Below, piece by piece: positions 1 through 64,000 of a stretch of 64,000 bases of DNA; the stretch's first letter is position 1; the number at the start of each line of letters is the position of its first letter. Source of the stretch: Closterium sp. NIES-65 (Eukaryota > Streptophyta > Zygnematophyceae > Desmidiales > Closteriaceae); contig CANXME010000897.1 of assembly GCA_948144175.1 (NCBI GenBank), forward strand, positions 1 through 64,000, written 5' to 3'. The notes beneath the pieces are model-generated. The model searched no databases, had not been told where the DNA came from, and was given only the letters and a program-made list of their open reading frames with translations. Position numbers and translations under genes: made by a program.

Positions 1-2100
1 CCCACTCCGTAGATGCCTTCTCCTCTCGCATCAATTGGGAGGGTTGAACACACACAACCTAGCCAACTGATGTCATTGAAAACGAGGCAATGTCATTTCC
101 AGAGTGCGCCTCGATGTGTACCCTGCCGTGGCAGGGCTAACCTGGGTCACAACTCAGATATGGCAGGGTCCCTGAAACACATCCAGGGACCCTGGTTACA
201 GCGAATCATGTGAATTGTGAGGAGCCAGCCAGTTTGCTTGGCGGGCTGAGGTGGCCTAATTTCAGCACTGAATGTTCCGGGTTGAGTCAAAATTCAGCAC
301 TTGAATTCAAGACTTTACTAGAGTGTCAACACATCGTGAAAGTAGTTGAAGTTCAAGTACGCCAAGGGCTCCAGTATAGCAGAATCCTAAGTCGATCTAA
401 AATGCAGCGCGGGGGGAGGGGAGAGTGAGGACGTTTTACATAAGCAGGAGTGTGTACAAAGGGAAGGGCTATGAATGTATACGTCGGGCTGGCCTCAAAG
501 CCAGCGCTTGAATTCTCTGAGCTGGGCTCAAACAAACACTTGAATTAAAGGATAAATAGGAAAAATGCCCTTGTAGCGACAGGCCTGGTGACGAAGATGC
601 GCTGGCTTGGGTGGGTCCCTCTTGAGTCACCACAGGATGCAATGCAAGCCCACAACCACAACGTGATGGAGCTGCCGCGGATTGTAATCCACGCAAAAAC
701 GACCCAATCGCAGCAGTAGCAAGGTGGACGCCCAATTGCATGTGACGTGGAAACCGATCACGCTTAGATGGCATTCCTGGGGATGGCCAAACGCCAAACG
801 TCTGGACATTTGAGCGTTGGGGGCACGTGCCTTCAACGAGGCAGCCCACCAACACGAATCTGGCGTTCCAATGTACCTCCGTGCGACGTTTTCGCACGAC
901 TGGTGTTCAGTAGTGTAGTTGACTCAACGTGCAACTGTAATGGCGCAGCTGTAAACACCAGAACGAGGGCCAAAACCATTTGGGGCATTGGAAAAAAACA
1001 AATCCACCTGGGATGGTTGCGTTGAAGTAGCAGGTGTTTGTGTTGGTAGGGAATTCGGCACTGCATACCCTATGCGCGCGAGGATTGTCGATTCAGCAAG
1101 GAATATTTTCGAGGGTGCGTGCCCTGGCTTGTTCAACGTCGAACAGGTCGCAGACGTTTGTTCGCGCACGAAATTAATTGGTGCGCGGGTGCAGATGTAC
1201 ACTTGGCGGGTCCGTACCAGCGACGATGAAAACTGCTGATGGGGATGTGTTGCCAACGGCACAAGGCAACTTTTACACGTCATTGGAGCGGCTAATGTCC
1301 AGGCCATCCCCAGGAACGCCCTCTTATTTCCCTTGCTTCCTGGGAAATATGACGACAGGTGGCACACGTGATATCTACGTCAGCGAGTCGCACGTCGGGA
1401 AATATCCTTGGTGTTGATATCCAGAACTATTATTGCCTTCTAAACAGCACTTCTATTTGACACACCAAGTCAAGTGCAGGTGCAATAATATATCTTTCTG
1501 GCTGCTCAAAAAGTAATGTGATGCTGGTAGCTACAAATGATAAGCCGAGTTCAGAATAATGCGATCTTCCGCGTAGCTTGGAACATGGTATATTATACAT
1601 ATGAATACTGTATGTCGTCCTCAAAGGGAGCACATTACATGGTACTTGATTGAGGTTGCGTAAAAATCAGCTACAATCAGCATACGACTGGAGCCATTTG
1701 CATTTCACATTGGCCCTACTGTAAAAGCCCCAGCTTAAAATACGCGATAACTGCCTCACAAACAATGCACTATGCAAGCACGCTAAATTGTGCAAGCAGC
1801 TGAACTTTTGATGTTATCAATCATCATTCCATTACACGGCACCACTAGTCCATGTGCCATACCACGATATTTTTTTCGTCTAAAACGGTCTGAACAAGGC
1901 GTCGGCCGCCCACCATTTTCTGTTTTTCAGCCTTTCAGCGAGAAACGTCATGATGTTGAGGGTCCCTCCAACGTGGTCGTATCAAGTATCTCACGCCACC
2001 TGCTCTGAAGCTACAGGTAGCAGGAAGGAGGGGGTTCAGGTTGGACAGCAGGCCAAGAGCAGGTAGAAAAGAACGAGTTTGAGTAAGTTAGGCATGGATT
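1..2100. other. intergenic, no gene recognised
   Basis: No open reading frame here has recognisable domain content on either strand, and codon-like bias is absent. The stretch holds short low-complexity patches but no obvious inverted terminal repeats, tRNA or rRNA. It lies downstream of the minus-strand kinase gene, whose stop codon is at about 3109, so part of it could be distant 3' flank. Confidence 0.6.
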
Positions 2101-2117
2101 GGTGGGTGGGAACGACG

Positions 2118-2290
2118 GTGGGAGGGAGGGAGAGGAGGAGGGAGGGAAGGAGGGAGGGAGGGAGGGAGGGAGGGAGGGAGGGAGGGAGGGAGGGAGGGAG
2201 GGAGGGAGGGAGGGAGGGAGGGAGGGAGGGAGGGAGGGAGGGAGGGAGGGAGGGAGGGAGGGAGGGAAAGAGGGAGGGTGGGAGGGAGGG
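2118..2290. repeat. (GGGA)n microsatellite
   Basis: About 150 bp of almost pure GGGA tetramers with a few AGGA and TGGG variants at the edges. All the Arg/Gly and Pro/Ser reading frames across it are repeat artefacts. Confidence 0.97.
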
Positions 2291-2555
2291 GGAGGAATTC
2301 AGGTATGCATGAATGCATGAGCAGTTGAACACAGTTGAAGCATGAAGGCATGAGTAGCATGGGGATGGTGGAAGCAAGAACATATGTGGACATTGAGTCA
2401 GGCTGCATGTCCTTTTCAATTATTATAGCATGCATAGGCAATCAGCCCCAGTTCTTTTAACCGCGCCAACTATTTCCGTCAGTAGTAAAGAATGTTTAGA
2501 TCCAGATATTTTAGCACACACCAACACACCCAGATATATATTCAAACACACACGC

Positions 2556-2571
2556 ACGCACGCACACACCC

Positions 2572-2623
<52 letters not shown>

Positions 2624-2645
2624 ACACGCACGCACGCACACACAG
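2556..2645. repeat. (CA)n / poly-C / (CA)n compound microsatellite
   Basis: A cytosine run of roughly 37 bases is flanked on both sides by CACACA and CACGCA tracts. Long homopolymers like this are prone to length error, so the exact length in the assembly is uncertain. Confidence 0.95.
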
Positions 2646-2649
2646 CCAC

Positions 2650-3108
2650 CCAGACCACACCACCAGAATGCCACACCACAAGCACAGCCAAAAAAAATGG
2701 GCGGCACACCAACGAGTGTGCTCCGTTGAAGCACATAACACACAAAACACTTAACTAAATGTGGAATCCTAGTTGGTGTATTGGCTAGAGAGACAGCAGC
2801 AGTTGATTGAGAGCGATTGAAAGAGTGTGGGAATGAGAGTGAAAGAGAAGAGACTGAAAGAGTGTGAGGAAGAGAGTGAAAGAGTGCTGTTTCTGGCCTC
2901 AGCCTAGACACTTACCTGTTGTCGCTGAACCCCTGGTGAAGTATAATACCTTCCTGCCCATGCTGTAATCCACTCTTTTGAATGGAAAGGAGCCCTTGAG
3001 AAAGAGAGTGAAAGAGTGTGCAGGGTGGCACCTGAGCTGAGGGCAGTCAAAGGAGTCGTTGCGGATGAAGCGATTCCTAGTGGATGAAGCGAGTGAGGAT
3101 AGGGTGAG
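2650..3108. other. 3' flank of the kinase gene
   Basis: No gene is seen. On the plus strand there are loose direct repeats of GAGTGAAAGAG-type sequence (about 2815-2890 and 2990-3020). It directly follows the kinase stop codon on the minus strand and probably includes its 3' UTR. No polyadenylation signal could be assigned with confidence. Confidence 0.5.
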
Positions 3109-6100
3109 CTAGAGTCTAGAGAGTGAGCGCTTGTCAAGCTGGCAGCAATGATTGCAAAGCTTGAAAAGGCTGGACACCTGGGGGTTATCAAAGGAGTCGT
3201 CGCGGATGAAGCGGGCGAGGAGGTCGAGTGGGGGGCGGAAGGCTGGGTCCTCGCGCAGACACATGATGGCAGCGGCAGCAGTGCGCCACAGTGATGCGCG
3301 GTCGTAGCGGCCCCTCAGGCACGGGTCCACTATCGCCTCCACCTGCATGCTCTTCAGCTTCGGCAGCGCCTGCATGGGATGGGTGACGGGGGTTGGGGGG
3401 TTGAGGGAGTTGAGGTTGTTTGGAGAAGCATGGGTTGACCAGGCATGGGTCCACTATCGCCTCCACCTGCATGCTTCAGCTTCGGCAGTGCCTGCATGGG
3501 CGGCAATTAGGGGTGGGATTGTGTTTGAGGTAGGCATGATGGAGAAAGCATGGGCCCCTCAGGCACGGGTCCACTATCGCCTTCACCTGCATGCTCTTCA
3601 GCTTTGAGAGCGCCTGCATCGGTGGCGGATGGGGTTGGGTAAGGGGATTGGTAGGTAATGAGGAGGCACATGATAGCAGCAGCAGCAGTGCGCCGGAGGG
3701 ACGCACGATCGTAGCAGCCCGGCCCCTCAGGCATGGGTCCACTATCGCCTCCACCTGCATGCTCTTCAGCTGTGGGTTGGGAGTGCCTGCACGGGTGACG
3801 GATGGGGATGAGGAATTAGAAGGTGGTTGAGTTAGGGCTTGGGAGAATAGGGAACCATGGGGGAAAGCAGGGCATGGCTTTCACGGGTCCACTATTGCCT
3901 CTGTCACAACTTGAGCTTAGAATCCATGCATTAGTAATGAGCTTGAAGCTCTTTACGTACATCCAGGATAAGCAAGAGATGGATGGGGAGGGAATCTGGG
4001 GCAATATCTAGGGATTGGGGGTAACCCCAAGGCAATCTCCAATTGGTGGGTCCGGGATTGCTTGGAGATCACATTTGGGTTTGGTTGGGATGTGAGTGTA
4101 CACCCAACCAAACACTAAGTGCTAACTACACTAAACTAGGATGTAAGCAAGTACAAGTACAAAATGTGAGATTGGGGGTTAACACGAGCAGCCTCCACCT
4201 GCATGCTCCTCAGCTTTGGGAGCGCCTGCATGCTCCTCAGCTTTGGGAGCGCCTGCACGCTCCTCAGCTTTGGGAGCGCCTGCATGCTCCTCAGCTTTGG
4301 GAGCGCCTGCATGCTCCTCAGCTTTGGGAGCGCCTGCATGCTCCTCAGCTTTGGGAGCGCCTGCATGCTCCTCAGCTTTGGGAGCGCCTGCATGCTCCTC
4401 AGCTTTGGGAGCGCCTGCATGCTCCTCAGCTTTGGGAGCGCCTGCATGCTCCTCAGCTTTGGGAGCGCCTGCATGCGTGGGCGTTGGGGTTGGGCTTGTG
4501 GTTGAAGTTGAGGTTGAGAAAGTATAGGTTGTTTGGAAAAGCATGGGTCGCATAGGCATGGGTGCACCATCGCCTCTTCCTTCATGCATGGGCGGCTGTT
4601 GCGGCTGGGTTCGGTAAAGGGGAAAGGATGAAATCGGGACTGGGTTGGGATTGGATAGGACAAGACTTGGGGATGGCATTGAGAGAGGTTGAGAGGGTGA
4701 GGAAGAAACTGGTGGATAGGGTAGTGTGTGTGGAAACATGGGCAGGCTGTGCAAGCACAGGCCCACTACATGCCTCCACCTGCGCGCTCTTGAGCTTCTA
4801 TCCTTGGTACGGGTTTGTGCTGGGATTGGGGTCGGGGTTGGGGTACGAGAGCATGGACATTTTGGCTTTATCTGCGGGAGGTTCATTGCCATGGTATGTT
4901 CTTGACACGCCTCCTCACAAACCCCTGACCAGCTCTCCCCGCTCACCCACCCAGACGACGAGGTTGTTGTCCTCATCCCGGGAAGGGTCCATCTGAAAGG
5001 CACGTTCTTTGTCGTTGCAGGGTAGGTTTTGAGATTTGAGAATTCAAAATATCACATGGAACATTCTTTGACACACGCCTCCCGAGTGAGCATAAAACCC
5101 CCGCCCACCCAGCTCTCCCCCGTCCCCCACACACCCAGCTCTCCCCCGTCCCCCACTCACCCAGCTCTCCCCCGTCCCCTACTCACCCAGCTCTCCCCCG
5201 TCCCCTACTCACCCAGACGACGAGATTGTTGTCCTCATCCGGGGGAGGGTCCATCTCAATGGCGCGCCGCCCGGTGATGATCTCGAGGAGGACAATCCCG
5301 AGGCTGTAGGCGTCAGAGGTGGGCCCCATGTCGCCGAACATGAAGTACTCGGGTGCCATGTACCCTAGCGTGCCCTGCACCTCCTGCACCTCCCCCTGCT
5401 CGCCGCCCTCCTCCAGAAACAGCGCAAGTCCAAAATCCGCAAGCTGGGGGGGAAAGGGAGAAGGGATGAGGGGAGGTGGGGAGGAGAGGGGGGTGGGGAT
5501 GTGGGGAGGAGGGAAGAGAGAAGGGAGGAAGTGAGTGAGGGAGAAGAGGAAAGAGAGGAGAGAGTGTGGGAAGAGCGGAGCAGAGAGCGGGGCAATCTCG
5601 AGGCTGTAGGCGTCAGAGGTGGGCCCCATGTCGCCGAACATGAAGTACTCGGGTGCCATGTACCCCAGCGTGCCCTGCACCTCCTGCACCTCCCCCTGCT
5701 CGCCGCCCTCCTCCAGGAATAAAGCCAGCCCGAAATCCGCGAGCTGGGGGGGTGGGGGGAGAAGAGAGGAGGGAGGAGGAGAAAGGGAGGAAATGCAGAA
5801 GAAATGTAGAAGGGCGGAGGGAAGGAGGGTGGAGGGGAGGAGGGTAGGAGGGAGGAGGGGAAAAAAGAAGTGAGTGATGGAGGAGAGGAGAAAACGTGAA
5901 GGGTGGAGATAGAGCGAGGAGAGGAGATAGAGGGAGGAGAGAAGAGAGCAGGGAAATCAGAGAGGGCAGAAAAAAAACAATTTAAGAGGGTTTAGGGGAG
6001 GCGAATTGAGGAATCGAACCTTGGCTCACACAAGGCTGTTGTGATTTACCGGCTTGCAAAAGGCTGTTGTAATTAACCGGCTTGCAAAAGGTTGTTGTGA

Positions 6101-9100
6101 TTTACCGGCTCGCAAAAGGCTGTTGTGATTTACAGCCCATGCTACAGTCCAGAATCATCTCACCATGGGCTGCCAGTTGCTGTCAAGAAGCACGATGGCC
6201 GCTTTGAGGTCTCGGTGCAGCAGCATGCGTCCCATGCCGTGGTGCAGGTAATAAAAGAGTTGTTTTGAGACGTCTCAAAACAACACTTTTATCACGTAGC
6301 AGCATGCGTCCCTTGCTGTGGTGCATTTAGTGCACCGCCTCCCTCACACAACCCTGCTGCTGCTACCCGGTTCTCGCGTGGACACAAGAAGAAACTCACT
6401 CACCATGGGCTGCCAGTTGCTGTCAAGAAGCACGTTGGCGGCTTTAAGGTCTCGGTGCAACAGAGTGCGTCCCATGCCATGGTGAAGATAGTGCACCGCC
6501 TCACACAACCCTGCTGCGATCTGCACTCTCCTCGCCCAAGATAACCCACTCGCTGCCCCTCCCCCTCCTCCTCCTCCTCCTGCTCCTCCTTTGCTCTTTG
6601 TCTTCTTCGCCTTGCGTTTCTCGCCCTCTGACCGCACTCCCTTCCCGCCACCCCCTGCCTTGCTGCGCTTCCCCTGCCCTGCTGCTTCTCCTAATTTCGC
6701 CTCCCTCAGACTACCCAAACTCTCTTGCACCCCAACCGCCTCTTCCTTTCCAATTAGCTTCTTCCCCATCCCTTCTCCCTCCTCCTCTGCTCCCGCCCCA
6801 TCAGGCACTCTCTCCTCCTCTCCTTCCTCCCCCCCTTCCTCTTCCTCCTCCTCCACTTCCTCCTCTTCTTCCTCCCCATCTCCCCCCTCTCCCACCATCC
6901 CCCCCTCCCGTATCGCCTTCAAATACCCTTCCAAACTCCCTCTACTCAGCAACGGATAGATCAACATTCTCATGTTCCTTTCTATGCAAAACCCAAGCAG
7001 CTGGACAATCTTAGGGTGATTCACATGAGTCAACGCACTCATCTCCCCTTTAAACTCCGCCTCACCACTCTTACTCTTCCGCATAACCTTAATCGCCACC
7101 TTCTTTCCCTCCAGCAACCTCCCCTTGTACACGCGTGCGAACCCCCCACACCCAATCATATTCCGCTTCGCAAACCCATCAGTGGCAAGCGCTAGCTCTG
7201 CATAAGCAAACGCCCGAGGCACCAGCGGCAGATTGGCACAACCTACACCGGGAATCACAGTTCCATTCGACCCCACAGACCCGCTCCCCCTGCTGCTTCC
7301 TGCCCCGCCCAAGCCTCTCACTCCCAGCTTCCCTGCAATCCTGTGTCCTGCCACTGCCAGCACTGCTCGCTTACCCCGGGTACGAGTTACAGACGAGGAG
7401 GCGGAGGATGAAGAGGGGGAGGACGAGGCGGGAGGGACGGCAAGACCTGCAAGCCTTGCCAGGGCAGCAGCAGCAGGGGAAGCGTGAGACGGCTTCGACG
7501 CGTGCTGGTTCTGGTTAGAACCACTTTTGTGGCTGCTGGTGCTGCTGCTGCTGTGCGCAATGCGGGCACGCGAGGGCGAGTGTGAGAGCGAGTGAGAGGA
7601 AGAACGGTTGTGCTTCCCGGGGCGGGTGCGAGAGGGAGACGAGGAGTTGCTGCTGCGATGCCAGAAGGTGGAGGCACGCAGGAGAGCAGCGCGACGGGGG
7701 ACAGCAGCAGCAGCAGCAGCAGCCTGGAAGTCTCCCCCTTCTTCTTCCCTGCCTGTGTCAGCAGTGGAGTCGACAGCAGCGACAGCGGCAGCCGCTGCGG
7801 CAGCAAGAGTGGCGTTGGCATCTAGAGTCCTCCCTCCTGCTGGTTCTTCGCCTGCCATTCCCCCCTCCCCCCCCCACATTTCGTTGGCATTGCTCTCGCC
7901 CCCATGCATATGAGGCAATGAAGCAGCGGATTGTGCGGAGGAGGAGGAGATGGAGCTGGGAATCATGTTGGGAGAAGGGAGAAATTCGCCTGCGAGATGC
8001 TTGCTGGGTGCGTGCTTGGTCAAGCGCATGCTGCGAATGCCAGCCTTGGAGAAGAAAGGGGTGAGAAGGGAGGAGCCAGGAGTGCGGACGGGGACGGATG
8101 GGTGCCGAGCGGTATTACTACGTCCCGCAGCAGCACCACTACCACTAGTACCACCAGCAGCAGCAGCAGCAGCGGCGGCGGCGGCGGCGGCGGCGATTTC
8201 CCCGCGCGTTTTCATACCCAGGGCACCATCTGTGGTGCTTGCTCTGTGTGCCAGCATCTCCGCTCTCCGCGACAAAGGGCTCACGCTCCTGCTGCTGTTA
8301 CCGCTGCTCGCGGCACTTGCCGCCCTGATGCTAACCAAATCTTCACTACTTGACACCGCCACCATGCCTCTCCCACTCCCACTCCCACTCCCACTCCCAC
8401 TCCCACTCCCACTCCCATTACTCTCCTCCACTCTGCCCCCCCGCCTGCTCTCTGCTCCCTCTCCCGTGCTGCCGATTCCCCTCCCTGCATCGTCCCCATT
8501 GCTGGTTTCTGCTAACCAAGCCTGGGAAGGTCCACCAATCTCCGAGGCATCTCCCATGCTGTTCCTGCGGCTGCGATCCATACTCATATTGCTGCTCCTC
8601 CTCCTGCTCCTCTCACCCCTGCTGCTGCTGCTGCTGCTGCCGCTGTCGCTGCTCTTACCAGTGCTGGCGCCAATGCTGGTGCTCTGTGCTCGTCTGCTTG
8701 TTGCAAGCCCAAGCCTGTAGCTAATCTCCCGTATTACGGAATCAGCACCAGCGGCACCAGAAGGAGCAGAACCATGGGTATAAGGGTCGCCGATACCGCC
8801 GCGATTTTTCCCTTCTCCTTCCTCCTCCCAATCCTCATCCTCCTCCTCCTCCTCTTCCTCCTCCTCCTCCTCCTCCGCCTCCTCTTCCTCCCCTGTGACT
8901 CCCATCAGCTCTTCCAGCTTCAATGGGGGAGGCCGCCGTCTAACTTCCCCGTCACAACCACCACCGCCGTCACAAGCAGCAACAGCATCACCAGCAGCAC
9001 CACCACTGCAGTCACGAGAATCGAACTGTTCATCCCCGTTCGCATCCGTCCCCCCTTCCTTCTCCCCAGCCTCCCCTCCCCCGCCTCCCGCCCCCTGCGT

Positions 9101-9682
9101 GCCTCTCGCCAGGCTGGCACTCCGGAACGACGCGATTCGCGCGAGCGTCAGCGTGCGCAGCTGCTGACTCCTGCTGACGTGGCCACTGCTGGATCCGCTC
9201 GCGTTTCCATATAATCCACCCACGTGGCCCACGTGGTGTCCGTTCCCCTGACAGCTCGAACCCTCTCCTTCTGCTGCTTGACACGGTGCTGGGCATGCTG
9301 CAGTACATGCTGCAGTACATGCTGCGTGCCCAGCAGCTTCGCCTGCTGTGCAACTCAGCCCGCCTTCCCTGCTCCGGCTAGAACCGCTAGAACCGCTAGA
9401 ACCGCTTCCAGAGAGAGACGCTCCGTGTGTTGTTGAGTCACTCGGCGGCAACGGCAACGGCGGCTTTTGCTTTAGAGAGGACGCGTGAGAAGCTGAGGTG
9501 AGCTCACGTGATGTTGGTGGTAGAGGAGGTAGAAGAGAGAGTGACTCTGCGATAGTTGAGGGATCATCATCATCAACCGTTGTTGGGTCCGCACCATTCT
9601 CGCCACCATGCTCACCAATCCCATGCTCACCACTCCCCAGCCCATCTGAACCCCGCCCTGCATCGTCCCCCCCCCGCGCCAC
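3109..9682 (-). CDS. RLK/Pelle-type protein kinase, three exons
   Basis: Probable Ser/Thr kinase, inferred exons complement(3109..3369, 5213..5443, 6404..9682), all phase 0 with GTGAGT donors and CAG acceptors, giving about 1,256 residues. Exon 1 has some 820 residues of low-complexity Ser/Gly/Ala/Glu sequence, then the kinase domain: glycine loop IGCGGFARVYKG (third Gly is Ala), VAIK lysine, HRDLKAAN catalytic loop. Exon 2 supplies LADFGLA, GTLGYMAPEY and DAYSLGIVLLEIITG. Exon 3 supplies the C-lobe ending near DPAFRPP. A Glu/Lys/Gly-rich insert of about 130 residues splits the lobes between GSLEGYLK and LSWARRVQIA. No signal peptide or membrane segment is visible, so it is receptor-like in the kinase only. 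The start at 9682 is provisional: the upstream open frame ending at 9627 is probably the true N-terminus. Introns contain several partial copies of exons 1, 2 and 3. Confidence 0.82.
3430..4800 (-). repeat. degenerate partial copies of kinase exon 3 in intron 2
   Basis: At least seven fragments resembling the 5' part of kinase exon 3 (SMQVEAIVDPCLRG region) lie in intron 2, at about 3443-3500, 3553-3620, 3660-3800, 3875-3903, 4190-4471, 4540-4595 and 4745-4800. The 3660-3800 copy extends to the AAAAIMCL region. They carry small deletions and point changes, so none can replace the functional exon at 3109-3369. Confidence 0.85.
4202..4471 (-). repeat. 27-bp tandem array, ten copies, derived from exon 3 acceptor
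   Basis: Ten head-to-tail 27-bp units, nearly identical (one C/T variant in unit 3). On the minus strand each unit encodes ALPKLRSMQ in frame and contains the CATGCAG acceptor of kinase exon 3 followed by the first exon codons. The array ends in a short match to the next exon codons (VEA) and then diverges. Confidence 0.97.
4893..5000 (-). repeat. partial copy of kinase exon 2 (3' end)
   Basis: The minus strand encodes MDPSRDEDNNLVVW followed by a GTGGGTGAG donor-like sequence, matching the end of functional exon 2 (DPPPDEDNNLVVW, 5213-5270) and its following intron. A degenerate palindrome (5027-5050) lies between this copy and the functional exon. Confidence 0.85.
5592..5747 (-). repeat. 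truncated duplicate of kinase exon 2
   Basis: Encodes LADFGLALFLEEGGEQGEVQ and on through GTLGYMAPEY and DAYSL with its own CAG acceptor at about 5747, nearly identical to functional exon 2 but cut off after DAYSLEI, losing VLLEIITGRRAIEMD and the donor. Part of the sequence between the two copies resembles polypyrimidine intron. Joining to this copy would truncate the kinase C-lobe unless another donor is used. Confidence 0.9.
6031..6133. repeat. approximately 28-bp tandem repeat, four copies
   Basis: Four imperfect units of the type AAGGCTGTTGTGATTTACC plus GGCTTGC in kinase intron 1, immediately downstream (plus-strand sense) of the G-rich stretch and next to the exon 1 end duplicates. 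Confidence 0.9.
6155..6362 (-). repeat. two partial copies of the end of kinase exon 1
   Basis: The copy at 6162-6250 encodes the catalytic-loop region ending NWQPM with a GTGAGATG donor-like site, but HRDLKAAN has become HRDLKAAI, losing the Mg-coordinating Asn. A second fragment, 6299-6360, matches the preceding codons (VHYLHHG region). The two are separated by the palindrome at 6251-6292. The functional version is at 6404-6540. Confidence 0.88.
6251..6292. repeat. 42-bp imperfect palindrome, TTTTGAG family, centre ACGT
   Basis: The 18-bp core TTTTGAGACGTCTCAAAA (6263-6280) is perfect. The symmetry extends to 42 bp around the same centre with one mismatched pair. It interrupts a duplicated piece of kinase exon 1. 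Confidence 0.97.
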
Positions 9683-10419
9683 TCGCTCTACCCAGCCTGC
9701 TTCTACTCATCGTCCGTTTCCACCCCAGTCCCCCCCTGCTCCCTCCGCCTCCTCCTCCTCCTCCTCCTCCGCCTCCACCACCACCTACAGCAGCACCGAA
9801 AGTGGTAGCACGAGGAAACATTCCCACTCTTCTCGGCACCTCCTCCTCCCCTCCTTCCCTCATCCCCTCCGCGTGTCTCACAACGCCCGCCCCCATAGTC
9901 ACAGATCTGGGGAAAGCAGCACCAGCCGCACCAGAAGCACTGTCAGTTAACCCCCCCATGCTGCTGTTGTCATCCCACGGCGTGGCAAGCAGGCGTTCGG
10001 CCAGACGGGTGCCTTGAAACCCTTGCTTCCGAGCAAGCAGATTCGCAACCGCAGAGTCACTAACCCCCCCAGCAGCAGCAGCACCACCACCACCCCCGCC
10101 ACTGCCGCCGCCATAAACAACAACACCCGTTCCGCCCGCACCTCTCATCGCCGCTCCCGATTCCCCACCACCGGTTCTCACACCAAAATCTCTACCAGCA
10201 GGCGCGGATCGAGAGTGTACGAGGGCTCGGCGGCAGGCGGAGATGCGGGAGGTGAGGAGGTTGCTCTGGCGGGAGAGGGAGAGCGCGGAGAGCTCCCCCA
10301 CGGCTGCTGCGACCTCTGCCGGGGCCATCATGGCCTGTGCCACGCGCTGTAACTGGATGATGTGCCGCACTGCCTCGTGCCACCGCTTGCGCGCTGTTAT
10401 GCTGCCGAGAGATGCGGGA

Positions 10420-10451
<32 letters not shown>

Positions 10452-12365
10452 GCTGGTGCTGGTGCTGCTAGCAGCACCACCCTTGGAGCCGTTCCTTCCC
10501 ACAGCATTCTCGTCGTGACTGCTGCCTGCACTGTTGCTGTCTTTATGTGTCTTGCCACTCGCTTCCATCGCAGATGCCTGCTCCAATGATAAACGCTCTT
10601 GATCTGCGAACGTTTTCTGGGAATTCTCGGAAATCTCTTGATCAGGAAATGACACCCTGCGCCCTCTGCATCTCCCTGCTCTCTCCCCTTCCGTTTTCCT
10701 TTCACCTCCCTCCTCCTTTTCCTTTCGCTTCTCATCTCCCTCCCGCTCTCCCTCTTCCTCCTCTTCCTTTCGCTTATCCTCTCCCTCCCCCTCCTCCTCC
10801 TCTTCTTCCTCCCCCTCCTCCTCCTCCTCCTCCTCCTCCTCCTCCTCCTCCTCCTCCTCCTCCTCCTCCTCCTCCTCCTCCTCCTCCTCCTCCTCCTCCT
10901 CCTCCTCCTCCTCCTCCTCCTCCGCCGCCGCCGCCGCCGCCGCCTCCTCCTTCTGTTGCTGTTTCAGGCTTGGGTGATGCAAGTTCGTGAGGACTAAAGA
11001 TGGGGTGGAGGTGGGTGAGGTAGAGACGGGATGAGTACGTGGAAGCGTGGGCTCGCCGCGAGAAACGGAGGAGGAGGAGGAGACGATGGAGATGCAAGAG
11101 GGGGTGGAGGATGATGATGATGAGGAGGAGGAGGAGGAGGAGGAGGAGGAGGAGGAGGAGGAGGAGGAGGAGGAGGAGGAGGAGGAGGAGGAGGAGGAGG
11201 AGGAGGAGGAGGAGGAGGAGGAGGAGGAGGAGGAGGAAGAGGAGGAGGAGGAGGAGGAGGAGGAGGAGGAGGAGGAGGAGGAGGAGGAGGAGGAGGAGGA
11301 GGAGGAGGAGGAGGAGGAGGAGGAGGAGGAGGAGGAGGAGGAGGAGGAGGAGGAGGAGGAGGAGGAGGACAACGACGAGGAACAGGTCATAGCGACGGAG
11401 CTAGTAGGCGTGTTGTCATGGTGAGATGCAACAGAAGATGAGGACGATGAAGACGATGAGGACGATGAGGACGAGAAAGACGACGAAGTGGAAGGAGAGG
11501 AAGAGGATGAAGTGGAAGAGGAAGAGGAAGAGGACGAACAAGCGGGTAGCTTGCTTCTCAACGCGTCACCCGTGCTCTGGCTCCGCCTGTGATGGCTCCT
11601 ATCCACCCCACGGATCTTCCCATACAGCTCTAGATCCATCTCGCCACTCACACTTCGATTCTCGCCCCGCTGCGTCCTCCCTTCCCTCCTTCCAGATCCT
11701 CTCTCCCCTCCCCTGTCCTCGTCCTCCCCCTCATATTCCACCTCTCCTTCCTCTCCGCTGCTAGGCCCGTTTACCCCTGCCGCTTCCCCCCCCTGATTCT
11801 GCCATAGCTTCTCCTGCTGCTGCTGCTGCTGCCACGCGGCCCACGCGATGCTCCCTACGTCCGCCGGAGCCACCTTTCCCCCCGGCGTTGCTCTCCCCGC
11901 AGATCTGCGCTCGCGCCCGCCGGCCCGCGCGGCCGTTTTCCGCTCGCCTTCCACGTTCAGGCTTACCGGACCAGATCGCACGCGCCTGTGCCGCGGGGGG
12001 CTCAAGTCCACGTTGACCACGGGGATCCCGCCGCGCATGGTCGTTTTGTGACAGTTGCTGCCAGTTGTAACATTGGAGCTTTTCGCGATCCTTCGCGACG
12101 GCGACGATATCGCCGCACGGATTGACGACGACTCTTGTTCGTCGACCCGTACCCGCGATTTCCGGCGATCATCACGGCGGAGGGTTTCAATCGGATCGGC
12201 GTCGCGTGGGTTCCCATCGCGAGCTGGAGACGCGCGCATCGCTCTGCTAGTACTACGAGTAGTACGAGGCCCTGGGTCCGCTCGGCCGCAGCGGTACGGT
12301 GCGACTGAAGGATGGTGCGGATGGGGAGGAAGGGCGTCAGCTCGCGACGATCCGACGGTGCACAT
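9627..12365 (-). CDS. probable N-terminal part of the kinase gene, out of frame
   Basis: A 912-residue open frame with natural-looking non-repeat blocks (for example GGIPVVNVDLSPPRHRRVRS and TARKRWHEAVRHIIQLQRVA), a Ser run of over 100 residues, a Glu run, and Gly/Ser blocks. It ends 55 bp inside the kinase frame, which starts at 9682. The two frames meet at a nine-base C run (plus strand 9667-9675), so a one-base length change there would join them into a protein of roughly 2,000 residues. I infer one gene with either a sequencing or assembly error or a real frameshift. No conserved domain is recognised. Candidate starts are 12365 and in-frame Met codons further in. It is divergent from the F-box gene 2.6 kb away. 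Confidence 0.6.
10790..10935. repeat. (CTC)n triplet array encoding poly-Glu on minus strand
   Basis: About 120 bp of almost pure CTC/CCT triplets followed by CCG triplets. In the upstream kinase-gene frame it reads as poly-Glu preceded by poly-Ala. It is complementary in sense to the GAG array at 11112-11370. Confidence 0.97.
11112..11370. repeat. (GAG)n triplet array encoding poly-Ser on minus strand
   Basis: About 250 bp of nearly uninterrupted GAG triplets (one GAA variant near 11237). On the minus strand it reads TCC and gives the long Ser tract. With the oppositely oriented array at 10790-10935 it forms a long inverted repeat in the transcript. Confidence 0.97.
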
Positions 12366-14931
12366 GAGGAGAGAAACGCGGTGTTGAATATCTGTTTGGT
12401 TGCTGAATAATAGGGAGTGGATTCACAGGCGGCGGGCCGTACGATGATGAGACTCGACTCGACTCGACTCGACTCGGTTAGAAAGGCTGGTCGAATTCGC
12501 CGCTTGTCTACTCAACCAATAGGTGAATTTAGTTCTTTGAAGCCAGGTCCCCATGGCGTAGCAAAGGTCACCGGATTCGCGCGGCAACTGGGGAATTTTC
12601 ACGATGGGTTGGACGACCTTGGGATCTGCGAGACGTAGACGGTCGTAGGGCGCGAGAAGAGAAAAACTAGGTTCGACCTACTATTACTACTACCAGTACT
12701 TTCTCTTGGTATGAGGGGGAGAAAGAGAGAGAGAGAGAGGGAAACTTTGGAGAATTCACAGCGCAGTTCAGATCTAGTAGCGGAGTTCAGATCAGCGGAA
12801 TTCACAGCACAATGTACTTTGTTTTCAGTGCGACGGAAACAGCACACTTGTCTGAAGAACGTTTCCAGTCTAGGAGCTTTTCGATGTGAGAAGAATACAG
12901 ACAGGTTTGAGACCTTGTTGGGGGAAGTGGCTGATATGGTCGCTCGCAGTGACCAAGGTGGTCACTGCTGATGAGTCGAACGGAGTGTGAAAAGCTTCTG
13001 ACTGAACTGAACTCATGTTGGAGAAGTTGGATGGCGCGATGGTGGTTACCAATTACAACACCAAGTCACAAGCGGAATCAGCAAAGCACCATGCATCCAT
13101 GCGTGTCAACATGACGACCATGGATGGAATCGTGAAAGAACCTTGGAGGGTTGCAATGTAGAAAGGGAGGATGTGACACCGGAGTCGGTGCAGACAGCCA
13201 GGTAGCCATAGGTAGCGTTGAGTTACTTTACCTTCTCCAGTCATGGCCGTGTCAGCCATGCCAGCCATGCCACTGGCATTTTGATTTCCACCCACGAATC
13301 TTCACTCTGCTTTTCCGAGTTTCTTTCACCAACAGCACTGATCATGAAGGAACGATGCCTACATGTAGCAGATTTGCCTCGTTGCGGCCTGAGGTGTGGC
13401 TCCGAACCGCAATCTCAGCAACCTCGCGACAACATCAATGTTGGTGATTTGAGGTGGAGCCCAAGGTCTTGGCCTGTGGAATTTGGTGTGAAAAACAGCG
13501 GTGTAGTGGACTCTATGGTCTGCCCGAAACCGCGACGTACTGGCCTGTGGTGTTTTGATTCTTTACAAATCGGTGTTTACTTCTGTACGGTCTGGCCGAA
13601 ACTGGGATTACTTGGGAACTTTCGGTCTGACCTGGCGTGTCAAATTCCCATTGCAGCCAGACCTCTCAAGTTCATTACCTGTGAGACTTTTTAGAACAGA
13701 CCTCAACTGCCCACAGGCTGCTATCCCGTCCGTTGCAACTGAACAAGAAAACACCTGCCACATGCCAGCTGGAACGGCAAGCTTCACAGGCTGGAAATTG
13801 AAGTGGTAAAAATGACATCAGTGCTGGAATGACTCTATATACCTTCGAGAAAATACATGCTAGACTATATAAGCATGAACGAAACTGACTGGCTCATGCA
13901 CTGACATTTTAACTATATCGCATTACACTAAAAACGCGTATTTTTTCTCCTCCTATAACACCTCACCATTTTTCATGCTGACGTTTCAATTCCTTCGGCC
14001 AGCAGCGCATACCACGTGTGCGTAGCGCAGTGGTTGACGATTACTGGCCAATGTGTACCTCGACTGTGCTGAGCACGTTTTGTCATGCAAAGTTACCCCG
14101 CTTTACCCCTGAACGTGTATTAGTTTCCCCTGCACGCTTCTCCCTCCACTATATATCCGTTAAGTTCCACGCTAATCCCGCTCCCTATCTATTCTTCTCG
14201 ATTTTCTCAACGTGAATAGCCTGGAATGGAAAATAAAATAACCTCGGTGCTCTCTACCCAGGTCCACATTCTCTCAACCTGCACGCAGCGCGTTTCCACC
14301 TCCCCCTCTTCCATCCCCCCCACATCCCCCTTGGTTATGATTTTCTTGTTTAGGGTCCCCCTCCCCCAAACACTTGCCACCCTACATCTTCCAGTCCCCG
14401 AACAAATGTTTGCCACAATTGCGCCTATCTGTTTGGCCCATTTCTGTTCTTGGGCCTTTCCTGCATGCAGTCGCATCGCATTATGTAGAACGCCGTTTTC
14501 GAGCTCCTTTGCTTGTCCACTCATTTGCTTCCAAAGTTTGACGAGCCGTCTACATTCCCTGGTTTATTGGGCCTGCTCTCCGCACCCATCGCGAACACCG
14601 CTGCCGGTACTGGGATGCACCCTCTGAACTGCTAAATTGCTTCATACGTTGAACCTTCTCCTCGTTTCTCGTGTCGCCTTCCGCAATCATAGTGGCTATT
14701 TTATGCCTCTTCAAAAAATTAACATTATTCTCACACGCCACTCTTTTGGGGATGCTACTGTAATGTAGTTCAAGAGTAGTAGGAAACAAGAAATCGCCGT
14801 CACGATACTTTTTTCCTCATTGAACGACCGTCACAACGCGTCACCACAGCGGCGGCGGAAACATTTACTTGTAATATTAATCAATTCGGGACGCTCGTTA
14901 CCGTTAGCGTTACCACTGTGCCATCCTCAAG
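12366..14931. other. divergent intergenic region between kinase and F-box genes
   Basis: No gene is recognised. It contains a GACTC pentamer run (about 12447-12475), a GA-rich tract (12720-12740), and short open frames on both strands without domain content. A minus-strand frame of 105 codons (14207-14524) and another of 79 codons (14550-14789) are not repeats but resemble nothing I recognise. Promoters of both flanking genes should lie here; no clear TATA box could be assigned. Confidence 0.5.
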
Positions 14932-16977
14932 ATGACGTGGCCGAGTAGTTACATCCCTCGCTCCTCCACCAAACTTTCCGACTTACCCGCTGACGTCATC
15001 TATCTTGTCTTGAAGCGACTTCCCCCCAGCAGCGTGCGCCACCTCTCCGCCTGCAGCACGGGCTGGCGAGCCGCGTGCAGCAGCGACGCGGTTTGGCGAG
15101 CGCTGTACGCGGCGCGGTGGGGCGGAGACGTGGCGGACTGGGACGGCGCTGACGACCCGAGCCGTCGCGGCAACGCTGACGTTGACGTTGACATTGACGT
15201 TGACGGTGGCAGCGTTGACTCTGCTTCTGCCGGTTCGTCTCCGACGGAATCCTTCCTCTCCGCATCGCCACCGTCGCCTACAGCAATTATCCTGCCGCGT
15301 GCCGCTGGTTCCTATCGTGCTGACTCGAAAGTTACTAAGGTGAGACCACATGTGGCCCCATGTGGGGACCCATGTGGGACCACATCCTGTCGTGCTTACG
15401 GTATGGCCGCATGTGGCCCCATGTTGGGCCATGTGGGGCCATGTGGGGCCATGTGGGGCCATGTGGGGCCATGTGGCCCCATGTGGGGCCTTGTGCAATC
15501 TATGTGGCCTTGAACGTACTCGTAATTCTGAACATTCTATAAGCCTCTCCCGTCAGCTACGTCCAAATTAATTTCATACCCCACAACATCCCCTCCCTCC
15601 CTCTTTCCTCCTCTCTCCCCACTCTAAACCTTCCCGTCCCCGTTCAAGCAACCATCTCCGCTTCTTCTTCGCTCACCCCCACTTTCCCCCCTTTCCCTTC
15701 TCGCCCGCACTTCCATATTCCTCCCCCCGTTCCCCCGCAGCTCCCCCTACCCCCCTCCTGGCGCAATCCCGCTTCGGAGCTCCCCCTCCCCCCCTCCTGG
15801 CGCCAACGTTTCCGCCAGCGCGCAGCAGCAGTGGGGGAGACGGCGGCGCTGCTGACGTCACGAGTGACGTCAGCAGCGCGCCATGATTCGCTGGAGGTGA
15901 AGGAGTACCAGGTCGCGCTGGGCCTCCTCGCGTGCTCGCGCCTCGTCTTTGCTGACGTGGCGAGGCTGCTTCTTAGTCCGCAGCTGTCGGTGTTACTTAA
16001 TCTCTTGGGGGTGCATCATGCATTGATGAACCTTAGAGTTGAGGTGAGATAGAAGGGTTTGGACGAGAATGGATGCGGGGGGGAAGAGTGGGTGGGAGCG
16101 GGGGGAGGAGGGGAGGGGGAAAGGGGAGAATGGTGGGAGAAGAGAGCGAAGGTTTGGGGAAGAGGGGGGGGTGCGGAAAAAGAGGAAAGTGGTTGAAGAA
16201 GGTAGGTGAGATGGATGCGGGGGGGGTGGGGAAGCGGATGGAGCACATGGTGAGTGCAAGGGTAGCACAGGTGTGCATGAGTTAAAGGATAAGCTTGGGC
16301 CATCTCGTAATGTGAGTGCAATGTGCACTCGGGTACTGTCAATGCATGCATGCAGTTCTGAGCACTCTGGGAACATGTACCGCACTCTGAGCACTCTGGG
16401 AACATGTACCGCACTCTGAGCACTCTGGGAACATGTACCGCACTCTGAGCACTTGGCACACTCTGACTCAGCACCAGTTTCGCCCTTTTCCCTGCCCTTT
16501 CTTCTCTACCCCATTTCCCCGTCGCAGCCGTCTCTCCTGCTCACTGCCCTGCAGGCCTCGGGAACAGCAAGAAGGGTGGTGTGTGTGCGGTGGTGGGTGC
16601 TGGGAGCATGGGGCCACGTGGGATTCCGAATGAGAGACGAGATGCTAACCGCCTCTGTGCAACTCAAAGATTTTGCTGCTGCAGCTGCTGCTGCTGCTGC
16701 CACTGCCAGTGGTGATGATGGCACTGGTGCTGCTCTTGCTGCTGCCAATCCTCCTCCTGCCGCTCTTTCTGTAGCTGCCGTTGCCGAACCTGTTCCCCCT
16801 CGTCCCGAACCTGCTACCTCTCGTGCCGAGCCTGTTCTCTCCGCAGCAACACCCGAGGCTCGGAGGCTGTTGGGAGTGGTGTGCAGGGGTGCAGTGCACG
16901 AGGTAATGCGAGTGCAGATCGCAGCTGATTTCACCACCAGTGCATGGGTCGCAAGGGACATGCACTCTCAGCTTTAG
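14932..16977 (+). CDS. F-box protein, three exons
   Basis: Inferred exons 14932..15339, 15780..16043 (or from 15741) and 16555..16977, all phase 0, about 364 or 377 residues. Exon 1 encodes an F-box near residues 16-62 (LSDLPADVIYLVLKRLPPSS, then WRAACSSDAVWRALYAARWG), the SKP1-binding module of SCF ubiquitin ligases. Exons 2 and 3 encode a C-terminal region with SWRQRFRQRAAAV, EYQVALGLLACSRLVFADV, RWWVLGAWGHVGFRMRDE and RGAVHEVMRVQIAADF, interrupted by an Ala/Pro-rich insert. No LRR, kelch or WD repeats are seen, so the substrate is unknown. The layout resembles a small plant F-box family, but I cannot name the orthologue. Donors are GTGAGA; acceptors CCGCAG and CTGCAG. Intron 1 has a CATGTGGGGC array and intron 2 a 29-bp array. 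Confidence 0.8.
15345..15495 (+). repeat. CATGTGGGGC-type tandem repeat in F-box intron 1
   Basis: Ten- to eleven-base units of the type CATGTGGGGC are repeated at least six times in tandem (15420-15490), with looser copies upstream from 15347. It begins a few bases after the GTGAGA donor. Confidence 0.92.
15741..15806 (+). repeat. 39-bp in-frame duplication at F-box exon 2 acceptor
   Basis: The sequence starting CTCCCCCTACCCCCCTCCTG after the CAG at 15738-15740 is repeated 39 bp later after an AG at 15778-15779. Both read LPLPPSWR in the same frame, so use of the first acceptor adds 13 residues. Confidence 0.85.
16360..16450 (+). repeat. 29-bp tandem repeat, three copies, F-box intron 2
   Basis: Three near-identical 29-bp units (GAGCACTCTGGGAACATGTA core) inside intron 2, starting after CATGCATGCATG. 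Confidence 0.93.
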
Positions 16978-17340
16978 GTGCCTCAGTTTAGCCTTTTTGA
17001 GCCATGAATTTATAGGGGGACAGGGTCCCTTCCCTTGGCCGTTTCATGGGAGCAGGTTGTATCACACGTGCTGAGTAATCAAGTAGGGTAGGTCAAGCAT
17101 TCTAGGTCCCAGGAGCTCATTTTGCGGTTGTATTGTACATATACGGTGGTATGGTAGTACAAACTGGTTATGCCACAATGAAAAACAAGCTGTACCTACG
17201 GTAGAAATGTTCTGCTGGAATGTGTTTAGTGTTGAATGACTGTCACATAGTGTACACTTGCACCAAGGTGTTTGAAGAGGATAAAAAATAACACCGCATT
17301 CACCAGTTAATTTCCAAGCAAAGAACACTTTCCAGATACG
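16978..17340. other. 3' flank of the F-box gene, no gene seen
   Basis: No supported coding region. It probably holds the 3' UTR of the F-box gene. No strong repeats. Confidence 0.5.
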
Positions 17341-17499
17341 TTACGCATTGTGCACAGCAGCAGCATCAGTATCTTTTCTCACTACTAGAGGCGCTTGGGA
17401 TAGAAATACCCTGACATGGAGGCACGGTATGAGCACCAAACCAGAGAAAAACACAGATGCACTGCACTGCACTTGCTGAATCAAGTGCAGCAGAGCAGC

Positions 17500-18115
17500 A
17501 AGCAACCGCCACAACATCACTCCCGTGGAGGAGCAGAGGAGCAACGGCTGCATTATCAGCAGCAACACTAGTAGCAGCAGCTGCTGCAGCTGCATGGTCA
17601 GCAGCAGCTGCAACTGCATGGTCAGCAGCAGCTGTGGGCGGCTCTTCCCGTGGAGGAGCCGACAGCTTGACTCTCCAAGCCACACTGGTTTTCTAGCCAA
17701 CTCAGAAACAGAGGCAGCAGCAGCACTACATACGATACATCATGCGGGCTGCTACTCCTGTCGAGGAGCAAGCGGCTTGACTCTCCGAACCACAACCATC
17801 TTTTGAGGCGCATAGAAAATCTTCCCGTGGAGGAGCAGAGGAGCAACGGCTGCATGATCAGCAGCTGCATGGTCAGCAGCAACACTAGTACCGGTAGTAT
17901 AGTATACATATATCATGTGGGCAGCTCCTCCCGTGAGGGCGCAGAGTGCTTGACTCTCCGAGCCATAACTGGCTTTCTAGTCGACTCAGAAACAGAAGCA
18001 GCAGCACTAGTAACGCTAGTACATACATCATGCGGGCTGCTCTTCCCGTGCAGGCGCAGAGGGCTTGACTCTCCGAGCCACAACCGTCTGTGGCACAAAG
18101 TCTATTGTATGCACC
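17500..18115 (+). repeat. degenerate tandem array, units of about 110-130 bp
   Basis: Three to four units share the blocks CATGCGGGCTGCT, CTTCCCGTGGAGG and GGCTTGACTCTCCGAGCCAC (near 17640, 17748, 17925 and 18030), with variable insertions of GCAGCAGCAACACTAG-type sequence. A degenerate TTTTGAGGCGC palindrome half (17801-17820) lies at one junction. No reading frame is preserved through all units, so I treat it as non-coding. Confidence 0.85.
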
Positions 18116-18361
18116 GTTAGTATGACATACCGCGGAGAGGGAGGAGGGGAGAGGAAGCAGGGGAGAATAAAAAGGAGAAAGGGTGCCAAGCAAGGGAGAG
18201 GGAGGCAGAGAGGAAAGTTGAGGTGAATAGAAGGGGAAGGTCAGCTCTCGGCAGCATGGGTGAGTTACAAGAGAGGAGTTGTCAAAGACTGTACACTGTA
18301 ACGAGTGTAGAGTGTGGAATGTAGAAGAGGGATGGATTGGGGATTCTGTTGCCATCGGAAA

Positions 18362-18402
18362 AGAGATCGAGAAGAAGAAGAAGAAGAAGAAGAAGAAGAA
18401 GC
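18362..18402. repeat. (GAA)n microsatellite
   Basis: Eleven to twelve AAG/GAA triplets in a row. Confidence 0.95.
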
Positions 18403-18610
18403 ATAGGCAACACAACACCAGCCAGTCATATTGGCGCGACTCCAGCAAGTCCAAGCAGCGCCTTTTGAGAATTCTCAAAAGTCGCACCAAGAAGAAGAGC
18501 ATAGGCAACACAACACTAGCAGGTCGTGAGGTGTATTTTGAGGCGCCTCAAAAGTCGCACCAAGAGAAAGCATAGGCAACACAACACTAGCAAGGCCAAG
18601 CAGCGCCCAT
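18395..18610 (+). repeat. palindrome-separated tandem duplication A
   Basis: Three copies of a segment containing GCATAGGCAACACAACAC and CTAGCA/CCAGC are separated by two perfect palindromes: TTTTGAGAATTCTCAAAA (18463-18480) and TTTTGAGGCGCCTCAAAA (18536-18553). Each palindrome is followed by the same GTCGCACCAAGA sequence. Confidence 0.93.
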
Positions 18611-18719
18611 GTGATTCCAAGTGACAGATGTGGTCCCATCTGAATCTAACCTGACAGAAACTCGAAACGAGGAGTGTCTGAAACAGCAGCAGCTGCGCAG
18701 TGCAACAAGAAAAGGAAAG

Positions 18720-18900
18720 GGGGGGGTGGGGGACGGGAAGGAGAAAGGGAGAACGGGAGAAAGGGGAATGGGGGAAGGGGGAAGGAGAGGGAAGAAGGGA
18801 TAAGGAGAGGGAAGAATGGATAAGGAGAGGGATGAATGGATAAGGAGAGGGAAGAATGGATAAGGAGAGGGAAGAAGGGGGAAGTGGGAAACGGAGGGAC
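18720..18900. repeat. G/A-rich tandem repeat
   Basis: GGATAAGGAGAGGGAAGAAT-type units of about 20 bp are repeated roughly five times (18790-18880) inside a purine-only stretch. Confidence 0.85.
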
Positions 18901-18919
18901 GACGGGGAAATGGGTGATG

Positions 18920-19035
18920 AGTAAGGGAGAGAGAAGAGGTGTCGACAAGGCTGGCCTAGCTACTTTTGAGTCGCCTCAAAAGTCACCTTAAGTAAGGAAG
19001 GAAGAGAGAAGAGGCGTTGATTAGGCTGGCCCGGC
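18920..19035 (+). repeat. palindrome-separated direct repeat B
   Basis: Two copies of a segment (GAGAGAAGAGGTGTCGACAAGG and variant, followed by GCTGGCC) flank TTTTGAG-TCGC-CTCAAAA at 18964-18981. Confidence 0.92.
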
Positions 19036-19104
19036 TGGGCTGGAGTGGGAGCGAGACTTGAGCCACTGAGGACCTGTGATGTGCATGCCAAGACTCATCT
19101 CTTT

Positions 19105-19205
19105 CATTTCCAATGCAGCAAGCAGGGGGGACGCCTCTTGTTCTTGTTTTGAGACGTCTCAAAATCCAGTTCCGATGCAGCATGCAGGGGAAATGGCTCT
19201 TGTTC
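19105..19205 (+). repeat. palindrome-separated direct repeat C
   Basis: Two copies of a 40-bp segment (TTTCCAATGCAGCAAGCAGG / TTCCGATGCAGCATGCAGG, each ending CTCTTGTTCTTG) flank the palindrome TTTTGAGACGTCTCAAAA at 19147-19164. The second copy runs into the hexamer array. Confidence 0.92.
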
Positions 19206-19815
19206 TTGTTCTTGTTCTTGTTCTTGTTCTTGTTCTTGTTCTTGCTCTTGCTCTTGCTCTTGCTCTTGCTCTTGCTCTTGCTCTTGCTCTTGCTCTTGCT
19301 CTTGCTCTTGCTCTTGCTCTTGCTCTTGCTCTTGCTCTTGCTCTTGCTCTTGTTCTTGTTCTTGTTCTTGTTCTTGTTCTTGTTCTTGTTCTTGTTCTTG
19401 TTCTTGTTCTTGTTCTTGTTCTTGTTCTTGTTCTTGTTCTTGTTCTTGTTCTTGTTCTTGTTCTTGTTCTTGCTCTTGCTCTTGCTCTTGTTCTTGCTCT
19501 TGCTCTTGCTCTTGCTCTTGTTCTTGCTCTTGCTCTTGCTCTTGCTCTTGGTCTTGTTCTTGGTCTTGCTCTTGTTCTTGTTCTTGCTCTTGCTCTTGCT
19601 CTTGCTCTTGCTCTTGCTCTTGCTATTGCTCTTGCTCTTGCTCTTGTTCTTGTTATTGCTCTTGCTCTTGTTCTTGTTCTTGTTCTTGTTCTTGCTCTTG
19701 CTCTTGCTCTTGCTCTTGTTCTTGTTCTTGCTCTTGTTCTTGTTCTTGTTCTTGTTCTTGTTCATATTCTTGTTCTTGTTCCTGTTCCTGTTCCTGTTCC
19801 TGTTCCTGTTCTTGC
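19196..19815. repeat. (CTTGTT/CTTGCT)n hexamer array
   Basis: About 620 bp of six-base units alternating between TTCTTG and CTCTTG blocks, with a few TTATTG and TTCCTG variants. The long open frames across it (Leu/Phe, Val/Leu on plus; Asn/Ser-Lys on minus) are produced by the repeat. Confidence 0.98.
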
Positions 19816-20113
19816 TCTTTGTTTTGTGCAAGACAGCACCACCAGCAAGCTCGAAAACTAGACACCTTTCCAATTTACTCAAAAGCCACACGGAGTGCCT
19901 ACATGCACCCGCAGCAAGCACGGAAAGCAGCAAGCACGGAAAGCAGCACGCACGAAACGTTGAGGTATTCAACGGTTGCAAAAAGTAGGGTGAGACGGGG
20001 GGGGGAGAAAGAAAGGCGGCCGCAACGTAAAGGAAGACTCCCTGCGCTGCTTTGCACTCGAGTCGACTCAAACGCAAGGGAACGGAAGTCTGTCTGCGCT
20101 GATTCGCACTTAC

Positions 20114-20204
20114 CTACGTGCCGGTAGTGCAGCATCGCGCTCTGTTCTGCAACGGTGTGCGGGTGCTCCAGAGCTTCTGACACGCACACCCCCAGGAAAA
20201 GCTC
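20114..20204 (-). other. exon-like segment of 91 nt
   Basis: On the minus strand a CCACAG acceptor-like site precedes codons reading ELFLGVCVSEALEHPHTVAE then QSAMLHYRHV, followed by AG and a consensus GTAAGT donor. The composition is protein-like, but I do not recognise the family. A second copy lies upstream at 20285-20375 and is interrupted by a palindrome. It may be a downstream exon of the acidic-protein gene (20924-22894), which is on the same strand; that linkage is unproven. Confidence 0.45.
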
Positions 20205-20260
20205 CTGTGGCCGGGATGAGATTGCGATTGACAAAGGAGGGGAACGTGGCCTTGAGTTGA

Positions 20261-20380
20261 TTTCTGAGGCGCCTAAAGAATGAGCTCTGCTCTGCAATGG
20301 TGTGTCACTTTTGAGAATTCTCAAAAGTGCTTCAGTGCCTCTGTCACGCACACTCCCAGGAAAAGCTCCTGTGGCCCACT
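20261..20380 (-). repeat. duplicated exon-like segment interrupted by a palindrome
   Basis: This copy of the 91-nt segment reads ELFLGVCVTEALKH on the minus strand, then is broken by a 24-bp perfect palindrome (20306-20329, core TTTTGAGAATTCTCAAAA) that replaces a few bases, and resumes with the ACACACCATTGCAGAGCAGAG match. Stop codons result inside the palindrome. Confidence 0.85.
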
Positions 20381-20389
20381 TTTAGAGAC

Positions 20390-20570
20390 CTCGCAAAAAG
20401 CTTACACAAACCACTTGCCCCTTTTGAGTCGACTCAAAAGTCAAAAAGCTTACACAAACCGCTTGCCCCTTTTGAGTCGACTCAAAAGTAAAAAAGCTTA
20501 CACAAACCGCTTGCCCCTTATGAGTCGACTCAAAAGTAAAAAAGCTTACACAAACCGCTTGCCCCTTTTT
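20390..20570 (+). repeat. 47-bp tandem repeat, four copies, with SalI-centred palindromes
   Basis: Units containing AAAAAGCTTACACAAACC and GCTTGCCCC are repeated four times. Three junctions carry TTTTGAGTCGACTCAAAA (20422-20439, 20470-20487, and 20518-20535 with one mismatch). Confidence 0.97.
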
Positions 20571-20629
20571 GCTGGCTACGTTTAAATCGAGTTTTGAGAC
20601 GACGCAACAAGATCGCTAGACCCTGGCTA

Positions 20630-20945
20630 GTGGCTGGCAGCAAGCAATCCTAGTGGAATTTTCAGACTCCACCCTGACAGGACATCGCTGTTATATGGTC
20701 CTATGTTGAAATCACTTTTAAGAAATTCTCATAAGTGGAATTCTCAGTTCCACGGTCCACCCTGACAGGACGTGGCTGTTCTATGGTCCTCCTTGCAGCC
20801 CACCCGGGTTGTGTTTTGAGTCGCCTCAAAACACAGTTCACCCTGACAGGATGTGGCTGTTCTATGCTCCTCCTCGCAGCCCACCTGGGTCCCAGTTAAG
20901 TTGGGGGTTGTTTTCGAGAATTCTCAGAACCACCCTGGGCTGTCT
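20630..20945 (+). repeat. palindrome-separated tandem repeat D, three units
   Basis: Three units share CACCCTGACAGGA, GGCTGTTCTATGGTCCTCC and GCAGCCCACC. They are separated by palindromes at 20713-20737 (degenerate), 20811-20834 (24 bp, centre TCGC) and 20910-20930 (degenerate, GAATTC centre). Confidence 0.93.
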
Positions 20946-22894
20946 ACAAACAACAACCCAGGCGGACTGGTAGTTGTTCGGTAACCTACTGGCCGACTAG
21001 AGCCCCAATCAAGGGGCCGTGTGGGGACGAGAACGGGGGAGAGGATGAGAGGGATTAGCAGAAGTGAGATCAGGTTCCAAGAAGAGAGGATGGGAGGATG
21101 AGAGAATGAGAGGATGAGAGAATGAGTGCACGAATGAGTGGGAATGTGAGTTGGACAAGTGGAGTGGAGCGAAGCGTTATCGAGTTGTGAGGCGTGCAAA
21201 ACACCTCGAGCAATACCTACCGTTGCATGTGTGATGAGCAATGCTGCTTCCGTGCTCAGATGCATCTCCTTTTCTTTCTCCTTCTCCCTCTCCTTCTCCT
21301 TCTCCTTCCCCCTATCCCTCCCACCCACGCCATCGTGCAAGCTGCTGAAGCTACTGCCAACAGCCCCCTGTGCCACTCGTTTCACTCGAGAGAACGGCAG
21401 CTGGAACAAACCCGTTACTCCCAACGATGCTCGCCTCCCCTCATGCCCCTCATGTCCCTCATGTCCGTCGTGCCCCTCATGCTCATCCCCTGCATTGCCC
21501 TCCCCTTCCCGACTCCCGCTCTCCTGCCCATCCCCTCCCTCCCCCCCTCCTCCCCTCGCCTCCATTGCTTCTGCTTCCCTCCCCTCCCCCTCCCTCAAGC
21601 CGTCCCCACTGTTCCCCTCCCCATCTCCATCCTCTACCCCATCCCCCCGCTGCTCCTCCTCCCTCCTATGTGCACTCTCAGGCGCGGTAGTCCGCTCCGC
21701 CCTTGCCCTGCTCTTCTTCCCGTCTCCGGCAGCAGCAGAAACGCGCTTCCTCTTCTGCTCGCCCGCACCCTTTCCCTCTCCCAGCCCGTTCACGTTCTTC
21801 TGCCCTTCACTCTGTTCCTTCCCCAGTTGCCCCTGCCCCTGCCCCTGGCCCTGCCCCTGCTTCCCTTTAGCGCGCATCTCCTGCTTCAGCTTGCGTCCAG
21901 GCTCACGCACCCCAGCAGCACCGCCAGTGCTTCCAGGAGTGGCAGCCAGAGAAGGATCGTTGTCGCTCGGTGCCGCCGCCGCAGCAGCAGCAGCAGCAGC
22001 AGCAGAAGGAGGGGGAGCAGTCAACGCTGCTGCTGCCTTCGCAATACCTCCTCCACCTTCCCCTGTGAATGTCAAAGATTTAGCTGCTGCAGGGGACTTA
22101 ACTGCTGCTAGAGACGCAGTTTCTACTGCTGCTGCTGATTGTGACCTGGCAGCTGGGGATTTTGTAGCTCTGGGTTTTGCTGCGGGAGACTTCATCTTGG
22201 GCGACTTAGAGACCTCCAGAGAGGCTTTACTGCTGCTGCCCGGTGGGGTTCTCATAGCTGCTTTGCTGCCTCTGGTTGGAGTAGACTTCACAGCTCTTGA
22301 TCTGTCCTCCCGGATCCTTTCTTTTACTGGCCTACCCCTGCCGCCAGCAGCAGCAGCAGCACCATCTGTCTCCTCCTCGTCAGAAGAATCAGCAGCACCA
22401 GCCGGATTTGAAGAAGCAGCAGCAGCAGCCTCCTTCTCCTGTTCCTCCTCCTCCACCACATCAACATCCTCCTCTTCATCTTCCTCCTCCTCTTCATCCT
22501 CCTCATCTTCCTCCTCTTCACTCTCGCTATCGTCCAAAACAACCACTTCACAGTTGGCTGGTACCCCTCGCTTCCCACCTGCTGCAGTAAGGCCTCTCTT
22601 ACTGGCAACCCCGTTACAAGCCTTCTCAGCCTGGAGTCCTGTCTCGCTCCCATTCTCCAGTCCCCTTCCTCCATTTACCTTCCCGTACCCCGTTGAATTC
22701 CCTCCTCCCATCCCCCCCTTGTGTCGCCTGAGATCTTCCTTCCCCTCCTCTTCCTCCTGCACCTCCTCCTCCTGCTCCCCTTCCCCCTCCTTTTCCTCCT
22801 CCTCTTCCTCTTCCTCCTCTTCCTGTTCCTCATCCTCCTCCTCATCATCGCTATCTACTAAAATCACATCCGCTTCCGCTTCTCTCTCCGCCAT
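20924..22894 (-). CDS. acidic, probably nuclear protein with two SIM-like motifs
   Basis: Single open frame of about 656 residues from the Met at 22894. The N-terminus reads DVILVDSDDEEEDEE, and about residue 115 has EVVVLDDSESEEEEDEE: both are hydrophobic four-residue cores followed by Ser and acidic residues, the pattern of SUMO-interacting motifs. The middle is rich in SP/TP and Lys (KSPAAKPRATKSPAARS), the C-terminal half in Gly/Glu/Asp with HEGHEGHEG repeats, then a KEKEKEREKEKEKE segment. No catalytic domain is recognised; a chromatin or DNA-repair role is only a guess. The last 100 residues look like intron read-through: a GTAGGT donor lies after LLITHAT (near 21220), and the gene may continue into exons around 20.2 kb. 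The antisense frame is a Ser/Pro shadow. Confidence 0.6.
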   Translation of the reverse strand: MAEREAEADVILVDSDDEEEDEEQEEEEEEEEEEKEGEGEQEEEVQEEEEGKEDLRRHKGGMGGGNSTGYGKVNGGRGLENGSETGLQAEKACNGVASKRGLTAAGGKRGVPANCEVVVLDDSESEEEEDEEDEEEEEDEEEDVDVVEEEEQEKEAAAAASSNPAGAADSSDEEETDGAAAAAGGRGRPVKERIREDRSRAVKSTPTRGSKAAMRTPPGSSSKASLEVSKSPKMKSPAAKPRATKSPAARSQSAAAVETASLAAVKSPAAAKSLTFTGEGGGGIAKAAAALTAPPPSAAAAAAAAAAAPSDNDPSLAATPGSTGGAAGVREPGRKLKQEMRAKGKQGQGQGQGQGQLGKEQSEGQKNVNGLGEGKGAGEQKRKRVSAAAGDGKKSRARAERTTAPESAHRREEEQRGDGVEDGDGEGNSGDGLREGEGREAEAMEARGGGGEGGDGQESGSREGEGNAGDEHEGHDGHEGHEGHEGRRASLGVTGLFQLPFSRVKRVAQGAVGSSFSSLHDGVGGRDRGKEKEKEREKEKEKEMHLSTEAALLITHATVGIARGVLHASQLDNASLHSTCPTHIPTHSCTHSLILSFSHPPILSSWNLISLLLIPLILSPVLVPTRPLDWGSSRPVGYRTTTSPPGLLFVDSPGWF

Positions 22895-22979
22895 GACAGC
22901 CCTTCCGCGGCTCTCAGAGAGTCGGTGCTGCGGGAACCGTGTAGCACTCATCACTGGAAGCCGGGGCTGGTCGGACTAG

Positions 22980-24700
22980 AGAAATATAAATCTGACGGAA
23001 CAAGAGGCGATGATCGAAAAAGGAGAAACAATGGATGCCAGGGGGATGTCAGTATGCCTGGATCCGTGGACGTTTAGACGATTGTACGTCTCTAAACGGA
23101 GCAGAGCTGATTCGGAAGTTGCTGCTTCTGACGCCTGTAACACCTCCTCTACACTAGGTATGAGAGTCGCGGCACTCGTGAGCTAAAACTGCGACGTCTC
23201 AGCGGCACTGGAAACTCATGAAAGACGTTCTCAGAGGAGTGATTAAAGCCCCCAGAGAGACGTGAGAGAAACCGGAGGCTGGGTGGTGACCAAGTGCGTT
23301 AAGACTCTGCTGCGACAGGAGTCTTTATGACATGAAAAACTGGAACTTGGATCCTCTCGGGGCTTCACGTTAGCCTCTCAACCCCCTGCGGAAACCCCTC
23401 AGCCCTCTGTGTCCCCTAAGCCTGGCCAAAACCTCGGATCGAGCCTACCGACGAAATTTGGCTGGAATTTCAGTGGGAGGCGTGACAGGCTAACGGGAGC
23501 GCGAAATGTACCCTGAAGCGAGGGGCGAACGAGGCGGAATTACTGATAAGGATCGGATGATGTAGGAACGAATAGAAGCGGTTTGTGCGTGCTGCTGAGA
23601 CAATACACTGGCTGGAACTATGGCGGTGGGAGGAGACTAGGGTTCGAAAGGAAAGCCAAAACGGTAAGCAAGAAACGAAAATGTGGAGGGACGAAACGAA
23701 ATGTGTTGGCTTTTTACTGGGAGTTCGGGAAAGGGAATGGAAGAGCGGGAGGTCAAGAATGCAGCATGCAGAAGGACAGGGGGAGCCTACCGTGAGCTTG
23801 TAAAGCAATCGTCATAGCGATAATTCAAACTGTAGACGGGTTAATCCACATGACGAGGCTGTTTGTAGATTGCCTGACGCAGCCTGACCACAAGCTGTGT
23901 TGGCCAATCACGGTGATTTGAATGTGAGCCGCTTTGTCAGACCAAGAAATCCTGCCTCGAATTTGACGAAAACTTGACTGGGCCCAGTCAGGACAGCCAT
24001 CGAACCAGTCACGGGCGTTCCGAACTTCATTCCTTGGCTCGGTCATCACCTCCGGATTTTTCCAGGGTTTATTGGCGCAAGCCGAGCCTAAGCACACCTG
24101 GCAACAGTTTCAGTGTGAAACGAATGCACATCGAAGCTTTTAGTAACATTGTAGCCAGAGTGTCAAAGAGTCCCCCTACGGGCGAAGACGTCTTGAGGCG
24201 TTCGCGTGGCGTCGTTAATCCTGCAATCAATGCGCCAATGTAGTGAACGACCTCTTGATCACTCAACGTGTTGCAGTGGACTTTCTCCTGATCTCAAGCC
24301 CAACTCATAGAAGATGTCGTGGGGTTTTAGGACGCGGTTAAAGTACTCGACCGGGGGGAGATCGATCCGGTCACCGTACTGAAACCCCGCGTTTTGCATA
24401 CGAAAGGTACACAACCGTTTACAACCGCGCTAAAAACGATCCTGAGGCGATCGAATCTCCACTTTTACCGCGTCCTTATGTACGACCTCAATCGGCCTTC
24501 TTCCTTCGCAGGCTCCTAGACTTCTAGTCTCCGTATGTGTTTCAAAGAATTGCGTCTCGCAAACCGATATTGGCGTGCAGCTCTGCTTCGTGTCAGGAAC
24601 TCGCGAATCCAGTCGCATTCGTTCACCTAGACCACGCGTGCTCGTCCCGCTCACCCTTTTTATCAGCTGACGTATTCACTGTACCACTAATTCCGTGGTG
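22980..24700. other. intergenic region, no confident gene
   Basis: Divergent spacer between the acidic-protein gene (minus) and the transporter (plus). Two minus-strand frames, 24069-24266 and 23825-24097, have non-repetitive composition (VVHYIGALIAGLTTPRERLK; RNEVRNARDWFDGCPDWAQS) and could be a broken gene, but they are in different frames and match no family I know. Confidence 0.4.
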
Positions 24701-24800
24701 AATCTTCCACCAGCAGCAGTAACCGCAGCAGCCGCAGACTTTTGAGACGTCTCAAAAGGCAGCAGAAGTAGCCGCAGCAGCAGGAGCCGAAGCAGCAGGA
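24700..24800 (+). repeat. palindrome (ACGT centre) between GCAGCAG repeats
   Basis: A perfect 20-bp palindrome at 24739-24758 (core TTTTGAGACGTCTCAAAA) lies between two copies of a GCAGCAG-TAACCGCAGCAG-type segment, 170 bp upstream of the transporter start. Confidence 0.93.
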
Positions 24801-24929
24801 GCATCACCAGCACCACCACCAGCGACAAATTTCTTCTCATCGTCCCGCTCTGACTCCACGACCTTTTCTCCCACCATGCATTTCTTATGAAGGGCCTCAA
24901 AATTCCTCCCTCCAGCACCTTCCCCCACC

Positions 24930-27677
24930 ATGCACACCTCAACCTCGCTCTCCTCTCCTCTTCTCGCCTCCTCCTCTTCCTCCTCCTCCCCCTCCTGTTC
25001 CTCGCCTCCTACCCGCTCCTCTCGCTTTCGAATCCTTCCAATCTCCTCGTTTCTCCCAGGTCCATCAGCCGAATCATCACCACGTCTCCATCCCCACCCT
25101 CTGGTTCCCACGCGGCAACTATTTCTCTGCTGGCTATTCTCGTTCTTGCGCTGGTTCAAGCCTTCCGAGCCCTTTCTCGTCGATTTCATGGTTTCGAAAG
25201 GCCTGTCCAATGCCGACGTGTACCACAAAGTATTCCCCGTCTGGGTTTTTTCGCAGCTGCCCGCGCTGTTGCTCGTCAGCCTTCTCTCGAAGCTCATTGG
25301 ATGCAAAATCACCGTCATTCTCGGCGCTATTCTCGGATTCGCCACTACCGCACTGACAATAGCAGCTCCAACGGTAACATCTCCTCCCCATCCCCCCTCT
25401 TATCATTCCACTGACACAGCAGCAGCCACAGCTACATTCAATGCCACTGCTACTGCCCAAACACCAGACACGCTCCTTCCTCTCACCTTCCTTCAGACCA
25501 GTCAAGTGACCTTTGCTCTCTCCTTCGCCGCTCATTCTGCCTTCGCCGCACTCTCCCTCGCCTCCCTACCCCGCTCGCACTACACCCTTGCGTCCCACGG
25601 CAACCATGCTGCCACGCTGGCAGGATCCTGCCTCTCAGGCCTGCTCGGGCGAGTCATGGCGCGCCACGTGTCGCTTCTGGTGCTGTTCATTGTTTCGCTG
25701 GTGTGTCAGTTTCTGTCTGTTGTTGTGGCCGTGCTGCTGCGGCCTGCTGCTGCTGATGTTGGGTTAGAGACCGAGAAGGGAGCAGAGTCAAGGGCACGTA
25801 CAAGAGAAGAATCGAGGAGAGTTTCTAGAAACAAGTGTAGAGCTGAATCCGGAGGGGAAAAGGGAGCAGACACGAGATCAGAACAGGGGCACAAGCACAT
25901 AACCTCTGTGCGGTACCCATGCCTGACTCTCCACCCCGTATCCACTCTCCTCCGCTCCATCCTAATCGCAGCACCATCAGTAGCAGCTGACGTGTGCCAT
26001 GCTTTAACTGCTCCCACTGTGCTGAGCTGGTCTTGCTGGGCTGTGCTGGCCAACAGCGTCCATCGCATGGTCATGACCTACTGGCTCTCTCTCTTCAAGG
26101 AGCTAGCAATGCATCAGCAACAGCCGGCGTCCCTGCATCTCATGCCGTCTCAGTATGCTCCGGTATCCTCTGTCGCAACCTCGCTCTCGTCGTCACTCTC
26201 TGATCCTGTTTTCTCCACGGCTGTCTTCCCTGCTGCTTCGCACGCGGACTCTGATGGTCTTGCAGCAGGACCAGGAGGAATGTCAGCAATTGCAGCAGCG
26301 GCAGTGGCAGCAATAGCAGTTGTAGCAGCATCTGGGACCAGGGGAGGCATTACTGGCCGGGCATTGCCCTCGCCACCTTTACTCAATGTTCCCCACTTTC
26401 CTTTTCTCACACCACCGGTGGGAAGTTTGATCAAGGGAACTTCTTTGATCCATAAAGCAGCTCCTGCGTGGGAGCCAACATCTCTTGGGCTTAGATCTGC
26501 TGCGTTTGAATTGGGTTCTGCAAGCAGCAATTCTCGTTCAGAGAGGTCTCAAGACAGTGGGCTTGGGGACTGGCACCCGGGTATGCATCGGAGGATGCTG
26601 GTGTATTCACTGATGGAGTCACAGTTGGTAGCAGCAGAGGCAGGCGTAGCAACTGCAGGTACAGCAACTGCACGAGAGTGGACTGATGGCAAAGCGAGTG
26701 CATCCAGATCATTGTTATCAGGTACAGCAGCCGCAGTATCAGCAGCTGTGGCAGCAGAAGCCACAGCAGACAGAGCAGAAGCAGCAGCAGGCAGGACAAA
26801 AGTGGCAGCAGACGAAGAAGTAAATGGAGCAGAAGCAGCAGCAGTAGCAGAAGAAGAAGCAGAAGAAGAAGCAGCTGCCACAGGAATAGCAGCAGCAGCC
26901 ACTCCCATAGCAGGAGCAGCAAAGTCAGAAGCAGTTTCAGATGCAACTAGTGCATGCTACATCCTGATAAACCTGACAGCTGCTCTGGCCATTGTTGCTG
27001 CTGCATATATCCCAGTCAACTATGCCCACACACTCATCCAGATCGTTTCAGCCTTTGTCTGCGGCCTTTCTCTGGTTACCACCAGCCGTGCCGATTTGTC
27101 CTGGGTTACGTACGCAGCTTTGGTGGTATACCACTCGTTGCATGAAGCTACTGGGGCCGTTTGTGCGGCTAGGGTCGCTGCACACGTGCGGCAGTCAGCA
27201 GTGAATTTGATGCAATTACCGTCACTCGCAACAACAGAAGATGCACGCGCACCGACATGCCAATCAATGGCACTTACGCCAGAAGTGACAACACAAGCAA
27301 TATCACCAGCATGCACATTGGCGCCAGCATCTGCACCATCATCGCCAGCATCAACGTTAACATTAACACCTTCGCCACTTACAACATTAACACCTTCGCC
27401 ATTTACAACATTAACACCTTCGCCATTTACATCTACTAATGTGCCGACACCAACACCGGGTTTACATGACCTAGAGCAGCAACTGACCTCCCTGTTTGCA
27501 GCAGCGGCAGCTACATCAGTGGTGCTGCAGTCTGCAGTGCAAGCTGGGTTGCTGTTATTCCTTGGAGGATCGGTGGCCAGGTGGTTCCTAGTAGACGGGT
27601 TTGCGTTGCTGTCTCTTGCAGTGTTGCTAGGTGGAGCAGCCATTTATAGAGCACTGATAGCGTTAGTTCGTGGTTAG
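24930..27677 (+). CDS. SLC19-type (reduced folate/thiamine carrier) membrane transporter
   Basis: Intronless 915-residue protein. About residues 60-85 carry a membrane segment running into FKPSEPFLVDFM, matching the SLC19 signature around PSEPFL; next comes VFPVWVFSQLPALLLVSLLS, matching the PVWTYS region. Further membrane segments include TVILGAILGFATTALTIAA, HAATLAGSCLSGLLGRVMA and LLVLFIVSLVCQFLSVVVAV, then a hydrophilic insert, then VLSWSCWAVLANSVHRMVMT, a 300-residue Ala/Glu-rich central insert, and the C-terminal membrane group including SWVTYAALVVYHSLHEATGA and LARWFLVDG-like sequence. Family members exchange folate or take up thiamine at the plasma membrane; substrate here is unknown. 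It is far longer than the usual 480-590 residues because of low-complexity inserts. The start at 24930 is the first Met in frame and leaves room for TM1. An alternative MFS family cannot be excluded, but the PSEPFL and PVW motifs are persuasive. Confidence 0.72.
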   Translation: MHTSTSLSSPLLASSSSSSSPSCSSPPTRSSRFRILPISSFLPGPSAESSPRLHPHPLVPTRQLFLCWLFSFLRWFKPSEPFLVDFMVSKGLSNADVYHKVFPVWVFSQLPALLLVSLLSKLIGCKITVILGAILGFATTALTIAAPTVTSPPHPPSYHSTDTAAATATFNATATAQTPDTLLPLTFLQTSQVTFALSFAAHSAFAALSLASLPRSHYTLASHGNHAATLAGSCLSGLLGRVMARHVSLLVLFIVSLVCQFLSVVVAVLLRPAAADVGLETEKGAESRARTREESRRVSRNKCRAESGGEKGADTRSEQGHKHITSVRYPCLTLHPVSTLLRSILIAAPSVAADVCHALTAPTVLSWSCWAVLANSVHRMVMTYWLSLFKELAMHQQQPASLHLMPSQYAPVSSVATSLSSSLSDPVFSTAVFPAASHADSDGLAAGPGGMSAIAAAAVAAIAVVAASGTRGGITGRALPSPPLLNVPHFPFLTPPVGSLIKGTSLIHKAAPAWEPTSLGLRSAAFELGSASSNSRSERSQDSGLGDWHPGMHRRMLVYSLMESQLVAAEAGVATAGTATAREWTDGKASASRSLLSGTAAAVSAAVAAEATADRAEAAAGRTKVAADEEVNGAEAAAVAEEEAEEEAAATGIAAAATPIAGAAKSEAVSDATSACYILINLTAALAIVAAAYIPVNYAHTLIQIVSAFVCGLSLVTTSRADLSWVTYAALVVYHSLHEATGAVCAARVAAHVRQSAVNLMQLPSLATTEDARAPTCQSMALTPEVTTQAISPACTLAPASAPSSPASTLTLTPSPLTTLTPSPFTTLTPSPFTSTNVPTPTPGLHDLEQQLTSLFAAAAATSVVLQSAVQAGLLLFLGGSVARWFLVDGFALLSLAVLLGGAAIYRALIALVRG

Positions 27678-28048
27678 GCTTCCTGTTCGTTATGATAAGA
27701 CAAATGTATAGGTGATGTTTTTTTAGTGCGGTCAATACGTGTAGCAAGTTTGATGAGTGCAGTGCATTTATCTACTGTTTTCAATCAGCAATATATGATT
27801 TACTGCTTTTACTCCCCAGGTTGCTTGACTCTGTATAGCATGCATTGAAGGGTCATAGTGGGGTGAAACAAATTAGAGTAATTCGTCCTAGCAGGCAGGC
27901 GAATGCCTATAGCGAGAATTGTGGTCCTTCTCAAAAGGTTTGGGAATATGACACAAGTGAATGGTGATGTACTGTAGGAAGGGAAGGACAAGCAGAAGGT
28001 TTGGGTGGAGCGAAGTGGAAGGGTGTGAAACATCAGGCGCGGTTTCAG
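27678..28048. other. 3' flank of transporter gene, no gene seen
   Basis: AT-rich stretch with no supported reading frame; probably the transporter 3' UTR and spacer. Confidence 0.5.
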
Positions 28049-28049
28049 C

Positions 28050-28575
28050 TAAGGACGTGGGCCCAATCGACTTTGATCGGGGCGATCAGAGGCGGTCAGA
28101 AACCTCGAGAAAGGCGGGAATCAGATTTCAGGCAATCAGGGGCAATCAGCTGATCGCGATCAGCTGATCGCGCCAACTCAATCAACCGCATCAAACAGCC
28201 CGATCAGACCCGATCAGACACAATCAGCCCCAATCACTTGATTGCATGTGATCGGCGACCTGGGCGACGTACGCGAAATGTAACACGCCTCGCCATTAGG
28301 TCTCGAAAATCCTTGCGAATACACCCAGATCCGCGAGAACTGTGTGTTGGGACATGATGTTGGCGACATTACCACGATACTGAGATTCGTCCGTATCGCC
28401 AAAGTTGGGATGCAACTACCAGGTAATGGGCTGACAGTTTTCAAGCAAGAACGCAAAGCATTCGAAGAAAATCATATCTGATAGGGCGGCGCGAGAAAAA
28501 ACGATCACAAGCAATCCGACCCGACCCAAACCGATCCGATCAGTGCCGATCAAAGTCGACTGGGACCACATCCTA
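28050..28575. mobile_element. 526-bp inverted-repeat element (MITE-like)
   Basis: The first 31 bp (28050-28080) and the last 30 bp (28546-28575, reverse complement) match at most positions and share CGACTTTGATCGG exactly. The interior is dense in GATCAG/CGATC motifs and contains the perfect palindrome CAGCTGATCGCGATCAGCTG at 28147-28166. No transposase is present. The target duplication is not obvious, so the superfamily is undetermined. Confidence 0.7.
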
Positions 28576-29512
28576 AAGCAACTTTGCTGGTGACTCGGGA
28601 TCGCGGACCGACGATTTTCCAGTGACGAAGTTCGTTATAACTCTAGCTACGCCCGTGACAGAAACTCATATTTGATGCCCTGATATGGTACTGCAATGTA
28701 GTCAGTCCATCTAGACTCCAGAACCATTATCATGCAACACAGTACGTCAGTTTTGACCTAGTCACACACGGTAAGTGGAGGGTTGTCCGGAAACCTGCTT
28801 CTGCAACGTCCGTCTTTCTCTCTTTCTCCACTGCCACACCATCCCAGTCGGTCCGATCTCGTCCAGAAGATGGCCATGGGGTGTTTTGCGATCAGCTACT
28901 GGTACGGCCCGATCGTGTTTGCGAGGCGCTAGCAGCAGGGGATTTTGTCCTCGCTTCGTTTTTCCGTGGAACTTACGGTAGTTGCTGATTGTTTCTGAGG
29001 CAATACCCGTGTCGTGTCGTGTTAACCCGCTTTTAGTTAGCGTTTAAGGCTTAGCTGTTAGTGTTTCGCGTCGCTGCCGTAATCTCCTCGTCATCCATCC
29101 GAGACCTCCAAGCCGTCGTGCTCTTGCGTGTTAGTGCGAAGATTAGGGGTAAACTCTGTCTGAATGCACGTCTCGTACTGCTTGAATCAAGTCCCGAGCA
29201 AACTTGTCTTTCTCTCTTCCTCTCACTCCTCCCTGCTTTTATCTCGCCTATCCACTGCTGCTTTTACCCAACAGCGTCCGAGCCCCTTTCTTTGTTCTTT
29301 GATTTTTTCCTCCGTCGACAGCGGCATCTTTTTTTTTAACCTTTCGTCGATTTAAATCTCGCCTATCACTAGCGCTCCTGGCCTCTTGTAGTCGTTCATA
29401 GAATCCCGAACCATCGCTTTGCCGTCCCTAGGCGATCCTCGATCCTAGCCATCCGGACAATCCTAGCCCTCCCCAGGGAAATCCAGCCGTAGATCCGGAC
29501 AGATTTCCAGCC
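28576..29512 (+). promoter_or_regulatory. upstream region and probable 5' UTR of VPS23
   Basis: No gene of its own. The stretch from about 28990 to 29512 is pyrimidine-rich with CCTCC and TTTTT runs and leads directly into the VPS23 start with a CAGCCATGG context; it probably includes the transcription start and 5' UTR, but no TATA box was identified. Confidence 0.4.
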
Positions 29513-32500
29513 ATGGGGTCTGCTTACAATCCTTCCGCCTACTACAATTCACAGCACCACCAGCAGCAGCAGCAGCAACCGCCGCAGCAGCCGTCGGCTG
29601 GTTCCCAGGCGAACACCCGACAGTTTCTGAACGGAATTTTGGAGCAGAGAGGTCCGGGGGCTTTGCCTTATAACGAGGGCGACAAGTGGCTTATCCGCGA
29701 ACAGCTGGCGTTCACTACTCAGACCTTCTCTGGTCTGCAGGTTCGTCCGATTATTTGTTGCTTTCCGTCTATATGCGTCATAGGTAGGGATGCCTTGGCG
29801 GGTGACGTTCCTGCTTTTAACAATAATAATAATAACGATAATAATAATAATAATCATCATCATTATTATGCAGATGCTGGTCTTGCGTCCTCCCGTCTTT
29901 TCCGTATCCCCACCCACCTTTCCCAGTTCTCACGCGTCCCTCACCCGTCAATTTGCTGTTGGATCTCTTTAGGAAGGGGGGATTTCTTGTAATTCCGACT
30001 GCGCGCAGTCTCGTTGGCAACACGCAGCTGATCTAGTTTGTATGGCGGGGAGGCTCCCTCATAACCCCAGATAGTTGGGAACGCATTAAAGCCAACTCTC
30101 GCCCATTTTAAGTCTTAAAACACACTCCGCTCCGTGTCCCTCCCCCTTGTCCTTCCCTACCCTTCCTCGCTATCCCTCCTCCCTGTCTTTTCGTAACGCC
30201 CTCTCCAGGTCCGTCCCGCCACGTTCACGCACAACGACGGGCGACAGGTGCAGCTATTGCAGCTCGAAGGCACCATACCTATGTGGTACAAGGAGGTTAA
30301 GTACAATATCCCCATCACCATGTGGCTACTCGAGCAGTTCCCGCGCGCCGCTCCCCTCGTTTACGTCACGCCCACGCGGGATATGATCATACGGCCGAAT
30401 CACTCGCACGTGAATGCCTCGGGATTGGTCGACGTGCCGTTTCTGCGCGAGTGGGTGTACCAGCGCTCGACTGTAGTCGACCTGTTGCAAGTTTTGTCGG
30501 TCATGTTCGGGCAGGAGCCGCCGCTGTACTCCCGCCAGCCCGCGCATGCGGCGGCTGCGACGCAGGCGCGCCCGCCAGGTGCGCGGACCGGCGGCCCTGG
30601 CGGAGGAGATGTCCGCGCACAGCAGCAGCATCACCAACAACCGCAACACCATCAGCAACATATGTCACCTGCCCCCGCCCCCTTATCCCCGGCCTTCCAG
30701 GGCACTAATCCCATGCACATGCACGGTCCCCCTTCCTCGGGTTTAGATGGTGCGCGGATTGGGCCAGCAGGGCCGGGCGGGAGAGAGAGAGGCATCAGCG
30801 GAAGCGGCAGTGGTGGTGGTGGAGGGGGAGTGGTGGGAGGAGGGGTCGGTGCGTACGCGCAGCAGCAGCAGCATCAGCAGCAGCAGCATCAGCAGCAGCA
30901 ACATCAGCAACAGCAGCAACAGCAACAGCAGCAGCAGCAGTACGGGCAGTATAAGGGAACGTTTGCACGGTCTGGTGCTGCCCCGACAGGAGGCGCAGCA
31001 GCAGGCGCAGCAGGAGCAGCGCCGACAGCAGGAGGCACAGGGGGAGCGGGAGGCGCGGCGGTAAGAAGCGCGTCCGGACAGGGAGCAGGCGCAGGAGGCG
31101 CTGGAGCAGCAGCAGCAGCAGGGGCGGCCGCGGCGGCGGCGGCGGCAGGGAGAGCAGAATCTGGGAAGAGCAAGGGCGAGGAGGCGAAGGAAGTGTTTAG
31201 AAAGGCGGCTGTTATATCCCTGTCGGTGCAGCTGAGCGCGGACGTGAGTGAGAGCTTGCAGACGGCGAATCGGCTGATGGAGGAGCAGCTGGGGCTGCAG
31301 CAGATGCTGGGCGCGCGCAAGGAGCAGGCCAGCGGGGTGGTGAGGGAGCTCGAGCGGGAGAAGCAGGCGCTGGAGGAGTCGCTGCAGGTGAGAGGGAGGG
31401 AGTTTGGGGTGGTTGGGAACGGTGCTGCAGGTGAGAGGGGTTTGGGGCGTGGGAAAAGGTGTTGCGGGTGAAAGGGTTGGGGCGTGGGGAATGGTGTTGC
31501 GGTGAAAGGGTTGGGGCGTGGGGAATGGTGTTGTGGTGAAAGGGTTGGGGTGTGGGGAAAGAAGCTGCAAATGAGTGCTCATGCGTGAACTGGAGCTGGA
31601 GGGGCCGGTGGTAAGGTAAAAATGGAAACATTCAGACGACAGTGAAGATGTTGCCCGCCTTGAAATAGAAAGGATTGCTTGCAGAGAGGTGGAACTTGTT
31701 GCTCGTGTGGTGTGGGAAGCTTGTGGGAGCTGGTGTCGTGGGGAAGTCTTCCCCGTTAACCAGAGTGTTTCTGACTGCTGCTCGCTCGCTTGGAGCTGGG
31801 CAGAGTGGGTGGGGGGAAGGTGGGGTGGGGGGGTTGAGATTGAGAGAAAAGGTCCAGGGGAGGATGGGGATAAGTGGATGAACAGAGGAAGGCGGTTTTG
31901 ATCTGTCTCTCTCCGTTCCCCCCCCCCCGGTTATCTGCCGTTTCTTCCCGTGCACTCCCCCTCTCCCATTCTGGTTCTTCTCGCTTGCTACTCACTTTTT
32001 TTAGTCTGTCTACCCCACCCCCACTTATTGGTCATTGTGTGTGGGGCATGATGTATGGGTGATCTATCTATGGTTCGTGTATGGGTGATGACGCATGGTT
32101 GATGATGTATGTGCAACAATTTGCATGCTTCAATACATACTGTCGCTGGTGCAGGTCCAACAAACCAACGCCGATGTCATGGAATCATGGCTAGCACAGA
32201 ACGCTTCCTCCTCCACCACCAGTACCACCACCACAACAACAACCACTACCACCGTCACCACCAGCGGCACCACCACCACCACCTCCTCTACCCAACCCAC
32301 TGACACCGCTGCAATCGACATTGATTCGGCCTTCCAGCCCTGTGATTCTCTCTCGGCTCAGCTGCTCAAGCACACGGCAGCAGACCTAGCTATAGAAGAC
32401 GTGCTTTACTCCCTAGACCGGGCCCTTCAGGAGGAGCGGGGGCACGATGAGTACGACCCTTCATCTGCCAACTCGCGCCGGCGAATCCTGACCGTTGATG

Positions 32501-32751
32501 CGTACCTGAGGCATGTGAGGATCTTGGCCAAGGAGCAGTTTCTGCAGCGGGCAACGGCGCTGAAAGTGCAAGCGGTGCAGAGGAGTGCGAGGGTGAATCA
32601 GATGGCTGAGAGAGCGGTCTCCGGGCATGGACAGGGGCACGTGCAGACGCATGGACATGCTCATACTCTCTCGTCTGCTGCTGCTGCGGCGGCATCTTCA
32701 GCTGCTGCTGCTACGGCCGTTGGACTGGGGGCAGGCAGCAGGGGCTTGTGA
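29513..32751 (+). CDS. ESCRT-I subunit VPS23/TSG101 (ELC), three exons
   Basis: Inferred exons 29513..29740, 30209..31387 and 32155..32751, all phase 0, 667 residues. The N-terminal UEV domain spans exons 1-2 (FTHNDGRQVQLLQLEGTIPM, WLLEQFPRAAPLVYV, SGLVDVPFLREWV, ending PPLYSR) and in this family binds ubiquitin without catalysing its transfer. A Gln/Gly/Ala-rich linker follows, then a coiled coil (LMEEQLGLQQMLGARKEQ into VQQTNADVMESWLAQ), then the steadiness box in exon 3 (LSAQLLKHTAADLAIEDVLY, SLDRALQEE, VDAYLRHVRILAKEQFLQRA). It works on endosomes, sorting ubiquitinated membrane proteins into multivesicular bodies with VPS28 and VPS37. It is longer than Arabidopsis ELC (about 400 residues) owing to poly-Gln and poly-Ala linker and an Ala/His tail. 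Donor 1 is CAG|GTTCGT, donor 2 CAG|GTGAGA. Confidence 0.92.
29815..29870. repeat. (AAT)n/(CAT)n triplet run in VPS23 intron 1
   Basis: AATAATAATAACGATAATAAT followed by CATCATCATTATTATG in intron 1. Confidence 0.9.
31388..31580 (+). repeat. donor-containing tandem repeat in VPS23 intron 2
   Basis: Four to five degenerate units of about 36-43 bp containing GTGCTGCAGGTGAGAGG or GTTGCGGTGAAAGGGTTGGG run from the exon 2 donor. The second unit repeats the CTGCAG|GTGAGA donor 43 nt downstream, out of frame with the first. Confidence 0.85.
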
Positions 32752-33540
32752 GAGGGGAGAGTGGGTTGTGCTGTCGCTGGCGCTGCTGCTGGCCGCTGCT
32801 GGCCGTCGCTGTGGTTGCTGCTGCTAGTGCTGACGGTGGTGCTGGTGGTGGTTCTGGTGGTGGTGCTGTTGGTGGTGGTGGTGGTGGTGGTGGTGGTGCT
32901 GCTGCTGCTGCTGCTGCTGCCACACTGCAGGACATATGAAGTAAAGAAACCACTGGAGAGCAGTTTCTAGGATGTTTTGGGTGGGTGGGTTGCTTGTTCT
33001 AGCAGGAATGGGTAGGCAGGTAAATCTGGTGCATTCACTGCATTGCATGATGACATGTTAATACCAGAATATAAAATAATGAACCCTGTCCCAACTTGAA
33101 ATGGTGCTCCAGAGAACGGGCCGATAGAGCACTGTTCCAAGGAGAACGAGCAGGGGCTTGAACAAATGTGATTGGCTTTCGCCAATCTTGTGCTGTCTTG
33201 TTCCCGCCAAAATGTTTTTCCATCCGGATCTCCCTCGTCGCTCGTTTTCGTGCTACACCTGCACGACGGTTGCCTGGCGATGGTTTCCGTCGCCAGGCTA
33301 ACGTTGGTTTCAAGTTGGAACTGGGTTTCATGACCACCTGCTCACCATCCCGAAGTCACTAGTTATATTCCTAGCATATTTTAGCTGGCAACAATAGGTG
33401 TTTGTGGCCAAGGTAAGTATCGCGCTCGACCCTCCAGGAATGCGTAAGACTGTCGCGTAGCATAGTATCGTAAGAATTTCCCTTCCGCAGGCTTTCGTTA
33501 CCTTTCCGCATGGGCTAGTTTCCTGTATCGCGCCTTCGCC
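32752..33540. other. 3' flank of VPS23, no gene seen
   Basis: Starts with (GGTGGT/GCTGCT)n triplets at 32835-32925 and then unremarkable sequence with no supported coding region. Confidence 0.5.
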
Positions 33541-33544
33541 ATCG

Positions 33545-34310
33545 CTTTCGTCCGATGTCCGTTCCCCTCCCATCACCTTCGCGGGTCTCTCTCCTCCCCC
33601 CCCCGTCGCCTTCTATCTTCCCTCCCTCCCCGTCACCCTCGTTCTCCCCTCCCTTCCTGTCGACAAGTTTTCTCCCTGTCGCCTTTCCCATCGTCGTCCT
33701 CGTCGACGGTTGCTCTCTCCCTGAAATGCCCGCCTCCTAACGCCTTTCTTCTCTCCCCTCCCATCGCCTGCTCGCTCTCCCTCCCGTCGCCTTCTTCTCT
33801 CCCCTTGGTCGCCTGCTCGCTCTCCCTCCCGTCACCTTCTTCTCTCCCCTCCCGTCGCCTTCGCGCTCTCTCCCCCGTTGCCTTCGCGATCTCCCTCCCG
33901 TCGACTGCGCGCTCTCCCTCCCGTCGCCTTCGCGCTCTCTCCCTCGTGGCCTTCTCGCTCTCCGTCCCATCGCATGGGCGCTCTCCCTCCCGTCGCCCTT
34001 GCAATTTCCCCTCTCTTCCCGTCGCCCACTTCATCTCCTATCGCTCACGTCCTCCCTTCCCGTCGGCATCGCGCTCACGTTCCTCCCTACACTCGACATC
34101 GCCCTCACGTCCTCCCGTCCCACCCCATCGTTCGCCTCCTCTCTCCCATCCCGTCGTTCACCTCTTCTCCCCTCCCACACCATCGTTCGCTTCCTCTCCC
34201 CTCCCATCCCGTCGTTCGCCTCCTCTCCCCTCCCATCCCGTCGTTCCTCCTCTCTCCCCTTTCTTCCCGTCGCTTTTGCACTCTCCCCTCCCATCCGCTG
34301 GTTATTACCT
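33545..34310 (+). repeat. C-rich minisatellite block 1 (CTCCCGTCGCC family)
   Basis: Degenerate units of 20-30 bp carrying CCTCCCGTCGCCTTC or variants with CTCTCCC spacers. Open frames across it are Ser/Pro/Arg shadows. It belongs to the same family as the blocks at 45.3-46.9 and, inverted, 47.3-48.6 kb. Confidence 0.9.
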
Positions 34311-35020
34311 TGCCAAACTTATTTTCTCCACCCTTTTTTTTTAACTTCTTTCAGCCCCAAGTCCAAGGATACGTATTTTAGCGCAGCTCTGCTCTCATCT
34401 CTTGCATATGGGTGTGTGCTGGATTTTCCCTGTGTTGTTGATTGATGTGAGTTTTGGTGAAGTCACATGAGCGCTCGAGTGAATACAGACATTGCAACCC
34501 CTTGCGCCAAATTCGCACACATGTGTGAGTTGTGTGTGAGTTTCGCAGCCAATCAGAATTGTACACATGGTCAAAATGTTCTCCGTTCACAATGAGACTC
34601 GTATGGAGTGGGAAAATAAAAAGCACAGCACTTCCAACTTTCCGAAGTGTTCCCAAAAAAACTCTGTTTTCAAGTGGACCCAACTAGAAGGGGGGGGTCA
34701 CTATTTTAGCTGCTGGCTTTAACAGCGAAAATTTGGAAAGGATATAGCTACGGTCTGTCTCCGTCTCATATTTCTTACGGCCTATTTGAGTGTAGAATCT
34801 CAAAGCTACATCAGTCTATGCACTATATAGTGGTGGAACGGGTTACTTCACTTCATTACAGGATGCAACAAAATGTGCAGCACTTTGTGACAGTGCAGTA
34901 CAAGCATCTGTACACACTAAATGTGGTTAAGATCATATCGAAGTCCAAACGACCGTTTCCGATCATATTTCATATAAGCTTTGTAGTTCCAGCTTTTAAG
35001 GTTCAAACCCTTGCCTTTAA
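34311..35020. other. AT-rich intergenic region, no gene seen
   Basis: No supported reading frame. Contains CAATCAGAATTGTACACATGG-like unique sequence and no clear repeats. Confidence 0.5.
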
Positions 35021-35157
35021 AGCCCAAGACCTGAATTACTCAACGGAAGTCAACGCTAAAAACTAGGTTCGGGAGGTAGGCACGGAGAGGTTCGGTTGGG
35101 TTGCGAGAGATTTTCACTCGCGAAACCAATTTGCGACAAAAGTTTCTCGCTTCCCAT

Positions 35158-35600
35158 TGTTGGGCTGAGAAAATAGCCCTTAGGATCTTTGCAGAGGAGA
35201 ACTCTTGGGTAGAAAACTTGTAATAGCGGAAGCGTTTGATGAGGATTGTGAACCGACCTTGCACTGGTGTGTGAGAGCAAAGTTGATTGAATTAAACAAG
35301 CAAATACAAGGATTTATATAAGAGTACAGGGAATACGAATAGATAGGTAGATAACTGTATTGCTGTTGCGGTTCGATACAGTGCGACTCGGGCAACTGCT
35401 CTGTAACGAGTCAGTTGTGTGTCCTTAACTGTCGCGCTGTGATTGTCGAGTCAAAGGTCAGCGACCTTTGACTTTCTCGTAACCTCCAGGCGGTTACCCT
35501 AACCTCCGAGGTTGACTCGATGCTTCGATTGGGACTGCTTCGCTTGGTGCCTTGGGTTTTGATACGACAGAAGCGCACTTAGGACTTATTGTTTCCAACA
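35158..35600 (-). repeat. copia-1 3' LTR
   Basis: 443 bp beginning TGTTGGGCTGAG and ending TTTCCAACA on the plus strand; contains the final codons and stop of the polyprotein (35579). No difference from the other LTR was found by eye. Confidence 0.97.
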
Positions 35601-38600
35601 CTCCCCTTCGCTTCTGGAGTGTCGCTGCTGGTGACGTGGCCTTGTCCAGTCAGCATCATGCAGTATTCGAACTTCTGCTTTCCGAGTTTCTTGGTCAAGT
35701 AATCGGCTGCCATCTCGGATGTTGGGCAGTATGACAGATCGAGTTTCCCTTTTTCTATCTCGTCCTTCACGAAGAAATAGCGCAGGGCGATGTGTTTCGT
35801 CCTGTTTGCGAAGCCGTTTTTGTTGGCGATGCGAATTGCCGATTGGTTGTCGCAGAACACGGTGAAGCTGGGTAACTCGGCTAGTTTCGCTTCTTCCAGT
35901 AGTTCGCGAAGGTAAAGTCCCTCCTTGGTGGCTGAGCAGAGTGCGATATATTCTGCTTCTGCTGAAGATAGTGCGATTAACTCCTGCTTGCTTGACTGCC
36001 AGGAGATAGAACCGATAGGCTCAAGGCGGTAGACATAGCCGGTGCGTGAGCGCCTGTTGTCGGTGTCGCCGGCGTGATCGGCGTCGACGTAGCCGATTAG
36101 TTTGGTCGGTGTAGTCACGTTTTTGTGATAAGTTAGTCCGATCGTCGCGGTGCTGACGAAGTAGTGGAGAGCACGATCGAGTTCCGCCAGATGCTCTGCT
36201 TCAGGTCTCTTGAGATAGGTAGCGAGCTGACTCGCGGAGTAGGATAGGTCGGGACGGCACGTGACTGCTGCGAAAAGAAGGCATCCTAGCTTCTTCTGAT
36301 AGTCGCGTATGCCGGCGGGTTTAAGTAGAGTAGATTGCCCCTTTTCGGTTCCTGACGCGTAGCGATAAGGCGTGGAGATGGCGCTTGGTGTGAGACGAAA
36401 GCGTTTCGCGATAGTGTCGGCGTACTTCTCGGCGCTTAGGTAGATTGCGTTTTCTTCCTCACGGATGTTGAGCCCGAGGTATTGCGTAACCGTAGAAGAG
36501 ACCGTGAGCGTGAGGTCTTTCTGGAGCTCCCCTTCGAACCACGCGGCGATGTTGTCGGTTGACCCAATGTAGAGAAGATCGTCCACATAGACGATTAATA
36601 GGACGTAATCGCCTCCTTTTGTGAGGCGATACATGCCTTGGTCATGCGGGAGTTGTTTGAAGCCGATGCGAATGAGGCGGGCGTGTAGGTACTGCTGCCA
36701 CAGTCGCGGTGCCTGCTTGATCCCATAGAGTGATTTGAGTAGTTGACACACTCGGTTGGGTTCGCCGTGGGAGCCGTGCGGGAGTTCAACGAAGATTTCT
36801 GCATCCACAGGTGCGTAGAGAAATGCGTTCGCAACGTCGATCTGTCGCAATTTCTTTTTCTTCATGGCGGCGACGGCGATGAGGATTCGGAGTGAGGTGT
36901 GGCGACTGACCGGAGCGAAGGTTTCGGTGTAATCTCTTCCGTGCTCCTGGTCGAAGCCACGTACGACCCAGCGGGCTTTGAATTTGTCGATGGTGCCATC
37001 AGCTTTCGTCTTCACACGGAAGACCCATTTTCCGGTAAGAATGTTTTTATTTTGAGTTACGCCGATGGGAACAATTTTCCAGGTGTTGCGCTCCTCCAGT
37101 GCCTTCAGCTCTTTGTCCATAGCTTCACGCCATTTCTCCCTGTGTTCCCCCCCCCGCAGAGCCTGCTGAACCGTCGCAGGCTCCTCAGGAATGCCGGCGC
37201 CATGGACTGCGGTGACGAGACCAAGGATTTGCAGCCCAGTCTGTGAGTATCGAGGGAGTTCTGGATCCTCGGGATAAGCTGCTTCGTCTCCCGTTTCTGG
37301 GTCGGGCATGAAATTTGGCCCTACCCTTTCTGCTTCGTTGGTGTTGACTGTCACAGGTGTTATGTAACCATCGTCGGCGAAACGGTAGAAGATTTCGGCG
37401 TTGTTACTGTCGCGAGGATTATCCTCATCCATGGGCACGTCGACGGAGCAGTATGGGAGAGGTCCGGCTTCTTCTGAGGCGTTGTCGACGTTCTGTTCAT
37501 CCCAGTCTGCTTCGTCCGCTGCTGACGCGAAGGCTCGGTCACCACGAAAACCACTGGTGAGGTCCCGATTCTCGTGCAAGTTGGCGAGGTATGTCTGAAG
37601 GGTGAGTCTTTCGTAGAAGATCACGTCACGTGCTGCTACTGTTTCCTTTGTGTGGACGTCGAAGATTTTCCATGCGTTGTAATTTTTCTCGATGCCGAGG
37701 TGTAGTCCCCACTGTGCCCGTTGCGAAAATCTTCCCGCTCGTGCTTCTGGGGGTCTGTACTGTACCATGCACCCGAAAACTCGTAACATTTTCGTGCTGC
37801 CCTGCTTCCCTGTCCACAGCAGATGCGGTGATGCGTTGTTCGGGAGTGACGACGACGACAACAAGTTGTGCAGCATGACAGCGTGGTCCATTGCTGCTGG
37901 CCACTGGTGGTTGGGTAGCCGCATGCCACGTAACAGTTTGCGCATGCTGTTCTGCAGGGTCCTGTTCAGTCGTTCTGCAACACCTTGCTGCTGATGTGCG
38001 TAGGGAAGGGAGAGGAGTTGCTTGATCCCCCTTTCCGCCAAGAACTGCTTGAAGCGCTGAGAGGTGTACTCGCCACCTCCGTCTGACTGGAAATTTTTCA
38101 GTTGTGTTCCGGACTCTCTCTCTGCTATCGGTAGCCAGGCGGCGAATGCTGCGAGCGCCATGTCGCGGCTGGGTAGGTTGCGATGCCAGACGTATCGAGT
38201 AGCAGCGTCGATGAAGGTGATGGTGTAGTTGTAGTTGACTTGTCCTGGTTCGCGATTGTAGAGGATGTCGCTGTAGACTTTTTCGAGTGGTGCGTACGCT
38301 GGAGCGCTCGGGTTGTGATGTGAAGCAAACGGTCGATGAGGTAAGTCAGCTTCGGGACATATAAGGCAAGTCCCTCGTGCCTTCTGGAGTTCTCTGCCAT
38401 CGGGTAGAAGTAGAGAGTCTTTGTCGAGGACTCCTGCTCTTATCGTGTTATTCAAAACTGTGTTGCTTGGATGTCCTGTGCGTGCGTGCCAGATCTCTTC
38501 AGAGGCGCGGTGTCCGGGTGAACGCTGATATGCGTCGGAGTTGGAGTAAAAGCTGGCGACGAGGTTGGCGCTTCGGTGGACTTCACGCTGAGTCGGATTC

Positions 38601-40720
38601 AGCTGTTGCGCGAGTGTTGGTGGTGCTTCGTCGACTGTGACTGGTGTCGTTGTTCCTGCTGCTGCTGATGTTGTTGCTGCTGCCGATGTTGTTGCTGCTG
38701 TCGATATTGTTGCTGCTGTCGATGTTGTTGCTGCTGCCGATGTTGTTGTCTCTGCTTCTTGTTGAATTGTTGCTAACGCTCTTGTTCGTTCTGCTTCAGG
38801 GATAGTGTGGGAGTACCAGAAACCTCCCGGGCTGAAGTCGGGATCGAGATCCGGAGGGTGTGTCCATTCAGCAAAGTTCACAATGGCGTCGCTGTCTGCA
38901 GTGCCGAGGTCGGGAGCGAAGTCGAGGACGAAGACGTTGTTCTTCAGCACTGCTTTCCCGATGTAGAGACCGCCTCTTCCGTGGTAAAGCTTGAACTCCT
39001 GGGTCGTGCTGTCGGCTTCCAGATGAATTCCTTTCGCCATCAACTGGCTAACGCTCAGTAAGTTGTAGCCGAGTCCTTCAGCGATGAGTACCTTAGACAT
39101 GTGCAGTATGACATTTGTTTCTCTTGACTGAAGCTGTACCACTCCTTGTCTTCGTGTGCGCAGGTTTTGGTTGTTGGCAACCGTGATGATCACTTCCCGT
39201 TGGAGTCGATGTTCGCGTTGTACGAAACGCCCGGACGAGCACATGTGTTGCCCGCAGCAACTGTCCAAGAACCAGGTGTCTTGGCCGGACGGTTCACTTT
39301 GAGCGATGGCGGCGTACGTTGGATTCGGCTGGAGTAGCTCACGGCGAGGTGTTCTGTTGTCAAGCTCTTCTTCCGGTGAGTAGTGTGGTGGTGATTCGGT
39401 TGTACATGAATCGGTTATCTTCGTCATGCAGTTGATTATATTTCTTGCTCCTTGTGCAGGTTGTCCAGTTGAGGTCGTTGAAGCTTGAATCGTGGTTGTC
39501 GAACTTGCTTGTGTCGAAGCAACTTGTGTGCTTGAAGGCCGCAGTTGTCGCTGTGGTGTTGTCTGTCGAGACGGGCAGTGCGAGCGTGGGTGTCCTGATG
39601 TCTTGCAGATGTGACAAAATGGAGGTACTGACTTCGGCTGCTGCTGTCGATTGTTGTAGTAGTTGTGTCGTCGCTGAGTATGGAAAGCAAACTCCGGTGC
39701 TGATGTCCTTTTCTTGTGTCTTTCTTCTTGCAGGTCCATATCCTGCTGTTCCGCGTGAATTTCTGCGCAAAGTGCCGCTTCGGAGATCCTCCCGTGTGCT
39801 CGAAGAATTGCTTTGGTGGCGCGCCACTGAGGACCGAGGCCGCCTATGACGACTGTTACGAAGGCGTCTTCAGAGATTGACCCTCCACATCGAAGAAGCT
39901 TGTCGCGCAATTCGCGACATCGGCTGATATACGCCAACCCTTTTTCTCCTGGTTTCATTTCCACTGTTGTCAGCTGCGCCATTAACCTGCTCTGGTTTAC
40001 ACTGTCTGTTGCCTGGTACAGGTTCTTCAGATGGCCGTACGCGAGTTCCGCCGAGTTGCCGAAGTTCCGGTAGGGGCGAATGTTCTGCTGCTGGGTTGGT
40101 GTGATGTTTCTCAGTAGAATAGTATACGCCATCATGGATTGATACGTATAATGCTGCTTTTCATACTGTGTCCCGTTTGCTGGATACTGCAGGGATCCGT
40201 CGAAGAAGCCAAGTATCTGCGCGCCCTCCATCATCAACTCGAATTCAAAGGACCAGGTAAAGAAGTCCTTTCCGTCGAAAGGTCTTGACGTCTGTAGTTT
40301 CAGAACATGCGCGAACTGCGACTGTACTTGTAAGGCATCCATTGGTTTGTCTTGCGCAGGTGGAGGTTGAGGCAGGAAGCTGATCGACCCGCGTTCGTAC
40401 GGGGCGAAGGTGGGTTGCTGCTGTTGATTCCCTCGCGCATATGACGACCCGTCAAGGCTCATGGGTGTCGCTCCGTTGTTGCTGTTGTGTGTCTGTGCAG
40501 GTCCCGACTGCTGGTGTTGCTCGTAGAAGGACATGAAGGAGAAAAATTTCTCCATCATGTTCTGGTCGAAGTCAGAAGGATGGTTCGTGGGGGTCTCGGT
40601 TGACGTTCCCCTTGGTCTTGCTGCCGTGCCTTCCTCTGTCTGCAGGCCAGAGGCTGGTGGTGGAGTAGGAGTAGTCCCCGAGGAGCCATTAGGGGAGCTC
40701 CTTTCCTTGTTTGTTGCCAT
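35579..40720 (-). CDS. copia-1 gag-pol polyprotein
   Basis: Intact 1,713-residue frame from the Met at 40720. Order: gag (RPFDGKDFFTWSFEFELMME), zinc knuckle CHICKTSGHPRSHC near residue 368, protease near residue 482, GAG-pre-integrase with HARTGHPSN and CLIC, integrase (YSDILYN, FQSDGGGEYTS, QGVAERLNR), reverse transcriptase (KWVFRVKTKADG, QIDVANAFLYAP, IVYVDDLLYIG near residue 1380) and RNase H (GYVDADHAGD, ALSSAEAEYIAL). The PR-IN-RT-RH order defines Ty1/copia. The protease reads FLDSCCGQHMC, with Cys where the D-S/T-G active site normally has Gly. The start is chosen at the first Met after the LTR; the open frame itself extends into the LTR. The element is probably competent, subject to that protease residue. 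Confidence 0.96.
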   Translation of the reverse strand: MATNKERSSPNGSSGTTPTPPPASGLQTEEGTAARPRGTSTETPTNHPSDFDQNMMEKFFSFMSFYEQHQQSGPAQTHNSNNGATPMSLDGSSYARGNQQQQPTFAPYERGSISFLPQPPPAQDKPMDALQVQSQFAHVLKLQTSRPFDGKDFFTWSFEFELMMEGAQILGFFDGSLQYPANGTQYEKQHYTYQSMMAYTILLRNITPTQQQNIRPYRNFGNSAELAYGHLKNLYQATDSVNQSRLMAQLTTVEMKPGEKGLAYISRCRELRDKLLRCGGSISEDAFVTVVIGGLGPQWRATKAILRAHGRISEAALCAEIHAEQQDMDLQEERHKKRTSAPEFAFHTQRRHNYYNNRQQQPKSVPPFCHICKTSGHPRSHCPSRQTTPQRQLRPSSTQVASTQASSTTTIQASTTSTGQPAQGARNIINCMTKITDSCTTESPPHYSPEEELDNRTPRRELLQPNPTYAAIAQSEPSGQDTWFLDSCCGQHMCSSGRFVQREHRLQREVIITVANNQNLRTRRQGVVQLQSRETNVILHMSKVLIAEGLGYNLLSVSQLMAKGIHLEADSTTQEFKLYHGRGGLYIGKAVLKNNVFVLDFAPDLGTADSDAIVNFAEWTHPPDLDPDFSPGGFWYSHTIPEAERTRALATIQQEAETTTSAAATTSTAATISTAATTSAAATTSAAAGTTTPVTVDEAPPTLAQQLNPTQREVHRSANLVASFYSNSDAYQRSPGHRASEEIWHARTGHPSNTVLNNTIRAGVLDKDSLLLPDGRELQKARGTCLICPEADLPHRPFASHHNPSAPAYAPLEKVYSDILYNREPGQVNYNYTITFIDAATRYVWHRNLPSRDMALAAFAAWLPIAERESGTQLKNFQSDGGGEYTSQRFKQFLAERGIKQLLSLPYAHQQQGVAERLNRTLQNSMRKLLRGMRLPNHQWPAAMDHAVMLHNLLSSSSLPNNASPHLLWTGKQGSTKMLRVFGCMVQYRPPEARAGRFSQRAQWGLHLGIEKNYNAWKIFDVHTKETVAARDVIFYERLTLQTYLANLHENRDLTSGFRGDRAFASAADEADWDEQNVDNASEEAGPLPYCSVDVPMDEDNPRDSNNAEIFYRFADDGYITPVTVNTNEAERVGPNFMPDPETGDEAAYPEDPELPRYSQTGLQILGLVTAVHGAGIPEEPATVQQALRGGEHREKWREAMDKELKALEERNTWKIVPIGVTQNKNILTGKWVFRVKTKADGTIDKFKARWVVRGFDQEHGRDYTETFAPVSRHTSLRILIAVAAMKKKKLRQIDVANAFLYAPVDAEIFVELPHGSHGEPNRVCQLLKSLYGIKQAPRLWQQYLHARLIRIGFKQLPHDQGMYRLTKGGDYVLLIVYVDDLLYIGSTDNIAAWFEGELQKDLTLTVSSTVTQYLGLNIREEENAIYLSAEKYADTIAKRFRLTPSAISTPYRYASGTEKGQSTLLKPAGIRDYQKKLGCLLFAAVTCRPDLSYSASQLATYLKRPEAEHLAELDRALHYFVSTATIGLTYHKNVTTPTKLIGYVDADHAGDTDNRRSRTGYVYRLEPIGSISWQSSKQELIALSSAEAEYIALCSATKEGLYLRELLEEAKLAELPSFTVFCDNQSAIRIANKNGFANRTKHIALRYFFVKDEIEKGKLDLSYCPTSEMAADYLTKKLGKQKFEYCMMLTGQGHVTSSDTPEAKGSVGNNKS

Positions 40721-40771
40721 GTCTTGTAATGAAAAAAAAGTTAGAGTTTTCCCCTGTCTGCTCTCATACCA

Positions 40772-41214
40772 TGTTGGGCTGAGAAAATAGCCCTTAGGAT
40801 CTTTGCAGAGGAGAACTCTTGGGTAGAAAACTTGTAATAGCGGAAGCGTTTGATGAGGATTGTGAACCGACCTTGCACTGGTGTGTGAGAGCAAAGTTGA
40901 TTGAATTAAACAAGCAAATACAAGGATTTATATAAGAGTACAGGGAATACGAATAGATAGGTAGATAACTGTATTGCTGTTGCGGTTCGATACAGTGCGA
41001 CTCGGGCAACTGCTCTGTAACGAGTCAGTTGTGTGTCCTTAACTGTCGCGCTGTGATTGTCGAGTCAAAGGTCAGCGACCTTTGACTTTCTCGTAACCTC
41101 CAGGCGGTTACCCTAACCTCCGAGGTTGACTCGATGCTTCGATTGGGACTGCTTCGCTTGGTGCCTTGGGTTTTGATACGACAGAAGCGCACTTAGGACT
41201 TATTGTTTCCAACA
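40772..41214 (-). repeat. copia-1 5' LTR
   Basis: 443 bp, identical by eye to the other LTR. On the minus strand it contains TATATAAAT (near 40930), a likely TATA box for the element transcript. Confidence 0.97.
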
Positions 41215-41283
41215 CCCATGATGGTTGGTGCCCTTCCCACAACCAGAAAAGCGCGAGCTTATCAAACTGTGCACAGTTTGGGA

Positions 41284-41997
41284 TAGCACGCAGAGTATTA
41301 GGCATAGACCATACCTGTAGACAGGGCAGGGCGTCGGCGTTCACCAGGCCTCTCGATATCAGGGTGAAACACCCTTATGGCCCTTACTATAAGGGTGGGT
41401 TTAGGTCTTCACCCTTGTTTTCAAAAGTTGGTTTATGAAGCACACTTAGACGGAAAAGTGTGCATTTTGTTAACACTTATATTTAAGACATGCTGGGTGT
41501 ACTCGCCCTGATGACCAAGACTAGTGTCGCGTACCACCCTGATGCGATTTGACGGGAGGGGGGGGGGGGGGGGGGGGGGGGGGGCTACTCACGAGATTTG
41601 GGCCGCGATTAGCGGCGTTTTGCCTGAGTCAGCAGATGCGCGTCGCCTAGACGGCTCGCGTCGCCACTGCCACGGTACCGTGAACTGTACCTGACTCACC
41701 TGCCATTATCACAGCTGACAATGCCGCGCAGCGCCACACACTCCTACTTCGTGCTGAAGGTGTGTCCTGCGTAGAAGCATCTTCTTCCCTTTCCATCCAT
41801 CCAGCAACCCCCCCCCCTCCACCCACCTACCGACCAGTCTCACGCACGCACCCAACCCCAGTCCTCCTCGTTTCGTTTCTCTCCATCCTTCCTCCTTGCC
41901 ATCTCCTCTAGCCTAGGGTTTGCAACCACGCCACGCCATCACGCTCTCTTACAGCCAGCCTAGGCCCAGCTCGTCGATCCACCTTCTGATCCTCGCC
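41284..41997. other. spacer upstream of the hAT gene
   Basis: Contains a small inverted repeat (ACCCTTATGG / ACTATAAGGGT, 41374-41398) and a G run of about 26 bases (41558-41583). The pyrimidine-rich 41.77-41.99 kb stretch is a likely 5' UTR. No gene was identified here. Confidence 0.5.
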
Positions 41998-44503
41998 ATG
42001 GCTGTTGATGAGACCAGTGATGGTGACGACGAAGCAAGTGGTCATGTCCAGAATTCACCCCCGCGAACGGGCCTCAGCTTTCTACGAACCCCCGCCTTGA
42101 AGCTTCCCGTTCCGCAGCCTGTAGTTGATTCTACCGAGAATGAAACCCGTGTGGATGAATCGGGCCGTGACCTGCGCTCACCTGAACTTTGCACTACAAC
42201 GACCGAACCTACTCTTCCAGAGGCGACGGCTCCTGTAACGGAGATCGACGCTGCGGTTGACGACTCCGCGACCAAGAAGCGCAAGGATTCAAGCGGTGGC
42301 AGTGCTAAGCAGTGGTGGCGACAACCGAACCTCTTTTCGAAGCGAGCCGCACGTCCAACCATACGAGTGGAGGACCGGGGGAGTGATGACGAGGAGGAAG
42401 AGGACGACCTGCCGACTGTAGAAGAGATGGCCCGTTACCCCGAAGTAGCTTTCGCTATGGCGCACAAGCGATTTAAAACGTCATGGGAATCCTCGTTTCC
42501 GTGGCTTATTCTAACTCGTGACGACGTTGGCTTCCCTATTTTGAGATGCAGCACGTGCTTGGAGCATGGAGCGGAAGGCGCGAAAACGGCATACGGCAAG
42601 GGAGGCAGTGGAGGGCGTGACATGCAAAAGGCCAGCATCCGGACGCACCAGCGCTCCACCGCACACCAGGACGCTCACGCCGAGATGAAGGCGAAGGAGA
42701 GCCGGAAGCTTCGACAGGCGTTGCTGAGCGAGTTCGAGGGATTGGATAGGAGCACGCTTCACATCATCACCGCGCTCAAGACCACCGTGTACATCTGCAA
42801 GTCGGAGGCGCCAATCACCTCCTACGTGGGCACTATCAAGTTCATGGCCGACCTCGGAGTCCCGAACCTGCCTCTGGATTCCAAAGGCAACTACTTTTCG
42901 GAGTAAGTTGTCTCGGGGTGCTGTCGTTGTACTTGTTCAGTTTGCATTGCCTTGATTGGAAACGTGCTAACCTGTTTTAATGGCTTATGCAGGTACGGTT
43001 TCGCGGAATTACTAGATGCGGTCGCGAAGTACATGCGGCAAGAGCAACTGAAGCACATCGGGGCGAGCCCGTACCTCTCCATACAGCTCGACGAGAGTAC
43101 AGACAAGGCGCGCGGCAAGCACATGATAGTCTACGCGACTTTCATGAAGGACGGGGAGAGCGTCTGTGAGTTTCTCACGCTGCTGACGGTTGGCAAATGT
43201 GACGCGGCAACTCTCACCGACGTGCTTTTGACCCACCTAGACGCGGTGGGCATTGACATTGCCAGGATCGTCGGAATCAGCACCGACGGCGCTGCTGTCA
43301 TGACGGGCAGCAACAACGGTGTTGTGGCACGACTCCGGGCGAAGAATCCGTACCTCGTGTCGTGCCACTGCGTCGCACACAGGTAAGTCGATCTGTGGTA
43401 TTGGCTTTAAGGCAGGTGTGTTGTGCTGCTCATGCCCTGCTCACTCATTCTAATCACTCCTTTTCTCTGTTTTGCATTGAGCAGGGAGGCTTTGGCCGCA
43501 AAGGATGCCGCGGAGAAGGTGCCAGAGTTCAACATCATCGACCAGGCGGTGCGCAATGTGGCGGAGCAGCTATCTAGGTCGAGCAACTGGCACAGGCGCT
43601 TCGAGCATCTTCAGGAGTACATCTGCGAAACCAACTTGGAGCTGCAGGGGATCAACGACGTGCGCTGGCTCTCTCGAGGGGAGGCAGTCAAGCGGTTCGC
43701 CAAGGTTCTGCCGGCCACGATCGTGTTGCTAAACGACTTCAAGCACGCGCTCTATGAAGTTGTTACCTCGTTCAAATTCCACTTCATGCTCTTCTTCCTT
43801 GCAGACATTCTTGCCGTGCTCAACGACCTCAACGCCAAGTTCCAGAAGCAGCAGGTGACGTGTGGGGTGTTGATTTTGTACATATTTGCCGTCGTTTCCC
43901 ATCTTGGTAGCATGTTTACCGGTCTAGTTCCCCGTTGTTGTTAGTGGCGGAAGGTTGCCGTTGTTAACCATCGTAAATCAACCTCTGGCAGCAACTCCAC
44001 ATCCCATTCCCACTCACAGGTAGACATCACGGTGGTCGCAGGGGAGGTGTCGCTCGCTTGCAGGACGATCGAAGTACGTTACGTGGACTGCGAGGATCGA
44101 TTCGGCAACGAGCAATCGCCCTTGCTCTGCGCGTTCTTGAAGAAGCATGGCAACCCCGACCACCGCGAGGTCACCGTCAAAGGCGTGGACCAGAATGGCG
44201 ATGCTGCTGAGCACAAGTTCGTGCTTCATGAGCGCAAGATCCCTGGGCATACGACTGGCGGTGACTACTACTCCTGCAAGGCGGTGTGCCAGGAGTTTGC
44301 AAAGGCCTGCGTTGAGCGACTCGAGTTCCGCCTTGAAGACCTGAACGACCTGGCCGGGTCCAAGCTTTTCCGGCCTTCGTGCTATCCCGACGACAACGCG
44401 CAGCGGATGAAGAAGTGCCGCGAGTGGTTGGGCATGTTGGACCACATGTTTCACCGCCGCCTCCCTGGTACGCCACCTAGTTGAGCCTGACATGTGCTGT
44501 CTG

Positions 44504-44551
<48 letters not shown>

Positions 44552-44993
44552 CCTGGTCTGCTGCTAAACACCTCTTATACGCACCGACCGCCCCCCTCAC
44601 TGCTCTCCCATACTGTCAGGTGTGTGCTTCAAGGCGTGCGTGAGGGAGCTGCCGTTGTTTCTCCACACCATGGATACCAACCACGGCAACATGAGCTTCC
44701 ACAAGTCCCTCTCGCTTATGCTGCAGTCAACCGACTACATGGGCGCTTACCCGAACCTTGTGCAGCTGTGGCAGGCCGTAGCGGTGCTCCCCCTCAGCAC
44801 GGTGGAGTGCGAGCGTGGCTTCAGTCGCCAGAACCGTATCAAGACCTGGAAACGGACCTGCCTGGGCGACGCCAAACTGTGCGATCTGATGACTGCAGCA
44901 CTCCTGCCCAGTGAAGGTCTGAACTGGGTGAATGTGGTAGCCCTGTTCAATGCTGCCAAGAAGCGACGTCCCGGCCAGGAATTCTTGTATTGA
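41998..44993 (+). CDS. hAT-superfamily transposase-like protein, five exons
   Basis: Inferred exons 41998..42902, 42993..43382, 43485..43854, 44020..44467 and 44620..44993 join without a stop to 828 residues. A BED/TTF-like zinc finger (CSTCLEHG followed by HQRSTAHQ) lies near residues 185-220. The RNase H-fold core shows QLDESTDKARGKHMIVYATF and IVGISTDGAAVMTGSNNGVV with CHCVAH, then RWLSRGEAVKRF. The C-terminal hAT dimerisation motif is LPLSTVECERGFSRQNRIKT. The pattern resembles KIAA1586/ZNF862-like hAT derivatives. All introns have GT/AG borders, three of them GTAAG or GTACG. Start chosen at CTCGCCATGG. No terminal inverted repeats or 8-bp target duplication were found, so it may be a domesticated gene or an old element whose ends I missed. 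Confidence 0.88.
44506..44550. repeat. (TG)n microsatellite in hAT intron 4
   Basis: About 21 TG dinucleotides just after the exon 4 donor. Confidence 0.97.
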
Positions 44994-45250
44994 ATTGTGT
45001 GTGGTATTCTGCTAAGATGGAACCATATAGTCCTGCAGTTATTGTTCTAGTTGTAGTCGTGTAGCTGTAGTTCTTTGTCTAGACAATGCACAATTTCTAA
45101 TCGAGGCGCATAGCACACTGACGAGCACGAGTAACACTGCAGCCAACCCTGATAAGCAAGACTGACATGGCTGTCCCACCCTTACTGAAAGACCAGGTAG
45201 GGCAAACTGCCCTTTCGACTAAGAGTGCTTCCAAACCTATCCAGAGGCCT
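44994..45250. other. 3' flank of hAT gene
   Basis: No supported coding region; ends where the next minisatellite begins. Contains GGTAGGGCAAACTGCCCTT (45196-45214), a small near-palindrome. Confidence 0.5.
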
Positions 45251-45289
45251 GCCCCTCGCCCTCGCTTTCCTTTCCCACGCTTCCGCTCT

Positions 45290-46910
45290 CTTTTGCCCGC
45301 GTCGTCGCCATCGCTTCCGCAGCTCGTCGCGTGCCCGTCACCTTCGCTTCGCCCGTCGCCTTCACTTCTCCCCCGTCGCCTTCACTCCCCCCCCTCTTCC
45401 GTTGCCTTCATTTCCTCCTCCCGTCGCCTTCACTTCCCCCTCCCGTCGCCTTCACTTCCCCCTCCCGTCGCCTTCACTTCCCCCTCTCGTCGCCTTCAAT
45501 TCCCCCTCCCGTCGCCTTCATTTCCCCCTCCCGTCGCCTTCACTTCCCCCTCCCGTTGCCTTCTTTTCCCCCTCCCGTCGCCTTCACTTCCCCCTCCCGT
45601 CGCCTTCACTTCCCCCTCCCGTCGCCTTCACTTCCCCCTCCCGTCACACTCGCTTCCCCACCCGTCACCTTCACTTCCCCTCCTATTGCCTTTCACTCTC
45701 TCCTGCTCAATCTCTTTCCCCTGCTCACTCTCTTCCCCCCTGCTCACTCTCCTTCCCCCTGCTCACTCTCTTCCCCCCTGCTCACTCTCTTCCCCCCTGC
45801 TCACTCGCTTCCCCCCTCTTCAATCTCTTCCCCCCTGCTCACTCGCTTCCCCCCTCCTCAATCTCTTCCCCCCTGCTCACTCTCTTCCCCCCTGCTCACT
45901 CTCTTCCCCCCTGCTCACTCTCTTCCCCCGTGCTCACTCGCTTCCCCCCTCCTCAATCTCTTTCCCCCTGCTCACTCGCTTCACCCCTCCTCATTCTCTT
46001 TCCCTCTACTCACTCCCCTTGTTCTAACCCCACTTTCCCCATTTCTCACCCATTTTCCCCCTTCACGCTCTCTTACCCCCTCTGCTCGCTCCTGTTTTCC
46101 CAAATCATGCCTATACTCACTCTCTCCCCCCCTGCTCACTCTCTTCCCCCCCTGCTCACTCTCTTTCCTCTTGCTCACTCTCTTTCCCCCCTTCTCACTC
46201 TCTTTCCCCCTTCACGCTCTCTTTCCCTCCCTTCCGCCCGTTGCCCCCCTTCGTCTCGCGCTCGTCCCCTCGCAATCCCCGTCTCTCTCTCCCCCCGTCG
46301 CCCTCGTTTTCCCTGTCGCCCTCCCTTCCACTCCTCGTTGCCCTCGCCATCCCTCCCTTCTCCCTTCCCATCTCGCACACTTGTCACGCCCCCTTTCCAA
46401 CCCGCACATACACCCTTCCCTTCATCCCTGTTTCCTCGTATCCCCTGCGCTGCTTCCCCCCATCCTCCGACTTGCTCCCCCCATCCCCTTCCCTTCTTCC
46501 CCCCAACCCCTTCCCTGCTCCCCCCCATCCCCTTCCCTGCTTTCCCCCTTCCCCTTCCCTGCTTCCCCCCGTCCCCTTCCCTCCTTCCCCCGTCCCCCTC
46601 CCAGCATCCCCCCATCCGCTTCCCTGCTCACCCCCATCCCCTTCCCTGCTCCCCCCCATCCCCTTCCCTGCTTCCCCCTATCTCCTTCCCTGCTTCCCCC
46701 TATCGCCTTCCCTGCTCACCCCTGCTCCCTCTGTTTCACCCTTGCTCCCTCCCCTTCTTCTCTGCTCAGTCTCTTCCCCCTTGCTCACTCTCTTTACTTC
46801 TGCTCACTCTGTTCCCCCCTGCTTCCTCTCTTCCCCTCTGTTCAATCTGTCCCCCGCTGCTTCTTCTCTTCCCCTCTGCTCATTCCGTTTACTGTCTTTC
46901 CCCCTTCACT
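45290..46910 (+). repeat. C-rich minisatellite block 2, three unit types
   Basis: Three successive unit families: about twelve 21-bp units of CCCCCTCCCGTCGCCTTCA type (45400-45650), about twenty 20-bp units of CTGCTCACTCTCTTCCCCCC type (45715-46200), and about ten 21-bp units of CCATCCCCTTCCCTGCT type (46470-46720). Frames of 260-590 codons on both strands are shadows. Confidence 0.95.
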
Positions 46911-47285
46911 CACCCCCATACCCCCCAATGCAGTTACAGGTGCTCAGCACCAGATGTGGCTTTACCACGGCCTGGTTTATTGCTTGCAGTGTAGCAGACA
47001 AAACCGGAAAACAACATTACACATACACCCCCTAGCTTTGTTCCCTTCTTGAGTCTGGTGATTCCCCTGACTTTACAGATACGGTAATATATTAATTGTT
47101 GAACTCCTTGGTATTGGTCATGTGTATGATTGCTCTGAGGCTCATAATCCTGTATTATAAAAAAAAGAATCCAATTTATGGCATGGCTATACGTGTGTTA
47201 CTATCAGACAGCTAGCACATGCACAACCAGATGCAGAGCAGACCTGTCCAAACACAAATCAAGAAGTCAGATGTGACGTGGCTGA
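46911..47285. other. spacer between inverted minisatellite blocks
   Basis: AT-richer sequence containing CAGTTACAGGTGCTCAGCACC and an A run near 47160. No gene is seen. Confidence 0.5.
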
Positions 47286-48620
47286 AGTATAAGGGAATGA
47301 CAACTGGCAAATGAGGAAGGGAGGAACGGAGGAAGGGAGGAAGTGAGGAATGCAGGAATGAAGGAAGGGAGGAAGTGATGATGGGAGGAAGGGAGGTAGG
47401 GAGGACGCTGGGGGGAGAAGCAGAAGGGAGGGGAGGAAGAGAGGCTGGGGAGGAGGGTGGGGAGGAGGGTGGGGAGGAGGGTGGGGAGGAGGGTGGGGAG
47501 GAGGGTGAGGAGGAGGGTGGGGAGGAGGGTGGGGAGGAGGGTGAGGAGGAGGGTGGGGAGGAGGGTGGGGAGGAGGCTGGGGAGGAGGGTGGGGAGGAGG
47601 CTGGGGAGGAGGCTGGGGTGGGGCGGAATGGGGTTGGCCAGAAAGGGGTGGGGCGGAATGGAGTGGGGCAGAAAGGGGTGGGGCGGAATGGGGTGGGGCG
47701 GGGCGGAATGGGGTGAGGCGGATTGGGGAGATGAGGGATGGGGAGATGAGGGATGAGGAGATGAGGGATGGGGAGGTGTGGGATGGGGAGGAGAGGGCTG
47801 GGGAGGAGAGGGATGGGGAGGTGAGGGATGAGGAGGTGAGGGATGGGGAGATGAGGGAAGGGGAGATGAGGAATGGGGAGATGAGGAATGGGGAGATAAG
47901 GAAAGGGGTAATGAATGAACGTGCATGCGACGGAAGGGTGCTGCTGACCACGCACCCTCCCACACCCCACGCGATGGGAAGGGATGAGAGGGTGGGCGGC
48001 ATGGGTAGAGAAGCGATGGTGAATAGGGGGAACGTGATGGGCAGGGGAGTGATGACGACGTGGAGAGAGGAGGAGAGAAGGGAGGTCGGCGGGAAGGCTA
48101 AGCGAGGACGATGGGAGGGCAAGCGTGGGCGACAGTGGCGGTGGGCGACGGTGGCGGTGGGCGACGGTGGGGAGAAGCGTGGGCGACGGTGGGGGGAAGC
48201 GTGGGCGACGGTGGGGGGAAGCGTGGGTGACGGTGGGGGGAAGCGTGGGCGATGGTGGGGGGAAGCGGGGGCGACGGTGGAGGGAAGCGTGGGCGATGGT
48301 GGAGGGAATCGTGGGCGACGGTGGGGGGAAGGGTGGGTGACGGTGGGGGGAAGCGTGGGCGACGGTGGGGGGAAGCATGGGCGACGGTGGGGAAAGCGTG
48401 GGTGACGGTGCTCCGAAGCGTGGGCGACGGTGGGAGGAATCGTGGGCGATGAGAGGGGAAACGTGAGGGAAGGTGGGGAAAGGCGTGAGCGACGGTGTGG
48501 GGGAAGGTCGGAGGAAGCGTGAGCGGCGATAAGGGGAAGCGTGAGCGACGGTGGGGGAAAGCTTGGGCGACGGTGGGAAGAGTGGGCATGTGCGTGGGGA
48601 GGTGTGTGAGAGACGGTGGG
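47286..48620 (-). repeat. G-rich minisatellite block 3, inverted relative to block 2
   Basis: Units: GGGAGGAA (47310-47400), 12-bp GAGGAGGGTGGG (about fourteen copies, 47450-47610), GGGGCGGAATGG (47625-47715), GATGAGGGATGGG (47720-47900), then about fifteen 21-bp units of GGGCGACGGTGGGGGGAAGC type (48125-48420). The last type is the reverse complement of the CTTCCCCCTCCCGTCGCC unit of block 2 with two or three changes. Confidence 0.93.
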
Positions 48621-48777
48621 GAGAAGCGTGGGGGACGCGGAAGGCGATAGGTCCAAATGCAATGTTTGGGAAAGAGCTAGGAATAAAAGTGAAAATGCTC
48701 ATGGCCTATGCTGTGGTGGCGTTTTATTCTATCTCTTCGCATACTCTAATCGCTTCGCGTACTATGGAAATCACACG

Positions 48778-49009
48778 ACCTGAATTACCGAAGAAGGCAA
48801 ACTGTGCACATTTTGAGCCCTTGTTCCTTTAGGAGGGTGTGGTTGGGACTCTCGCCAACCAAACCTGTTCTGCTCTACGACTTTGTGTTTCTTTGCGCAA
48901 TGTTTTCTGGTAACCAGCCTGGCTCGGGAGGTCAACTGTGGGTTCGGTAGGCAAACTGTACACAGTTTGCCTTCCTTTTTTTGTAATTCAGGTCTTGGGC
49001 TTCAACATG
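48778..49009. mobile_element. short inverted-repeat element copy B (MITE-like)
   Basis: GACCTGAATTAC at 48779-48790 is perfectly inverted at 48990-49001. Just inside, GGCAAACTGTGCACA is inverted as TGTACACAGTTTGCC. About 220 bp with no coding capacity. The outer part of the right end (TTGGGCTT) also matches the left end of copy A at 35.02 kb. Confidence 0.7.
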
Positions 49010-49070
49010 GGCTTTCATTCGCCACATCACTTCGAGGAAAGTGCCACGCTCCAAGGAATGAGGACACCTG

Positions 49071-49202
49071 TGTTGAAATGAATGAACAGGAATGATTGAA
49101 CTAACAGTGAAATCAGTACAAGTACCTAACCCTAGAATTGTGTACCCCGTATAGGCTAACCCACTGTAGCCTAAACAAGCACAATATATATAATGTTTGA
49201 CA
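49071..49202 (-). repeat. copia-2 3' LTR
   Basis: 132 bp, TGTTGAAATG to ATGTTTGACA on the plus strand. Differs from the other LTR at about four or five positions, so this element is older than copia-1. Confidence 0.9.
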
Positions 49203-49412
49203 CACCCCCATAGGCGAAGTGGGGGAGAACTAGGGGTCACAAGACCAGTCAAGTGAAGCAAAGCAAAGCAAGCTCAGGGTGGATCACAAAACCACCACAC
49301 ATTCCGAGCACAAGTTCAAGGCCACAAGGCCAGTTCACATGCATGAGTACATATACATATAAGGCTAGACAAGCAAGAGCAGGTATATATATATGTAACA
49401 GTACAAGCAAGA

Positions 49413-52400
49413 TCAAGAGGTGAGCAAGGAAGGCAAGACAGGTACAAGACCCAGCTGGGTGCAGAAGCGCTGATGATCACAAGGCGCAAGTGCCTTGGTG
49501 AAGACATCAGCAGTGTTGGCCTCAGAGGCCACGTACGCAAGCCGCAACTGACCACGCTGCTGTAGCTCACGAGCAAGGAAGCAGCGGAGAGCAATGTGCT
49601 TTGTTCTTTGCTCCAGTCTCTGCTCTCGACACAAGGCCAGCATGGCCTTGTTGTCTACGTACAGGACTGGAGGAGAACGAGGTGGCTCTCCAAGGTCGGT
49701 CAGCAGGTAGGTGAGCCAGCGAAGCTCCTGAGCAGCCATGGCCCCTGCGTAGATCTCAGCCTCACAACTGGAGCCGAGAACAGAAGACGAGCGAGTAGCC
49801 GGCCACGAAATAGAGCCGGAACCAAGGCTGAAGGTGTAACCCTTTGACGACCGCTGCGTAGCCTGATCGTCAGCCCAAGAAGCGTCTGCGTGACCAGTGA
49901 GGACCACTGGACTCCGCCCTCCAAGCACTAGCCCCATGCCCGACGTACTGCACAAGTAGCGCAACACCCTCTTCGCTGCAGCCATGTGCTCTGGTTGGTG
50001 TCTCCCAGGAGCAACATAGCGCGCGAGAATGCTAAGAGGGTATGCAAGGTCAGGTCGTGTGCAGGTCATCAGGTACATGAGGCAGCCAACAAGCTCTGGG
50101 TACGGGCCACTCGACTCTACGGACTCATCCGAAGGCAGAGCTGAGAGCGAGTGGCGAGTAGGCAGAGGAGTGGACTGAGGCGAGGAGTACGTGAAGCCGA
50201 AGCGCTGAAGGACCTGCTGCACCATGTGTGACTGAGTCAGGGTGATGGTGCGGCGTGCTCTGTCCCGGGTGATCTGCAAGCCAAGGTAGCTACGGAGTTC
50301 ACCCAGGTCTGTGCACGTGTGTCTCTTCTGTAGCTCGGACTTCACGTAGGCGAGTCCAGCAGTGTCAGCTGTGGCAAAGACCAAGTCGTCGACGTACACG
50401 AGGATGTAGAACGGCGGCAGAGAAGTGTCGGTGCGTAGAAACAGCGACGGGTCGGCAGTAGAGGGAGAAAACCCAAGAGCCGCAAGCGTAGTCCTCATTG
50501 TGTCGTGCCACTCACGCGGTGCCTGGCGGGGACCGTAGACTGGCCGCCGGAGACTCCACTGGGTGCCAGGAGGAAAAGACCCAGTGAAACCAGGTGGGCG
50601 ACGCAGCCGGATCTCCTCGTGCAGGCTGCCCTGTAAGAAAGCAGTGCTGAAGTCAAGAGAGTGTAGCTCGTAGTCACGGTGAGCAGCTATGTGCAGCAGT
50701 ACCCGAAGAGTGGTCATCTTTGGGGTGGGAGAGAAGGTCTGAAAGTAGTCAACTCCCTGCCGCTGACTGAAGCCACGAGCCACGTAACGCGCCTTGAAGA
50801 CAGGCGGAGAACCCGGCGGCCGCTTCACCCTGAAAATCCACATGCCACTGACGATGTTCGCCCCAGGAGGGGGGACAGCGTCAACGTAGGTGCCTGTGGA
50901 CTTCCAGGAAGCCATCTCTGCATCCATAGCTGCCTGCCACTGAGAAGGGTAGGGACCCTCTATCGCCTCCGCGTAAGAGCGCGGAGTCGGGATGTCAAGT
51001 GCATCCGGGTCTCCCTCAGGGGTAAGCAGTACGGACACGAGATGAGGCAAAGTAGCAGCCAAGCACTGGAACTCCTCCTGCCTGTCCTCAAGGACGTCTG
51101 TGCCAAGGGCACACTCACCCCCGACGGACGGAGGACAGACAGATTCAGACTCAGCGACAAGACTAGCAGCGTAGTCTAGACGACAGCGAGCAGCAAAGTC
51201 GACGAGCTCAGCAACTAGGGCAGACGCAGCAGTGGACTCAAAAGAAGGGTCAGTGACGACAGTAGCAAGGAGACGCGTGACAGTAGGACTGGCAGCACGA
51301 AGAGAGTCTGACTCCGGGCCGGGAAGAGCAGGAAGAGAGGACTCAGGAGGAGAAGGCAAAGGGGCACGCAGAGGAGCAGTGGACGGACGCAGAGACATCC
51401 GGTGCGTGCCAAAGACAGGAGGAGGACGCTGACGCGAACCGCAACCACTAGTGCGAGCAGTACGGACAGGCGACGCAGGGTGAGACGCAGGCTCACGACG
51501 CTCAGCAAGACCTCCAGTAGGACCAGTGTAGGGAGAAGGAGCAGGCAGTGGGGAGGCGGGCTGTAACTGTAACCGTGACTGGACAGGCTGTGGACACTCT
51601 AAGGGAGGAGGAGGACCAAGAGAAGGCGGGAGACCAAGAACCTGCTGAAGGAGCGGAACGAAGTACGGGCGCTGCCGTGCAGCGACTCCAGAACCAGCAG
51701 AGACACCAGCGCCAGGGTCCTCCGCACCAGCAGCAGCTCCAACGCCCGACTCCACAGCACCAGCAGCAGCACCAGCTCCAGGGTCCTCAGCACCAGCAGC
51801 AGCTCCAACGCCCAAGTCCTCTATACCAGCAGCAGCTCCAACGCCCGGGTCCTCAGCACCAGCAGCAGCACCAGCGCCCAGGTCCGCAGCACAAACCGTA
51901 GCTCCAACGCCCGGGTCCGCAGCACCAGAAACAGCTCCAACCTCTGGGGCTGCAGCACCAGCAGCACCAGTAGAGTCTCCAGCACCAGTAGAGTCTCCAG
52001 CACCAGCAGCACCACCAGCAGCAGCGGGGTTCGCGACACCAGGCACGCCACTCCGAAGAGTGCAGCGCCGCTCGTACCACTCACGGATCCGCTCACGGGA
52101 GGGGAGCTCCTGGGTAGGAGGAGAAGCACTTGCACCAGTCCCAGTAGTACGCCTGTCTCCAGAGGTACCTCTCCTGAGGCTGCAGTACTGGAAGTACCAC
52201 TCACGCAGCTGCTCCGAGGAGAGGGCTCCGCCAGGTGTAGGACCCTCAGGCTCAGGACCTCCAGACTCAGAACCCCCAGACTGCGGACTCTGCGGCTCAG
52301 CACCCCCAGGCTCAGTACTCCCAAGCTCAGCACCCCCAGGCTCCGCACCCCAAGGCTCAACACCCCCAGGCTCCGCACCCCCAGGCTCCGCACCTCTAGG

Positions 52401-52544
52401 CTCCGCACCCCCAGGCTCCGCACCCCCAGGCTGAGCACCCCCACGCTCCGCACCCCCAGGCTCAGCACCCCCAGGCTCCGCACCCACTGCAGGACGAGAG
52501 TCGATAGCTACCTCAACAGGCTCAACCGGGTCTACCTGAGACAC
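49413..52544 (-). CDS. copia-2 reverse transcriptase / RNase H portion
   Basis: 1,043-residue open frame. The first 460 residues are a repeat-rich linker: about fourteen five-residue GAEPG units (52320-52490) and longer units of the type GAAAGAEDPGVGA (51690-51960). Then RT with MWIFRVKRPPGSPPVFKARY, LDFSTAFLQGSLHEEI and ILVYVDDLVFATADT, and RNase H with LTGHADASWADDQATQRSSK and SSCEAEIYAGAMAAQ. It has no own start; it continues out of frame from the protease-integrase frame, so expression would need frameshifting or repair of a one-base gap. Confidence 0.93.
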   Translation of the reverse strand: MSQVDPVEPVEVAIDSRPAVGAEPGGAEPGGAERGGAQPGGAEPGGAEPRGAEPGGAEPGGVEPWGAEPGGAELGSTEPGGAEPQSPQSGGSESGGPEPEGPTPGGALSSEQLREWYFQYCSLRRGTSGDRRTTGTGASASPPTQELPSRERIREWYERRCTLRSGVPGVANPAAAGGAAGAGDSTGAGDSTGAAGAAAPEVGAVSGAADPGVGATVCAADLGAGAAAGAEDPGVGAAAGIEDLGVGAAAGAEDPGAGAAAGAVESGVGAAAGAEDPGAGVSAGSGVAARQRPYFVPLLQQVLGLPPSLGPPPPLECPQPVQSRLQLQPASPLPAPSPYTGPTGGLAERREPASHPASPVRTARTSGCGSRQRPPPVFGTHRMSLRPSTAPLRAPLPSPPESSLPALPGPESDSLRAASPTVTRLLATVVTDPSFESTAASALVAELVDFAARCRLDYAASLVAESESVCPPSVGGECALGTDVLEDRQEEFQCLAATLPHLVSVLLTPEGDPDALDIPTPRSYAEAIEGPYPSQWQAAMDAEMASWKSTGTYVDAVPPPGANIVSGMWIFRVKRPPGSPPVFKARYVARGFSQRQGVDYFQTFSPTPKMTTLRVLLHIAAHRDYELHSLDFSTAFLQGSLHEEIRLRRPPGFTGSFPPGTQWSLRRPVYGPRQAPREWHDTMRTTLAALGFSPSTADPSLFLRTDTSLPPFYILVYVDDLVFATADTAGLAYVKSELQKRHTCTDLGELRSYLGLQITRDRARRTITLTQSHMVQQVLQRFGFTYSSPQSTPLPTRHSLSALPSDESVESSGPYPELVGCLMYLMTCTRPDLAYPLSILARYVAPGRHQPEHMAAAKRVLRYLCSTSGMGLVLGGRSPVVLTGHADASWADDQATQRSSKGYTFSLGSGSISWPATRSSSVLGSSCEAEIYAGAMAAQELRWLTYLLTDLGEPPRSPPVLYVDNKAMLALCREQRLEQRTKHIALRCFLARELQQRGQLRLAYVASEANTADVFTKALAPCDHQRFCTQLGLVPVLPSLLTS

Positions 52545-52579
52545 ACCTGAGGGAGCGGCACCCTGAGGGGGGAGGGGGT

Positions 52580-54378
52580 CTATGACAACAGCACCTGGCG
52601 CGAGGAAGAGAGGCGAGGGGGGAGCGGGGCAGTGCGGTAGGGGAAGAGGCGGTAGTAGGGGACGGACTCGTCAAAAGTGACGTCCTGAGAGGGCAAGACT
52701 CGGCGCGAGGTGGCGTGGTAAAACTGCCAACCAGGCGTGTCCGGGACAAAGCCGAGGAAGACGCAGGGAACAGCACGGGAGGAGAGCTTGTCCGCAGACG
52801 TATCGCGGACAAAAGCTCGAGATCCCCAGACCCGGAAACGCGACGCATCGCCAACCTCCCCCGTCCATAGCAGTGTGGGCGAGGTCTCCGGCAAGGAGAC
52901 ACGGGGACAGAGGTTGAGCTGATGCGCAGCGTACCGGACCGCAAACAGCCACAGAAAGTGGGGGGCAGCCGCATGGATCAAGGAGGTACGGGCGACCTCC
53001 ATGACCAGGCCAATGCGGCGCTCCGCAACCCCATTCTGCTGTGGTGAGGCCGGAAGCGTGAACGAGTGCTCAATGCCGTGCTCAGCACAGTAGGCTGCCA
53101 AGAGGTCGGAGGAGAACTCACCACCTCTGTCAGAGTGCAAGCGCAGGACAGGAAAGTCCGAGTGGAAACGCTCGCTGAGCTGGAGACGGGCTCTGCGGAT
53201 CCAAGGGATCAAGACATCAGGGACCTCACCCTTGGTGCGCAAGGGGAAGACCGTGGTGTAGCGCGAGTAGTCGTCAACAACTATCAGGAAGTACCTCTCG
53301 TGACCCTGACCACGGACGCGCGCTGGGCCCCACACGTCCATGTGGAGCGTCTGCAAGGGAGCAGTCGTCGGGGGAAACGAGGAGGAGTGAGGAGCGGCGC
53401 GCTGCCGCCCCTCGACGCAGGGAAGACAGGGAGGAGCAGGCGAGGGTGGGAGGGGAGGGAGGACTCTGGGAAGACCGGAGACAAGGTACCGGGAGTGCAT
53501 GGCAAGAAGGCGCTGCAAAGATGGGTGGCCAAGTCGGTGGTGCCAGAGGACAGTCTTGTGCGCCAGAGAGCGACACGAGCAGGGGGCAGACAACTGACCT
53601 GACGCGGACGCAGACGCAGACGCAGCAACCTGAGGGGACTCAGTGACCAGTGTGTACAAGTCCGACCCCGGCTGCCGAGTGAAGGTAGGCAAGTGGCGGC
53701 CCGTACGAGCACACGTGCAGTGTGTCATGCGCTCGTAGGCAGGGGTGAACTGGTGAACACCCCCGTCCTGGAGTGCACTACCTGCCACCAAGTTCGTAGA
53801 GAACGAGGGGAGGTGGAGACCTGACAGTGTGCCCGACGGGACCGCAGGACAGGGAAGGACAGTGGAGGAGGTCGCAATGACCGGACCCCCAGAGGGGTCA
53901 GCGAGGGAGACAGCAACTGGCCGAGCAAGCGGCTCAAGGGCAGTGCGGTCACGAAAGAAGCAGCGAGAAGCACCTGAGTCCAGTGTGAAGGTGTGCAGTG
54001 CTGCCGTCGACTCAGTACCAAGGGGGGCAGACGCACAAGCACCTAGAGCAGCTGCCTCATTAGCACCTGGGGTAGCAGACACGTGAGTACCTGGAGCGGC
54101 AGACGCACTAGTCCTAATGCCCGGGTCGGGCGGCACACACAGGTACTCAACACCCTCTCCACTAGTAGACATCACATACATAGCAGTGAGAATAGCATTA
54201 AAGTCTAGAGCAGAGATATCAATCCCCTTCTTCAGGAGATCAACCCAGCGGGGCAGCTCAGTGGCCTGAGGGAACTGAACACGCCAAGCGTCGTTGAGAC
54301 GAGCGAAGCAGCGCTGTTTGGCGTGCGGTCCCTCACACGGCTGACCAGTGCGGTCACCAGTGCGAATGACGTACGTGC
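52580..54378 (-). CDS. copia-2 gag C-terminus, protease and integrase portion
   Basis: Open frame with Cys-rich gag tail (VCFSCTYVIRTGDRTGQPCE, about 54290-54390), then WVDLLKKGIDISALDFNAIL, protease FTLDSGASRCFF near 53970, HHRLGHPSLQRLL with CLPC (GAG-pre-integrase), and integrase MDVWGPARVRG, LHSDRGGEFSSD and SPQQNGVAERR. It ends at 52580 shortly after DESVPYYRLFPYRTAPLPP. The frame lost is recovered 36 bp further on by the RT frame; the break coincides with a six-base G run on the plus strand (52617-52622). Confidence 0.9.
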
Positions 54379-54404
54379 AGCTGAAGCATACGTGCGAATG
54401 CGGT

Positions 54405-55030
54405 CCAGTACGGGCGGCGCGGCTCGGTTCAGATAGGGCGGCGCGGCTAGGTTCGGGCGGCGCGGCTCGGTTTGGGCTGGGCGGCTCGGTTCGGGCGGCT
54501 CGGTTCGGGCGGCTCGGTTCGGGCGGCTCAGTTCGGGCTGGGCGGCTCGGTTCGAGCAGGGTGGCTCGGTTCGGGCTGCCCGGGTCGGGCGGGTCGGGCG
54601 GCTCGTTCTGGGGGGGGGGGGGCGTTCGGGGCCTCTAGGGGCGAGCGCGGGGCCGTAAGGGGTTGCTAAGGGCGAGCGCGGGGCCGATCGGGGCCTCTAG
54701 GGGCGAGCGCGGGGCCGTAAGGGGCTGTTAAGGGCGAGCGCGGGGCCGTTCGAGGCCTCTAGGGGCGAGCGCGGGGCCGTAAAGGGCCGCTAAGAGCGAG
54801 CGCGGGGCCGTTCGGGGCCTCTAGGGGCGAGCGCGGGGCCGTAAGGGGCCGCTAAGGGCTAGCGCGGGGCCGATTGGGGCCTCTAGGGGCAAGCGCGTGG
54901 CCGTAAGGGGCCACTAAGGGCGAGCGCGTGGGCCGACGGGGCCTTAAGGGGCGGCGTGCGAGTCGCTAAGGGGCGGGTCGCGGGTCGCGGGGCCTTAGAG
55001 GGCCGTGAAAACCGAGGCGCCCTAGGGCGC
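54405..55030 (-). repeat. GC-rich minisatellite inside copia-2
   Basis: GGGCGGCTCGGTTC-type units (54410-54600) are followed by five to six units of about 60 bp, each made of two 30-bp halves (CTCTAGGGGCGAGCGCGGGGCC and TAAGGGCGAGCGCGGGGCC, with variants). It occupies the space between primer-binding site and gag tail where the gag N-terminal domain should be. A GGTA tetramer run follows (55032-55056). Confidence 0.93.
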
Positions 55031-55105
55031 AGGTAGGTAGATAGGTAGGTAGGTAGTGGTGGGCCCTAAAAAAAATCGGTCCTAGGAAGGACCTGCTCTA
55101 TACCA

Positions 55106-55237
55106 TGTTGAAATGAATGAACAGGAATGATTGAACTAATAGTGAAATCAGTACAAGTACCTAACCCTAGAATTGTGTACCCCCTTTAGGCTAACCCACT
55201 GTAGCCTAAACAAGCACAACATATATAATGTTTGACA
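55106..55237 (-). repeat. copia-2 5' LTR
   Basis: 132 bp copy of the same repeat, preceded on the plus strand by the complement of the primer-binding site. Confidence 0.9.
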
Positions 55238-55976
55238 CAACATGGAGCAAATATTGTGGCTTTTTTTGCGGGAATCTGGGGCGCACTTGTGTTTGACACG
55301 AGGGTATCAATGCCAAAGAGTACAACCAATCGCAGTCGTCGGATAAAGTCGTGCTTTTGCACAGCCCATCACCTTCAGTCCTTGTGCCAGTGACATTTGA
55401 ACGAGGGAAAATCTGCGAATAGTGACGAACTGGGGCCCACTAATGCGTATTGTAACCAATAGTTACTCAAAACGATTACAGAACGAGGATTGCACTAAGG
55501 CTGGAAATCTAGTACAAATGTGAGCGAAGGCACGAGCAAACATTTATATCGAAGCATGCAAATGGTAACGTGGTGCGTGCGAGCTAGCTAGTGCGATGCT
55601 CGCAGCGAGTTTGGGCTAGTCCCAAAGTGTAGGCCGACTCAAGTCAGTCCAGAGATGCATGATTTGGGAGTTACCAATTGATGTTACGATATGAAAAATG
55701 AGCAAGGAATTCCTGTATGCTGCAGGAGCCGACTTTGCCGAGTACGAAGTCGAGGAGTCAGAAGAGTCAAAGTGACACCAGCAGCTGTCAGATCAAGAGC
55801 GATGCAGGCAGGAGCATTTGAAGTGAAAAACGCGGGAACGGATTGGAAACGGGTTCCCGCGCCGCACGAATCGAACTTCCCTGTAATAAGGGAATGTATC
55901 CCTTAGAGTACATGGCTAGTCTAGGTCGTTTCGCATTCCTTTGCATTTCCTACATAAACTCGATCTATGCATGCTA
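55238..55976. other. intergenic, no gene seen
   Basis: No coding region supported; a 71-codon plus frame at 55691-55906 has no recognisable content. No long repeats. Confidence 0.5.
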
Positions 55977-56373
55977 CCGCAATCCGCCGGATAAAAGACC
56001 CCCCTATAATAATGTACCTGGGCCTTTAATACGGGGGGGTGGGTATATTATTCAAGACAGTTTTACTTATACCCCCCAATTGGGGTGAAATCATTATAAG
56101 ACCCCCCCCAACCATAAAAGTGTTTTTCAGAGGCTAATTGATGTCAATTAAGCAAGCAATGGCACATGTTCAGCCACAGGAGTCACAAAATACAATCAAA
56201 GCAGCCTCTCAAGACCTGGTTACCATTGAATATGGGCCAATGAGCATGAAGCATTCAGCTGCTTCATGGATTGTTCCCGGTTTCTCGGCTCAGGACATTC
56301 GTGAGCTTTTCCTCGTTAAGAAAACGCAAATCTGCACCCTATCATTTCATTATATTTAAAAAACATAGCACTT

Positions 56374-56397
56374 CCTATAAGACCCGAGTCTTATAGG
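56374..56397. repeat. perfect 10-bp stem with 4-nt loop
   Basis: CCTATAAGAC and GTCTTATAGG enclose CCGA, inside the pogo-like element just before the gypsy insertion point. Confidence 0.9.
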
Positions 56398-56419
56398 TTT
56401 TTTTACCCTTTAATAAGAC

Positions 56420-56817
56420 TGTGAGAGTACGACGGCTTATGCCAGCTATGCTTGCTTGCCTTTACTTTATTATGCTATTTCTAGCATAGGATAATTATAT
56501 GCATGCATGAATTGCTTGATTTCATAGGCTAGGTGCTTTCCTATATTTTATTATAGTTATAGCACCGAGCTAGGTTGCGTGCACCGAATTCTGGCTTTTC
56601 GGTTGCCACCGAATTGCCTTCTACCGAATTCGGTAAGGATCTGTTCGGGACGCTTCACGACCCGCGGAACCTTCGCGTAACACCTGGTTACGGGGCCTTG
56701 TGTCGAGCCTATATATAGCCTCGTGTTGTACCCAGGTGGACATTCAATTCAATTCAATTCAATTCAATTCGACTCAATTCTCGTTCTCTTTTCTGAACTC
56801 GATCCTAGATCCTCACA
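56420..56817 (+). repeat. gypsy-1 5' LTR
   Basis: 398 bp with an ATTCA pentamer run near the end. Differs from the 3' LTR at six positions by eye (about 1.5%). Confidence 0.96.
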
Positions 56818-57247
56818 CTTGGTAATCAGAGCGGGTTTACACGCGAGGTCTTCAACCGCTTAGTTCCGGCCTTTAAAAACCGCGGGGGCGACGACGAAAG
56901 CGCCGATACGGGTATGTAAAACCAGTTCCGCGCAATTTTTCTAAGTCCCCCTCGATTCGGTTTTCGAACACCCCTCAGATTTACTGGTGGAAAGGTTGGA
57001 GTTTCGACCGTTCGATCGAGTTTCATCTCAACGGCCTAGAGAATTTCGCCCAAAAAAGTTGGAATTCGGAGCGTCGGATCGATTTTCTCCTCAACGGCCA
57101 AGATCGGACGCGAATTTCGCCTAAGGGAGATTTACGCAACCTACAGAATTCGCGCTCCTCGATTCTACAGTCAATTTGACTCGCAGTAAGTCGACCAGCA
57201 CCTAGAATTCGATTATTTTCGTCGCGCATCTTCCTGTAAATCACCAA

Positions 57248-58204
57248 ATGGAGGGCCAAGGCGACAACTACGCGACTACGAGCGACATCGCGAGCCTCCG
57301 CACCGATATGGAGCAGACGCAGGCGACGCTTCGTCGACTCGAGGCTTTTTCAACAAGCCAACCAGGGTTCGCCACCGCAGCAGCAGCGACCACAGCGACT
57401 ACATCACCGACAACTCCAGCAGCAGTGGCGACACCGACATTTCACGGACCAATGGCACCACTGTCGCCGAACCTCGAAGCAGCACGACCGAGGCTCCCGG
57501 AGGCGTTCGATCCAAGCGCGAAGGGATCCGACGTCCGGCGATTCGTGGCCACCCTCGAAATTTACTTCGAGGCCATTGGCTGTTCGACCCCGCAACACGA
57601 CGCAACAAGGATTCGGCTCGCAGCGACACTGTTACGTGGACCGGCTCTCGAATGGATTTACTACACCGACGTAGCCCGCGGGGAGAAAACGTGGCAGCAG
57701 TTTTGGGCAGATTTAATCGAGCGTTTCGAACCAATTAATACAACCTACATGGCGCGGCAGCAGATACACCGACACAAGCAATACAGTAGTGTAACACAGT
57801 ACACGCAGCAGATGGAGTTACTGTTCAAACACATCACCGACCTGACCGAAGGCGAAAAAATCCAGGCGTACACCGAAGGGTTAAAAATGGAGATTCGGCG
57901 GCAGGTGATTGCGGCGAATTACAACAGCTACAGAGACATCGTGCGTGCTGCCGAGCGATACGACGCGCTGACTCGAAGTCAGCCCGAAACACGACGCTTC
58001 ACGCCGAACCGTACATTCGGCACGGAGCGATCGGTACCCCCCACGTTCACCGAACCGATGGATATCGACAATTACGACGCGAAGCAGCAGCCGACAAAAT
58101 GCGAATTTTGCGGCGCAGCAGGACATCAGTTTTTGTCGTGCTACAAAATGAAGAAAGCACGTGCGGCACACCGGGACGGAAACAGTGGAGCACCCCCGAA
58201 GTAA
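57248..58204 (+). CDS. gypsy-1 gag
   Basis: Intact 318-residue gag. Retrotrans_gag-type core (RFVATLEIYFEAIGCSTPQH, WADLIERFEPINTTYMARQQ) and a single zinc knuckle CEFCGAAGHQFLSC at about residues 284-297. Start chosen at the first Met after the leader. Pol lies in the -1 frame and its open frame overlaps the gag end, as expected for programmed -1 frameshifting. Confidence 0.93.
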   Translation: MEGQGDNYATTSDIASLRTDMEQTQATLRRLEAFSTSQPGFATAAAATTATTSPTTPAAVATPTFHGPMAPLSPNLEAARPRLPEAFDPSAKGSDVRRFVATLEIYFEAIGCSTPQHDATRIRLAATLLRGPALEWIYYTDVARGEKTWQQFWADLIERFEPINTTYMARQQIHRHKQYSSVTQYTQQMELLFKHITDLTEGEKIQAYTEGLKMEIRRQVIAANYNSYRDIVRAAERYDALTRSQPETRRFTPNRTFGTERSVPPTFTEPMDIDNYDAKQQPTKCEFCGAAGHQFLSCYKMKKARAAHRDGNSGAPPK

Positions 58205-61200
58205 AAAAACGGGAATCGCCAGTAGCCGCGGATCGACCTGGCGATCGCGTAAAGATCCGAAAAGCAGGAAAAGGCGACGACGTGGCGACTTCGGAGCGGG
58301 TGAAAAAAGGAGAAAATGATGGCGCGAATTTAAAACGTCACGACCGGCCGACATCAGGGGAAATCGCCGAGGCGAATGGAGGCTCCGCGAAAAAAGACTC
58401 TGCACCGACCGGGAAACTCCAGCCGAACACCCACGAAAGTAAGAATTCGTTAAAAGTATCCTATAAAGATGCTCTAACAAAGAATATTGCTTCTCGTGGT
58501 TTACAAGCCTTCAAAAAATTCAGGGGAGGTCTAGAGGCCAAGAAAAAGCCTTTAGAAATTATTCAGGTACCTGAGAAGTTGGGCAAAGTACTACGGAGCG
58601 TAGAAAAGGGTCGTGCGTTACGTGGAGTTAATATTCTCTCCCCGCAGCACAGTGTTAAGGCTCCCCGTCGCCCACAGGTGAAGCCTACACTGCTGCCAAG
58701 GCTTAGAGGAGACATCTAGGCTCAGGAGAAATTATACAAGCCTCGGAAAAATCCTCCTACCCCCTAGGTGAAGTTGGAAAGCGCTGAGTCAGGTATAGGA
58801 AAAAGGGAAGGTATTAAGTTTGATGTACCCTATGATCCTATTAACGAGACCCTCTTTGGCTACTCAACAAAGCAGAAACCACTACTCCTCGAGGTGTTAT
58901 GCAATGGGCGACCCCCCGAGGCACTGGTGGACAGCGGTGCATCTCACTCGGTGTGTGACCGCGGAGCATTGGAGAAAATTGGAGAGAAGGCGGAAGAGAC
59001 CCAGTTTTCAGCAACCATGGTGGACGGTACGAAGCTTCCTATCCACGGCGAAGCATCACTGCAACTGCATATAGGTGCGTTGAGGTGGAAGCCGAAGCTA
59101 CTAGTCACCAACATCAAAGGATGAGATTTTATCTTGGGGCGAGATTTCCTAAAGCAGTTCAACCCCGAGATCGATTAGGTCAACAGCAAGGTGTGCATCT
59201 ACAACAATGGGAAGCGGATAGCGCTGCGAAGCTGGACGGATACAGGGGACGTACCTGAAACGACACTGGCACGGTTCGAACAGACGGTGAACAAGAGTAA
59301 CACGGGTTACCTAGCACTGGTTATGGCAGCAGCAGAGGAGGAGAAGCCGAGTTCCGAGCTACCTGCAGCAGTGAAAGAGGTCTTGGAGCAGTACAAGGAT
59401 ATAATGCCCGACGACCTACCTGCAGGCGTACCTCCAGCAGGCACCCACGAGCACGAGATCATGGAGGAACCAGGAGCGAAACCCGTCTCACGTGCACCAT
59501 ACCGACTGAACTGACAGACATGAAAAAACAGATAGAGTATCTACTGGACAGACAACTGATCCGCCCATCCACCTCTCCCTACGCCGCACCAGTCCTCTTC
59601 ACTCCAAAACCAGACGGCAGTCTACGGATGTGCATCGACTACTGCGCACTGAACAAACAGACAGTAAAAAACAAATATCCCATACCGCGCATAGACGACC
59701 TACTCGATCAACTGCGTGGAGCAACAGTATTTTCGAAGCTGGACCTATGATCGGGCTACTGGCAGATCAAGATGGCAGACAACTCCGTCCACAAGACAGC
59801 GTTCCGTACCAGATACGGCCCCTACGAATACTTGGTGATGCCGTTCGGACTCTGCAACGCACCAGCAACGTTTCAGGCGGAGATGAATCACATCTTACGA
59901 CCCCTGCTGGACGAATGCGTGGTGGTATACCTGGACGACATTCTCATCTACTCCAAGAACATGAAGGAGCACGTGGAGCATCTGCGGAAGGTGTTCGAGA
60001 TCCTACGGAAAAACAAGTTCTACGTGAAGCTGTCAAAGAGCGACTTCGCTCTGAAGAAGGTGCAGTTTCTCGGGCACATGGTGAGTGCCGAGGGCGTACA
60101 CGTGGACCCACGGAAGATCAAAGCCGTCAAGAAGTGGAAAGTACCAGAGAACGTGAAGGAGTTACAGCAGTTCCTAGGCTTCGCCAACTACTACAACAGG
60201 TTCGTGCCGCTGTACGCTAAGATAGCAGCGCCACTGACCGACCTACTGAAAAAGGATACGCCCTAAAAATGGGATACCCCTCATCAGCAAGCCATGGAGC
60301 AGCTACAGACAGCACTGACTACAGCGGCAGTACTCATCTTGCCGGATCCAGACAAGGACTATGTGGTGGAAGCAGACGCTAGTGACCAAGCAGTCGGAGC
60401 AGTACTGATGCAGGATCACGGACGCGGTTTGCAACCCATCACCTACCTCAGTAAGAAGCTACACGGAGCAGAACTAAACTACCCCATTCACGACAAGGAA
60501 GCCTTAGCGATAGTCATAGCCATCAAGGCATGGAGGTGTTACCTAGAGGGAGCCAAGACTACAGTCTATACTGACCACTGCAGTCTCAAATACCTGAAGT
60601 CACAGCCGACACTCTCACGTCGACAGGTGCGGTGGGTGGACTTCCTGGAAACTCACTTCCACTACGACATCGTCTACAAGCCCGGGCTACACAACAAGGC
60701 AGACGCGTTGAGCCGCCCCGGACATGTAGCAGGCATCCAGCTCGACGGGATGAACCCTCTGCTCAAGGGTCTATTCCAACATGGGTACTCCGTGGACGGA
60801 GAGATTGCTACAGCACAGACCAAGAAGCTATTACAGTGGGAGAAAGACTTAGTTGTAAGGAAGGGTTCAGGAAAGATTTGGGTACCGAATTACGCCCCGC
60901 TACGGCAGATCCTATTGGAGGAGTTTCACGACGTACCTTACGCGGGACATTTCGGGAGCAACAAGACGTTAGCAGGGATAGCGAAGTATTACTACTGGCC
61001 CGGGAGGCAGCAGACGTGCAGCAGTTTGTCACCTCTTGCGACACGTGCCAGCGGATGAAGAGCAGCAAGCAGAAAAAAGCAGGGTTACTTCAGCCTCTAC
61101 CCGTACCGGAGCAGCCATGGCAGGTCGTTAGCCTCGACTTCATCACAGGGCTTCCTTCGACCTCACGGGGACATGATTCCATCCTCGTGGTGATCGATAA

Positions 61201-62212
61201 GTTCTCCAAAATGGGTCACTTCATACCGACCAACGCCACAGCTACAGCTGAAGCAACTGCTCGACTCTTCTTCGACCGCATCATCACCATCCACGGCATC
61301 CCCGCTACACTCATCTTAGACAGAGACCCCAAATTCACGAGTAAGTTCTGGAAGGAGCTCATGGGACTGTTGAGGACAAAGCTTGCAATGTCTTCAGCAT
61401 ACCACCCCCAGACTGACGGACAGACAGAGCGACTCAATCAAGTGGTTGAACAGTTACTGTGCACAGCTTGCAAGGACGACGTCAGCCACTGGGACACACA
61501 GTTACCAACCCTAGAGTTCGCTTACAACAACGCATCACATGCGGCCACAGGGAAAACTCCTTTCTTCCTGTGTTACGGACGGGAACCACTCACACCACAG
61601 CAGCCAACTACACCGGCACACGTCCAAGCCGCACATGACTTCGTCACCACCATGCAGCAGCTATGGGAGAAGACTCAGCGACGTCTCACCACGATGCAGA
61701 ACTCCCAGAAGCAGTATGCCGATCGTCAGCGACGTGATCACTCAGTAGCAGTCGGAGATCAGGTGCTTCTTGACACGCGCAACTTGAACCTGTCTCACCT
61801 CCCATCCAAACTCCGGCCTTGCTTCTTTGGTCCTTTTCTCGTTGAGGCACAGGTGACACCAGTTACATTCCGCTTGCGCTTACCAGATACTTGGAAGCTT
61901 CACAACGCTTTTCATGTCCAGCTACTGAAGCCCTACAAGGACCCCAACCAACAGTTCCAGGGACGCCAACTACCGCCACCACCACCTGTTCTCATACAGG
62001 ATGAACCCGAGTACGAGATCGAGCGCGTTCTCTCTCATCGGTGCCGCGGTGGCAAGACTCTCGAGTTCCTGATACGCTGGAAGGGATACGACCCCACTGA
62101 GGACAGTTGGGTTGCAGAAGCTGATATGGGCAACGCACGCCGTGCTCTCAAGGACTATCTTGTCAAGCAGGGTGTATCTCACGCCACCCAGCTTTGCAGG
62201 GGGGACGTGTGA
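58099..62212 (+). pseudogene. gypsy-1 pol (PR-RT-RH-IN-chromodomain), inactivated
   Basis: In frame -1 to gag. Order: basic spacer, protease EALVDSGASHSVCDRGALEK near 58920, RT ([40 protein letters not shown]), RNase H (VVEADASDQAVGAVLMQ, YTDHCSLKYL), integrase zinc finger with CDTCQRMK, core (VSLDFITGLPS, LILDRDPKFTSKFW, PQTDGQTERLN), and a C-terminal chromodomain (YEIERVLSHRCRGG, LIRWKGYDPTEDSWV). Stops: TAG 58717 and 58765, TGA 59122, TAG 59176, TGA 59512 and 59748, TAA 60264. One-base shifts lie near 59512-59520 and 61000-61010. The RT YLDD site is preserved. Not translatable as a whole. Confidence 0.95.
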
Positions 62213-62605
62213 GAGTACGACGGCTTATGCCAGCTATGCTTGCTTGCCTTTACTTTATTATGCTATTTCTAGCATAGGATAATTATATGCATGCATGAAT
62301 TGCTTGATTTCCTAGGCTAGGTGCTTTCCTATATTTTATTATAGTTATAGCACCGAGCTAGGTTGCGTGCACCGAATTCTGGCTTTTCGGTTGCCACCGA
62401 ATTGCCTTCTAACGAATTCGGTAAGGATCTGTTCGGGACGCTTCGCGACCCGCGGAACCTTCGCGTAACACCTGGTTACGGGGCCTTGTGTTGAGCCTAT
62501 ATATAGCCTCGTGTTGTACCCAGGTGGACATTCAATTCAATTCAATTCAATTCAATTCGACTTAATTCTCTTTCTCTTTTCTGAACTCGATCCTAGATCC
62601 TCACA
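62208..62605 (+). repeat. gypsy-1 3' LTR
   Basis: 398-bp partner LTR. TATATATAG occurs in both copies (56708 region and 62497 region) and may be the element TATA box. Confidence 0.96.
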
Positions 62606-62672
62606 AAGACCCCCCACATTTTTTTGTGCAATCAATAACAGACCCTTGGGTCTTTTATCCGGGGGATTACGG

Positions 62673-62949
62673 TATTATTATCTCTGTCATCTACATTCAC
62701 CCTGACCTCAGGTCATTCCTTCAGCTGCAAAATTACATGCGATCAACCTTGAGCCGATCCCTTTGCTAAGTCTCATTTGGGATTGTAACAATTGAGATAG
62801 AATGGCGACTGCTGCATTGTTGCCGACGTAGTGTTGTTGTAGGCGAATCCGATTAACAACAACTGTTGCTCTCAGGTTGCCGGATCGTCACACGTGGCGC
62901 AAATCAGTTGTTATATGGTAGTTTGCTCGTTCCGGATTCGCGATGGTAT
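62673..62949. other. spacer right of the pogo-like element
   Basis: No supported feature; may include the distal, unreadable part of the neighbouring decayed gypsy copy. Confidence 0.4.
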
Positions 62950-63840
62950 GATGAACTGAACCGTAGGCGGGTCTCGAACAGCTCACAAATGTTATTCCAG
63001 AAGTTGCAAGTGAACTTTGTTCCCTGTGGCTGATGATTGCGGCTTGTTTCCACTGGAGTCGGACAACGGGTGCGATGAACAGGCGAGCGGTTTTTTCAGC
63101 TCGTGAGATAGGGCAACGTAACTTTATTATAACCCTGTTAAGTGCGCGGTAAATGACGCACGCGCGAAAACCTTCATTTTTATTCGGTGTGAACGGTATG
63201 GGCGCGACGAAGGATGACGAACTCAGATGAATATTACCATTTTAAAGCGCAGATAACCCAGTTGCTTTCGACATTCGCCCAGTTCGGGTTGGGCCAGTCG
63301 GAACTGTCGTTGTAATGTCGGTTGTGCTCCCAATTGTATTTTTATATTGTGGTCGTGCGGTCGCTAAGGTGGAAGGCCCTTCGACAGGTCGTCATGGAAG
63401 ATATCATTCTACTGTTTTAGTAATGTTGCCAAGTCATCTGCTATGTCGGCGAGCAATTTATGCAATTGCTGCTGCCTCCGCTTCTCGAATGTCGACCACG
63501 TACACGTAAGCTACTGCTACTACGGCACATTTTATCGTGATGGCGTTGACATGAACCGACGAAGACTCAACAAGGTCCAATAAGGTAGGGCGTGTTGTTA
63601 CCGTTGACTCGCACAGTGCAGTCGCACGTTGTCCGGTCTATCTGTGGGTTGTGCCGTTGTAGCCAATCACTTCCGAGTAAATTGTCGGTTTCGTCGAGAG
63701 TAGTGGCTACCATTTCGTGTGTGAATGTGAAGTTACCCCCGCAGCAAATCCGAACTCATTCCGCATGTTCTCGTATCGCCAGTGGCATGCGGTCAACCAG
63801 TCTTACGCCAATCTCAGGTAAGCATCGATCCAGTTATAGC
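62950..63840 (-). pseudogene. decayed Ty3/gypsy protease-RT remnant
   Basis: Found by minus-strand translation. 63636-63674 reads GSDWLQRHNPQID, the conserved C-terminal retropepsin motif of gypsy elements. 63367-63408 reads NDIFHDDLSKGLPP, followed after a stop by RPHDHNIKIQLGAQP and QFRLAQPELGECRKQL, the start of gypsy RT; 63126-63190, in another frame, reads FTPNKNEGFRACVIYRALNR, where the conserved Asp of the DYR motif is Ile. Multiple stops and at least one or two shifts. It runs minus, opposite to gypsy-1, and is a different, much older family. Gag would lie beyond the window end. Confidence 0.8.
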
Positions 63841-64000
63841 TAAGTTTCCATGTAGTAGCGGTGTTGTCATTTCTTTTTTTTCATACCTCCGACATGGCGA
63901 TCGATGCACTCAACTTCTTGCATATAGCCCATCTGCTCAAAATGCGAGGAATCCGTTGTGTAGTATTGTAATGAACCAAGCTGGTGCTAAGTGCGCAACT
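63841..64000. other. window edge, nothing assigned
   Basis: Short stretch with a T run near 63870; possibly continuing the decayed gypsy copy. Confidence 0.3.

Follow-up and report, generated by a model that had tools for sequence, protein, structure and literature searches.

Very short palindromes dispersed with long flanking duplications in the nuclear genome of Closterium sp. NIES-65 appear to represent a previously undescribed type of mobile DNA

Enzymes acting in trans mobilise short elements with palindromes or inverted repeats in bacteria (REP elements, with RAYT) as well as in eukaryotes (MITEs). MITEs and TIR DNA transposons are characterized by a fixed short target duplication and by unique sequence between their terminal repeats. 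SINE-like retroposons mobilised by LINEs have a target duplication of variable length, a fixed 3′ end that is often tailed, and a transcribed RNA. Furthermore, palindromes are recombinogenic. Short palindromes of organelle and nuclear DNA have been described in Volvox carteri: there, nuclear copies are described as inert and as matching the repeats of the organelles, and the loops of 3-5 nt are mostly TAAA or TTTA (PMC2670323). The GC clusters of yeast mitochondria include GC42, a mobile palindrome of 42 nt that is bordered by direct repeats and is present or absent depending on the strain (PMC4478555).

The window analysed here is a stretch of 64,000 nucleotides (contig CANXME010000897.1) from the genome of Closterium sp. 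NIES-65, an alga from the sister group of land plants. A first-pass annotation had listed ten exact copies of the palindrome TTTTGAG-N4-CTCAAAA, and the scan recovered all of them (6263, 18463, 18536, 18964, 19147, 20309, 20422, 20470, 20814 and 24740), the one placed in the "20811 region" being located at 20814. Their number is indeed far above chance, with 15 window copies at ≤2 mismatches compared to 0.31 expected from shuffles. Among the degenerate copies previously proposed, those at 20518, 20592 and 20912 (called 20910) have ≤2 mismatches, those at 17801 and 20716 (5-base spacer; called 20713) were found by a looser scan of the window and that at 20261 was recognized by eye only, whereas 5027 is a lone TTTTGAG. 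The centres of the exact copies are those announced, i.e. ACGT (n = 3), AATT (n = 2), TCGA (n = 2), TCGC (n = 2) and GCGC (n = 1), and the extended symmetry could be located at 20306-20329 (24 bp) and 6251-6292 (42 bp). Once paired or degenerate arms were taken out, the window alone retained five lone arms of each kind, compared to 5.6 and 4.6 expected by chance; therefore, the unit is the palindrome and not the arm. On the same count, the idea that the arms are the terminal repeats of some larger element, facing inward, was rejected. As lone single-stranded DNA, 6248-6295 has a predicted fold of -14.7 kcal/mol (z -7.7); the window has no Rfam match at gathering thresholds. Its features are listed below, X designating the direct local copies found on both sides of a palindrome, and palindromes being entered without strand.

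6219-6246, plus strand: X1, the 28-bp target duplication to the left of the 6263 copy, 26/28 identical to 6298-6325
6248-6295: palindrome copy (ACGT class) whose long arms are almost complete, core at 6263-6280 (scan, symmetry and fold)
6298-6325, plus strand: X2, the 28-bp target duplication to the right of the 6263 copy (repeat comparison)
6421-6510, plus strand: paralogous empty site in a kinase-like ORF, with a single X and without palindrome
18463-18480: core, centre AATT, flanked by repeats 18390-18422 and 18489-18520
18536-18553: core, centre GCGC, flanked by repeats 18481-18521 and 18554-18592
18964-18981: core, centre TCGC, flanked by repeats 18920-18956 and 18995-19031
19147-19164: core, centre ACGT, flanked by repeats 19105-19146 and 19167-19208
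20306-20329: palindrome, centre AATT, lying in the latter of a pair of diverged local copies, without immediate flanking repeat
20394-20565, plus strand: array of 48-bp period with four X (20394-20421, 20442-20469, 20491-20517 and 20539-20565) and three palindromes
20422-20439: palindrome 1 of the 48-bp-period array, TCGA
20470-20487: array palindrome 2, TCGA
20518-20535: array palindrome 3, one mismatch
20715-20735: decayed palindrome with a 5-base spacer, flanked by repeats 20652-20702 and 20734-20790
20814-20831: core, centre TCGC, flanked by repeats 20751-20809 and 20832-20890
20912-20929: decayed palindrome, centre AATT, two mismatches
24740-24757: core, centre ACGT, flanked by repeats 24711-24732 and 24760-24781

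The diverged local copies around the palindrome 20306-20329 (20163-20212 and 20327-20376) are 90% alike. A second full copy of 20000-21100 is absent among the matches listed. The 24740 copy lies about 170 bp before a folate-carrier ORF at 24930.

The genome-wide count suggested as a check in the first-pass annotation gave 30,327 places, copies from tandem arrays included, in the 874-Mb genome, compared to four for the reversed-pattern control; this thousands-fold excess is far from a chance-level count. Sampled copies lie on many contigs and, two duplicated loci excepted, have different flanks, which speaks against the origin of all copies from a single segmental duplication. Two arbitrary stretches, L144 and L145, contained no place matching at least 13 of the 14 arm bases. 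In a 264-kb sample (20 stretches of the same genome plus the window), the centre is self-complementary (TCGA, ACGT, GCGC or AATT) in 54 of the 60 exact copies, and the remaining centres look like the result of point decay. In IMG/VR viral contigs, by comparison, two of the 120 matches listed, not all of them independent, have such a centre. W-CG-S hybrid centres occupy 840 of the 30,327 places and, among the 100 matches listed, with array copies collapsed, comprise ACGC (n = 36), TCGG (n = 23), TCGC (n = 16) and ACGG (n = 8). The joining of two different templates as their origin is unsupported, since these counts fit point mutation in which transitions outnumber transversions. Other candidates concerned the source of the palindrome. 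A prokaryotic or viral source was rejected, as neither the IMG/VR nor the GTDB contigs matched the 24-bp form GACTTTTGAG-N4-CTCAAAAGTC. The 3′ end of tRNA was dropped because its spacing does not fit.

Two classes belong to a longer palindrome (outer box-N5-AG-N5-TTTTGAG-N4-mirror), and in the two classes that are resolved best, a full element spans about 54-56 bp with GCCATGG or CCACGTG as outer box. The N5 blocks vary among copies yet are complementary inside each copy, with a covariation of 0.811 compared to 0.216 ± 0.033 after shuffling and to ≤0.117 when slid. Comparison of the copies at the sequence level thus establishes that the free positions of the arms and the centre are complementary within a copy and different between copies. 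Both AG boxes are present in 3,335 of the 30,327 places; since about nine tenths of the places lack one or both of them, most copies are cut back or decayed. For the ACGT class, ACGTG-N12-TTTTGAGACGTCTCAAAA gave 1,054 matches (two-armed copies being scored twice; control, 0), with A and G at N12 positions 6-7 in 77/77 and 76/77 typed rows. GCGC copies have little or no symmetry past the core (11 copies in one set, three rows in another), many TCGA and GCGC copies are cut back at both ends, and the right arm mismatches the left one in eight of 20 copies picked for a complete left arm. These longer arm boxes, like the flanking duplications and arrays described below, were absent from the first-pass annotation.

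The X-PAL-X arrangement, in which the palindrome (PAL) lies between two X, was found in 49 of 86 places drawn from four samples, compared to 494 of 12,804 random positions (3.9%), and, with a looser cut-off, in 23 of 28 isolated copies compared to 867 of 8,643 random positions. Among the 49 positives, X measures 23-104 bp, varying by site, and both X are identical in seven cases, so some insertions look recent. Identity between the two X drops with palindrome decay (Spearman 0.41, p 0.004, n = 46), as expected if both arose together. The test was negative in the 37 other places; decay, X shorter than 20 bp, long inserts and nesting account for some of these failures but not for all. The repeat-rich region at 17.3-21.2 kb contains eight exact copies, and the scores of six of them are reached at 13-27% of its positions. 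In the sample, 73 of 103 short-gap direct-repeat pairs have no palindrome between them, 25 have an exact palindrome in their gap, and the gaps of five others are also palindromic, four of them through a decayed copy of this family. No cut-site motif was seen by eye in 23 copies, two of which were aligned to the wrong repeat.

At two loci, paralogous empty sites (paralogs within the same genome and not orthologs from another strain) have one X and no palindrome. The kinase-like copy differs from its empty site by a net 79 bp, i.e. the 28-bp X and a 51-bp insert, and at locus L131 an X of 60 bp is present without any difference on either side of 23 bp, with local paralogs carrying one X. The best place in these empty stretches matches at most nine of the 14 arm bases. 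Since palindrome-free paralogs have a single X, the palindrome inserts with a long and variable target duplication, and the repeats and paralogs establish that copies are insertions with the target duplicated on both sides. Near-identical duplicates, C9/C1759 (1.25 kb) and C6/C1658/C347 (match table only), gave no palindrome-free allele; in C9/C1759, two palindromes are common and intact and a third is present in both but decayed in C1759. L128 and L132 are too divergent for judging palindrome absence. The miniature mobile hairpin envisaged in the first-pass annotation is favoured by the dispersed copies, the target duplications and the paralogous empty sites. As for its recombination or break site, the duplications do imply a staggered break, but the palindrome is what inserts and not a pre-existing break site, and its third suggestion, an RNA hairpin, may also apply; overall, that interpretation is partly supported.

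X-PAL units are also found as tandem arrays, in which X outnumber palindromes by one, fully or nearly so in four of six arrays and partly in the two others. These arrays with one extra X suggest a route for minisatellite birth, from insertion through target duplication to expansion.

We consider it fairly probable that these palindromes of an algal nuclear genome are mobile elements of an ultrashort, non-coding family, inserted at widely staggered breaks and with the second arm rebuilt from the first. Regarding the enzyme and the intermediate, we infer that the two target strands would be cut far apart and their ends filled in, and that the mobile form would be a hairpin or a self-paired dimer. 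In each round, one arm would template the other, every new copy beginning as a perfect palindrome, and the palindrome would be joined to the filled-in ends either by break repair or by an enzyme provided from another source. X-PAL-X units would afterwards grow into minisatellites, and old copies would decay through point mutation. A more specific proposal, possible rather than probable, is that of a half-inheriting element: its arm would be rebuilt at each transposition, lineages remaining symmetric while drifting, with cuts made tens of bases apart by a putative dedicated enzyme and each insertion being the potential seed of a minisatellite; the places that go back to it in this genome would number tens of thousands.

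A hairpin RNA spread by retroposition seems unlikely, but it would account for several features. A LINE-type enzyme would nick the target and copy a hairpin RNA of 30-56 nt, the second nick lying tens of bases off; covariation would then result from selected pairing of the RNA, with the self-complementary loop serving as a kissing-loop dimer site. Conserved boxes with covarying pairs, copies with one complete arm and the other missing or cut back (the eight of 20 mentioned above) and target duplications of variable length, as for LINE-mobilised retroposons, agree with it. However, no A-rich tail or fixed 3′ end was noticed, one arm being complete in some copies and both ends being cut back in others, including many TCGA and GCGC copies; no target motif was seen by eye, and the five N5 pairs include eight G-U cells versus 25 unpaired ones, which gives no indication of RNA-level tolerance, although this argument is weak. 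Passive filling is a little less likely again: paired nicks would be filled in, generating a tandem duplication, and an abundant palindromic oligonucleotide would be captured at the junction without dedicated enzyme. Tandem duplications do arise from paired nicks with overhangs (PMC5730883, in excerpt), direct duplications at sites with a single-copy relative are found here, the palindrome-free repeat pairs indicate that duplication occurs alone too, and the lack of a visible cut-site motif is consistent with this. Nevertheless, one family dominates the palindromic gaps, and a steady oligonucleotide donor would still be required.

Later duplication, in which palindromes would be fragile sites inducing tandem duplication of their flanks after insertion, X not being a target duplication, would be in keeping with recombinogenic palindromes and with the existence of arrays. 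It is nonetheless improbable, since simple duplication of X-PAL would give two palindromes, yet isolated positives have two X and one palindrome, and the empty paralogs carry a single X and lack the palindrome. We regard as very improbable that hairpin-capped broken ends were fused later, leaving palindromes like those of replicated hairpin telomeres: such telomeres yield inverted-repeat junctions (PMC7861564, in excerpt), and conserved boxes with free yet symmetric positions would fit, but a six-frame search of the genome gave no match to the telomere-resolvase family PF16684, the control search matching in one of 14 genomes. Leakage of organelle palindromes into the nucleus, proposed for Volvox on the basis of organelle-like palindromes in nuclear DNA (PMC2670323, in excerpt), has an even smaller chance of applying here, target duplications and 30,327 places being ill-suited to passive leakage; no copy is present in 4 kb from the mitochondrial contig C1956 (best place, 10/14 arm bases), a stretch much too short for a decision. 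Conserved binding sites of a dimeric regulator would have dyad symmetry and fixed half-sites, but binding needs neither a self-complementary spacer, nor symmetric free positions, nor flanking duplications, which makes them the least credible reading.

Literature searches found no description of such a palindromic element, and the family has the appearance of a type of mobile DNA not described before. If this is true, very short mobile palindromes occur beyond organelles and bacteria, and this genome offers copies from recent to decayed in which the life cycle of an element would be readable; moreover, the covarying arms make half-inheritance directly testable from sequence alone. As short palindromic or inverted-repeat elements, the Closterium palindromes resemble REP/RAYT and MITEs. 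Compared to MITEs and other TIR elements, they have a site-dependent X of 23-104 bp (49 positives) instead of a fixed short target duplication, and their arms occur apart only at chance level (window alone). Paired-nick tandem duplications likewise duplicate the stretch between staggered nicks, but a conserved palindrome between the copies is not described in the sections available (PMC5730883). The replicated hairpin telomeres of Borrelia and Agrobacterium also give inverted-repeat junctions that are symmetric by construction; however, as excerpted, they are ends of linear replicons and not dispersed insertions (PMC7861564). LIMP, from Lobosphaera incisa mitochondria, is likewise an algal palindrome family with asymmetric stems but is mitochondrial and has 19 copies, stems made of pentanucleotide repeats and a fixed 7-nt loop (PMC4524435). 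GC42 is also a mobile palindrome bordered by direct repeats, whereas GC clusters, in the excerpts, are mitochondrial, change mostly in the loop and are flanked by AG or ACT (PMC4478555), the Closterium repeats (23-104 bp) being far longer than these typical 2-3 bp. Finally, the palindromes of Volvox carteri are also short, hairpin-forming and dispersed in non-coding DNA of a green alga, with nuclear copies, and are thought to be selfish (PMC2670323, in excerpt); the Closterium family differs from them by being nuclear and by its long target duplications, four self-complementary centres and covarying arms.

The palindrome TTTTGAG-N4-CTCAAAA appears, from comparison of its copies and their flanks, to be an insertion accompanied by a long target duplication of variable length, and this reading is well supported. 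The first-pass annotation had listed ten exact copies together with degenerate ones in the window; the exact copies and several of the decayed ones are present, far over expectation, and the strongest palindromes in its first 25 kb are mostly members of this family. The genome-wide search that it proposed yielded 30,327 places in the 874-Mb assembly compared to 4 for the reversed pattern, a count that includes tandem arrays (among those read, long ones at contigs C637 and C2069). In a 264-kb sample, 60, 25, 30 and 28 places match 14, 13, 12 and 11 arm bases, respectively, compared to 0, 0, 0 and 5 for the reversed pattern. This sample comprises the window and 20 stretches, 18 of which were chosen around known copies, and hence gives no density estimate; neither of the two arbitrarily placed stretches contains a copy matching 13 or 14 arm bases.

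The window is part of contig C896 of an assembly of 874,075,685 bases in 2,400 contigs, and carries the following features:

6344-9682, minus strand, kinase-like ORF
24930-27677, Folate_carrier ORF (Pfam)
30248-31471, UEV-domain ORF
35579-40894, 49413-52544 and 52580-54181, minus strand, copia-type polyprotein ORFs
57248-58204, Ty3-type gag

The single hit of the Folate_carrier ORF, at 90% identity over 97% of the ORF, is an unnamed protein from Closterium sp. NIES-54, and we take the window to be nuclear DNA from a Closterium close but not identical to NIES-54. Organelle genes occur many times in the assembly (cox1 on C1956, C241, C155 and C311; the psbA/psbD family on C525, C613, C1961, C2141, C2210 and others), in both orientations on several contigs, which suggests concatemers or assembly artefacts. 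Other palindromes were also encountered: (i) an identical 25-bp one, AGTCAAAGGTCAGCGACCTTTGACT, at 35449-35473 and 41063-41087, on either side of the copia ORF 35579-40894 and probably in the LTRs of this element, (ii) an isolated 34-bp one of different sequence, GCGCTGCTGACGTCACGAGTGACGTCAGCAGCGC, at 15846-15879, and (iii) a 44-bp one (CCTGTTCGGTTCGCC...) within a second, unrelated short element of about 80 bp (stretch L137, 6472-6551; C9:120472-120551), 95-99% alike on 18 other contigs among the matches listed.

Direct copies of the local sequence (X) flank nine of the ten exact copies of the window, the exception being that at 20309. Since 13-27% of positions in the repeat-rich 17.3-21.2 kb region score like six of its eight exact copies, this region alone would not prove an X-palindrome-X structure. 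Among the isolated exact copies of the 264-kb sample, 25/28 have flanking repeats under a loose cut-off that 25% of control positions also pass, 23/28 have each repeat at most 20 bp from the core (867/8,643 control positions), and 18/28 pass when a complexity filter is added (130/8,689 control positions). Three further sets, fetched with their flanks unseen beforehand, gave 7/20 for centre-decayed copies (strict count), 9/20 for ACGT copies with one long arm and 11/20 for full TCGA 30-mers. Under a common criterion, fixed after the four sets had been inspected and with duplicate loci L171 and L217 removed, the structure was found in 19/28 isolated copies and in 9/19, 9/20 and 12/19 of the others: 49/86 when pooled, compared to 494/12,804 control positions. 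In these 49 positives X measures 23-104 bp, and its two copies are identical in seven. The 103 short-gap direct repeat pairs of the sample enclose an exact copy in 25 cases, another palindrome in five (four of them decayed copies) and none in 73. X-X identity declines with palindrome decay (Spearman 0.41, p 0.004, n 46), which fits an origin of both X and the palindrome in one event. No cut-site motif was seen in 23 copies checked by eye, two of which were aligned to the wrong repeat.

Two loci have paralogs that carry a single X. The palindrome at 6263 splits a duplicated copy of the kinase-like segment, whose paralog at 6421-6510 has one X and no palindrome; the net difference of 79 bp is the sum of X (28 bp) and the insert (51 bp). 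In L131, another fetched stretch, a 23-bp insert separates two identical 60-bp X, and left flank plus X1, like X2 plus right flank, aligns to the same local paralogs carrying one X. The paralogous empty stretches of both loci match the arms at 9/14 bases at best. Near-identical stretches (98-100%), C9:117000-121200 with C1759:475324-479692 and C6:108800-109800 with C1658 and C347, are either haplotypes or recent copy-number variation; no palindrome-free allele was found in the 1.25 kb compared for C9/C1759 or in the match table for C6/C1658/C347. At about 478526-478563 of C1759 (in stretch L158), a 38-bp tandem duplication, missing from the C9 copy, lies beside the half-palindrome TTTGAGTCGA and may be a related event.

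The centres of the 60 exact copies are TCGA (n = 23), ACGT (n = 16), GCGC (n = 11), AATT (n = 4) and others (n = 6); in IMG/VR viral contigs, the centre is self-complementary in 2/120 among the matches listed. W-CG-S centres occupy 840 of the 30,327 places. With arrays collapsed, 100 such rows among the matches listed include ACGC (n = 36), TCGG (n = 23), TCGC (n = 16) and ACGG (n = 8), an order that places transitions ahead of transversions. These non-symmetric centres therefore look like decay, and the same order argues against hybrid centres arising by joining of two different templates.

In two classes symmetry extends beyond the core. For ACGT centres, 1,054 matches have ACGTG-N12 ahead of the core (each two-armed copy counting double; control 0), and 77 rows among the matches listed show 48 different N12 with AG at positions 6-7 (77/77 and 76/77). 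The right arm fits its own left 12-mer at at least 8/12 positions in 12 of 20 fetched copies and is missing or cut back, hence unmatched, in the other eight. GGTGAC arms mark the TCGA class (613 full 30-mers); in several copies they continue, by eye, towards TAACG and CCATGG, a layout as in the ACGT class. The pattern with both AG boxes occurs at 3,335 places (control 0); its three GCGC rows among the matches listed lack any extension. Across 32 distinct rows among these matches, seven position pairs (five in N5, two in the centre) form a base pair in 86.6% of cells, compared to 53.9 +/- 2.5 when shuffled. Covariation reaches 0.811, compared to 0.216 +/- 0.033 when shuffled and at most 0.117 when slid, the rows containing related copies whose relatedness is kept by the slid control and ignored by the shuffle. 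Changes on both sides occur at 7/7 pairs, a count that 197/500 shuffles also reach. At the level of the aligned copies, this comparison shows symmetric drift of the arms.

Decay and expansion can likewise be read from the copies. Six arrays have an X unit before the first and after the last palindrome (full or nearly so in four, partial in two), as expansion from X-palindrome-X would leave. Minisatellites with units like those of the window array lie at C637:866755-871916, C1532:593553-602055, C794:1022796-1023676, C1720, C1616 and C2069; palindromes were read directly in arrays at C637 and C2069 and in short arrays at C2100, C268 and C1873 only. A TCTTGT hexamer satellite of about 104 units (19198-19819) begins where X2 of the 19147 copy ends.

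We infer that a staggered break at the target would be filled in, that the mobile form may be a hairpin or self-paired duplex, one arm serving as template for the other, and that an enzyme or repair machinery would join it to the ends; a telomere resolvase was sought in the genome and none was found. Movement of the palindrome by retroposition and its capture as passive filler are less likely routes.

Within the open-licence literature, a scope that could miss work in subscription journals, the papers listed include no description of Closterium palindromes or of a palindromic insertion with target duplication, and no paper containing the core sequences was found. The comparison with known systems covered short palindromic repeats of Volvox carteri (PMC2670323), GC clusters of yeast mitochondrial DNA (PMC4478555), LIMP of Lobosphaera incisa mitochondria (PMC4524435), tandem duplications from paired nicks (PMC5730883) and replicated hairpin telomeres (PMC7861564). 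A word search of the main text of PMC10407611, which describes how genome size varies within the Closterium peracerosum-strigosum-littorale complex, gave no hit for "palindrom". Overall, as far as this search extends, the nuclear palindromic insertion is of an undescribed kind, and it is both real and very abundant.
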